Below are positions 1-41,146 of a stretch of 41,146 bases of DNA, in pieces; positions within the stretch are counted from its first letter, which is position 1; the number at the start of each line of letters is the position of its first letter. The DNA is taken from positions 1-41,146 of the forward strand of contig CAIQQH010000047.1 in NCBI GenBank assembly GCA_903873915.1, read 5' to 3'. The notes beneath the pieces were generated by a model. The model was not told the origin of the DNA, made no database searches, and worked only from the letters and a program-made list of their open reading frames with translations. The translations under genes and the position numbers were made by a program. The stretch is from an uncultured Flavobacteriia bacterium. GTDB taxonomy: Bacteria; Bacteroidota; Bacteroidia; Flavobacteriales_D; Crocinitomicaceae.

Positions 1-178
1 AGTTTCCTTTTAAATTCATTTATTCGACCCCGATTGGGTAGAAAGGTAAAATGTAAGGTGTCAATTGTTAATGGTACAATTTGATTTTAATCTCGACAAA
101 AGTATTTTTCCTAAAATAAGCATTTATTTTTCAGTTGAATTTGTTTGACTTAAGCGTTCGACGTCAAGGACACGTAAA

Positions 179-193
179 GACCCCATCGGGGTC
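179..193. other. Short perfect hairpin ahead of first ORF
   Basis: GACCCC and GGGGTC flank a three-base loop ATC, ending 17 bases before the start codon at 211. It has no T-run on the plus strand, so it is not a standard terminator. It could be a leader structure. The rest of 1-210 shows nothing I recognise. Confidence 0.4.
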
Positions 194-210
194 AAATATC
201 TGTAGCACTG

Positions 211-654
211 ATGTGGAAATTATCTAAGGAACATGAAAAAATTAAAGTTGAAATAAGGAAAATAATCGACTTAATGGACATTTATTGGAGTTCATATGAG
301 TCTAAATTTGGTAAATCTGAAGGAACAGAAATCAGAGAGAAATTATACAGTGACTCTTTTAATGAGAAAGATTTGAAAAAGTTACTTGATAATGCAAAGG
401 AATTCGAGAAGTCGTTGTTGATTGCCGATAGATTGGTTAAAAAAATAGAGTTGATGGTTAATGAAGTTGATCGTAGGGAATCTTACAGGCTCGACGCTCT
501 TAATGATTTAAAACAAAGTTTGAATAGGGGATTTTCCCTTAGTGATTCACAAGATTGCAAGGAAGAGAGTATTGAAGAATATTCTACCAGATTAATAGAT
601 CTAGAGGAAAACTTTGACGAAAAAATGAAGCAGAGAATCAAATATCATAGGTAA
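211..654 (+). CDS. Hypothetical protein, 147 aa, charged and helical
   Basis: I do not recognise this protein. It starts at an ATG and has no signal peptide, lipobox or membrane segment, so it is probably cytoplasmic. The sequence is rich in Lys, Glu and Asp, with Leu/Ile spaced as in amphipathic helices (for example IRKIIDLMD near residues 15-23 and DLKKLLDNAKEFEKSLL near 54-70), which suggests a coiled-coil or helical bundle. Lys/AT-rich codon use differs slightly from the sugar genes downstream. It stands alone, with repeat-bearing non-coding DNA on its 3' side and the convergent DUF5686 gene beyond. No function is proposed. The uninterrupted frame, ATG start and low-complexity-free composition make it a likely real gene. 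Confidence 0.6.
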   Translation: MWKLSKEHEKIKVEIRKIIDLMDIYWSSYESKFGKSEGTEIREKLYSDSFNEKDLKKLLDNAKEFEKSLLIADRLVKKIELMVNEVDRRESYRLDALNDLKQSLNRGFSLSDSQDCKEESIEEYSTRLIDLEENFDEKMKQRIKYHR

Positions 655-863
655 CATCTCCTTACTTTTAAAGTAGCTTTGGTTATAGAAAATTAGTTTT
701 CAATCGGCATTATAATAGTGCAGCGTTAAGTAAATCAGACATCTAATTCGTAACTCGTTCCACCACGGCGGGTTTAAACCCATCACTAAAAATCTCCAAT
801 TGCCAAGGGCATCAAATCGCGCAGCGTCAAATTGCGGCAGCAACAAATTTAAAATTCACAATT
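655..863. other. Non-coding gap between convergent genes
   Basis: No gene is visible. The gap holds a perfect 12-base palindrome GGGTTTAAACCC at 770-781 and a short stretch (about 742-760) of the TAATTCGTAACTCG type, which is much more extensive at 34866-35417. No clear T-tailed terminator was found. Confidence 0.4.
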
Positions 864-3269
864 CTACATTTTAATCGTCGCCGTAATCTTCGGTACAAGA
901 TTCATCTTCCAGTCGCTATTCGCATAAGCCCCGTAGCGGTAAAACACACCGATTCCAATCCCTGAAATGTTGGAGGTTAGTAAACTATTGATGATCAGTC
1001 CCCCCTCGAAAAAGCCCTTGTCCATGGTCTTGAAAGTGGTGGAGTGGTATTCCTTGTGCGACATGTCGCCATAACCAACCGCGTGATGCAAGGCAAACTG
1101 CGGTTGTGTCCATTTCTTGCCGGTCTTGATGCTGTAGAAGGTCAAGCGTGTGAACAATGCTGCCTGACGCTGCTGGTAAAATTCTGAGGGCATCATGGTC
1201 TCAAAGGTGTTGGGCGCTGAAATCATCCAGTTTTTTCCGGTTCCATTCCCGTTGTGCATCAGAAATAAGGGCACAGCTCCAATCGTTTGTCCGGCTTGGA
1301 TGGTCCACATGAAGGTGCCGATGCCGCGGATGCTGATGTTTTGCTGAATCTCTGCGTTGAAGCGGTAGTAGTCGAAATCAGATTCAAAAATGCCCTTCCA
1401 ACCTTTCACCGCGCGAACACGTATCTTCGGGTATTTTGTCCCTTTGGAGATGCGTTTGTTGCCGAGCATCATGACTTTCTCACCAATGTTCCAGTTGAAC
1501 TCAAGACCCGTTTCGGCGAGATCAATATCGCGCAAAGGAAAGGCTGTAGCAATGCCATTCGGATAAAATTGATAATCTCCCGTGAACCAAATGCGCTGGT
1601 AGTTGCCAATGAGTGTCATCTTGAGGTTGGGCAGTATGTTGGCTGAAAACGACAATTCACCCAAACGCTGCCGTTCCATGTTGCTGATGAAAAAATCGCG
1701 GTACACCGAAGTTGAGTTGAGGTTAAAGGCGTCTTTAATGAAGTTGGTTCCTCCGCGTTCTAACAAATCTTGCTGGTAGCGCAAATCGATTTTGACACCG
1801 TGCTTGCGGGATAAATGTACCGTGCTGTAAGCCCCAAATTTATTCGTTCGGTCACCAGTTGACCAGCCATAATAGCCACCAATGACCGCATTTTTCATCG
1901 TTTTTTTGGAGGTTTCTAAACCGAATCCAAAACGATAGCGCTCGTAGTAATTGAAATCGAGGAGTCGGTTAAGATCCAAAGCGAGTGCTTTCATCGGGAT
2001 TTTTCCGTCTGCTAAGCTTGACACCATAGTCAAGCGTTCATCGAGATGCTCTGCCTTGGAGAGGCTGTCGATCACGGTATAGGTCCGTTTTTCTTTTTCG
2101 GTGATTTGATAGACGCGCAGACTATCCCAGGTTTCGTCAGCAGTGGCATTGGCTTCTTGATTGGAGATCACGGTCACATTGCTGAAGTCGCGTTTGCGCA
2201 GTCCTTCGGGATTGATTTCTACCTGTTTGATGTAAGTACTGCCCCGGCCTTCAAGAAAGGTCGTGACGATTGTACTGTCTTTGGCCTTGAGAACGATGGG
2301 CAAGGAACGCAGTTCGATTTCTGTGCTGAGCTTGGATGGAAACCACTTTTTTCCTTCTACAAAGGCGTATTCCTGAACAATGGTAACAGGAGTGCCTGCC
2401 GTATCCAGGTAGGGTTTTGCCGTGACCTTCTCAATGGCGTACCCATTGGTGTTGATGTAGAGTCGTCCGGTCATGCCATCGAAGTTTTTACCTGATCGCG
2501 GTCGGTAGAAGATGGTGAAGGTAGTATCGCGATTGACGATGGTGGTGTCTTCCAATACGAAGACGTAGCGGTTTGTTCCACCAAAAGCAATTGGATTGAT
2601 GTAGGTTTTACCAAGAAGGTTGAACTGATTTTCATAGAAGCTGAAGGACTGCAGTTCATTCGCAAAGGTCGAAAGGGCAGGGTCGCTGAAGCCTGATACT
2701 TTGTAAGCGGTGATTTCCTCCTTGTCGTGTGCTGGTGGGATGAAGGTGCGGGTGGAGGCACTTTCTAGGATCAGGATGTGCTGTTGATCTAAAAAGTTCC
2801 CTGGAGTCGCCTTGCTTGTGTCTGTTAAAAAGCCCTCGATCCCATCGCGATTGACATCAAAAATAAATTTGCTGTAGCTCTCATAGCGAAAGGCATCATT
2901 CTCCAAGGGATTGTTTCTCTTTCGATTCGCAATGGCAATGTTGATGATGCGGTGCGCTGGATTTTCACCCGCCACAGCACGCATCTCCTGAATGAATTGA
3001 ACATATGGTTGCATCTGCAAAATACTATCTTTCAATGTTGCCAATGAAACAATGGTGTCGCGGTATCCTCCCGCTCGAAGTTCAACGGTTTCAGGTAGTG
3101 AAGTGAAATGAATAGCGCCATCAAGATCCGCCAAAAATGGTTCTCCCGCCGATGGAAGAACCTTCACAAAAGGAATGGCTTCACCGGTAAATGCATCATG
3201 GATGAAATAGGTTTGAGCGGAAGCGTTTAATCCAATCAGCAGGAAGATGAGCGCAGCACAAGTTTTCAT
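864..3269 (-). CDS. DUF5686-family outer-membrane protein with carboxypeptidase-like N-domain
   Basis: The 801-residue product begins with a signal peptide (about residues 1-18, cleavage after ASA). Next comes a degenerate carboxypeptidase-regulatory-like beta-sandwich (about 19-95), as seen at the N-terminus of many Bacteroidota outer-membrane proteins. The remainder, with motifs such as RYESYSKF and FDGMTGRLYIN and a C-terminal half rich in alternating aromatic/polar beta-strands, fits the DUF5686 family, thought to be beta-barrel outer-membrane proteins. The length is normal for that family (about 800-850). The function of the family is not known to me. It is a single gene, 191 bases downstream of the isomerase gene on the same strand and separated from it by a terminator, with no copy of the sugar operator. 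It is probably not part of the starch regulon. Confidence 0.75.
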   Translation of the reverse strand: MKTCAALIFLLIGLNASAQTYFIHDAFTGEAIPFVKVLPSAGEPFLADLDGAIHFTSLPETVELRAGGYRDTIVSLATLKDSILQMQPYVQFIQEMRAVAGENPAHRIINIAIANRKRNNPLENDAFRYESYSKFIFDVNRDGIEGFLTDTSKATPGNFLDQQHILILESASTRTFIPPAHDKEEITAYKVSGFSDPALSTFANELQSFSFYENQFNLLGKTYINPIAFGGTNRYVFVLEDTTIVNRDTTFTIFYRPRSGKNFDGMTGRLYINTNGYAIEKVTAKPYLDTAGTPVTIVQEYAFVEGKKWFPSKLSTEIELRSLPIVLKAKDSTIVTTFLEGRGSTYIKQVEINPEGLRKRDFSNVTVISNQEANATADETWDSLRVYQITEKEKRTYTVIDSLSKAEHLDERLTMVSSLADGKIPMKALALDLNRLLDFNYYERYRFGFGLETSKKTMKNAVIGGYYGWSTGDRTNKFGAYSTVHLSRKHGVKIDLRYQQDLLERGGTNFIKDAFNLNSTSVYRDFFISNMERQRLGELSFSANILPNLKMTLIGNYQRIWFTGDYQFYPNGIATAFPLRDIDLAETGLEFNWNIGEKVMMLGNKRISKGTKYPKIRVRAVKGWKGIFESDFDYYRFNAEIQQNISIRGIGTFMWTIQAGQTIGAVPLFLMHNGNGTGKNWMISAPNTFETMMPSEFYQQRQAALFTRLTFYSIKTGKKWTQPQFALHHAVGYGDMSHKEYHSTTFKTMDKGFFEGGLIINSLLTSNISGIGIGVFYRYGAYANSDWKMNLVPKITATIKM

Positions 3270-3296
3270 GGCTTAATATTACATGTTTTTTCGTTA

Positions 3297-3322
3297 CCCC
3301 AGCCCCGGGCTTCAACCTGGGG
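3297..3322. repeat. REP-like GC-rich inverted repeat, copy 1
   Basis: A stem CCCCAG / CTGGGG encloses a second possible pairing (CCCAG with CTGGG-like CCGGG). A 26-base near-copy lies at 23711-23736 and differs only by C-to-T changes at five positions. It lies between the DUF5686 start and the isomerase terminator. It resembles short palindromic intergenic repeats, but no transposase of the REP-associated type is in the window. Confidence 0.5.
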
Positions 3323-3408
3323 TGGTGTATGTCAAAAGGGTATTGTTGATGAACCATTTTAATGGTTTGCCTCAGGTGAAATTTCCAGTATTTAAATTGA
3401 ACATCATA

Positions 3409-3440
3409 AAAAAAGGAAACACCACGCGGTATTTCCTTTT
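3409..3440 (-). terminator. Rho-independent terminator of the isomerase gene
   Basis: AAAAGGAAA and TTTCCTTTT pair around a smaller inner stem ACC/GGT with loop ACGC. On the minus strand the stem is followed by a run of T. It sits 20 bases past the stop codon of the PGI/PMI gene. Confidence 0.75.
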
Positions 3441-3460
3441 CATTAAATCCGAAAATCGAA

Positions 3461-4441
3461 TTAGATCTTGTCCAATTCAGACTTCAAATGATCAATGACT
3501 TTGATGTCGTAAATATCTGTTTTGCTATCAACTGCAAGGTGGTATGACAACCAATCCGCAAAGTGAATGAAGTACAAGCTTTGAAGAATTGGGTCACCTA
3601 CAGGTGCTTTGATGTCGAAGATGTGTGGAGTCTTTGTTTCAACAACTTCACGAGTCAATTCGAAACGACGTTTGTTGCGTGGGTGCATGTCGCTGTTTTC
3701 GAAGAAGATCGCCGCATCATTGTCTGTTCCCCAGCCCCATCCAACAAGTTCGTTGTGGTTCATCTCTGGAATCACATGACAACGACAAAGCAACTTTGAA
3801 TTTTCATTCAACTGTTGTTTCGCGCGAATCGTGCATCCCTCATAAGGTGCTTCCGCGTAGAAAACGATATTTTTTCCAACGATTTCTGTCGCTACCTTGC
3901 GTGCATGTGCATTGATGGCATCCGACATTTCTTTCAATTGATTGGCAGCATCAATGATGCGTGTAGTAAAGCCTTCTGTGACTCCATAAGCATCCAACAT
4001 ACGAGCAAGTGCAGCAAGGGAATACCCCAAGGCAGCACGTGGTGGCAATCCACCTGGCACTTTCAAAAGGCTATATGCGTTGTCCTTGCAAATGCCTTCC
4101 AATTTCCCACCTGAAGTAATTCCAGCGATGTGTGCACCGCGCTCCATGCAATCCTTCAATGTGAAAATCGTTTCTTCCGTATTTCCGGAGTAAGACGAAG
4201 CGATGACGAGTGTATTTTTGCCGACAAAATTTGGTGAGGTATAATTTTGAGTTAAAACGACAGGAACTGTGCGTGAAGCACTTGTCCAATCGAGCATCAA
4301 CTTAAGTCCAATTCCCGACCCGCCTAAACCAGTAAAAAGAATTGAATCGAATTGCGCGTTGTTTCCTTTAAAAGTAAGCGCATTTGCATCATTTGCAGTG
4401 GTCAGGATCTGGTCGCTGAACCCTTGAATTAGTTCATTCAT
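3461..4441 (-). CDS. Bifunctional phosphoglucose/phosphomannose isomerase-type SIS protein
   Basis: This 326-residue protein has two SIS sugar-isomerase domains. GLGGSGIG (residues 38-45) and SSYSGNTEE (82-90) form the first phosphosugar-binding site. MNHNELVGW (about 227-235) is the Glu/His-bearing stretch typical of the archaeal/bacterial PGI/PMI family (bact-PGI_C at the C-terminus). It is cytosolic and would interconvert glucose-6-phosphate and fructose-6-phosphate, and possibly mannose-6-phosphate. The length (about 320-350) is normal for this short family and far below classical PGI (about 550). It sits divergently from the T9SS gene at 4571, and the shared gap carries an operator-like palindrome 65 bases before its start, so co-regulation with the sugar locus is possible. 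It would connect glucose-6-phosphate made here with fructose-6-phosphate. The exact substrate preference cannot be read from sequence. Confidence 0.85.
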   Translation of the reverse strand: MNELIQGFSDQILTTANDANALTFKGNNAQFDSILFTGLGGSGIGLKLMLDWTSASRTVPVVLTQNYTSPNFVGKNTLVIASSYSGNTEETIFTLKDCMERGAHIAGITSGGKLEGICKDNAYSLLKVPGGLPPRAALGYSLAALARMLDAYGVTEGFTTRIIDAANQLKEMSDAINAHARKVATEIVGKNIVFYAEAPYEGCTIRAKQQLNENSKLLCRCHVIPEMNHNELVGWGWGTDNDAAIFFENSDMHPRNKRRFELTREVVETKTPHIFDIKAPVGDPILQSLYFIHFADWLSYHLAVDSKTDIYDIKVIDHLKSELDKI

Positions 4442-4505
4442 GTGCCTTAAAAAATAATTTTTTCGAAGGTACGCAGAAAAAAATAATCACGGATGAAGAA
4501 AAAAA

Positions 4506-4526
4506 CAAATGTCATAATGACACTAA
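4506..4526 (-). promoter_or_regulatory. Palindromic operator, site 1 (T9SS protein / isomerase)
   Basis: On the minus strand the core reads AGTGTCATTATGACA within a TTAGTGTCA-n3-TGACA palindrome. It shares the ten invariant core positions (AGTGT, the central T, TGAC) of the six sites in this window. It lies 45 bases before the start at 4571. A TAATATTG box at 4540-4547, one mismatch from TAnnTTTG, follows it, so the site would overlap or adjoin the upstream promoter element. Confidence 0.7.
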
Positions 4527-4570
4527 GTAAATTTTATCGTAATATTGCCTAAACAATTAAACTATTTAAT

Positions 4571-5284
4571 ATGAAAAAAATCTTTACAATTCTTTCAGTA
4601 CTCGGTTTGAGTATTGCTTCTTACGCGCAGGTAACTGTAACGTATCAGGTTGACATCAATGCTTACATTGCTGCGGGTAACACCCTAAACGCTAACGGTA
4701 TGCGTGTTGGTGGTAACTTCACATCAAATGGTGCAGCAGTACTTGATTGGACTCCTGCTGATGCTGCTTCTGCAATGACAGATCTTGGAAACGGTATTTG
4801 GTCAATCGACGTAACTTACCCTACTGCTTCTGTTGGTGCTACTCAGTACTACAAATTTGTAAACGGTGACTGGGGAACAAACGAAGGAACAGATCCAGCA
4901 AACACAATCGCTACTGGTGGATGTGGTGTTGACGACGGTTCTGGTAACATCAACCGTACATTGACTATCCCTTCTTCTAACACAACATTGTGTTATGTAT
5001 GGGATGCGTGTACTGCTTGTGCTGCTGGTTTGACTGAAGCAGCGATCAACAATGTTGTTGTTTCGCCTAACCCAGTAAACGAAACTGCAACATTTACATT
5101 TGCATTGAACGGAACAAATGATGTGACAATCACTTTGTTTGACCTTACTGGTAAAGTTGTTTCTACAACAACAGTTTCTAATCAATCATCTGCTGCGGTA
5201 AACACTGCTGCGTTGAACGCAGGAACTTACATCTACACTGTGAAAGCTGGCGAAAGCACGGTTACAGGAAAGATTGTTAAGTAA
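4571..5284 (+). CDS. Small secreted T9SS type A protein, candidate glycan-binding
   Basis: The 237-residue product has a signal peptide (residues 1-19, cleaved at SYA-Q). Residues 20-150 form a single beta-sandwich-like module with QVDINAYI, MRVGGNF, MTDLGNGIWSIDV and YYKFVNGDWGTNEG. That pattern (VDM-like strand, net gain strand, YKF-NGD) occurs in starch-binding-like modules beside glycosidases in this phylum. Four cysteines occur (near 117, 139, 146, 149). Residues about 160-237 are a T9SS type A sorting domain (VVSPNPVNETATF, LFDLTGKVV, LNAGTYIYTVKAG, TGKIVK), so it should be attached to or released from the cell surface. It lies 67 bases before a secreted GH13 enzyme and behind an operator copy. 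No SusE or SusF gene is present, so it may fill such a role; this is inference. Confidence 0.75.
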   Translation: MKKIFTILSVLGLSIASYAQVTVTYQVDINAYIAAGNTLNANGMRVGGNFTSNGAAVLDWTPADAASAMTDLGNGIWSIDVTYPTASVGATQYYKFVNGDWGTNEGTDPANTIATGGCGVDDGSGNINRTLTIPSSNTTLCYVWDACTACAAGLTEAAINNVVVSPNPVNETATFTFALNGTNDVTITLFDLTGKVVSTTTVSNQSSAAVNTAALNAGTYIYTVKAGESTVTGKIVK

Positions 5285-5304
5285 TCTGACATAACTTATT
5301 GGTT

Positions 5305-5333
5305 AACCCGGGCCTAGTGTCCGGGTTTTCTTT
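5305..5333 (+). terminator. Terminator-like hairpin between T9SS protein and GH13 genes
   Basis: AACCCGG and CCGGGTT pair around a nine-base loop and are followed by TTTTCTTT. It lies 20 bases after the stop codon at 5284 and 18 bases before the next start. The downstream gene shows no operator copy of its own, so this may be a partial terminator that lets the small upstream gene be expressed more strongly. Confidence 0.7.
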
Positions 5334-5351
5334 GCACTAAATCTTTTACCC

Positions 5352-8123
5352 ATGCGCGCTATAAAATCCTTTGCTTTAATAACTGCCATGTGCTTTACGT
5401 GGTCTGTGTCCGCACAAATTCTGGATGTAAGTCCAGCTTTCCCGACTGTAAATGATGTGGTTACAATCACCTATAATGCCGCAGAAGGAAATGGCGCTTT
5501 GCTGGGAACAAGTGCAGTGTATGCGCACATGGGATTGATTACTGATCAAAGCACTTCTCTAAGCAATTGGCTTTTTGTTCAGGGTACCTGGGGAACAGCA
5601 GATGCCAGCGTTCAAATGACAAATCTCGGAAACAACATTCACCAGATCACGGTCGATATGGACGTTTTTTATGGATTTCCAGCAGGTACGGTGGTTGAGA
5701 AAATGGCATTCGTTTTTCGCAATGCTGCAGGAACAACAGTTGGTCGTTCGGCCGATGGATCCGACATCTACTACGATGTGTATCCGGCAACAGCGGGATT
5801 TCTCGCTAAAATCTTTTCCCCTGAAAATGTGATGGCTGTTAACCTCGGGGCCTCAGTGCCACTCGTAGGAAAAAGCAATCAAAACGCAAACTTGACTTTT
5901 ACAGACAACAACGTTCCGATTGCGAATTCAGCCTCTGCTGCCGTGTTGTCTCAAAATTATACAGTGAATACACCAGGCGAACACTGGATTCGTTTCTCCG
6001 CCGATAACGGTATAGAGGTGATTACCGATTCAGTGCTCATCGTGGTCAATCCACAACCCACACTTATCGATCCACCAGCTGGATTGCTCAACGGATTAAA
6101 TTATGTCGATCAGAATACGGTAATCTTGAAGCTTTACGCACCGGATAAAAACAACATCTATGTACTGGGTGACTTCAATGGATGGTCCCCAAGTTTGGCC
6201 TATCACATGAACCTGTCACAGGATTTAAAGACCTGGTGGATTCAACTCAGCGGACTTCAGCCCGATACAAAATATGGATATCAGTATTACATCGATGGAG
6301 TGCAGCGTTTTGCAGACCCATTGAGCTTGCGTGTGGCAGATCCGAGCAATGACGGAACAATTAGTGCTGCAACCTATCCAAACCCCTATGTTTATCCAAC
6401 AGGACAGACTACTGGTTTGCTTTCTATTTTTGAAACTAATCCAACGAATTTTTCGTGGCAAAATGATGGGTACCAAAAGCCGGCGAAAAAAGAATTAATG
6501 ATCTATGAATTGCTTGTGCGCGACTTCGTGGCAAAACGAAATTACCAGACACTCATCGATACCTTGGCTTACTTAGATCAACTTGGTGTCAATGCCATTG
6601 AGTTGATGCCTGTAGGTGAATTTGAAGGAAATGAAAGTTGGGGGTACAACCCAAGTTTTCACATGGCACTTGACAAGTATTATGGCACGCCAGAGAAGTT
6701 TAAAGAATTCGTAGATTCTTGCCACGGCCGTGGGATTGCCGTAATCATGGACATCGCGCTCAACCATGCTTTCGGACAAAACCCGATGGTAAATATGTAC
6801 TGGGATGCAGCGAATAACCGTCCTGCCGCAAATAACCCTTGGTTCAATGCCATCTGTCCGCATAGCCCATATTGTTGGGGATACGATTTTAATCATGAGG
6901 TACAAGCCACCAAGGACTATGTGGATCGCGTAAATCGCCATTGGATGAATGAATTTCACATCGATGGATACCGCTTTGACTTTACAAAGGGCTTTGTCAA
7001 CAGTGGAGCGAATTACAGCAATACACGCATCGCAATCATCAAACGCATGGCTGATTCTCTTTGGATACAACAGCCAGAGGCCTATGTGATTTTGGAACAT
7101 TGGGCCGATAATGCAGAAGAAACGCAACTCGCCAACTACGGCATGATGCTCTGGGGTAACTTAACTTACGAATATCATCAAGCGATGAAAGGGTACAATT
7201 CTAACCTAACCAATGGGATTTATTCCTCTCGCGGCTGGACAAGTCCTCATTTGGTCACCTATAGTGAAAGTCATGACGAAGAACGCGGTATGTATGAATG
7301 TTTGTCGGCCGGTGTTTCGACGAATCCTGACCACAACGTCAAGGAATTACCAATCGCTCTGTTGCGCGCGCAAGCTGCAGGAGTAATGCTGCTCACAACA
7401 CCAGGTCCAAAGATGATTTGGCAGTTTGGTGAACTCGGATACGATATTTCCATTGACAACCCTTGCCGCATTTGCAATAAACCCATTTTGTGGGCGTACT
7501 ATCTGCAAAACAATCGCCGTCAATTGTTCGATGTGTATGCAGCGACGTTAAAGTTGAGAACGGAAAACGCAGTCTTCAATGATGGAACGTTTTCTCATGC
7601 CTTGAATGGTTCTGTGAAGAAAATCACCTTTGCACATCCGTCAATGGACGCCATGGTGATTGCCAATTTTGCGGTGACACAGCAAACACCTTATGCTGGA
7701 TTTCCACACACAGGAATGTGGTATGAATACTACACGGGAGACAGTATCGATGTGACCAATGTGAACATGCAAATTTCAATGACTCCAGCGGAATACCGTG
7801 TTTATACAACTGTCCATCTACCAAAACCAACGATTCTTTCAACGGTAGGCTACGAGGAGTTGGCGATGGATGATTTTGATTGCACTCTTTATCCTAATCC
7901 AGCTACGGAGGAATTGTTCATTCGTTCACAACGTGATCTAACGCAAGTTGTGGTGAGAGTGATTGATCATAGCGGCCGCGCAATGAAGTCAATCAAGCAG
8001 AATTCATTGTTGGCGAATGAGGCGTTAAAAATCACGCTCAATGACATCGTCAATGGGACGTATTTACTGTTGATTGAAAGTACTGAAGGATATTATTCGC
8101 AAGAATTTGTAAAGCAGAATTGA
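5352..8123 (+). CDS. Secreted modular GH13 alpha-glucan hydrolase with CBM48 and T9SS domain
   Basis: This 923-residue enzyme should cut alpha-1,4-glucans at the cell surface. After a signal peptide (1-21) come an N-terminal beta-sandwich (about 22-145) resembling starch-binding modules, an Ig-like stretch (about 150-235), a CBM48-like domain (about 255-330, with VYVLGDFNGWSP-type sequence), a GH13 barrel (about 370-800) and a T9SS type A domain (about 845-923, LYPNPATEELFI, GTYLLLIE). The GH13 triad is present: nucleophile D543 (DGYRFDF), acid/base E582 (VILEHW) and D642 (ESHDEE). The CBM48 before the barrel recalls pullulanase/isoamylase/branching-type GH13 members, so the exact linkage cleaved is open. 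It is probably co-transcribed with the small T9SS protein by readthrough. The complete catalytic triad argues for an active enzyme. Confidence 0.85.
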   Translation: MRAIKSFALITAMCFTWSVSAQILDVSPAFPTVNDVVTITYNAAEGNGALLGTSAVYAHMGLITDQSTSLSNWLFVQGTWGTADASVQMTNLGNNIHQITVDMDVFYGFPAGTVVEKMAFVFRNAAGTTVGRSADGSDIYYDVYPATAGFLAKIFSPENVMAVNLGASVPLVGKSNQNANLTFTDNNVPIANSASAAVLSQNYTVNTPGEHWIRFSADNGIEVITDSVLIVVNPQPTLIDPPAGLLNGLNYVDQNTVILKLYAPDKNNIYVLGDFNGWSPSLAYHMNLSQDLKTWWIQLSGLQPDTKYGYQYYIDGVQRFADPLSLRVADPSNDGTISAATYPNPYVYPTGQTTGLLSIFETNPTNFSWQNDGYQKPAKKELMIYELLVRDFVAKRNYQTLIDTLAYLDQLGVNAIELMPVGEFEGNESWGYNPSFHMALDKYYGTPEKFKEFVDSCHGRGIAVIMDIALNHAFGQNPMVNMYWDAANNRPAANNPWFNAICPHSPYCWGYDFNHEVQATKDYVDRVNRHWMNEFHIDGYRFDFTKGFVNSGANYSNTRIAIIKRMADSLWIQQPEAYVILEHWADNAEETQLANYGMMLWGNLTYEYHQAMKGYNSNLTNGIYSSRGWTSPHLVTYSESHDEERGMYECLSAGVSTNPDHNVKELPIALLRAQAAGVMLLTTPGPKMIWQFGELGYDISIDNPCRICNKPILWAYYLQNNRRQLFDVYAATLKLRTENAVFNDGTFSHALNGSVKKITFAHPSMDAMVIANFAVTQQTPYAGFPHTGMWYEYYTGDSIDVTNVNMQISMTPAEYRVYTTVHLPKPTILSTVGYEELAMDDFDCTLYPNPATEELFIRSQRDLTQVVVRVIDHSGRAMKSIKQNSLLANEALKITLNDIVNGTYLLLIESTEGYYSQEFVKQN

Positions 8124-8143
8124 TTAGAGAAAGGAAATTTTTT

Positions 8144-8318
8144 CTGTGTGCCTCTGCCGTAAAAAAACAAAACGTTTATCGGCAAACGGACATTGGATTT
8201 AGTGTTCACCGCAGAGCCACAGAGGTTTTGTGATTGTGTTTATTTGTCAATTCAATTCAATTCTCTGCGCCTCTGCGGTAAAAAGACAAAACGTATATCG
8301 GGTATAGGGACAATGGAT
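8144..8318. repeat. Intergenic repeat: two direct copies and one inverted fragment
   Basis: Between the convergent GH13 and gap genes, 8144-8198 and 8263-8318 are near-identical: each has CCTCTGC-GT, a poly-A run, ACAAAACGT-TATCGG and GGACA-TGGAT in the same order. Between them, 8207-8225 carries CACCGCAGAGCCACAGAGG, an inverted relative of the first half. Gene starts and stops are not affected. The CTCTGTG/CTCTGCGG type of sequence is common between genes in many bacteria. No separate terminator is evident, but the inverted copies could fold and serve both genes. Confidence 0.65.
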
Positions 8319-8329
8319 AAATAATCACC

Positions 8330-9367
<1,038 letters not shown>

Positions 9368-9388
9368 TTAGTGTCAATTTGACATTAA
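9368..9388 (+). promoter_or_regulatory. Palindromic operator, site 2 (gap)
   Basis: The core is AGTGTCAATTTGACA, with TTA and TTAA extending the arms to almost perfect symmetry; it is the most symmetrical of the six. On the minus strand a TTG within the site is followed 18 bases later by TACATTAG, so the site would cover the -33 region of the gap promoter. It also lies just past the stop codon of the amylase gene at 9406. Confidence 0.75.
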
Positions 9389-9405
9389 CTATTGTTAACG
9401 GACAA

Positions 9406-11757
9406 TTACTGTCGAACGATGCGCTGGCGGAAAATGTGTCCGTCGTAGTTGATCACAAGGAGATAGTTGCCGTCTTCAATAGCGGAGACATCCAAACTGA
9501 AACTTCGCGAATCGATGGGATGAACAGCTATAGGCACTTGTTTCCCATCCATGCTATACAGCTGAATTTCTGCATCAACAGGCATAGGAACCAGGTATTC
9601 AACAGTGACCTCTGTCTTCGCAGGATTGGGATATACCATCCATTCATCATTCGCAGATTCTTCAATTCCGGCCGACGAAGAAGTGCACGCACATTTATTT
9701 TTTGGAACGCTTGTGTCCACAATGCCTGGAGCGGTATAGATGAGTTTGACATAACATTTTTGTCCAGCCTGTGTAGCCGTAGCATTTTTTATGCGTATGC
9801 TGTACCATCCGGAGTAGGCAGGAACGATTGAATCGAGGATTGTTCCCGACGCACTCACAGAATCAATGACATTGCAATCTTTGTCTAAATAGAAAACCGT
9901 GATTGGTAAAAGTGGGTTTTCAGGATAGAGCTCAAGGTTAATTTGTTGTCCAGATTGTGCGAAGATGCGCCCCACCAAGCGGCAATCGGTACTATTTGTA
10001 GGTAAGTTTCCTCCTTGCTGAAGGGATGGAAGACTTTTGTCTCCTAAATCGCCTGCCATCTCCCATTCTTGCGTGGTACGCTTTGTCGGGCGAACATAGT
10101 TTGCTGCAATACCTTGTGGCGCCCAAATGGAATATCCACGACGTCCTTGCAAGGCAGAACCGTCACACGGTGGGATCGCAATGTTTACTTTTCCTCCGCC
10201 ATAGACAGTTGCTGTTGCCGTTCCATTGGCACCTGAATAATCGATCAAAACCGTTCCATCGGGCCAACTTGTCTGCACGCCATTGAGGTTTTGCCAGTTT
10301 GACCAAGAATCTGTCACAGCAATCAATGCTTTTGCTGAACGCTCAATCACCAAGGCATCAGCTGCTTGCCAACGAACGTTGTAAGCACCCTCTTTGAAGC
10401 GAAGGTTTTGGTGGCACCACAACAAGTTTTCAAGGTCGCTGTAGGCAGGAAGCTGAGCAGCATTCGCTGGATCGTGATTGAAACGATTTCCCAAATAACC
10501 GATGTTGAATAAATCTTCGAAGAACACTTGAGGCGAGCCATCTACGGCAAACGAAATGGCATAAGCAGCGCTGCGTCTTCCGTCGTTTGGTTCAATTTGC
10601 TGTCCAAGTTGTGAGCCGGTGTTCCATCCTGTAATGTTCCCCGTTGCATCGACAATTGGACGGTAAGTATCGTGGTTGTTGACAAAAGGAACTGTTCGCA
10701 AACGGTTTTGCTGCTGGTAATTGGGAATCGATCCGATATCGAAATTGCCATTGCCTGAAACCATCGAGGTTAAACCACCTCGGAGGGCGAAATCAAAGGT
10801 TCCTGCCCGGTTTTGGACGTTGTTTGCCCATGCATCGAGTTCTGTAGCAGTACCAACCCATTCGCCTACGGCATACATCTGATCTCCACCACTCGCCCAC
10901 AAAGATCCAAACTGAAGGTTCCAAAGAAAATCTTCTGCAGCATACGTTGGGAAGTGTTTCACAGCATCAATTCGAACTCCATCCCAACCAACTTGCTTCT
11001 TGTACCAAATGAGCCAGTTCCGTGTTTCTGTGCGCATGTAATCTGTGCTTTGTGTTGGATTAAATGTGGCATTGCTGCTCAACCCAAAGGCGCTTGTTTC
11101 GTAGGAAATATCAGGACCCCAATACGGCGAATTGATCTCGTTGGTGCAACATGGATTGCCGACGTTTGGGTAAAAATTTTGCCAGTTTTTAGAGAACCGT
11201 CCTTGACGTGCCAAATAGTCGGCGGCCGTTTCTGTAATGGCTGGTGTGTTGTAGCAGGTGTAGCGAAAATTCTTGTACTTGTTGGTTGAACCGTCGTCCA
11301 TAGCACTTGGATCATTGCCTCCTTGACCAGCGCCACTTCCAGCTCCTGTAACGTGATTGAGAACAATGTCTTGAATGACATCTATCCCATTGGCTTTTAG
11401 AACAGCAACTAAACGAAGCAATTCATCCTTATCGCCCAATCGGGTGTTGGTTGACCCTTTCTGGTATTTGTCCCCCAAATCGTAGTGGTCAAAGGGCGCG
11501 TATCCAACGCTGTTCGTTCCTGTATTTTTTATAGAAGGTGGAATCCAAACAGCATCAATCCCTAAAGCCTTCAAGCGCGGAGCAAGTTCAGCCAAGTAGT
11601 TTGCCCAATCATTGGGAAAATTTGTGTTGTAATAATCCCACCAGAATCCTTGTAGGACAATCTGTCTGCTCGGGTCGTTCACCTGGGCGCTTAAAGGATT
11701 TGTGAATGTTAAATGGTTAAGAAAAACAAGGATAAAAAGACGAAAGATGGTTTTCAT
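9406..11757 (-). CDS. Secreted alpha-amylase (GH13) with T9SS type A domain
   Basis: The 783-residue product has a signal peptide (1-24) and begins its GH13 barrel with QGFWWDYY near residue 35, the start seen in classical alpha-amylases. The triad is D264 (RIDAVKHF), E299 (AVGEW) and D363 (NNHDTY), with DIVLNH as the first conserved region. A C-terminal beta domain (about 455-540) is followed by a further beta-sandwich stretch (about 580-690) and a T9SS type A sorting domain (about 700-783: MVYPNPAKTEVTV, GNYLLVINYDG, RQRIVRQ). It should act at the cell surface on starch. It is the last gene of the operon starting at 18236, ten bases behind the GH65 gene, an unusual place for a surface enzyme after cytoplasmic ones. 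Confidence 0.9.
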   Translation of the reverse strand: MKTIFRLFILVFLNHLTFTNPLSAQVNDPSRQIVLQGFWWDYYNTNFPNDWANYLAELAPRLKALGIDAVWIPPSIKNTGTNSVGYAPFDHYDLGDKYQKGSTNTRLGDKDELLRLVAVLKANGIDVIQDIVLNHVTGAGSGAGQGGNDPSAMDDGSTNKYKNFRYTCYNTPAITETAADYLARQGRFSKNWQNFYPNVGNPCCTNEINSPYWGPDISYETSAFGLSSNATFNPTQSTDYMRTETRNWLIWYKKQVGWDGVRIDAVKHFPTYAAEDFLWNLQFGSLWASGGDQMYAVGEWVGTATELDAWANNVQNRAGTFDFALRGGLTSMVSGNGNFDIGSIPNYQQQNRLRTVPFVNNHDTYRPIVDATGNITGWNTGSQLGQQIEPNDGRRSAAYAISFAVDGSPQVFFEDLFNIGYLGNRFNHDPANAAQLPAYSDLENLLWCHQNLRFKEGAYNVRWQAADALVIERSAKALIAVTDSWSNWQNLNGVQTSWPDGTVLIDYSGANGTATATVYGGGKVNIAIPPCDGSALQGRRGYSIWAPQGIAANYVRPTKRTTQEWEMAGDLGDKSLPSLQQGGNLPTNSTDCRLVGRIFAQSGQQINLELYPENPLLPITVFYLDKDCNVIDSVSASGTILDSIVPAYSGWYSIRIKNATATQAGQKCYVKLIYTAPGIVDTSVPKNKCACTSSSAGIEESANDEWMVYPNPAKTEVTVEYLVPMPVDAEIQLYSMDGKQVPIAVHPIDSRSFSLDVSAIEDGNYLLVINYDGHIFRQRIVRQ

Positions 11758-11767
11758 AATCGTATAG

Positions 11768-14047
11768 TTATGGGATAGATATAAGTTGTTTTTGTCCAGC
11801 AGTTAGGGTGTATTTTTGCTCAATCATGTTAAAGTCGAGCTCATCTGTTCCAAGGTTGGATATCTCCATTGTTTTTCCTGAAACATGAATATGTACGGGC
11901 TGTTCTTTAAAGAAAATCTGGAAGGAATACGATTTCCATTTTTCCGGAATCATCGGACGAACGGATAGTTTTCCGTCAATTACGCGCACCCCAGCCATTC
12001 CCTCGACAATGCTCATCCATGTACCGGCCATGCTGGTAATGTGTAAGCCTTCATTGACCTCGTTGTTGTAGTCGTCGAGATCTAAACGCGAGGTGCGTAG
12101 GTACAAGTCATATGAACGGTCATGGTCGCCAATTCGTGCCGCCAAAATGGAGTGAATGCATGGTGATAAAGAGGACTCATGAACGGTTTTTGGTTCATAA
12201 AAATTAAAGTTCTCTCGAATTTCTTCTTCGCTAAAGCGGTCTTCGAACAAATAAATTCCCTGCAACACATCGGCCTGTTTGATAAATACAGAACGCAAAA
12301 TGCGGTCCCAAGACCAATGTTGGTTGATCGGTCGCTCCGAATCGGGCAGGTCAGCGGCATTCATCATGACTTTGTCCATGAAGCCATCTTGTTGAAGGAA
12401 AACCTTTGTTCCGTCAAGTTTTGGAAAGTGGATGTTTTCACTCACATGCACCCATTGTTCGCGTTCTACGGTCGACAATGCAATTCCCTTTTTGCCTAAA
12501 CGGTCATTACATTCCAAGGCATATTGAATGCACCAACGCGCTAAAAAGTTGGTGTACCAGTTGTTGTTGATGTTGTTTTCGTATTCGTTTGGACCCGTAA
12601 CTCCAAGCATGACATACATGTTCTTGTCAGCGGACCAGTTGAAGCGTTGCACCCAGAAGCGCGCAATGGCGGTAAGCACATGAATCCCGTACTTTCCAAC
12701 ATAATCGAAATCGCCGGTGTGACGTACATAGTTGTATATGGCAAAGGCGATGGCTCCATTACGGTGAATTTCTTCAAAGGTGATTTCCCACTCGTTGTGA
12801 CATTCCTCCCCATTCATGGTCACCATCGGATACAATGCTGCACCATCTGTGAATCCTAGTTTTTCTGCATTTTCAATGGCCTTGTCGAGCTGAAAATAGC
12901 GGTACTTCAACAACTGACGGGCAATTTTTGAAGGTGCCGTTTTCAGGTAGAAGGGAATGCAATAGGCCTCGGTGTCCCAGTAGGTCGCACCGCCATATTT
13001 TTCACCAGTAAAGCCTTTTGGCCCGATGTTGAGCTTCGGATTCTTTCCCGTATAGGTTTGATAGAGATGGAAGATATTGAAACGAATGGCTTGTTGGGCC
13101 GCTTTATCTCCGGTGATCACTACATCTGCATTTTCCCAAATGGCTTTCCATGCTGCGCAATGTTCTTCGTACAAGGCATCGAATCCACGCACATAGGCAG
13201 CCGTAACATGTGTAATCGATGCTGCCACGGTATTGAAATGGGAGTGATTGATGGATGAGGTCACCGACACGTACTTTTTGATGGTGTAGGTTTTCCCTTT
13301 CTCCAAGAAATGCTCAAAATTGTTTTCAATGTAGAGCTCCTCTTCCTTGAGGTTTGGATGAATGTCTAGAATCTTTGACCCTTCCCAAAAAGAAAAACGC
13401 ATGGCATTCGCCACCAAGAAATCTGTCTTTTTTGTTTTGGCACTTACGACACCTTTCCGCACACCGATACGCTGAATGTCAGGTGTCCAGAAAAATTCGT
13501 TGTAGTTGGAGTCCGCATTGTTCACACGTCCATCGAGGTAGGGAGCGATCTTAAAGTTCGCCGAAAAATTGAGTGGCTTAATGGTGTAACGTATGGCGGC
13601 AAGTTCGTCATTTGCCATGGAGCAAAAACGCACGGTTTCTACTTCCACCTCTTTATTTCCTTTCAGGACACAGACAAATTTTCGTGTCAACGTGCCTGTT
13701 TGCATGTCGAGTTCTCGGTAGAAGGATTTCACGGTACATGTTGCCAGATCAAGTGCTTCCCCGTCGACATGGATATTTATGCCAATCCAGTTGCAGGAGT
13801 TGAGTACCTTCGCGAAATATTCTGGATACCCATTTTTCCACCAGCCCACACGCGTTTTGTCGGGATAATAGACACCACCCACATAGCTTCCTTGGAGACT
13901 TTTTCCTGTATAGGTTTCTTCAAAATTGGCGCGTTGACCGAAGGATCCATTCCCAATTGAAAAGATGCTTTCCGCTTCCTCTTGCCGCTGTGGATCGAAT
14001 TTCCGCTCGATCACTTTCCATTCATCGATCTCAAAAAGATTCTTCAT
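11768..14047 (-). CDS. GH65 glycoside phosphorylase, probably maltose phosphorylase
   Basis: This 759-residue protein matches GH65 phosphorylases in length (about 750-770) and lacks a signal peptide, so it is cytosolic. Residues 1-270 form the N-terminal beta-sandwich and about 320-690 the (alpha/alpha)6 barrel. ECHNEWEITFEEIHRNGA (from about 415) carries the conserved acidic catalytic region, with Glu at 419 and 421; HESSLSPCIHS (near 630) is the phosphate-binding loop that marks phosphorylases. The expected reaction is maltose + phosphate to glucose + beta-glucose-1-phosphate. The beta-phosphoglucomutase gene overlapping its start supports a beta-anomer product. Trehalose or kojibiose phosphorylase are alternatives in the same family, but the surrounding amylases and maltose-type carrier favour maltose. 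Confidence 0.88.
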   Translation of the reverse strand: MKNLFEIDEWKVIERKFDPQRQEEAESIFSIGNGSFGQRANFEETYTGKSLQGSYVGGVYYPDKTRVGWWKNGYPEYFAKVLNSCNWIGINIHVDGEALDLATCTVKSFYRELDMQTGTLTRKFVCVLKGNKEVEVETVRFCSMANDELAAIRYTIKPLNFSANFKIAPYLDGRVNNADSNYNEFFWTPDIQRIGVRKGVVSAKTKKTDFLVANAMRFSFWEGSKILDIHPNLKEEELYIENNFEHFLEKGKTYTIKKYVSVTSSINHSHFNTVAASITHVTAAYVRGFDALYEEHCAAWKAIWENADVVITGDKAAQQAIRFNIFHLYQTYTGKNPKLNIGPKGFTGEKYGGATYWDTEAYCIPFYLKTAPSKIARQLLKYRYFQLDKAIENAEKLGFTDGAALYPMVTMNGEECHNEWEITFEEIHRNGAIAFAIYNYVRHTGDFDYVGKYGIHVLTAIARFWVQRFNWSADKNMYVMLGVTGPNEYENNINNNWYTNFLARWCIQYALECNDRLGKKGIALSTVEREQWVHVSENIHFPKLDGTKVFLQQDGFMDKVMMNAADLPDSERPINQHWSWDRILRSVFIKQADVLQGIYLFEDRFSEEEIRENFNFYEPKTVHESSLSPCIHSILAARIGDHDRSYDLYLRTSRLDLDDYNNEVNEGLHITSMAGTWMSIVEGMAGVRVIDGKLSVRPMIPEKWKSYSFQIFFKEQPVHIHVSGKTMEISNLGTDELDFNMIEQKYTLTAGQKQLISIP

Positions 14048-14681
14048 AGAGGGAAAGATTAAAGTCTGTCAATGTTTCAACATAGGCGTGTGCCAATTCA
14101 GCTACGTGTGGATTTCCTATCGCAATGACATTAAAACCACCTGCTTTTGCAGCCATTATTCCACTTTCGGCATCTTCAAAGACCAAACAATCGGCTGCAC
14201 TCAATCCCATCCCTTGCGCTGCATTGAGGAATACTTCAGGATCTGGTTTTGGTGCGCTCACCCCATTTCCATCGATGATGACATCGAACATGTATTTGAT
14301 TTGAAGAAGTTCGAGAATAGCATTGGCATTCTTACTGGATGATCCCACCCCAAGTTTGATGTCGTGTGCTTTGGCGTGTTGCAAAAGTTCAACAACACCC
14401 GGGAGTGCATCGGCAGGTCCAAGTGTTCGAATGGATTCTAGGTAGATCTCGTTTTTAAACACCAGGAGTTCCTCAAAGACTTCAGATGAGACTGTTGCTC
14501 CAGCCAAAGTGATGATTTTTTTTAATGAATCTATCCGACTTATGCCTTTCAATTGTTCATTATCCAATTTTGTGAATTGGAATCCAAGTCGTTCAGCGGT
14601 TTTTTTCCAAGCGATAAAATGGTTCTTTTCTGTAGAGACCAAGACACCATCCAAGTCGAAAATGAGGCCTTTGATTTTCAT
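14031..14681 (-). CDS. pgmB: Beta-phosphoglucomutase
   Basis: A 216-residue HAD-superfamily enzyme that converts beta-glucose-1-phosphate to glucose-6-phosphate. FDLDGVL (residues 8-14) contains nucleophile D9 and acid/base D11; GVGSSSKNA (about 113-121), KPDPEVF and FEDAESGI are HAD motifs II-IV. The length is typical. The gene directly abuts the transporter stop and its 3' end overlaps the GH65 start by 17 bases, which indicates translational coupling. The pair GH65 plus beta-PGM is the standard module for phosphorolytic disaccharide use. Other HAD phosphatases share the fold, but context makes beta-PGM by far the best reading. Confidence 0.9.
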   Translation of the reverse strand: MKIKGLIFDLDGVLVSTEKNHFIAWKKTAERLGFQFTKLDNEQLKGISRIDSLKKIITLAGATVSSEVFEELLVFKNEIYLESIRTLGPADALPGVVELLQHAKAHDIKLGVGSSSKNANAILELLQIKYMFDVIIDGNGVSAPKPDPEVFLNAAQGMGLSAADCLVFEDAESGIMAAKAGGFNVIAIGNPHVAELAHAYVETLTDFNLSLYEESF

Positions 14682-16037
14682 TTATTTTAGTCTAATTCTA
14701 AGGGTGAAAATACAGGCAATGATCATCATCGATCCACCTAAAACAAGCGCATAAGCGGCATTTCCACCAAACATGTATTTCACAATTGGTCCAGAGAAAA
14801 GTGCACTAAAAATTTGAGGTAAGGTAATGAAGAAATTAAAAATCCCCATCATAATTCCCATTTGGGAAGCGGGAATAACCCCTGCGAGGATCGCATAGGG
14901 CATCGCTAGAATACTTGCCCAAGCAATCCCGATAAAAATCATCGGGATGATCATCATGGTTTTATCTGGCATGAAGTACATCAAAACCAAACCAATTCCA
15001 CCCATCAATAAGGAAACAGCATGTGTTTTCAATTTACCGAGTTTCTTCGCGATGTAAGGAATGCAAAAGGCAAAAATAGCGGAGATTCCATTGTAGATTC
15101 CGAATAAAATCCCAACCCAGTCGCCCAAATCTTCGCTCAACTTGTGTTGACCTTTCAACACGGCATCCGTAGGATTGGCTTCGAGCCCAGCTTTAATGAC
15201 TTCCATTGTCGGCAAGTCATAGGTGTGTTCGCGCAATGCGGTCGTTGTATATACCCAAAGGCAGAATAAGCCAAACCAGGAAAAAAACTGTACAAAACCG
15301 AGCTGCCACATTTCTTTCGGGATTCGGAATTTCTCATTTTTCGTTTCTTCTGAAACGATGCCCATCTGGATGCGTTCTTCGGGCGAGTATTCTTTCGTTT
15401 TAAAGATGGTCCACAAGATGGCAACCATAAATACAAGGGCACCAATGTAAAAGGAATAAACAACGTTGGGCTGAATTTTTACGCCTTGTACATCATTAGA
15501 AACCCCAAAAATATTTGTTAAAATCCAAGGGAGGAAGGATCCGACGACAGCGCCAATTCCAATCAATGCCGTTTGAATGGAAAATCCTTTGGTGCTTTGG
15601 TCATCGTGCAAATTATCTGCTACCAAGGCACGGAAAGGCTCCATGGAGACGTTGAATGAGGCATCCATAAGCATCAAGAATCCAGCGCCTACAAGAAGGG
15701 CAGGGAAGTAGGCGGTAAAGTGATCTGCATTGGGCAATAGGACCAAGGCAGCACAGGCAAGGATGGCTCCAGCGAGGAAAAATGGTTTTCTGCGGCCAAA
15801 GCGCTTCGACCAAGTACGGTCACTCCAATACCCAATTACAGGCTGAACAATTAACCCTGTCAAAGGTGCTACAAGCCAAAACCACGACAGGCTTTCGACA
15901 TCAGCACCGAAATCAGTCAATATTCGACTTGCATTTCCATTTTGCAAGGCAAACCCCATTTGAATTCCGAGGAATCCGAAGCTCATGTTCCAGATCTGCC
16001 AGAACGAAAGTTTTGGTTTGGTAGTAGCAGTTTTCAT
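14682..16037 (-). CDS. MFS maltose-type sugar:cation symporter
   Basis: This 451-residue integral membrane protein has about 12 hydrophobic helices. WNMSFGFLGIQMGFALQN at the N-terminus and GYWSDRTWSKRFGRRKP (about 87-103), with the MFS RFGRR loop, match the SLC45-like/GPH-related carriers found beside maltose phosphorylase genes in Bacteroidota. It should bring maltose or short maltodextrins across the inner membrane. It lies four bases after the periplasmic GH13 gene and directly before pgmB, so it links periplasmic hydrolysis with cytoplasmic phosphorolysis. The cytoplasmic loop around residues 215-235 is charged, as expected between the two six-helix halves. Substrate is inferred from context. 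Confidence 0.87.
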   Translation of the reverse strand: MKTATTKPKLSFWQIWNMSFGFLGIQMGFALQNGNASRILTDFGADVESLSWFWLVAPLTGLIVQPVIGYWSDRTWSKRFGRRKPFFLAGAILACAALVLLPNADHFTAYFPALLVGAGFLMLMDASFNVSMEPFRALVADNLHDDQSTKGFSIQTALIGIGAVVGSFLPWILTNIFGVSNDVQGVKIQPNVVYSFYIGALVFMVAILWTIFKTKEYSPEERIQMGIVSEETKNEKFRIPKEMWQLGFVQFFSWFGLFCLWVYTTTALREHTYDLPTMEVIKAGLEANPTDAVLKGQHKLSEDLGDWVGILFGIYNGISAIFAFCIPYIAKKLGKLKTHAVSLLMGGIGLVLMYFMPDKTMMIIPMIFIGIAWASILAMPYAILAGVIPASQMGIMMGIFNFFITLPQIFSALFSGPIVKYMFGGNAAYALVLGGSMMIIACIFTLRIRLK

Positions 16038-16041
16038 AGGT

Positions 16042-17382
16042 TTATTTTGAAAGTACGATGTATTCCCAAGGCTTCATCTCGAGGGACATTGTTTTTCCGA
16101 TTTTTTGCTTTTTCCCGCTGAAAAGATTCGTGTATTTCCCGCAAAGACGCTCATCTGTCAGTGTGATTTTTCCATTAGAAGGCGAGAGGTTGATGGCTAC
16201 AAGAACTTTCTGTTTTCCTTGTTCACGAACGAAGACAAGCATGTGCTCTTCTCCTGCAGGACTTAATAATTGCAATTCTCCTCCTGATCGACCACCCCAA
16301 AGTGCTTGATTGGTATGGTGAAGGTCGTTTAATTTGGTGTAAAAATCCACCAAATCCATTTTTTGCCAATCTATTGAGTCTTTGTCAAAAAACTTTAAGC
16401 GTCGGTCCAAGCTTGTTTCTTGTCCGTTGTAAATCAATGGCATTCCGTCAATGGTTGCTGCAAGCACCGCCAAGGCAAATCGTGCTTCTCCCATGCGTTC
16501 CATTTCAGTTCCGTTCCATGAATTTTCATCGTGGTTGGACGTGAACATCATGCGGTAAGCATTGGCAGGATAGGTTTTATCTTTTTCGAAATAGGCACGA
16601 ATATCATCGATGTCCATTACTCCCTTGGCGATTTTATTCAGCACATGGTGAAATTCCCAACCATAGGTCATGTCCATGGCTTGATGCATGGCTATTTCTT
16701 CTGCTTCAGCAAGCATGAATACCGGTTTGATTTTATCCAATGCTGTGCGGACATCAATCCAGAAATCCAATGGCACCCATCCGGCAACATCACAACGATA
16801 TCCGTCCAAATCGAAGTCACGTACCCAATATTCCATGGCATCAATCATTCGACCGCGCATTTCTTTGCTGTCGTAATTCAAATCGGCAACATCCCACCAG
16901 TCTGTTCCGATGGTCGGTTGAACATTTCCTGTTGAATCGAGCGTGTAATACTCCAAGTGGCCTTCTTCAATCCAAATGTTATCTGGTGAGCTATGGTTCG
17001 CTACCCAGTCAATGATTACTTTCATTCCCAAAGCATGTGCGGCATCCACCAAATGTTTGAAATCATCTTTGTTTCCAAACTCAGGGTTCACCGCTTTGTA
17101 ATCCCGAACTGCATAGTAACTTCCTAGCGAACCTTTGCGGTTTTTCTCTCCAATCGGATTAATGGGCATCAACCATAGGATATCAACTCCCATTGCTTTT
17201 AAGCGCGGCAAGTGTTTTTCAAAGGCAGCAAATGTCCCTTCTGGTGTAAATTGACGCACATTGACTTCATAAATGGTTGCATTCTTGGCCCAATCTGGCG
17301 TTACCAAGAGTCCTTTTTCTCCGGGCTGAGCATAACTCATTCCGACACTAAAAAGCAGTGAGAATAGCAATCCTAATTTCAT
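16042..17382 (-). CDS. Periplasmic GH13 alpha-amylase-family enzyme
   Basis: A compact 446-residue GH13 enzyme with signal peptide (1-18, cleaved at SYA-Q) and no T9SS domain or lipobox, so it is likely periplasmic. The barrel starts at about 30 (ATIYEVNVRQF). Conserved region I is VIIDWVANH; the triad is D198 (GYRCDVAG), E226 (MLAEAEE) and D285 (SNHDENSW). A short C-terminal beta domain ends the protein (about 365-446). NHDEN in place of the common NHD-Q/P suggests a subfamily acting on short oligosaccharides. Its ATG overlaps the kinase TGA (ATGA), indicating coupling within the operon. It would convert imported maltodextrins to maltose and glucose before the MFS carrier. Confidence 0.88.
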   Translation of the reverse strand: MKLGLLFSLLFSVGMSYAQPGEKGLLVTPDWAKNATIYEVNVRQFTPEGTFAAFEKHLPRLKAMGVDILWLMPINPIGEKNRKGSLGSYYAVRDYKAVNPEFGNKDDFKHLVDAAHALGMKVIIDWVANHSSPDNIWIEEGHLEYYTLDSTGNVQPTIGTDWWDVADLNYDSKEMRGRMIDAMEYWVRDFDLDGYRCDVAGWVPLDFWIDVRTALDKIKPVFMLAEAEEIAMHQAMDMTYGWEFHHVLNKIAKGVMDIDDIRAYFEKDKTYPANAYRMMFTSNHDENSWNGTEMERMGEARFALAVLAATIDGMPLIYNGQETSLDRRLKFFDKDSIDWQKMDLVDFYTKLNDLHHTNQALWGGRSGGELQLLSPAGEEHMLVFVREQGKQKVLVAINLSPSNGKITLTDERLCGKYTNLFSGKKQKIGKTMSLEMKPWEYIVLSK

Positions 17383-18236
17383 GATTTCTGCAATTTAAGG
17401 TGATTTTCATGATAGCTCACAAGTCCATCAATGGGTTTGCGAATGATTGAACCGATCTGCACATCAAGAGATGCACAGGCAGCAATCAATTGTTTTTCAA
17501 AAATCTGTGCGATAGACCCTACAAAATGAGTTTTCACTTCACGGTAGTTCGAGTAGCAGCATACATGGACGTCAATGAAATGACGAAATCCTTCAAACAC
17601 CATTTCTTGAATATATGGGTGTTCTGCGAAACGGGTAATGAAAGGCATAAAAGAAGCAAGATATACATTGGCATTCGGTGTCATATACACGCGTTCAACA
17701 ATCAAGTCTTTGGTCAATCCCAATTCATTTTTCAACACATCAGAAATATCTTCGGGCAAGCGGTGGTAGAGGTAGTTGGAGAGAAGTTTCTTCCCAAAGT
17801 AAGATCCACTGCCTTCATCGCCTAAAATATAGCCCAATGCAGGAACAACTTCAGATACATTTTTCCCATCGTAGTAACATGAATTTGATCCGGTTCCAAT
17901 GATGCAAGAAATACTCGGCGCTCCCTGATAGGTGGCATAAGCACAAGCCGTTAAATCGTGGTCCACAGAAATTTCGGCATTGATAAACAAGCGCTTTAAG
18001 CCACGACGAATGACATCATTCAAATGAGGAGCTGAACATCCAGCACCATAAAAATATACGCGCTCAACCTTCAAAGAAGCCTCATTTAAACCTGTATTTC
18101 CATGCACAGCATTATAAACTGTATCTTCGTCATGAAAATATGGGTTCAAGCCCATTGTAGAAAAAGAGTGTCGTTCACCATTGTTCATCAATACCCAATC
18201 ACTCTTGGTTGAACCGCTATCAACGATAAGTACCAT
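17379..18236 (-). CDS. BadF/BcrA-type sugar kinase, candidate glucokinase (GlcNAc-kinase-like)
   Basis: This 285-residue cytosolic protein belongs to the actin-like ATPase family of eukaryotic-type N-acetylglucosamine kinases. DSGSTKSDW (residues 6-14) is the phosphate-1 loop, DHDLTACAYA contains the likely catalytic Asp, GTGSNSCYYDG is the phosphate-2 loop and LGYILGDEGSGSYFG follows as the sugar-binding stretch. It is first in the six-gene operon, directly behind the operator and divergent from the regulator. Maltose phosphorolysis and hydrolysis both release free glucose, and no classical ROK or Glk glucokinase is present in the locus, so glucose is the likely substrate here. The family's usual substrate is GlcNAc or a related amino sugar, and that alternative cannot be excluded from sequence. 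Confidence 0.82.
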   Translation of the reverse strand: MVLIVDSGSTKSDWVLMNNGERHSFSTMGLNPYFHDEDTVYNAVHGNTGLNEASLKVERVYFYGAGCSAPHLNDVIRRGLKRLFINAEISVDHDLTACAYATYQGAPSISCIIGTGSNSCYYDGKNVSEVVPALGYILGDEGSGSYFGKKLLSNYLYHRLPEDISDVLKNELGLTKDLIVERVYMTPNANVYLASFMPFITRFAEHPYIQEMVFEGFRHFIDVHVCCYSNYREVKTHFVGSIAQIFEKQLIAACASLDVQIGSIIRKPIDGLVSYHENHLKLQKS

Positions 18237-18258
18237 ATAAAAAAAATAGTTAAGGACC

Positions 18259-18279
18259 TTTGTGTCAAAAATACACTTT
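18259..18279 (-). promoter_or_regulatory. Palindromic operator, site 3 (kinase operon / regulator)
   Basis: The minus-strand core is AGTGTATTTTTGACA, identical to the core of the zwf site. It sits in the 90-base gap between the divergent kinase and regulator genes. It could therefore govern both the six-gene operon and the regulator's own gene. Confidence 0.72.
18266..18273 (-). promoter_or_regulatory. -7 element of the kinase operon
   Basis: Minus-strand TATTTTTG matches the Bacteroidota TAnnTTTG consensus and lies wholly inside operator site 3. A TTTT sits 20 bases upstream where TTTG is expected. Binding at the operator would block this promoter. Confidence 0.5.
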
Positions 18280-18303
18280 GCGAATGTATAGAAAAAACTT
18301 CAT

Positions 18304-18311
18304 TAAATTTG
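18304..18311 (+). promoter_or_regulatory. -7 element of the regulator gene
   Basis: TAAATTTG is an exact TAnnTTTG match. TTTG at 18277-18280 lies 23 bases upstream, slightly long for the -33 box, and touches operator site 3. Transcription from here would begin near 18318, leaving a very short leader before the ATG at 18327. Confidence 0.5.
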
Positions 18312-18326
18312 TGCATGCACGATAAA

Positions 18327-19058
18327 ATGAACCATGAATTAAATCCTCGCATTTCTGCCGATTGCGTAATCTTTGGATTTGACCTGAACAAGCTCAATGT
18401 ATTGTTGATTGAACGAGAAACCGTTGTGGGTTTGGATACCTACAAGGCCCTACCAGGAGATTTAATTTTTGAAGATGAACCACTAGACACCGCGGCAAAT
18501 CGTGTGCTAAATGAACTAACCGGCTTGGAGGACATCTATTTGGAGCAGGTTGGAGCCTTTGGTGATCCCGACCGTTTGAGCAAGCCACAGGACCGTGCAT
18601 GGTTGAAGGCAGTGCGACAAGATCCGGATGCACGAGTTATTACAATCGGCTATTATTCATTGGTTGGCATGAACAATTATGTGCCTCAGCCGGCATCTTT
18701 TGCGCGCGCAGCGACATGGATTCCGATTGAGGAAATTGGTGAGTTGGCCTTTGACCACCGCCAAATTTTGGATGGTGCATTGAAAAAATTGAAGGAAAAA
18801 TTAAATGTGCAACCCATTGGATTCAATTTGCTTCCAGAGAAATTTACCTTGTCTCAGCTGCACCGACTATATGAAGCGATTTTAGGTGTTGAACTGGATA
18901 AACGGAATTTTCGCCGAAAAATGTTAAAAATGGATATCCTTGAAAGTTTGGAAGAGCGTCAAGAAGGGGTCCCTCACAAACCCTCTCAATTCTATAAGTT
19001 TAATGAACAGAAATACCACGATTTATTGAAAACAGGCTTCGATAATTTTGCGTTTTAA
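18327..19058 (+). CDS. Nudix-domain winged-helix transcriptional regulator (NrtR/AraR-like)
   Basis: This protein (243 residues from the ATG at 18327) has an N-terminal Nudix fold (about 1-145) and a C-terminal winged helix (about 155-235) with FTLSQLHRLYEAILG and LDKRNFRRKML, the hallmark of NrtR-type regulators. The Nudix box is degenerate: G44, E51, R59, E63 and G66 remain, but the box reads RVLNEL instead of REuxEE, so two metal-binding glutamates (positions 60 and 64) are lost. It probably senses a metabolite rather than hydrolysing one. Relatives in this phylum control arabinose and other sugar genes. It lies at the centre of the locus, divergent from the kinase operon and just before zwf. 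I chose ATG 18327 because upstream TTG and ATG codons (18309, 18315) overlap or precede the likely transcription start. Confidence 0.85.
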   Translation: MNHELNPRISADCVIFGFDLNKLNVLLIERETVVGLDTYKALPGDLIFEDEPLDTAANRVLNELTGLEDIYLEQVGAFGDPDRLSKPQDRAWLKAVRQDPDARVITIGYYSLVGMNNYVPQPASFARAATWIPIEEIGELAFDHRQILDGALKKLKEKLNVQPIGFNLLPEKFTLSQLHRLYEAILGVELDKRNFRRKMLKMDILESLEERQEGVPHKPSQFYKFNEQKYHDLLKTGFDNFAF

Positions 19059-19078
19059 AGGCATTCTTTGAGACTTCA

Positions 19079-19110
19079 TTTGAATTTCATGCATACTTAG
19101 TGTATTTTTG
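19079..19110 (+). promoter_or_regulatory. Promoter of the Entner-Doudoroff operon
   Basis: TTTG (19079-19082), 20 bases, then TATTTTTG (19103-19110) matches the Bacteroidota promoter consensus exactly. The -7 box is inside the operator at 19097-19117. A second TATTTTTG at 19123-19130 lacks a well-spaced partner. Confidence 0.6.
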
Positions 19111-19117
19111 ACATAAA
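19097..19117 (+). promoter_or_regulatory. Palindromic operator, site 4 (zwf operon)
   Basis: Core AGTGTATTTTTGACA with TTA on the left arm. It covers the -7 box of the predicted promoter, the arrangement expected for repression. Confidence 0.75.
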
Positions 19118-19151
19118 GCATGTATTTTTGTACCGCACTAACGCAACAACT

Positions 19152-20645
19152 ATGAAACCATCCAATGGGAAAAAGCAAGTAAAACCGATCAAACCATTTA
19201 ATGTGATCGTTTTCGGAGGGGATGGAGATTTGGCTTTTCGAAAGATTTATCCAGCGCTTTTTCATCGCTATGCAGACAACCAATTGACGGTTGATTTTAG
19301 CATTTTTCCAGTAACTCGATCAACTCGCAAACATGCGACATTTAAAGATGAGGTCAGAAAGTTCATCGCTGAATCTACGGACTATGCCGTAAAACCTGAG
19401 GTAATTGATGTGTTTATTTCACGCATTCACCTAAAATGTATCCCCGAACATGAGCTGGTCAATTACGAGGATTTGCAAAAGTCGCTCGAAAAAACACCCA
19501 ATCATCAGAATCTTTATTACTTATCCACTCCATCTGAAGCATTCGGTCCAATTTGCGCGTGCTTGAAGCACGCAGGATTGGTCAATTCAAGCAGCAAAGT
19601 AGTCTTGGAAAAACCTTTAGGAAATAGCCTTGCATCGTCACAAGAAATCAACTCAATGATTAGCAGTTGTTTTCATGAGAACCAGATATACCGCATCGAT
19701 CACTACTTGGGAAAGGAAACGGTACAAAATCTAATGGTGCTTCGTTTTGCAAATCACTTGTTTGAAAATGCGTGGAGCGCTGATCACATCGACAATGTAC
19801 AAATTACTGTAGCCGAAAGCCTTGGCGTTGAAAACCGCGGGGGATATTACGACAATAGTGGGGCTTTACTCGATATGGTGCAGAACCACTTGCTCCAATT
19901 GTTGTGTTTGATCGCTATGGAGCCGCCTTCTCGCTTGGAAGCCAATATTGTGCGTAATGAAAAGCTGAAAGTTCTTAACTCCCTGCGCTTGTTCAATAAA
20001 AAGTCGGTTGTGACGGAGACGGTTCGTGGCCAGTATACACGAGGAATTGTTGATGGAAAGCAATTGAATTCTTATTTGGAGGATATCGAAGAGTATGAGT
20101 CAAATACGGAAACTTTTGTTGCCATTCAAGCGCACATTGACAACTGGAGATGGAAAGGAACACCGTTTTATTTGAGAACAGGCAAACGAATGCCGAAACG
20201 CTACTCAGAAATTGTCATCAATTTCAAGTCGGTGAAACACAATGTGTTTTCGTATGAAGAAATTCCCGGGAACAGATTGATTATACGTCTTCAACCAGAA
20301 GAGCGCATCGAATTGGTGCAAATGACAAAGATACCTGGTCCTGGTGGATACCGCTATAAGCCAATTTCATTGAAACTGGATTACATGGATTCGTTCAATG
20401 AACGATTCCCTGAAGCGTATGAACGATTGATCGTCGATGTACTTCGTGGTGAACAAACATTGTTCATGCGCCAAGATGAATTGGAAGCAGCATGGATCTG
20501 GATTGAGTCTATCGTTGACGGATGGGCAGCATCCAAACAAAAGAATGTCTTATACGAAGCAGGAACTTGGGGTCCGGGTGAACAAATCATGAAGGAGGAT
20601 CACATGTGGTCAACATCTTACAGTTACCTCAATGACAACCTATAA
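19152..20645 (+). CDS. zwf: Glucose-6-phosphate 1-dehydrogenase
   Basis: The enzyme (497 residues from ATG 19152) oxidises glucose-6-phosphate to 6-phosphogluconolactone in the cytosol. VFGGDGDLAFRKIYPALF (about residues 20-37) is the dinucleotide-binding motif, slightly changed from the usual GASGDLA; RIDHYLGKE (181-189) is the substrate-binding signature with K188; H246 in MVQNHLLQ is the catalytic base. Length is normal. A TTG at 19128 would extend the frame by eight codons, but the ATG is the better start because the predicted transcription start lies near 19117 and homologous sequence begins after it. It is first in the zwf-pgl-edd-eda operon, directly behind an operator, which sends glucose-6-phosphate from maltose into the Entner-Doudoroff route. 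Confidence 0.94.
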   Translation: MKPSNGKKQVKPIKPFNVIVFGGDGDLAFRKIYPALFHRYADNQLTVDFSIFPVTRSTRKHATFKDEVRKFIAESTDYAVKPEVIDVFISRIHLKCIPEHELVNYEDLQKSLEKTPNHQNLYYLSTPSEAFGPICACLKHAGLVNSSSKVVLEKPLGNSLASSQEINSMISSCFHENQIYRIDHYLGKETVQNLMVLRFANHLFENAWSADHIDNVQITVAESLGVENRGGYYDNSGALLDMVQNHLLQLLCLIAMEPPSRLEANIVRNEKLKVLNSLRLFNKKSVVTETVRGQYTRGIVDGKQLNSYLEDIEEYESNTETFVAIQAHIDNWRWKGTPFYLRTGKRMPKRYSEIVINFKSVKHNVFSYEEIPGNRLIIRLQPEERIELVQMTKIPGPGGYRYKPISLKLDYMDSFNERFPEAYERLIVDVLRGEQTLFMRQDELEAAWIWIESIVDGWAASKQKNVLYEAGTWGPGEQIMKEDHMWSTSYSYLNDNL

Positions 20646-21300
20646 TGACCTCACTTCCTTAGAAGAAGGAATCACGCAATCTATCGCGGGTCTTATTCGC
20701 TCAGCGATCGAATGGCATGGTTCAGCGCATATCCTTCTTTCGGGAGGAACAACACCTTTGGTGGTCTATGCGCGTTTATCGAAGCAGAACATTGAATGGA
20801 ATAAAGTATGGATTGGCTTGGTCGATGAACGCTATGTTCCATTAAACCATCCAAAAAATAACGAACGGGCCTTGAGAGAGGCATTGGGTGAAGTTGTCTG
20901 TGATCAAGCACATTTTATCGGAATGGTGCATGATGATGAGGATGCCGAACACAATTTATCGGTGGTTTCTGCAGAATACAAACCTTTCATGGACCGCACT
21001 GATTTCATCCTGTTGGGCATGGGAAAGGATGGACATTTTGCATCGCTCTTTCCGAATGACGACGCATCAGAAATTGATTTACGTACTGATTCGGTCAGGA
21101 TTCTTTGCACAACGGCACCCGATTTTCCGACGGAGCGAATCACATGCAGCAAAGGCATGCTGAAACAAGCCAAAGAAGTGGTATTGATGATTACCGGAAC
21201 GGAAAAAGAAACGATATTCAATGACAATAAAGAAAGCGGTTTGCCTGTGGGATATCTGCAGCGCGAATTCGGTCAGTTAAATGTATTTTACGCTCCTTGA
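20632..21300 (+). CDS. pgl: 6-phosphogluconolactonase (DevB/SOL type)
   Basis: A 222-residue cytosolic hydrolase that opens 6-phosphogluconolactone to 6-phosphogluconate. LSGGTTP (36-42), GLVDERYVP (62-70) and LGMGKDGHFASLFP (128-141) are the conserved motifs of the SOL/DevB family. The length is slightly below the usual 225-240. The gene starts inside the last codons of zwf (14-base overlap) and ends just before edd, so the three are translationally linked. Confidence 0.92.
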   Translation: MTTYNDLTSLEEGITQSIAGLIRSAIEWHGSAHILLSGGTTPLVVYARLSKQNIEWNKVWIGLVDERYVPLNHPKNNERALREALGEVVCDQAHFIGMVHDDEDAEHNLSVVSAEYKPFMDRTDFILLGMGKDGHFASLFPNDDASEIDLRTDSVRILCTTAPDFPTERITCSKGMLKQAKEVVLMITGTEKETIFNDNKESGLPVGYLQREFGQLNVFYAP

Positions 21301-21301
21301 T

Positions 21302-23098
21302 ATGAATAAAGTAATTCTAGATGTCACCCAACGAATCGTTGAACGCAGCAAGGAAACGCGTCAAGAGTACCTCGATGCCATGCACGAGCAGTTTCGAACG
21401 GTTCCCTCTCGATCAGGGCTGCAATGCGGAAACCTCGCACATGCCTACGCGGGATGTGGTCACGATGACAGGGCGAAACTGTCTGAGGATGTAGTGCCAA
21501 ACATTGGAATTATAACAGCCTACAACGACATGTTGTCGGCACACAAACCCTACGAACAGTATCCAGAGAAAATACGTGAATACGCACAAGCGCACAATGC
21601 CGTTGCACAGGTTGCAGGGGCAGTTCCAGCGATGTGCGATGGGGTGACGCAAGGTCAAGTGGGTATGGAGCTGTCGCTTTTCAGTCGAGATGTCATTGCG
21701 ATGTCGAGTGTCATTGGACTTTCTCACCGCATGTTTGATGCGATACTCAATCTTGGAATTTGTGATAAAATTGTCCCAGGACTCATGATGGGTTCCTTGC
21801 GATTTGGATACCTTCCAACGGTGTTTGTTCCAGCGGGACCAATGCCAACAGGAATAAGCAACGATGAAAAATCACAGATTCGTCAGGCTTATGCCGAAGG
21901 AAAAATTGGACGTACTGAATTGCTCAAAGGCGAATCAGATTCGTACCATTCACCGGGAACCTGTACCTTCTATGGAACGGCCAATAGCAACCAGATGCTC
22001 ATGGAAATCATGGGCTTGCAATTGCCGGGCTCAAGCTTCGTGAATCCGGGAACGCCTTTGCGCGATTTGTTGACGGAAGAAGCAGTGAAGTCTGCATTGG
22101 CTTTGAGCCGCAGAAAAGAATTCGGCGCGACGATGGCTGGAATGGTCACTGAAAAGACTATTGTCAATGCCATTATCGGCTTACTCGCAACAGGCGGATC
22201 TACGAACCATACCATTCACATCATTGCGATTGCACGCGCAGCAGGAATCATCATCAATTGGGATGACTTCTCAGATTTATCTTCAGTGATTCCATTGTTG
22301 GCGCGCGTATATCCAAATGGTGCTGCAGATGTCAATCATTTCCATGCAGCTGGCGGGGTTGGATTTGTGATGCGCTCATTGCTTGAGCATGGCTTGTTGC
22401 ATGATGATGTCAATACCATTCTTGGTCATGGCTTGTTGAATTTTACCATGGAACCGAGTATTGAGAGTGGAAAGTTGGTATGGCGCGAAGGCGCGAAGGA
22501 ATCATTGAATACAGCCATTGTACGGCCTGTATCTGACCCTTTCAAACCAGAAGGTGGAATCAAGGTCCTGAAAGGAAACATTGGTCGCTCGGTGATTAAA
22601 ACCTCTGCCGTAGATAACGAACATTTAATCGTTGAAGCACCTGCTATGGTATTCGATGAACAAGAAGATTTCATCGCTGCATTCAAACGAGGAGAATTGA
22701 ATAGAGATCTCATCGCTGTGCTAGCCTTTCAAGGGCCAAAACAAAATGGAATGCCAGAATTGCATCAGTTGACGCCTTCATTGACAATCCTTCAGAAACG
22801 CGGATTCAAAGTCGCGTTATTGACCGATGGGCGTATGTCGGGAGCTTCGGGTAAAGTACCTGCTGCGATCCACATGGTGCCAGAGGCAAGTGATGGAGGC
22901 TTTATAGGTAAAATTCAAACGGGCGACTTGTTGCGTTTGGATGCTGCAGCAGGAACATTGGAATGTTTAACAGAAGGTGTTGAAGCACGCGCTGTTCGTA
23001 CGAAGAAAGCGGCAACGCATGGTCTCGGCCGGGAGTTGTTTGCGCATGCACGACGCACGGTCAGTGACAGTGAACAAGGGGCTAGTTTTATTATTTAA
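21302..23098 (+). CDS. edd: 6-phosphogluconate dehydratase
   Basis: This 598-residue iron-sulfur enzyme dehydrates 6-phosphogluconate to 2-keto-3-deoxy-6-phosphogluconate (KDPG). Motifs of the IlvD/Edd family are all there: MCDGVTQGQ (111-119), C154 ([10 protein letters not shown]) and C221 ([13 protein letters not shown]) as probable cluster ligands, [13 protein letters not shown], and [14 protein letters not shown] near the C-terminus. The choice of Edd over dihydroxyacid dehydratase rests on the N-terminus ([13 protein letters not shown]), the length (about 600) and the neighbours. The start at 21302 fits this N-terminus; an in-frame ATG at 21281 lies within pgl. It is third in the operon. 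Confidence 0.94.
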
Positions 23099-23107
23099 TT
23101 AGAAGGT

Positions 23108-23665
23108 ATGCAACACGGAATAGACCAGGTCTTGGCAAAACATAGCATGATTCCCGTCGTCACGGTGAACTCAAAGGAGGAAACGGATATTGTCATGAAC
23201 CGCTTATTGGAGCAAAATATACATGTCGCGGAGATCACACTTCGAACGGAATATGCCCTCACCGCAATTGCACATGTAAAGAAAAATTATCCCACGATCG
23301 ATGTCGGAGTGGGAACGGTAATCTCTATTGGTCAAGTGGCGCCATTGGTTGACCTTGGAGTGGACTTCATTGTTTCACCTGGCGCCACGATGGATTTAAT
23401 CACGCACTTGAAGGATGGAACGATTCCATTTATTCCTGGAGCCGTTACACCATCAGAAATTATGTCGGGATTAGAAATGGGCTTGACGACATTTAAGTTT
23501 TTTCCTGCAAATTTATTCGGGGGCATAGACGCATTAAAGGCATATGGTCAAGTTTTTCCTGCGGTAAAGTTTTGTCCAACAGGAGGCATTAACGGCACAA
23601 CACATTCAGATTATCTCGCGCTTTCCAATGTGATCAGCGTTGGTGGATCATGGATGCTCAAGTAA
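23108..23665 (+). CDS. eda: KDPG aldolase (2-dehydro-3-deoxy-phosphogluconate aldolase)
   Basis: A 185-residue class I aldolase that splits KDPG into pyruvate and glyceraldehyde-3-phosphate. AEITLRT (41-47) includes the catalytic Glu42; VGVGTV (66-71); FKFFPANLFGG (129-139) holds the Schiff-base lysine K130; CPTGGI marks the phosphate loop. It is shorter than the E. coli enzyme (213) by about 28 residues, divided between both ends, but all active-site segments are present. Last gene of the operon, followed by a strong terminator. KHG aldolase activity is possible as a side reaction. Confidence 0.93.
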   Translation: MQHGIDQVLAKHSMIPVVTVNSKEETDIVMNRLLEQNIHVAEITLRTEYALTAIAHVKKNYPTIDVGVGTVISIGQVAPLVDLGVDFIVSPGATMDLITHLKDGTIPFIPGAVTPSEIMSGLEMGLTTFKFFPANLFGGIDALKAYGQVFPAVKFCPTGGINGTTHSDYLALSNVISVGGSWMLK

Positions 23666-23710
23666 TGGATTTTAACCAAAACTTAGGGAGGCATTAAGAC
23701 GGGTTGTTTA

Positions 23711-23736
23711 TCCCAGCCCTGGGTTTTAATCTGGGG
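23711..23736. repeat. REP-like GC-rich inverted repeat, copy 2
   Basis: TCCCAG / CTGGGG arms, 21 of 26 bases identical to 3297-3322, with all five differences C in copy 1 and T here. It lies between the convergent eda and susD genes, next to their terminator. Confidence 0.5.
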
Positions 23737-23746
23737 TTTTAAGATA

Positions 23747-23783
23747 AAAAAGGGGGAAGATTTCAACATCTTCCCCCTTTTTT
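23747..23783. terminator. Bidirectional terminator between eda and susD
   Basis: A long stem, AAAAAGGGGGAAGAT pairing with ATCTTCCCCCTTTTT around the loop TTCAAC, is flanked by A-run and T-run, so it can end transcripts from both the zwf operon and the sus genes. It is the strongest terminator in the window. Confidence 0.9.
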
Positions 23784-23807
23784 TTATGATTTGGTTTAAC
23801 CTAAGTC

Positions 23808-25391
23808 TTAGTATCCAGGATTCTGAATGAGATTCGTGTTCAACACGAGGTCCGCAGTTGGGATAGGGTATAAGTTCAAGTGGTCAGATACGCTAACTCC
23901 AGCGACATCTCCACCTTTAAATGGCCATACATACGTTCCACCAGTAAACAAGCCAAAGCGAATCAAATCGGTACGGCGTGTGCATTCCCAATGCAATTCA
24001 CGTGCACGCTCATCAATGATGTCATTTAAAGTCAGAGCTGAGAAGTTGGATGCTGCATTGCCATAAGCACGCTCACGCAGGTAGTTAACATAGGTCAATG
24101 CTGTCCCAGTGCTTCCGCTTCCACGTACTGCACATTCTGCATACATCAAATATACATCTGCCAAACGGAACATTGGGAAGTCGATGTCAACGAATGCGGA
24201 TGTCGCACTGTTTGAAGCAAGAGCCCCTGTAGATGTGATGTTCTGGTATTTCGGCAGTGCATACCCTTGTGTAAATGTCGACAAGCTGGTAATGTCTTTT
24301 GTTTGACCTGTTGTGTAGAATTGATAACGAGAATCTAAAGTGGTATCTGCAAATTTATTCACGAAAGGTGCTGTTGCGCGAAGTCCACCCCATTTGCCAT
24401 TTACGCCGTAATTTGCAGCGACCATTGACCCACCCAAAGAGGCACATACCATGAATGTTGTTCCTCCGTAGGTTTGGGCATTAATTCCGTCGTAAATCAC
24501 TGGGAAGATAATCTCTGGAGATGTGTTGTTGTCAGCACGGAAAAGATCTGTGTATTTATCGTCTAAGGCGAAACCACCTGTATTGATGATTTTAGAACAA
24601 TAGGTAGCACAATCAGTATAACGTTCTGTTCCTGTGTATACTTTTGAATTCAAATACATGCGTGCCAGTAGGAACTGAGCAGCAGAGCGGCTTGCATGTC
24701 CATATTCTGCTGGTGAAGCAAATGGAAGCTCGTTCTCAATCGCAATAAGTTCTGTTTCGATATAGTTGAATAGATCTGCACGCAAGATGCGATCTGGCAA
24801 GAATGCACCCACCTTATCTGCTTCCGTTACGAAAGGAACATTTCCAAATAAATCCATCGCGTGGTAGTAGCTCAAGGCCCGTAAGAAACGCGCTTCATTT
24901 CGGTACACACGGATGCGTGCTTTGTCCACTTCTGAGAAGCCGCGTTCCGACATTTTGTCATCACTCGATTCGCGGATGAACTCATTACATATGGTGATTT
25001 GGTAATACACGCGGTAGTACATTCCTTTGATGAATGAGGTCTCAGGTGACCATGTCATCTTGTTCAATTCGGGAATTCCTGGGTCATTCCATCCACAAAC
25101 AGCTTCGTCTGTTGGCAACTCTTGCAAGTTGAACAATACGCGCACATAGGCTGAGAATCCTTCGTCAATGCCTGCGATATCACCATTTCCAGCTGGACCT
25201 TTCAAACCTGTCATAGAAAGACCGGAGTACAATTTCGCCAATACATTGATGTAGTTGCTTGGATCACCGTAAATGACTTCAGCGTTCAACCCGTATTTTG
25301 GCGTTTGATTGAGTTGTTTTTTACACCCTGTGGTGAAAAGAATACTTATTCCAACGAAGAGGATAAGTGTATGTTTTAAAATATTCTTCAT
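23808..25391 (-). CDS. susD: SusD-family outer-membrane glycan-binding lipoprotein
   Basis: The 527-residue product has a lipoprotein signal with lipobox ending in C23 (LFTTGC), so it is anchored to the outer membrane. The SusD/RagB pattern follows: early NQTPKYGLNAE, TPR-like helices with NEARFLRALSYYHAMDLFGNVPFV (about 165-190), ARMYLNSKVY, and the C-terminal ERARELHWECTRRTDLIRFG and YPIPTADL typical of the family. It binds oligosaccharides at the cell surface and closes the lid of its SusC partner. It lies 11 bases after susC. Substrate is inferred as maltodextrin from the surrounding alpha-glucan enzymes. Confidence 0.92.
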   Translation of the reverse strand: MKNILKHTLILFVGISILFTTGCKKQLNQTPKYGLNAEVIYGDPSNYINVLAKLYSGLSMTGLKGPAGNGDIAGIDEGFSAYVRVLFNLQELPTDEAVCGWNDPGIPELNKMTWSPETSFIKGMYYRVYYQITICNEFIRESSDDKMSERGFSEVDKARIRVYRNEARFLRALSYYHAMDLFGNVPFVTEADKVGAFLPDRILRADLFNYIETELIAIENELPFASPAEYGHASRSAAQFLLARMYLNSKVYTGTERYTDCATYCSKIINTGGFALDDKYTDLFRADNNTSPEIIFPVIYDGINAQTYGGTTFMVCASLGGSMVAANYGVNGKWGGLRATAPFVNKFADTTLDSRYQFYTTGQTKDITSLSTFTQGYALPKYQNITSTGALASNSATSAFVDIDFPMFRLADVYLMYAECAVRGSGSTGTALTYVNYLRERAYGNAASNFSALTLNDIIDERARELHWECTRRTDLIRFGLFTGGTYVWPFKGGDVAGVSVSDHLNLYPIPTADLVLNTNLIQNPGY

Positions 25392-25402
25392 GGTTTCGTA
25401 GA

Positions 25403-28400
25403 TTAAAAGTCAAACGTCAAATTGAGTGAGTACATGCGTGGACGAGGATAAATGTTGTTATCGATTCCACCATTTACTTCAGGATCTTGTCCACTATATT
25501 TTGTAATCACAAGCACATTGGAAACGACAAGCGAAGCATTCAAACCAACTTTTTTCCCTGTCCATTCCATCTTACCGAAGTTATATCCAAGATTGATATA
25601 ATCCAAGCGAAGGAAGTTCGCTTTTTCCAAATAATGGTCGCTCAACAACTGACGCTCTGTGGTTTTTTGGAATTGTTCGTTGTAGTACAACTGTGAAATA
25701 TTACTCAGATATTGTTGTGTTCCATTCACGGATTGAAATGTTGCGTTGTTTGAGTGAATGTTGTTGTAGATGTATCCACCCAACTCGCTGCGCATGGAAA
25801 GTCCCAAATACCATTTTTTGTAGCTAAAGTTTAAAGTCATTCCGAGGAATACGTTTGGTGCTGCTTTGTGTGAAATGTAACGGTCGTCGATATTGATTAC
25901 TCCATCGCCATTTCGGTCTACAAATGCATCCAAATCCGTGTATTTTGTTCCTGTTGGATTACTAGGGTCGATTGGTGCACCTGACTCAATTGGATTTCCA
26001 TTGGCGTCGTATTGTTGCTCGTACACAAAGTAAGAGAAGGTTGGATTGCCCAATTGGTGAACTTGCACAGTGTTTCCAATTCCTCCAGAAATTCCTCCCA
26101 CCAAAATCCCTGGGCTATTAGGATCATTTACCTGTGATAGTTTCAACACGGTATTCTTGTTGTAGGTACCATTTACCATGATGTCGAAACGCATGTCCTT
26201 TTTCGCAATTACACCGATATTCGTGCTCACTTCAATTCCTTTATTGTTCATACTTCCCACATTCGTTAAAATCTGATTGGTGAAGTTTGACCCTGCAGGA
26301 ACAGGTACAGTTGCCAAAAGGTCTGTTGTTGTTTTCGTGTACAAATCTATCGAACCACTGATGCGGTCTTTCAAGAAGCCAAAGTCAAGTCCGACATTAT
26401 AACTTGCGGTTTGTTCCCATTTTAAATTTGCATCAAATCCTCCTGGACGGAATACCGTGTAGTATTGTCCACCAAAAGCATATTGTGCGCTAGTCGCTCC
26501 TTGATAGTAGTTTGAAATGTAGGCGTAATCACCGATCCCATCTTGCTGACCTGTAACCCCATAACCCCCGCGAATTTTTAAAAGGTTTAATCCTTTGATG
26601 CTTTTCATAAATTCTTCGTTGGTTATAATCCACGCTGCAGAAACAGATGGGAAAAGACCCCAACGGGTATCGGGACTGAAACGAGAAGATCCATCGCGAC
26701 GAAGTACAGCATTGAACACATACTTATTGTTGAAGGTGTAGATCAAACGACCATAGAAGGAAAGCAATGCATTTTTCGTATAGAATGGATTTGCTTCAGC
26801 AACTTGAATCACTGAATCAGGCTTCCCCAAACTGTATGTTGCGTTATTTGGACTTGCAGTGTACCAATCTTGGTATGAATACCCAAGTGTGACATCCACC
26901 AAGTGTTTTGATTTTTTTTCTCCGTTGTTGAAATTTGCGTAAGCTTCTAACAACTTGTTTCCTTTCGTTTGGCGGTATTGGCTATAACTTCCTAAAGAAA
27001 AATAACCAGATGCAGAGTTTACAGGAACTGTTACGCTACCTGATCCTTCAGATTGGTCAGTACCAGCATTCACAACAACTTTGACCATTGGGAAGAAATG
27101 AAGCTTGTAAGACAGTTTCACATTCCCAATCAAACGGTTCACCTTGCTCACATCTTCTCGAGAATAGAGTAATCCAACTGGATTTTTTGGTGCCAAAGTC
27201 ACAGGTTTACTGCCGTCCATCCACTCGTAATAGTTGTTGATTCCAGCAGTGTCATTCACAGGTTTTGTTGGATCGAAATAAGCCGCACCCAACGCGCCTC
27301 TGTTGGCAAAGAAATTTTGTGTATGTACAATTCGGGTGTTCAATTCCACTTGTAAATGCTTGTCGAAGAAGGATGGTGTCATGCTCAATGAAGCAGATGT
27401 TCTGTTGAACAAGTCACGACGGAGCAATCCATTTTCGTTTCGATTTCCCATAGATAAGCGGTATGGTAAATTCTTTATTCCTCCGGTTACTGAAGCGTTG
27501 TTGTCGGTGACAAAAGCATTGTGGAAGACTTGACGTTGCCAGTCTGTACTGGCAGTACCCAACAAAGCTGCTTGTGTGGCTGTTCCGTTCGTTGTAATCA
27601 AATTGCGGTATTCATCAGCACTTAATACATTGGCATATTTTGCTACTGTAGAAAGCGATTGCTTCGTATCTACAACCACCGTGACTTTATCATTAAGTCC
27701 TGTTCCTTTTTTCGTTGTAATGAGAATGACCCCATTGGCACCTCTCGAACCATAAATAGCTGTTGCAGAGGCATCTTTTAAAATGACGAAAGAGGCAATG
27801 TCATTCGGGTTAATGAGTGATAAGGGGCTCGAAGCTCCTGAGATTCCTCCGTTGTCCAAAGGAACACCGTCTACAACGATCAATGGATCGTTGCTCGCAT
27901 TGATGGATGTTCCACCGCGCAAACGAATGGTACTTCCTGATCCTGGCGCACCATCGTTGGAGTTTACTTTAACCCCTGCGGCTTTCCCCATGATGAGCTG
28001 TTCTGGTGTTGATACTGAACCCTGAACGAAATTCTTATCGGTCAAAACCGATGCAGAACCTGTCATATCGGTGGTGCGTGTTGTTCCATAGCCAATCACG
28101 ACTACCTCATCAATTTCTTGTACTGCAGAAACAAGAACGGCATCAGAAATCAATGTTTGATTCGCGCTCAAGGTAATTGACCGTGTCACCGTAGTGAATC
28201 CTGACGATCTGAAAATCAATTTGTAATCACCTGCAGGAATGTTCGTAATGGAATAATACCCTTTGTCGTTTGTCAAGGCCCCTCTAGATTGTCCTTCGAG
28301 AATGACTGATGCATTGTACAGAGGTTCATTCAAAGAGTCTGTTACGGTACCTTTGATCGTCGCTCCTTGGGCAAACGCTTCCGTGCTTGTCATTGCGACA

Positions 28401-28438
28401 AAAGCCATTGAAAGCGCAGTAAGTACTGATTTTAGCAT
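25403..28438 (-). CDS. susC: SusC-family TonB-dependent outer-membrane transporter
   Basis: A 1011-residue outer-membrane receptor. After the signal peptide (1-24) comes a carboxypeptidase-like domain (about 28-105, IKGTVTDSLNEPLYNASV), the TonB box region EIDEVVVIGYG (about 109-119), a plug domain (about 120-240 with LRGGTSINASNDPLIVVDG) and a beta-barrel ending in aromatic F (SLNLTFDF). It imports oligosaccharides into the periplasm, powered by TonB, together with SusD. It has its own operator and a near-perfect promoter upstream, but the preceding GH31 stop codon is only 74 bases away with no terminator between, so readthrough from the CotH operon is likely. Length is normal for SusC. Confidence 0.95.
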   Translation of the reverse strand: MLKSVLTALSMAFVAMTSTEAFAQGATIKGTVTDSLNEPLYNASVILEGQSRGALTNDKGYYSITNIPAGDYKLIFRSSGFTTVTRSITLSANQTLISDAVLVSAVQEIDEVVVIGYGTTRTTDMTGSASVLTDKNFVQGSVSTPEQLIMGKAAGVKVNSNDGAPGSGSTIRLRGGTSINASNDPLIVVDGVPLDNGGISGASSPLSLINPNDIASFVILKDASATAIYGSRGANGVILITTKKGTGLNDKVTVVVDTKQSLSTVAKYANVLSADEYRNLITTNGTATQAALLGTASTDWQRQVFHNAFVTDNNASVTGGIKNLPYRLSMGNRNENGLLRRDLFNRTSASLSMTPSFFDKHLQVELNTRIVHTQNFFANRGALGAAYFDPTKPVNDTAGINNYYEWMDGSKPVTLAPKNPVGLLYSREDVSKVNRLIGNVKLSYKLHFFPMVKVVVNAGTDQSEGSGSVTVPVNSASGYFSLGSYSQYRQTKGNKLLEAYANFNNGEKKSKHLVDVTLGYSYQDWYTASPNNATYSLGKPDSVIQVAEANPFYTKNALLSFYGRLIYTFNNKYVFNAVLRRDGSSRFSPDTRWGLFPSVSAAWIITNEEFMKSIKGLNLLKIRGGYGVTGQQDGIGDYAYISNYYQGATSAQYAFGGQYYTVFRPGGFDANLKWEQTASYNVGLDFGFLKDRISGSIDLYTKTTTDLLATVPVPAGSNFTNQILTNVGSMNNKGIEVSTNIGVIAKKDMRFDIMVNGTYNKNTVLKLSQVNDPNSPGILVGGISGGIGNTVQVHQLGNPTFSYFVYEQQYDANGNPIESGAPIDPSNPTGTKYTDLDAFVDRNGDGVINIDDRYISHKAAPNVFLGMTLNFSYKKWYLGLSMRSELGGYIYNNIHSNNATFQSVNGTQQYLSNISQLYYNEQFQKTTERQLLSDHYLEKANFLRLDYINLGYNFGKMEWTGKKVGLNASLVVSNVLVITKYSGQDPEVNGGIDNNIYPRPRMYSLNLTFDF

Positions 28439-28462
28439 AGTTTAAATTTAGTAGATCAGGTT

Positions 28463-28496
28463 CAAATGTAATAAAAAAAATATGTATATGTCAAAA
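28463..28496 (-). promoter_or_regulatory. Promoter of susCD
   Basis: On the minus strand TTTTG (28492-28496), 21 bases, then TACATTTG (28463-28470), an exact match to the Bacteroidota -33/-7 consensus. The leader to the susC ATG is about 20 bases. Confidence 0.65.
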
Positions 28497-28505
28497 TGAC
28501 ACTAA
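28485..28505 (-). promoter_or_regulatory. Palindromic operator, site 5 (susC)
   Basis: Minus-strand core AGTGTCATTTTGACA with TTA on the outer left arm. It covers the -33 box of the susC promoter and lies seven bases from the GH31 stop codon. Confidence 0.78.
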
Positions 28506-28512
28506 GAAAGTG

Positions 28513-30906
28513 TTACCACAAAATGTTCACGCGATTTTTCTTTCCATTTCCAACATCTTGAATGCGCACCTCATGCAAGGCTTCATTGTATGAAAAGCTC
28601 ACATTTTTCGTGTTTACTTTCACGGATTTAGGCGAATTTGGTACATTTCGGACGACAAGTTCATCTGCAATCGCACCCTTTATTGGCTTTTCAGTAACAT
28701 AAAAATCAAAGACCGAACGACCACCCAATAGTTTGTAATGCATTTGGATGAGGCTATAGTTTCCGTTCTCTATGGCTTGTGCATCTGTGCCATTGTCTGT
28801 ATAACAAATTCCATTGGCTTCGGGTATGTTTGGATCTAGGTAGAATAAAATATCTATGTTTTCTGTCTTAAACTCGGAGGTGTGCTGCATACCTGGACAA
28901 AGCGTAACAAAGGTCCCACTTTTCACATAGGTAGGAATGTGGTCCATGGTAGTGCGTATACGTTGTTTGTTGATTCCTTCGCCACCATTCACGCGGATGT
29001 ATCCCGGTGAATAATAATCAAACCATGTTGTGTTAGTTGGAAAATAAACGGTCACTTCACTCGCTTTTGGATCGGTCACAGGCGTCACCAAAAAGGCATC
29101 ACCCCACAAATAAGTGGATGAGATGCGGTAGGATGCTGTGTCGTTTGGTGTCATGTAAAATAGAGGACGCATCAGCGGAGTTCCTTTCGTACTATTGATG
29201 TAAGCCAAGGTGTAATTGTAGGGCAATAAATCATAGCGCAACTGCACTGCTTTTTTCGCCAGGGCTTTTGTTTCCGCATCTTTGAAGACTGGTTCACTCG
29301 CCACTTCTTCTTGGGCATGAGGTCGGAAAATGGGTTGGAAAACACCATATTGCAACCACCGCACATACAATTCTGGATCGTCATTTGCTCCGCCGAAACC
29401 ACCCAAATCAGAGTGCATGTATCCAATGCCTTGCAGTCCCATTTGAAGTGAGATCTCTGTTTGCGGACGCAATCCACCCCATGTTCTGTTTACATCGCCC
29501 GACCATGGAATCATACCATAGCGTTGAGATCCAGCGGCACCAGCACGCATTAAAATAAAAGGTCGAACGTTGGGATACTTCGATTGATATCCTTTGTGAA
29601 TCAAGCCCGCCCAGTCATGCCCATAAATGTTGTGCACCCAATCAGCAGGGCCATTGGCATGTCTTAAATCATGCGGATGTACTTCTGGTTCGCCAAGATC
29701 TCCCCAGAAACCGCTTACGCCTCGTTCAATCAGTCCAGAATAAATATTCCAAAACCAGCGTTTTCCTGCATCGCTGTAAACATCAATCAAGCCCGTGTTT
29801 CCAAAATAGAAGTTGTAGGTAAATGGTTTTCCGAGACTGTCCTTGCACAAGATATCATTGTCAACAGCTTCTTTCCAGCGGTCGGATGTGGTGAGAACAA
29901 AAGGTTCGGTGATCAGCACGGTATGTACATTTTTCGTATTAAGGTCCTGAATCATTTTATCCGGTGAAGGGAAAGAGTCGGTGTAAAATTTTAAATTCCC
30001 CATGGTGCCTTGGATCTCTTTGCCAAACCAATACAGGTCTAAGATTACTGCATCGAGTGGAATGCTGTCCTTGAAAAATTGGTTCACCGTATATTCGACT
30101 TCATCCTGTGAGTGATAACCAAAGCGGCTAGCGAAATTTCCAAAAGCCCAACGTGGAGGCAGGGGTTGTCTGCCTGTAATGCTTGTATAATTCGCGATGA
30201 GGTCTTCCCATGAATCTCCTCCGATGACTTGATAAACCATTCGTCCAGCGACTGTTTCATAGACGATGCTGTTATCGCCCTTTGAATCCAGATCCAAGAA
30301 TCCAATCGGTGCATTATCGAAATGAATCATGTAGCGGTTTGAACTGATCACAATCGGGATGGTGTAGTTCATTAACACCGAACGTTCCTCATACCCGTAA
30401 TGTGCCCTGTTGTAAAGTTCGAGTCGATTTCCACGACGGTTCATACCCAAAGCGCGTGCGCCACCTCCAAACAAGGCTTCATCTTTTGTGATGCTGAAGG
30501 AGAGCGACTTGTTGTCATTGGTCAATTTTTGGTAGCCATTTTTCTCTGAAAAGAGGAGAGTTGTCCCTTGGAAGTAGTTTACATTGAAAGGTTTTTTTTG
30601 AATCTCAACACGCACCCCATTTCCATTGCATATGCTCAATACATCTGTTGTTTCTATAAATTCAATGTCATCTGTTTGATTGGCAATCACTGCGTGTGAC
30701 TCGGTGTTCATCGTTTCGCTAGAGGGAACGAAGGCAGTTTGCAGAACAAAAGGACTAAAATAGGAGAAGTGGTAACTTCCGTCGGACACAAGTACAACAA
30801 TCGTTTTACCCTCCTTTTTCACCGATTCATAGCTGCGGGATTGACCTTGTGAAAAGGCAGTTAAGCCAATTAGAATAAAAGCGAACAAGTTGAAAATATG
30901 ATTCAT
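28513..30906 (-). CDS. GH31 alpha-glucosidase, periplasmic
   Basis: A 797-residue GH31 enzyme with signal peptide (1-19) and no T9SS domain or lipobox, so probably periplasmic. The N-terminal beta-sandwich (about 25-235) precedes the barrel (about 245-590). FWGDLGEPEVHP contains the nucleophile D403, and IPWSGDVN contains the acid/base D471. ILDLYWFGKEIQG (about 280-300) is characteristic of alpha-glucosidases of the SusB-like functional group in this phylum, although SusB itself is GH97. It would release glucose from non-reducing ends. The ATG overlaps the stop of the GH13 gene upstream (ATGA), so the two are coupled. A GLGEPE-like change in the nucleophile motif, compared with WDMNE of many GH31, suggests a distinct subgroup; xylosidase or other alpha-glycosidase specificity cannot be ruled out. 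Confidence 0.87.
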   Translation of the reverse strand: MNHIFNLFAFILIGLTAFSQGQSRSYESVKKEGKTIVVLVSDGSYHFSYFSPFVLQTAFVPSSETMNTESHAVIANQTDDIEFIETTDVLSICNGNGVRVEIQKKPFNVNYFQGTTLLFSEKNGYQKLTNDNKSLSFSITKDEALFGGGARALGMNRRGNRLELYNRAHYGYEERSVLMNYTIPIVISSNRYMIHFDNAPIGFLDLDSKGDNSIVYETVAGRMVYQVIGGDSWEDLIANYTSITGRQPLPPRWAFGNFASRFGYHSQDEVEYTVNQFFKDSIPLDAVILDLYWFGKEIQGTMGNLKFYTDSFPSPDKMIQDLNTKNVHTVLITEPFVLTTSDRWKEAVDNDILCKDSLGKPFTYNFYFGNTGLIDVYSDAGKRWFWNIYSGLIERGVSGFWGDLGEPEVHPHDLRHANGPADWVHNIYGHDWAGLIHKGYQSKYPNVRPFILMRAGAAGSQRYGMIPWSGDVNRTWGGLRPQTEISLQMGLQGIGYMHSDLGGFGGANDDPELYVRWLQYGVFQPIFRPHAQEEVASEPVFKDAETKALAKKAVQLRYDLLPYNYTLAYINSTKGTPLMRPLFYMTPNDTASYRISSTYLWGDAFLVTPVTDPKASEVTVYFPTNTTWFDYYSPGYIRVNGGEGINKQRIRTTMDHIPTYVKSGTFVTLCPGMQHTSEFKTENIDILFYLDPNIPEANGICYTDNGTDAQAIENGNYSLIQMHYKLLGGRSVFDFYVTEKPIKGAIADELVVRNVPNSPKSVKVNTKNVSFSYNEALHEVRIQDVGNGKKNRVNILW

Positions 30907-32789
30907 CGCAATTCGATTATATAGGAGGTTTTTGGAGTTAAATTCCAGCTGTTTGCATTAAGTTCAAAGGTTTGTTCAGACAAAACATCGGTACCTGTTG
31001 AAAGGCCGCTATATGCTTCATTGAAGCGCGAAGGATTGATCGATTGAGCTATATTGCTGTTGTTTAAAATAACCATCACTACCTTGTGTTCAAGGATGCG
31101 AAAATACACATAGACATTGTTTTCTGGAATAAAATGGATCATTTTTCCGGAGTGAAGAACAGCGTTATTTTTTCGGTAATTCAACACCTTTTTTGTGAAT
31201 GCATGGTAGGCCTCTTGTTGAGGATTTCGACCAGGCACATTGTGCTGAAAGCCCGTTGTTTCTTTGCTGTCTTCAGCTTGAAAGGCATTGAGTGCGTCAC
31301 TTGGCCACCCACCAGGAAAATCCTGACGAATGTCGGCATCACCCACTTCTTTTTTTCCCGCCATTCCGATTTCTGAACCGTAGTAAATTTGTGGGATTCC
31401 TCGGCACGTGGAAATCAACGTCAATGCAAGTTTGTAATCATCGAGACTTGGACAGATTTCATTGAAGCGCTGGGTATCGTGATTTTCAAAGAACACCAAT
31501 AAATTCTGCGGATCGTTGTACAGAAAATCGTTTGAGAAATTGTCGAAGAAGCGCACAACGCCTTTGTCCCATCCTTGCTCATTTTCTTTTAACGCTCCTA
31601 GAATCGCATCGTGCAAGGTGAAGTCCATCACAGAAGGCAAGTGGGTGTTGTAGTCTTGTATGGCTGAAATAGGGCTGTCTTTTTGCCAATAAGACATCTG
31701 TGCTTGGTCGTGTAGCCAAATTTCACCTACCATATTCAAGTTGGGATATTCATTCATGATTTGTGCTGTCCAATCGGCAATTCCTTCCTTGTCATTAAAG
31801 GAATAGGTATCGATCCGAATCCCATCCAAATCGGCATATTCAATCCACCAGATGGTATTTTGAACGAGGTAATTCAAGACCAAGGGGTTGCGTTGATTTA
31901 AGTCGGGCATGGAACGCACAAACCATCCATCTTCGCAGTAGTAGGTATCGCGCGCTGAATGGTGGTTGTCCATGTGTGTGGAGGTGCGGTAATTGGTTTG
32001 TCCGTAACCTGGAAATTGGTGAATCCATTCGTAGGTCGGTAAATCATTCATCATCCAATGGGCTGCTCCCCAGTGATTAGGGACCACATCCATGATCATT
32101 TTCATCCCATTTTTGTGGCATTGTTTCACGAGCGAACAGTACTCATCATTGGTTCCGTAGCGCGGATCGACACGGTACAAATCACTCTGTCCGTAGGTGT
32201 GGTAACTGTATTCGGCATCGTTGTCCTCCAATAAAGGGGTACTCCAAATGGCTGTTGCTCCAAGATCTTTGATGTAGCTTAAATGATTCGCGATTCCTTG
32301 AAGGTCACCACCATGTCTTCCTCCCGGAAGGGAACGATTGCCCTTTTCAATGGTGCTTGGATCACTATCGTTGTTTGGATTTCCATTGGCAAATCGATCG
32401 GGCATTAAGAGATAAATCACATCCGAACCATTGAAACCTGACCGTGCGGCCGAACCTTCACGGCGTTGCTTTAAGGTATAAGAAACGGTATGCACAATCT
32501 TGTTCCCCTTTTTAAAATTGAGGGCATAATCTCCAGGATTTTTTCCACTTGTCGCAATTTTAACGAATAGGTAGTTGGGGTTTTCAGTGCGCGTAAGGCC
32601 TAAAATCTGAAGTTGATCTGAGCTCGGAGTGAGTTGACTAATGTCCTTGCCATGAATCATGATTTCGACTTCATGATGCGCCATACCCGCCCACCAAAAA
32701 GCAGGTTCAATGCGATCTATTGGCGAGTCTTTCGCACTTAAGGGTGTGACGCTAATTGCAAGAAGAAGCAGTGAGAAAAGGTATTTCAT
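30903..32789 (-). CDS. Neopullulanase/cyclomaltodextrinase-type GH13 enzyme (SusA-like)
   Basis: The 628-residue product has a signal peptide (1-19), an N-terminal Ig-like domain of the cyclomaltodextrinase type (about 22-110, IEPAFWWAGM), a GH13 barrel (about 120-540) starting with VIYLLMPDRFANG, and a C-terminal beta domain (about 545-628). The triad is D327 (GIRIDTY), E356 (VGEIWL) and D438 (ENHDTQRF). GGRHGGDLQGI and MDVVPNH support this GH13 group. It should degrade maltodextrins, cyclodextrins or pullulan in the periplasm, as SusA does. It lies three bases after the CotH gene and overlaps the GH31 gene by four. Confidence 0.9.
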   Translation of the reverse strand: MKYLFSLLLLAISVTPLSAKDSPIDRIEPAFWWAGMAHHEVEIMIHGKDISQLTPSSDQLQILGLTRTENPNYLFVKIATSGKNPGDYALNFKKGNKIVHTVSYTLKQRREGSAARSGFNGSDVIYLLMPDRFANGNPNNDSDPSTIEKGNRSLPGGRHGGDLQGIANHLSYIKDLGATAIWSTPLLEDNDAEYSYHTYGQSDLYRVDPRYGTNDEYCSLVKQCHKNGMKMIMDVVPNHWGAAHWMMNDLPTYEWIHQFPGYGQTNYRTSTHMDNHHSARDTYYCEDGWFVRSMPDLNQRNPLVLNYLVQNTIWWIEYADLDGIRIDTYSFNDKEGIADWTAQIMNEYPNLNMVGEIWLHDQAQMSYWQKDSPISAIQDYNTHLPSVMDFTLHDAILGALKENEQGWDKGVVRFFDNFSNDFLYNDPQNLLVFFENHDTQRFNEICPSLDDYKLALTLISTCRGIPQIYYGSEIGMAGKKEVGDADIRQDFPGGWPSDALNAFQAEDSKETTGFQHNVPGRNPQQEAYHAFTKKVLNYRKNNAVLHSGKMIHFIPENNVYVYFRILEHKVVMVILNNSNIAQSINPSRFNEAYSGLSTGTDVLSEQTFELNANSWNLTPKTSYIIELR

Positions 32790-32792
32790 TGG

Positions 32793-34226
32793 TTAATGTA
32801 TTGGGAAATAGGTGCGGGTTTGGCCATTGGCATCCTGAAGAATCAAGAGCTGACCTTTGGTACTTAAGGGAACTTCTTGTCCCATCAGGTTGAATGCTTT
32901 CACAGGGATAAATAGGTTAGGTTCAAGTTCATTGATTGCCAAGGGACAAGGGTTTTGCAAGCCTTGATATGATGTTTGATTGTTCGCTGATCCTTTGCGG
33001 TTCACAACAAAAGAATAGATGGATGAGGTAACATGAGCACCTGCTGCTTGTGTTATTGCATCTAGAAAATTTTGATCTGTAAATCCGTAATCAAGTGCTT
33101 TATACGTATCTTCCAGAGCTGCACTTTCAATCAGTGCTTGTTTGTCGGTAAGTAATGTGTTGATGCTTTGTTCAGTGTAAAAACTCGTGATGGCTTGATC
33201 CATATAATAGGTGTACAAGTCTTTGAAGTAAGGCACATTCATTAGCCGCGTATAAAGTGGTCGAGGCTGATTGCTTTGGGACCATTGATAGATGTTTCTT
33301 GTTGCCCAATTGATCCCCATCCAATCGATCCCGAAGGTATTGTCCATGTCATACTCGATAAACACGAATTTTCCATCTGAAGGACGCTGATAGAGGTAGA
33401 AGTTGTTTTTGTTGTAGGAATGTCCGTCCCAATGGCCTGCCAGTACTTCAATCACCAAGGTGCGGAGGTAGAGGTCAACATCTAAAATTTGTTGAATGAC
33501 GCACGGAAAATCTGCATCGCTGCAGGTGTTTAGTGTGTTGAGAAAGGAAATTAATCCGCTGTAATCGTTGAGAGCTGTGTTTGTTTTCAATTCATAGTAG
33601 GGCACATAGGCAGCTTGTCCAGTTCCATGAAAGGTCATGTCAGCTCCCCAATTGGCCTTGTATAGATTGCCATAGTCATCCCCAGGGAAACGCAAAGTGA
33701 TGAAATTCTCATCGATATGCTCAGCATTGTAATACAAGCCTTTGTATTCGCCATTGACATATAGCCGCACGTAACTGTTTCGTGTTGAGATCACATTTTG
33801 ATCGCGTAAAAGTGAAGCAGAAAGAAATGAACGTAGGATAGAGGGATCGTTGTGCTCGCCGTTTAAGTTGAGCTTTTCTAGTCCAAGCCATTTCTGTCCT
33901 TGTACAAAGCTATTCATCGAAACTTTGAAGGACTTTTTTGCGGCAAATCGGGATGTATTTCCACGGAGTCTAAAACCAACGTTGTCCACTGAATCGACCA
34001 ATACTGAACTAACATATTTGAATTTGGCTGAATATTCATGGTTTGCTTGAAGGCTATCCGGGTGTAGCATCAATGCCAGATCGGCAGAGTCTATTTCAAT
34101 AAAGACCGATGCTACTTCATTTTGAATGAATGCATTGTTATCTGTCGGATGCAACTGGGCAATCACAGAACTAGATGTGAAGATCACAAGCAGAAGGACA
34201 GCTATTTGACATGATGATTTCAGCAC
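32793..34226 (-). CDS. Secreted CotH kinase-family protein
   Basis: Read from a GTG at 34226 this gives 477 residues: signal peptide (about 1-24, LKSSCQIAVLLLVIFTSSSVIAQ region), then a CotH domain (about 40-410) with GFRLRGNTSR, KKSFKVSMN, LNLNGEHNDPS, YVRLYVNGEYKGLYYNAEHID and the acidic EYDMDNTFG that corresponds to the metal-binding motif. The C-terminus (FNLMGQEV, QLLILQDANGQTRTYF) resembles a short T9SS type A tail. CotH proteins in spore coats are atypical protein kinases; bacterial secreted members are poorly understood. A longer frame from TTG 34265 is unlikely because an operator and a TATATTTG box lie within that extension. It heads the operon with the SusA-like and GH31 genes. Its part in glucan use is unknown. 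Confidence 0.82.
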   Translation of the reverse strand: MLKSSCQIAVLLLVIFTSSSVIAQLHPTDNNAFIQNEVASVFIEIDSADLALMLHPDSLQANHEYSAKFKYVSSVLVDSVDNVGFRLRGNTSRFAAKKSFKVSMNSFVQGQKWLGLEKLNLNGEHNDPSILRSFLSASLLRDQNVISTRNSYVRLYVNGEYKGLYYNAEHIDENFITLRFPGDDYGNLYKANWGADMTFHGTGQAAYVPYYELKTNTALNDYSGLISFLNTLNTCSDADFPCVIQQILDVDLYLRTLVIEVLAGHWDGHSYNKNNFYLYQRPSDGKFVFIEYDMDNTFGIDWMGINWATRNIYQWSQSNQPRPLYTRLMNVPYFKDLYTYYMDQAITSFYTEQSINTLLTDKQALIESAALEDTYKALDYGFTDQNFLDAITQAAGAHVTSSIYSFVVNRKGSANNQTSYQGLQNPCPLAINELEPNLFIPVKAFNLMGQEVPLSTKGQLLILQDANGQTRTYFPIH

Positions 34227-34240
34227 AGCGAAAGGTTTTC

Positions 34241-34261
34241 TTAACGTCAAATATACACTAA
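34241..34261 (-). promoter_or_regulatory. Palindromic operator, site 6 (CotH operon)
   Basis: Minus-strand core AGTGTATATTTGACG, with TTA and TTAA outer arms. It differs from the consensus only at the last core base. It lies 15 bases before the proposed GTG start and about 60 bases before the divergent lipoprotein gene. Confidence 0.7.
34248..34255 (-). promoter_or_regulatory. -7 element of the CotH operon
   Basis: Minus-strand TATATTTG matches TAnnTTTG exactly and is embedded in operator site 6. I see no convincing -33 TTTG at the right distance. Confidence 0.45.
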
Positions 34262-34322
34262 CCAATTTAATTTGTGAGGCACATTGGTGAATACATTTGA
34301 TTGTATCATTAACTTTGTTACT

Positions 34323-34865
34323 ATGCTGCGTTTTATTTTCTTTTTACTGATTGTCGCCTGTTCCACTCCAGAAAAAAAACAGAAGGAGGAAGACCAACCA
34401 TTGGTATGCAGTCCGTATGAAATTTACATTGATGATTCCATTGCGATGGCGTGTTATTCGGGTCCAGAGTTTTTGAATGGCGAAGATATAGGGCATCAAC
34501 TTTCCAATTATGTGGCAGATAGTGTTGGGAAGTACTTAAAATGGTCCTTTGAGAAAAGTGACTACAAGCGTGTGTTATTGGACAGTATCGCTGTTGATTT
34601 AACCGTAATTTCAGGAGACACGGTGACCTATACCATTCAGATTCCCTTCGAAAAGACCAACCGTTGCAACGCTACTACCTGCATCGATCACCGCGGCACT
34701 TGGGTAGATAATCGCCGAAAAGCCGATGCACACCACAAGGAGTTTATTCAGATTTTGAAGAAGGCAGGTTACAAACGCATTGAATCGAATCTATTTACAG
34801 CAGGATTGCTCTACGAATATTGGGTTATTTTTAACCGAGAAGAGGATTTTAAAGATTGTGACTAA
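34323..34865 (+). CDS. Small hypothetical lipoprotein
   Basis: From ATG 34323 this gives 180 residues with a lipoprotein signal: MLRFIFFLLIVAC, lipobox LIVAC at Cys 13, followed by STPEKKQKEEDQ, a charged linker. The rest is a mixed alpha/beta domain with five further cysteines (near residues 29, 44, 117, 122 and 179) and no motif I recognise. A frame extension to 34284 lacks a signal and is less likely. It diverges from the CotH operon across the gap with operator site 6; TACATTTG at 34292-34299 could be its -7 box. Whether it belongs to the sugar regulon is open. Confidence 0.7.
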   Translation: MLRFIFFLLIVACSTPEKKQKEEDQPLVCSPYEIYIDDSIAMACYSGPEFLNGEDIGHQLSNYVADSVGKYLKWSFEKSDYKRVLLDSIAVDLTVISGDTVTYTIQIPFEKTNRCNATTCIDHRGTWVDNRRKADAHHKEFIQILKKAGYKRIESNLFTAGLLYEYWVIFNREEDFKDCD

Positions 34866-35417
34866 TGACCAATTAATTACTAATTACTAATGACGAATTA
34901 CTAATTAATTTTAGTCTTAACTCTTACCTCGTAATTCGCCTCTTAAGTTTGTTATCGCACTTCACATGTCTGCGGCGGAGCCACCAAATTAGTAACTCTT
35001 CACTCGTCACTAGTAATTTGTCAACTGGTTTTGTTCGCTCACTTCCGCTGCGTAAAAGCCGCTGAGGTCTGTCGGTGTATTTAGGATTTAGTCTTAAGTC
35101 CGGGGCGGAATATCAAAAGCGGATTTTAGTGAACTTCTCTGGTATTGACACCTGCGTTATGGCTTAGGAAGCATGTATAAACCACCCCTTAATCCCTCCC
35201 GCAGCGTTCCTCGCGGGACAGGCACTCCACGAGGGGATTTTTATTTTTTTCTTGCTGAGTGTCGACTCACCAAACATTCATAACTCGTAATTCGTGGCTT
35301 CGAGTCTGCTAGCGCAGCTCACGTGTCCGTTGCGGCGGAGCCACCAAATTCGTAACTCGTAACTAGTAATTTGTCATTAGTAACTAGTAAATCGTCATTA
35401 GTAACTCGTAACTCACT
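34866..35417. repeat. Long non-coding stretch with duplicated block and TAACTCGTAA-type repeats
   Basis: No gene is visible in these 552 bases. A block of about 110 bases occurs twice (about 34919-35030 and 35279-35385), sharing the core GCGGCGGAGCCACCAAATT followed by GTAACTC and ACTAGTAATTTGTCA. The outer parts consist of short degenerate words such as TAACTCGTAA, TTAGTAACTAG and TAATTACTAA. Between the two copies is a distinct, GC-richer segment with a structured T-tailed element. Confidence 0.7.
35191..35250 (+). terminator. Structured GC-rich hairpin with T-run
   Basis: AATCCC-TC can pair with GAGGGGATT as an outer stem; CCCGC and GCGGG form an inner stem with loop AGCGTTCCTC. The outer stem is followed by TTTATTTTTTT. 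It would work as a plus-strand terminator, but it lies about 330 bases after the nearest plus-strand stop, so it may belong to an unannotated transcript or a repeat element. Confidence 0.45.
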
Positions 35418-38400
35418 CTACCTCACAATCGTCACATGTCCGTAACGAATGAATTTGTTGTCCGTATTCTTCGGTTTAAATTCAATCTTCCAAGAATAGG
35501 TGCCGTCTTGCACATATTTTCCGCCGTAGGTCCCATCCCAACCAATTTCTGCGTTGTGGGTTTCGAAAACCAATTCCCCCCAACGGTTAAAGATGTACAT
35601 ACTGAAGTTATATGGATCAAATCCTGATGTAAATACGGGCTCAAAACTTTGGTTAAACATATCTCCATCCGGAGTAAATGAATTCGGTACATATAAGATG
35701 ATGTCATCCAAATACTCTACTATCGCATATGCCGTATCGGCACAGCCAAGTGGTGTCAGTGCAATCAATTCAACTTCTTGGTTGGAAGATTGTCCTGAAA
35801 AATCAAAAGTCGGATCTATCTGTGTCGATGTGCCAAGGTTTTGACCGAAGGACCATACATAGGATGTTGCTCCGCTAGTGCTATTTTGGAAATTTACTTC
35901 GGAGTTGTTCATCGAATAATTTGGTGGGGTAGCGGTAAATGATGCAACCGGTAACTCTTCCACACAAATCATGTTGGCAATTGTTTGTGTACCCACACAT
36001 CCGTCATTGCTAGTAACCGTGAGAGTAACATCACTGCACCCTCCAGCCTCGAACACTGTACCAACAGTTCCGCATCCTGTAAGTGCCGTGCCGTTTGAAA
36101 TCGTCCAATTGCAATCAACACCAATTGTTCCTGTGTTAATGAACGTAACATCCAACGGCACGCATCCTTCGGTTACGCTAGCAGCAAAATTGACAACTGG
36201 AGTAGGAGATACCGTTACGCTGAGTACGTCTGTATCTACACAGCCATTCAAATCTGTTCCTGTTACTGTATATGCACCAGAATTTGCGGGTGTGAAAGGT
36301 ACGCCATTGATTACGCCATTGTTCCATGTGTAGGTGGCAGCACCACTTCCAGAAACAGTAATTGGAAATCCTTGGCAAACGGTAACATCAGGTCCTGCAT
36401 TTACACTAGGCAACGGATTTACGGTCACTACAACTTGGTCGGTGTTGATACAACCATTTGCATCAGTTCCTGTCACTGTATATGCTGCAGTTGCCACTGG
36501 TGTGAAAGGTGTTGCATCAATAACAGAGTTTGACCAGTTGTAAATTGTCCCTCCTGTTGCAGTAAGTGTTGCAGCAGTGCCAAAACAAATAGCTTGGTCG
36601 AGTCCTGCATTGATTGCTGGCAAGGCATTGACATTGACAAGTACTTGATCGGTATTGATACATCCATTCGCATCTGTTCCTGTTACGGTGTAGGTGGTTG
36701 CGCCCACCGAGGGTGTAAATACTGTTCCATTCGTCGCAAGCGGAGACCAGTTGTATGTCACTGCCCCTGTGGCGGTTAACGTTACTGTCGCGCTTTCACA
36801 GATGGTTTTATCACTTCCTGCATTAACGAGTGGTAAGGGATTCACGGTGACAAGGACCTGATCGGTGTTTTGACATCCGTTGAGGTTGGTTCCTGTAACC
36901 GTATATGTGCTTGTTGCGGCAGGTGCAAATGCAACTCCATTGGTCACCCCATTATTCCATGTATAGGTGTTTGCACCACTTCCAGATAAGCTTACAGTTG
37001 CTCCAGCACACACCACGACATCGGTTCCTGCATTAACACTAGGCAAAGGATTTACTGTAACAAGCATTTGATCTGTGTTTTGACATCCATTCAAGTCTGT
37101 ACCTGTCAAAGTGTAGGTTGTTGTTGCGGCGGGAGTAAATGCTGTAGCATTCGTCACCCCATTATTCCATGTGTAGGTAGTTGCTCCAGTTCCCGAAAGT
37201 GTCACTTGTGCGCCAATACAAATCGTTTGATCGACACCCGCATTCACTGCAGGTAAGGCATTCACAGTGACAATGGCTTGGTCTGTGTTCACGCATCCGT
37301 TAGCATCTGTTCCAGAAACGGTGTAGGTCGCTGTTGCTACTGGTGAAAATGCTGTTGCGTTGACTACACTATTGTTCCAAGTATAGGTTACCGCACCAGA
37401 ACCACTCAGCGTAGCTGATGCGCCAAGACAAATACTTTGGTCGATTCCAGCATTGACCGTTGGTAAGGCATTGACATTGACAATGACTTGATCGGTGTTC
37501 ACACATCCATTGGCATCAGTTCCTGTAACTGTATAGGTGGTTGTTGCTAAGGGTGTAAATGCAAGCCCGTTCGTTATGCTATTGTTCCAAGTATAGGTTA
37601 TGGCACCACCTCCTGAAAGTGTCACAGCTGCACCATTACAAACAGTTTGGTCAGGACCAGCGGTGACATTCGCCAAAAGATTAACAGTTACCTGTACTTG
37701 ATCCGTATTTATGCATCCATTTCCATCCGTTCCTGTAACGGTGTATGTTGCCGTAGTTGATGGGTTAAATGCTGTGCCATCTACCACTGAATTATCCCAA
37801 GTATAGGTCGTTGCTCCCGTCCCTAAAAGAGTAACGGGCGTTCCAATACAAATGACTTGATCCGCACCAGCACCTACTATAGGCAATGGATTTACCGTGA
37901 CACTCACTTGGTCAGTATTGGCACAATTGTCACCGGAAACTCCAGTAACCGTATAAACAATAGTTCCAACGGCAGGAGTGAATGCTACACCATTTGTAAC
38001 GCCATTGTCCCAAGAGTAGATGGCTGAACCTGTAGCCGTAAGGGTTACACTTGTTCCTTCACATACAGTTTGGTCTAAACCAGCATCTACCAAAGGCAGT
38101 GGGTTAATGGTAACTAGTACCTGATCTGTATTGATACAGTTGTTTGCATCTGTTCCAGTTACGGTATAGGTTGTTGTAGCTACTGGCACAAAAGCGATAG
38201 CATCCAACACAGCATTGTCCCATGTGTAGGTCACAGCACCACTTCCACTTAAGGTCACTGAGGTTCCAGCGCACACAGTTTGATCTGCACCTGCACTCAC
38301 TGGAGGCAATGCATTGACCGTTACAAGTACTTGATCCGTATTGATGCAGTTATTGGCATCGGTTCCAGTGACAGTGTATGTTGTAGTAGCTGCTGGAACA

Positions 38401-40856
38401 AATGCAGCTGCATCTATAACACCATTATCCCAGGTATAGGTTACGGCACCGCTTCCATTTAAGGTAACTGATGCACCAGCGCAAACGGTTTGGTCTGTAC
38501 CTGCATTGACAGGAGGTAAGGTATTGACGTTGACATTGACTTGGTCAGTATTGATACAACCATTTCCATCTGTACCTGTAACGGTATAGGTTGCTGTGTT
38601 TGTTGGTATAAACGCAATTCCATCCGTCACGCTATTGTCCCATGTATAAGTAACAGCACCAGCACCGGTAAGTGTAACTGCTGTTCCAAAACAAACAGTT
38701 TGATCCGCTCCAGCATTCACAAGTGGTAATGGGTTGACGTTCACCACAACTTGATCGGTATTGATACAGCTATTTGCATCCGTTCCTGTTACGGTATAGG
38801 TAGTCGTTGCTCCTGGGGTAAATGAAACGCCATCGGTAACGCCGTTGTTCCAAGTATAAGTTACGGCACCTGTACCATTTAAAGTAACGGCTGTTCCCGC
38901 ACATACCGTTTGATCTGCTCCTGCATACACTGGAGGTAGAATGTTTACAGTTACGAGGACTTGGTCCGTATTTACACAGTTATTGGCATCGGTACCTGTT
39001 AAAGTATATGTTGAGCTTGTCGTCGGATTAAAGGCGATTCCATTCGTTATGCCATTGTTCCAGGCGTAGGTGATTGCTCCACTTCCCGATAATGCAACTG
39101 CCGCACCAATACAAATTGTTTGATCTGGACCTGCATTGACCGGAGGCAGCGGATTTACAGTGACCACTACTTGATCTGTACTGGTACATCCATTGGCCGC
39201 AGTACCCGTTACGGTATACGTTGTTGTAGCGGCAGGTGCAAAAGCTACACTATTCGTTACACCATTATCCCATGTATAGGTATTTGCTCCCGATCCAATT
39301 AATGTTACAGCTGTTCCGGCACAAATCGTTTGATCCACACCCGCATTTACTGTGGGCAAGGCATTCACAGAAACCAATACTTGATCTGTTGCTAAACATC
39401 CCGCCGGACTTGTTCCTGTTAAAGTATACGTCGTTGTTGTGGAAGGTGAAAAAGGAACTCCATTTACTACGCCGTTATTCCAAGAAAAAGATTGAGTGAA
39501 TGAAGTAGTTGCTGTGAGCGTTACAGTTGTTGTGTTACAAATTGCTACATCAGGTCCAGCATTCACTGTAGGCAATGCATTGACAGTCACAGCAACTTGG
39601 TCTGTTGCCGAACACGCACCAACTGTTCCAGTTACGGTGTAGTTTACTGTACCTACAGATTGTGTAAATGGAACACCATTAGGAATCGCATTGTTCCATG
39701 AGTAAGTTGTGGCTCCAGTTGCCGTCAAGGTTACTTGGTTTCCTTGACAAATGGATTGGTCTGGACCAGCATTCACGGTTGGGACAGTATTGACGACTAT
39801 TGTAGTTGTTGCTGTCGCTGTGCAGCCTGTCGCTGTTACTGTTAGATTATAAACGCCTGCATTTGCCGTTGTCGAGTTTGGTATTGTAGGGTTTTGAAGT
39901 GTTGATGTAAACCCATTTGGACCTGTCCAGCTATATGTACCTGTACCTGTTGCGTTCAATTGAATGGTTGCACCAGCACAGTAAGGTCCCGAATTGGTTG
40001 CTGTTGCCGTTCCGGTTCCAGCAATATAGGTAATAGTCAAGTAACCCGTACCGTTGTTTATTCCTTGTGTACATCCTCCACCAGCAGGGATTAAGCTTGA
40101 ACCACCTCCACCTCCACCTCCACCATAGGGAGATAAACTAAAGCAGTCGGTTCCACCTCCACCACCGCCGTAAAGGCCACCGCCACCGCCGCCGCCAGGT
40201 GAATTGTTGTAGCATGCATCAATGGCGCCATTTCCACCTTGTGCAATGGAACCTGCCTGTCCGGTCGCACCGAGTCCTGCCCATCCGGGACCGCCATTTC
40301 CACCCAATAATTGAGTGGCAGCACCACCCCCTTGTCCATACGGAGATGTTCCCGCTACCCCATTCGCACAGCCACCAGCACCACCAATAGCATCAGATGT
40401 TCCACCACCCATGCCCCCTCCTCCGGAAGCGACAATAAGACGGTTAGCCAAGGCATAAGGTGTAACGCGTAAATCTGTTCCACCACCACCACCGCATGAT
40501 CCATTTCCTGCGTTATTGGCATTTCGTCCTAAACCTCCACCATTGTAACCAGAAGTTGGGCATGCTCCTGAACCTCCAACTCGAATTTGAAGGATTTGTC
40601 CAGGTGTTACCGCAAGTGTACCGGAAACTATTGCTCCATTTCCTCCATTTCCTCCCCCACCATCAGCTCCTGCTGCGGTAACTGTAATGCTAGTAACACA
40701 AGGTGGAACAGTCCAGTTTTGAACGGCACCTGTATAATTAAATGTAACAGTTTGTGAAAAGGCAAATGGGGCGATGCAAAGAAGAATAGCAGAAACCAGT
40801 GTCCATGCCATAGTTTTGAAGTGAGCCCTGTGCAGTGCGGGTATTTGTAGTGTCAT
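35418..40856 (-). CDS. Giant T9SS type B surface protein with 17 tandem repeats and glycine-rich domain
   Basis: From ATG 40856 the protein has 1812 residues. A signal peptide (about 1-35, hydrophobic AWTLVSAILLCIAPFAFS) is followed by a glycine-rich domain (about 37-280, many GGGGG runs and GGTDLRV) like the Gly_rich domain first seen in ALK/LTK receptors. An Ig-like unit follows, then 17 repeats of about 70 residues, each with AG-DQ-IC near its start, TYTWNNG in the middle and GC-NTDQV-VTVN at its end, so two cysteines per repeat. Two PKD/Ig-like units follow and a C-terminal T9SS type B (CHU_C) domain with YVPNSFTPDGD, FNRWGELVFE and GTYSWKIEFK. It is probably an adhesin or gliding-related surface fibre. 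A frame extension from TTG 40895 does not improve the signal. It is outside the sugar regulon. Confidence 0.85.
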   Translation of the reverse strand: MTLQIPALHRAHFKTMAWTLVSAILLCIAPFAFSQTVTFNYTGAVQNWTVPPCVTSITVTAAGADGGGGNGGNGAIVSGTLAVTPGQILQIRVGGSGACPTSGYNGGGLGRNANNAGNGSCGGGGGTDLRVTPYALANRLIVASGGGGMGGGTSDAIGGAGGCANGVAGTSPYGQGGGAATQLLGGNGGPGWAGLGATGQAGSIAQGGNGAIDACYNNSPGGGGGGGLYGGGGGGTDCFSLSPYGGGGGGGGSSLIPAGGGCTQGINNGTGYLTITYIAGTGTATATNSGPYCAGATIQLNATGTGTYSWTGPNGFTSTLQNPTIPNSTTANAGVYNLTVTATGCTATATTTIVVNTVPTVNAGPDQSICQGNQVTLTATGATTYSWNNAIPNGVPFTQSVGTVNYTVTGTVGACSATDQVAVTVNALPTVNAGPDVAICNTTTVTLTATTSFTQSFSWNNGVVNGVPFSPSTTTTYTLTGTSPAGCLATDQVLVSVNALPTVNAGVDQTICAGTAVTLIGSGANTYTWDNGVTNSVAFAPAATTTYTVTGTAANGCTSTDQVVVTVNPLPPVNAGPDQTICIGAAVALSGSGAITYAWNNGITNGIAFNPTTSSTYTLTGTDANNCVNTDQVLVTVNILPPVYAGADQTVCAGTAVTLNGTGAVTYTWNNGVTDGVSFTPGATTTYTVTGTDANSCINTDQVVVNVNPLPLVNAGADQTVCFGTAVTLTGAGAVTYTWDNSVTDGIAFIPTNTATYTVTGTDGNGCINTDQVNVNVNTLPPVNAGTDQTVCAGASVTLNGSGAVTYTWDNGVIDAAAFVPAATTTYTVTGTDANNCINTDQVLVTVNALPPVSAGADQTVCAGTSVTLSGSGAVTYTWDNAVLDAIAFVPVATTTYTVTGTDANNCINTDQVLVTINPLPLVDAGLDQTVCEGTSVTLTATGSAIYSWDNGVTNGVAFTPAVGTIVYTVTGVSGDNCANTDQVSVTVNPLPIVGAGADQVICIGTPVTLLGTGATTYTWDNSVVDGTAFNPSTTATYTVTGTDGNGCINTDQVQVTVNLLANVTAGPDQTVCNGAAVTLSGGGAITYTWNNSITNGLAFTPLATTTYTVTGTDANGCVNTDQVIVNVNALPTVNAGIDQSICLGASATLSGSGAVTYTWNNSVVNATAFSPVATATYTVSGTDANGCVNTDQAIVTVNALPAVNAGVDQTICIGAQVTLSGTGATTYTWNNGVTNATAFTPAATTTYTLTGTDLNGCQNTDQMLVTVNPLPSVNAGTDVVVCAGATVSLSGSGANTYTWNNGVTNGVAFAPAATSTYTVTGTNLNGCQNTDQVLVTVNPLPLVNAGSDKTICESATVTLTATGAVTYNWSPLATNGTVFTPSVGATTYTVTGTDANGCINTDQVLVNVNALPAINAGLDQAICFGTAATLTATGGTIYNWSNSVIDATPFTPVATAAYTVTGTDANGCINTDQVVVTVNPLPSVNAGPDVTVCQGFPITVSGSGAATYTWNNGVINGVPFTPANSGAYTVTGTDLNGCVDTDVLSVTVSPTPVVNFAASVTEGCVPLDVTFINTGTIGVDCNWTISNGTALTGCGTVGTVFEAGGCSDVTLTVTSNDGCVGTQTIANMICVEELPVASFTATPPNYSMNNSEVNFQNSTSGATSYVWSFGQNLGTSTQIDPTFDFSGQSSNQEVELIALTPLGCADTAYAIVEYLDDIILYVPNSFTPDGDMFNQSFEPVFTSGFDPYNFSMYIFNRWGELVFETHNAEIGWDGTYGGKYVQDGTYSWKIEFKPKNTDNKFIRYGHVTIVR
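36198..39779 (-). repeat. Seventeen in-frame tandem repeats of about 210 bases
   Basis: The repeats encode the 70-residue units of the surface protein. Units 3-8 and 10-14 are closest to one another; the first two and the last are the most divergent. The units vary by one to three codons in length, so they have drifted since duplication but remain in frame. Confidence 0.9.
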
Positions 40857-41013
40857 AAATTCGTTTAGTGTAGTAGCAACATCACGTAGACGCAAAATGT
40901 TCGTTCGCGTTGTCTTGCCGTAAAAATACTCAATGCCCTACAATTTTCCATATTGACGAAGTCCAAATTGTATATTATACCCATTTAAGTGAACATTTAT
41001 TGCCCTAAAACAC

Positions 41014-41039
41014 AAAAAGACCAGTTTCCTGGTCTTTTT
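41014..41039 (-). terminator. Rho-independent terminator of the partial gene
   Basis: AAAAAGACCAG pairs perfectly with CTGGTCTTTTT around the loop TTTC. It lies 20 bases after the stop codon of the gene that enters at the right edge. The perfect A/T flanks make it work in either direction. Confidence 0.85.
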
Positions 41040-41058
41040 AAAAATGAGTTTGTTTATG

Positions 41059-41146
41059 TTATCGAATGACATTGACATGCCCAATTTCCATTCTTCGTTC
41101 GTCATTTTTGGTGACTTTGAACTCGATTTTCCAAGTGTATGTTCCG
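41059..41146 (-). CDS. C-terminus of a T9SS type B (gliding-motility-type) protein, partial
   Basis: Only the last 29 codons are in the window. They encode GTYTWKIEFKVTKNDERR and, after it, GHVNVIR and a stop, the end of a CHU_C/type B sorting domain closely like that of the giant protein beside it (GTYSWKIEFK, GHVTIVR). The gene continues beyond the right edge, so size and N-terminal domains are unknown. It indicates a tandem pair of related surface proteins. Confidence 0.85.
   Translation of the reverse strand, partial: GTYTWKIEFKVTKNDERRMEIGHVNVIR

Follow-up and report, generated by a model that had tools for sequence, protein, structure and literature searches.

Six promoters in a starch and maltose gene cluster of an uncultured Flavobacteriia bacterium share a 21-bp palindrome, which is conserved in relatives and is found mostly where a particular Nudix-type regulator gene is also present. 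Judging from the sequence, a single switch protein, whose gene lies midway in the cluster, very probably binds at this palindrome. We propose that this protein, an NrtR-family repressor, would act through the palindromes on the genes leading from starch to pyruvate, in the manner of the model given below, and we put the probability of this reading at about 0.8.

The stretch of DNA analysed here (the window, 41,146 nucleotides) is contig C47 of a MAG of 2.8 Mb, which is 87.5% complete and consists of 137 contigs. Its genes, named by profile matches or similarity, and its predicted operators are collected in Table 1.

Table 1. Genes and predicted operators of the window, in order of position.
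Feature	Coordinates	Strand	Sequence or remark
Bifunctional phosphoglucose/phosphomannose isomerase-like (pgi-like)	3461..4441	-	
Operator 1	4506..4526		CAAATGTCATAATGACACTAA; between divergent pgi-like gene (-) and X25/T9SS protein (+)
X25/T9SS-tailed protein	4571..5284	+	X25 below its Pfam cut-off
Secreted amylase, CBM48-like part and T9SS tail	5352..8123	+	membership by position after X25 only
gap, type I GAPDH	8330..9331	-	
Operator 2	9368..9388		TTAGTGTCAATTTGACATTAA; upstream of gap; matrix score 30.1
Secreted amylase with T9SS tail	9406..11757	-	
GH65 phosphorylase	11768..14047	-	maltose phosphorylase by context
Beta-phosphoglucomutase	14031..14681	-	TIGR01990 above cut-off
MFS sugar transporter	14682..16037	-	
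GH13 amylase	16042..17382	-	intracellular type by context
Sugar kinase (kin), BadF/NagK/MurK-like	17379..18236	-	divergent from nrtR; just below Pfam cut-off
Operator 3	18259..18279		TTTGTGTCAAAAATACACTTT; common to kinase-maltose operon (-) and nrtR (+)
NrtR-family regulator (nrtR; Nudix-like domain and NrtR_WHD)	18327..19058	+	alternative start 18315
Operator 4	19097..19117		TTAGTGTATTTTTGACATAAA; upstream of zwf
zwf, glucose-6-phosphate dehydrogenase	19152..20645	+	ATG 19152
pgl, 6-phosphogluconolactonase	20632..21300	+	
edd, phosphogluconate dehydratase	21281..23098	+	
eda, KDPG aldolase	23108..23665	+	
susD	23808..25391	-	
susC	25403..28438	-	
Operator 5	28485..28505		TATATGTCAAAATGACACTAA; upstream of susC
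GH31 alpha-glucosidase	28513..30906	-	
Cyclomaltodextrinase-type GH13	30903..32789	-	
CotH-domain protein	32793..34226	-	GTG start 34226
Operator 6	34241..34261		TTAACGTCAAATATACACTAA; upstream of CotH-cyclomaltodextrinase-GH31 operon; matrix score 23.9

A preliminary description of this DNA had placed six palindromes in the window, and each of them is found where it was placed. The consensus is approximately TTARTGTCAWWWTGACAYTAA, which is the GTGT-N7-ACAC frame of the NrtR family. The claim of ten identical positions among the 15 of the core is correct if every palindrome is turned to whichever orientation fits better (at best ten invariant columns over a 15-column span), while in one fixed orientation the number is lower. 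The first site, assigned originally to the promoter of the T9SS protein, lies between divergent genes and thus also faces the pgi-like gene. The assignment of the last site to the CotH promoter is borne out once the start codon is corrected: the listed TTG start at 34265 would place the site within the reading frame, whereas a start at the GTG yields a protein whose alignment with the CotH homologues of two further genera begins at residue 8, so that the site falls in the promoter. An operator of its own was not seen for the secreted amylase that follows the X25 gene.

With a pattern of two 6-bp halves and three mismatches, the window has 21 matches against 21.2 expected, while the 21-bp form with three mismatches gives 3 against 0.03 expected, all three being among the six sites. 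We built a symmetrised 21-bp matrix from the six window sites alone; these score, by construction, 30.1, 26.6, 24.9, 24.8, 23.9 and 21.1, and no other place in the window exceeds 10.8. Since the chance figure of the preliminary description was post hoc, the motif was tested on sequence that its reader had not seen. The sample comprised 78 relatives (80 were fetched, and L089 and L090, same species, were dropped); the GTDB relatives are mostly labelled Crocinitomicaceae or Flavobacteriales MAGs. At a score of at least 12, the intergenic DNA (84,303 bases) has 97 places and the coding DNA (1,187,079 bases) has 23; 14 of the latter are the kin/nrtR site, overlain by a reading frame that is spurious or too long. 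None of 200 column-permuted matrices, applied to every fourth locus, reached the real count of 30 (permuted mean 7.0, maximum 27). That the motif is a coincidence of AT-rich promoter sequence, chosen after looking, would fit the chance-level count of the loose 12-base pattern, but is refuted by the tests on unseen genomes, and its probability can be taken as negligible.

Conservation in relatives, on which the preliminary description had made its proposal depend, is indeed found. At the same threshold, a site is present in the promoter of kin in 58 of 61 relatives (plus 6 of 9 with a short reading frame between), of zwf in 14 of 15 (plus 2 of 2), of nrtR in 50 of 67, of susC in 6 of 7, of gap in 4 of 5 and of pgi in 1 of 2, compared to 15 of 332 unmatched promoters and none of 247 intra-operon gaps. 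CotH has no row in this comparison of the 78 relatives and was compared separately. Sites are found at each of the six window promoter positions in two or more other genera. The arrangement at operator 1 is the same in L070 and L215, which are of the same genus/species, and in two other genera (L262 and L268) a site lies upstream of X25-type genes that are 32–34% identical. The gap site occurs also in three loci of other genera (L250, L257 and L263), the zwf site in L278 and L281, and the susC site in L249 and L251; in L264 and L269 the site precedes CotH homologues with identities of 54% and 51%, respectively.

We also read singly 65 of 80 exact-palindrome loci of relatives: 46 face a regulon-type gene, where gdhA and glgE are counted as such only because they recur, or are met, among the sites themselves; 15 face another gene or a contig end, and 4 lie within genes. 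Scans with up to one mismatch in three genomes of other genera (98–99% complete) are noisy, with 22 places in G035 (15 for the reversed pattern), 11 in G046 (3) and 10 in G031 (13). Regulon-type promoters account for 7, 7 and 3 of these, respectively, in a reading that covered all but 8 of the 22 places in G035, all but one of the 11 in G046 and part of those in G031. The seven promoters in both G035 and G046 are those of gap, susC, zwf, the CotH homologue (54%/51%), the X25-type gene (32%/34%), pdhA and pdhB, and those in G031 are kin/nrtR, gap and pckA.

We now turn our attention to the regulator. Its profile scores are 98.5 bits for PF21906 (cut-off 27), 48.4 for AraR_C (23.8) and 25.1 for NUDIX (21.1), and a Nudix-like N-terminal domain is joined to an NrtR winged helix. 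A palindromic GTGT-N7-ACAC operator lies near its gene, as for members of the NrtR family. The catalytic signature of Nudix enzymes, GX5EX7REUXEEXGU in the form given in the available text of PMC4666351, is absent from the protein, the corresponding stretch reading GDLIFEDEPLDTAANRVLNELTG. As for an NAD-type assignment, the best NCBIfam match, NF050029, reaches 124 bits against a cut-off of 400. By sequence and by predicted fold (the best of five models, with uneven confidence from 83.6 down to 54.1), the regulator is an NrtR-family member closest to the sugar branch (AraR/XylR-like).

The closest template is BtAraR (BT0354), the NrtR-family L-arabinose repressor of Bacteroides (PDB 5BS6, 5DD4, 5DDG and 5DEQ; PMC4666351), to which the regulator is 44% identical (91 of 206 aligned residues). 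As far as the available text of that paper goes, the two share the Nudix-like and winged-helix domains, the broken Nudix box, the DNA-contacting Lys-Arg-Asn of the recognition helix and a 21-bp operator in the GTGT-N7-ACAC frame (compared with the BtAraR oligos), whose inner part is CAWWWTG here. Arg34, Phe129 and His131 of BtAraR correspond to R30, F142 and H144, while Arg86 corresponds to R83 only by our own gap placement, the printed alignment pairing it with Q98. Part of the sugar pocket is altered: Phe36, Gly48 and Phe49 are replaced by Thr32, Asp45 and Leu46, and about 15 extra residues, 84–98, follow Arg83.

The presence of the sites follows that of the regulator. Orthologues, defined by at least 57% identity, occur in 71 of 200 family genomes (57–99% identity; two of the 71, G155 and G071, are fragments), while other relatives reach at most 48%; G021 (48%, ambiguous) was counted as lacking the regulator. 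Among the relatives that carry the gene is the isolate Cryomorpha ignava (L161). Of the 71 genomes that have the regulator, 48 contain the exact palindrome, compared to 9 of the 129 that lack it (73 and 12 sites, respectively); this association has p = 1e-19, which overstates independence as the genomes are related. In six of the nine, the site lies within a gene or precedes a gene of a different kind, and two (G146 and G159) are incomplete assemblies. G022, which is 100% complete, is a true exception, with a site before gdhA and no regulator orthologue found. In the order as a whole, matches to the regulator (E ≤ 1e-60) occur in 153 of 299 genomes, in six families, with 44–60% identity in the other families. 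Upstream of the regulator in five other families, 16 of 18 regions score at least 12 and 14 of 18 have the strict GTGT-N7-ACAC; the inner CA is often replaced by TA there, so the operator drifts together with the protein.

These observations bear on the alternative that the palindromes are true operators of another transcription factor, for example of Crp, LacI or ROK type, and that the Nudix protein is a co-located passenger. G022 could be explained in this way, and binding of the regulator to the sites is itself a prediction from sequence. On the other hand, conservation is highest at the site between the kinase and nrtR itself, the site persists upstream of the regulator in other families, its presence follows the regulator, and the operator spacing and recognition residues match BtAraR. 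We therefore consider a different factor very unlikely. The proposal that capture, phosphorolysis, the Entner–Doudoroff genes and GAPDH form one unit is thus supported by sites that are conserved in relatives and track the regulator.

The extent of the regulon given originally is supported for the six promoters but incomplete, since pdhA, pdhB/etfB, pckA and probably pgi would also belong to it, as would gdhA and GlgE in relatives. In the own genome, there are five copies of the strict palindrome RTGTCAWWWTGACAY (reversed control 0): upstream of pgi/X25, gap and susC in the window, and outside it between pdhB (E1-beta) and etfB (C40) and upstream of pdhA (E1-alpha; C42). With up to one mismatch, the 21-bp pattern has 14 places, and 9 of them, including all six window sites, are pathway promoters rather than genes or unrelated promoters. 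Among these is pckA (PEP carboxykinase, Pfam-based), with a site 147 bp upstream (L174). Of the other five places, three lie within genes (C9, C72 and C89), one is a weak intergenic site (C85, score 10.6) and one is beside an NAD-type NrtR paralogue (C3). This separate paralogue adjoins a ribose-phosphate pyrophosphokinase (PRPP synthetase)-like gene and has sites of the GTGTA..TACAC/TACGC type nearby; it was rejected as the binder on account of these halves and this neighbour. With up to two mismatches only background is seen (42 places against 43 for the reversed pattern).

The gene pdhB is present in 189 of the 200 family genomes. Its promoter carries a site in 6 of the 11 regulator-bearing genomes counted and in 0 of 14 that lack the regulator (p 0.003), or in 1 of 15 if G146 is placed in the second group (p 0.02). 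In these counts, G155 (a 71-base stretch) was dropped, G106 was kept with only 190 bases, and G046 was dropped because the palindrome itself had been used to retrieve its locus. Immediately upstream of the two pdhB(int) genes, in L125 and L138, no site is present. Sites at pdhA and/or pdhB occur in three genera (g1, g16 and g11) and at pckA in three genomes of two genera (L174, L072 and L184); those read at gdhA (NADP-glutamate dehydrogenase) belong to genus g22. As 23 of the 71 regulator genomes lack an exact palindrome and the pdhB site is absent in 5 of 11, the outer regulon appears to drift. One could instead envision a purely local maltose/starch regulator, with the pdh, pckA and gdhA sites due to chance or to paralogues. 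The less uniform retention of these sites and the gdhA sites read in g22 would agree with that, but the recurrence of the pdh and pckA sites across genera does not, nor does the fact that two of the five exact palindromes in a 2.8-Mb genome are pdh sites. A local role is thus unlikely, and the wider regulon is retained in what follows.

The promoter consensus of Bacteroidota is TAnnTTTG, which has a background of about 0.3% per position. Of 11 distinct zwf promoters, 9 have the element starting 15–17 bp beyond the centre of the operator; the distance is 22–25 bp in 4 of 6 susC promoters, and in 28 of 45 kin promoters the element lies 18–19 bp before the centre, whereas for nrtR it is found at 33–35 bp in only 10 of 38. 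In the window, the element is seen both inside operator 4 and 16 bp after its centre, and at susC it reads TACATTTG, 25 bp after the centre of operator 5. The window operators of zwf, kin and CotH contain TAnnTTTG, which would explain why one of their halves reads GTGTA instead of GTGTC. The fixed distances at zwf, kin and susC would fit the geometry of a repressor. It is important to note that in the own genome the element lies only 57–96 bp past the operator centre at pdhA, pdhB and pckA, and that no exact copy was found at pgi, gap and X25, so that the argument for steric repression is weak for these genes.

The regulator could also be an activator, switching the set on upon binding of a sugar or phosphosugar. 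At pdhA, pdhB, pckA and susC of the own genome the element is 25–96 bp downstream of the operator centre, which leaves room for upstream activation at some promoters. However, the zwf operator abuts and partly contains the element, the kin operator, with the element just upstream, would cover the predicted start, and in the available text of PMC4666351 NrtR and BtAraR are either called repressors or said to be released by effector. Activation seems improbable to us, and the model is formulated for a repressor.

In the absence of alpha-glucan, a dimer of the regulator would bind over or beside the core promoters and repress starch capture (susCD, the secreted amylases and the CotH operon), maltose uptake and phosphorolysis (kinase-GH13-MFS-pgmB-GH65), the Entner–Doudoroff operon (zwf-pgl-edd-eda), gap and probably pgi and, outside the window, pyruvate dehydrogenase (pdhA and pdhB) and PEP carboxykinase; through the operator common to the kinase and nrtR it would also repress its own gene. 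A sugar derived from maltose would then enter the Nudix pocket. This effector is probably glucose or a metabolite of it, the strongest candidates being free glucose itself and its phosphorylated products G6P, 6PG and KDPG. Its binding would rotate the winged helices in the way known for L-arabinose and BtAraR, and the DNA would be released. The kinase, made from the same operator, would finally remove the signal, which would constitute a feedback. It resembles MurNAc/GlcNAc kinases of known structure, and given the maltose phosphorolysis operon, glucose is the natural guess for its substrate. It is odd that catabolic (Entner–Doudoroff, PDH) and gluconeogenic (pckA) genes would be under one simple repressor, unless some sites act differently, as in RccR.

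Control of susCD and amylases is also exerted by MalR-type LacI regulators, of a family different from the Nudix regulator. SusR, the starch regulator of Bacteroides, likewise controls susCD and amylases and is of another family; its predicted motif in the available text of PMC3878776 is a long-spaced direct repeat, unlike the 21-bp palindrome here, and SusR-type repeats were rejected on this difference in form. NrtR, the ADP-ribose-responsive NAD regulator (Shewanella, 3GZ5/3GZ6), is 27% identical to the regulator, and NAD biosynthesis genes are not among the predicted targets in the window and at the own-genome sites. BtAraR, as far as described in PMC4666351, similarly stands over SusCD-type and sugar catabolic genes, whereas the targets here are alpha-glucan and central carbon genes; no arabinose catabolic genes (araMPRDAB) were recognised at the 9 own-genome target promoters.

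The best reading is that the regulator is a functional counterpart of HexR/RccR, the KDPG-responsive RpiR-family regulators of proteobacteria (PMC5489143, PMC3223726, PMC5507952). In the portions of these accounts available, Entner–Doudoroff genes, gap, pckA and PDH (aceEF there) are under metabolite-responsive regulation, and predicted operators precede all of these here. The regulator would work like HexR/RccR without being a member of that unrelated family: no RpiR helix-turn-helix or SIS domain was found in it, the Pfam matches being NrtR_WHD, AraR_C and NUDIX only. Starch capture is not mentioned in those portions, while here outer-membrane capture, phosphorolysis and central carbon genes carry one motif. 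The global central-carbon regulators of proteobacteria given in the available text of PMC5507952 are HexR, FruR, CceR and GluR; none is named for Flavobacteriales in the portions of the open-access literature examined, nor did we find there a report of an NrtR/Nudix regulator of maltose, starch or Entner–Doudoroff genes.

We consider it rather likely that the protein is a Nudix-derived master regulator of central carbon metabolism across much of Flavobacteriales, in which one palindrome ties together starch capture, phosphorolysis, the Entner–Doudoroff pathway, GAPDH, PDH, pckA and, in some genera, gdhA. Its origin would be independent of that of HexR/RccR, FruR and CceR and would lie in a family known mainly for the control of NAD metabolism; glucose or an Entner–Doudoroff intermediate, sensed by a remodelled pocket with an insertion of 15 residues, would be a novel effector in this family. 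The analysis offers a concrete candidate for such a regulator in this order, together with its predicted operators and targets and a template for its structure. The results also suggest that, beside the arabinose and xylose branches, NrtR-type sugar sensors have a third functional one, which would be useful for naming genes now called 'Nudix hydrolase'. If true, glycan capture loci would be joined to core metabolism by one switch, and the control from starch and maltose to pyruvate and acetyl-CoA would be carried out here by a protein unrelated to the regulators that do so in other bacterial groups.

We now turn to the palindrome, the predicted operator of the NrtR-family regulator, in related genomes. 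In genus g22, it precedes the NADP-glutamate dehydrogenase gene (gdhA) at a distance of 28-96 bp (loci L084, L088, L193, L195, L196, L198, L199, L201, L202, L204, L205, L208 and L212), and the genes at these sites are 88-100% identical to the profile-checked gene of L205. Judged from sequence, this arrangement hints at a carbon/nitrogen link. The 100%-complete genome G022 has kept the gdhA palindrome (L212), although the search there yielded no regulator orthologue.

Exact palindromes were also observed at other genes. In g22 genomes (L085, L206, L210) they lie between a Clp-type AAA ATPase gene, assigned by a profile run on L210 only, and a divergent gene. In two g1 genomes (L071, L080) one is located ca 32 bp upstream of a class I/II aminotransferase-fold gene, for which the profile was run on L071 only.

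The genome itself encodes additional NrtR paralogues, of which the second is probably an NAD-type NrtR. A gene similar in appearance to that at the third paralogue's locus is found in three g22 genomes (L194, L203, L211), with an exact palindrome ca 35 bp upstream; a Pfam profile search with the L211 gene returned no family. Matches to the large ORF at the window end occur close to the regulator in several relatives.

Coordinates of the paralogues, nearby sites and large ORF
Feature	Location	Strand	Context
Second NrtR paralogue (L002)	G000:C3:3775-4425		adjoins ribose-phosphate pyrophosphokinase-like gene
GTGTA..TACAC/TACGC-type sites	C3:3742, 4447, 4499		near second paralogue
Third NrtR paralogue (L003)	G000:C19:15442-16077		adjoins secreted protein with GTWKLA stretch
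1825-residue ORF	window 35418-40895	-	end of window

Compared to BtAraR, the arabinose-responsive relative, the regulator has an insertion of ca 15 residues (residues 84-98, window 18576-18620) without counterpart there, which contains invariant D, W, L and R and adjoins the predicted ligand pocket.
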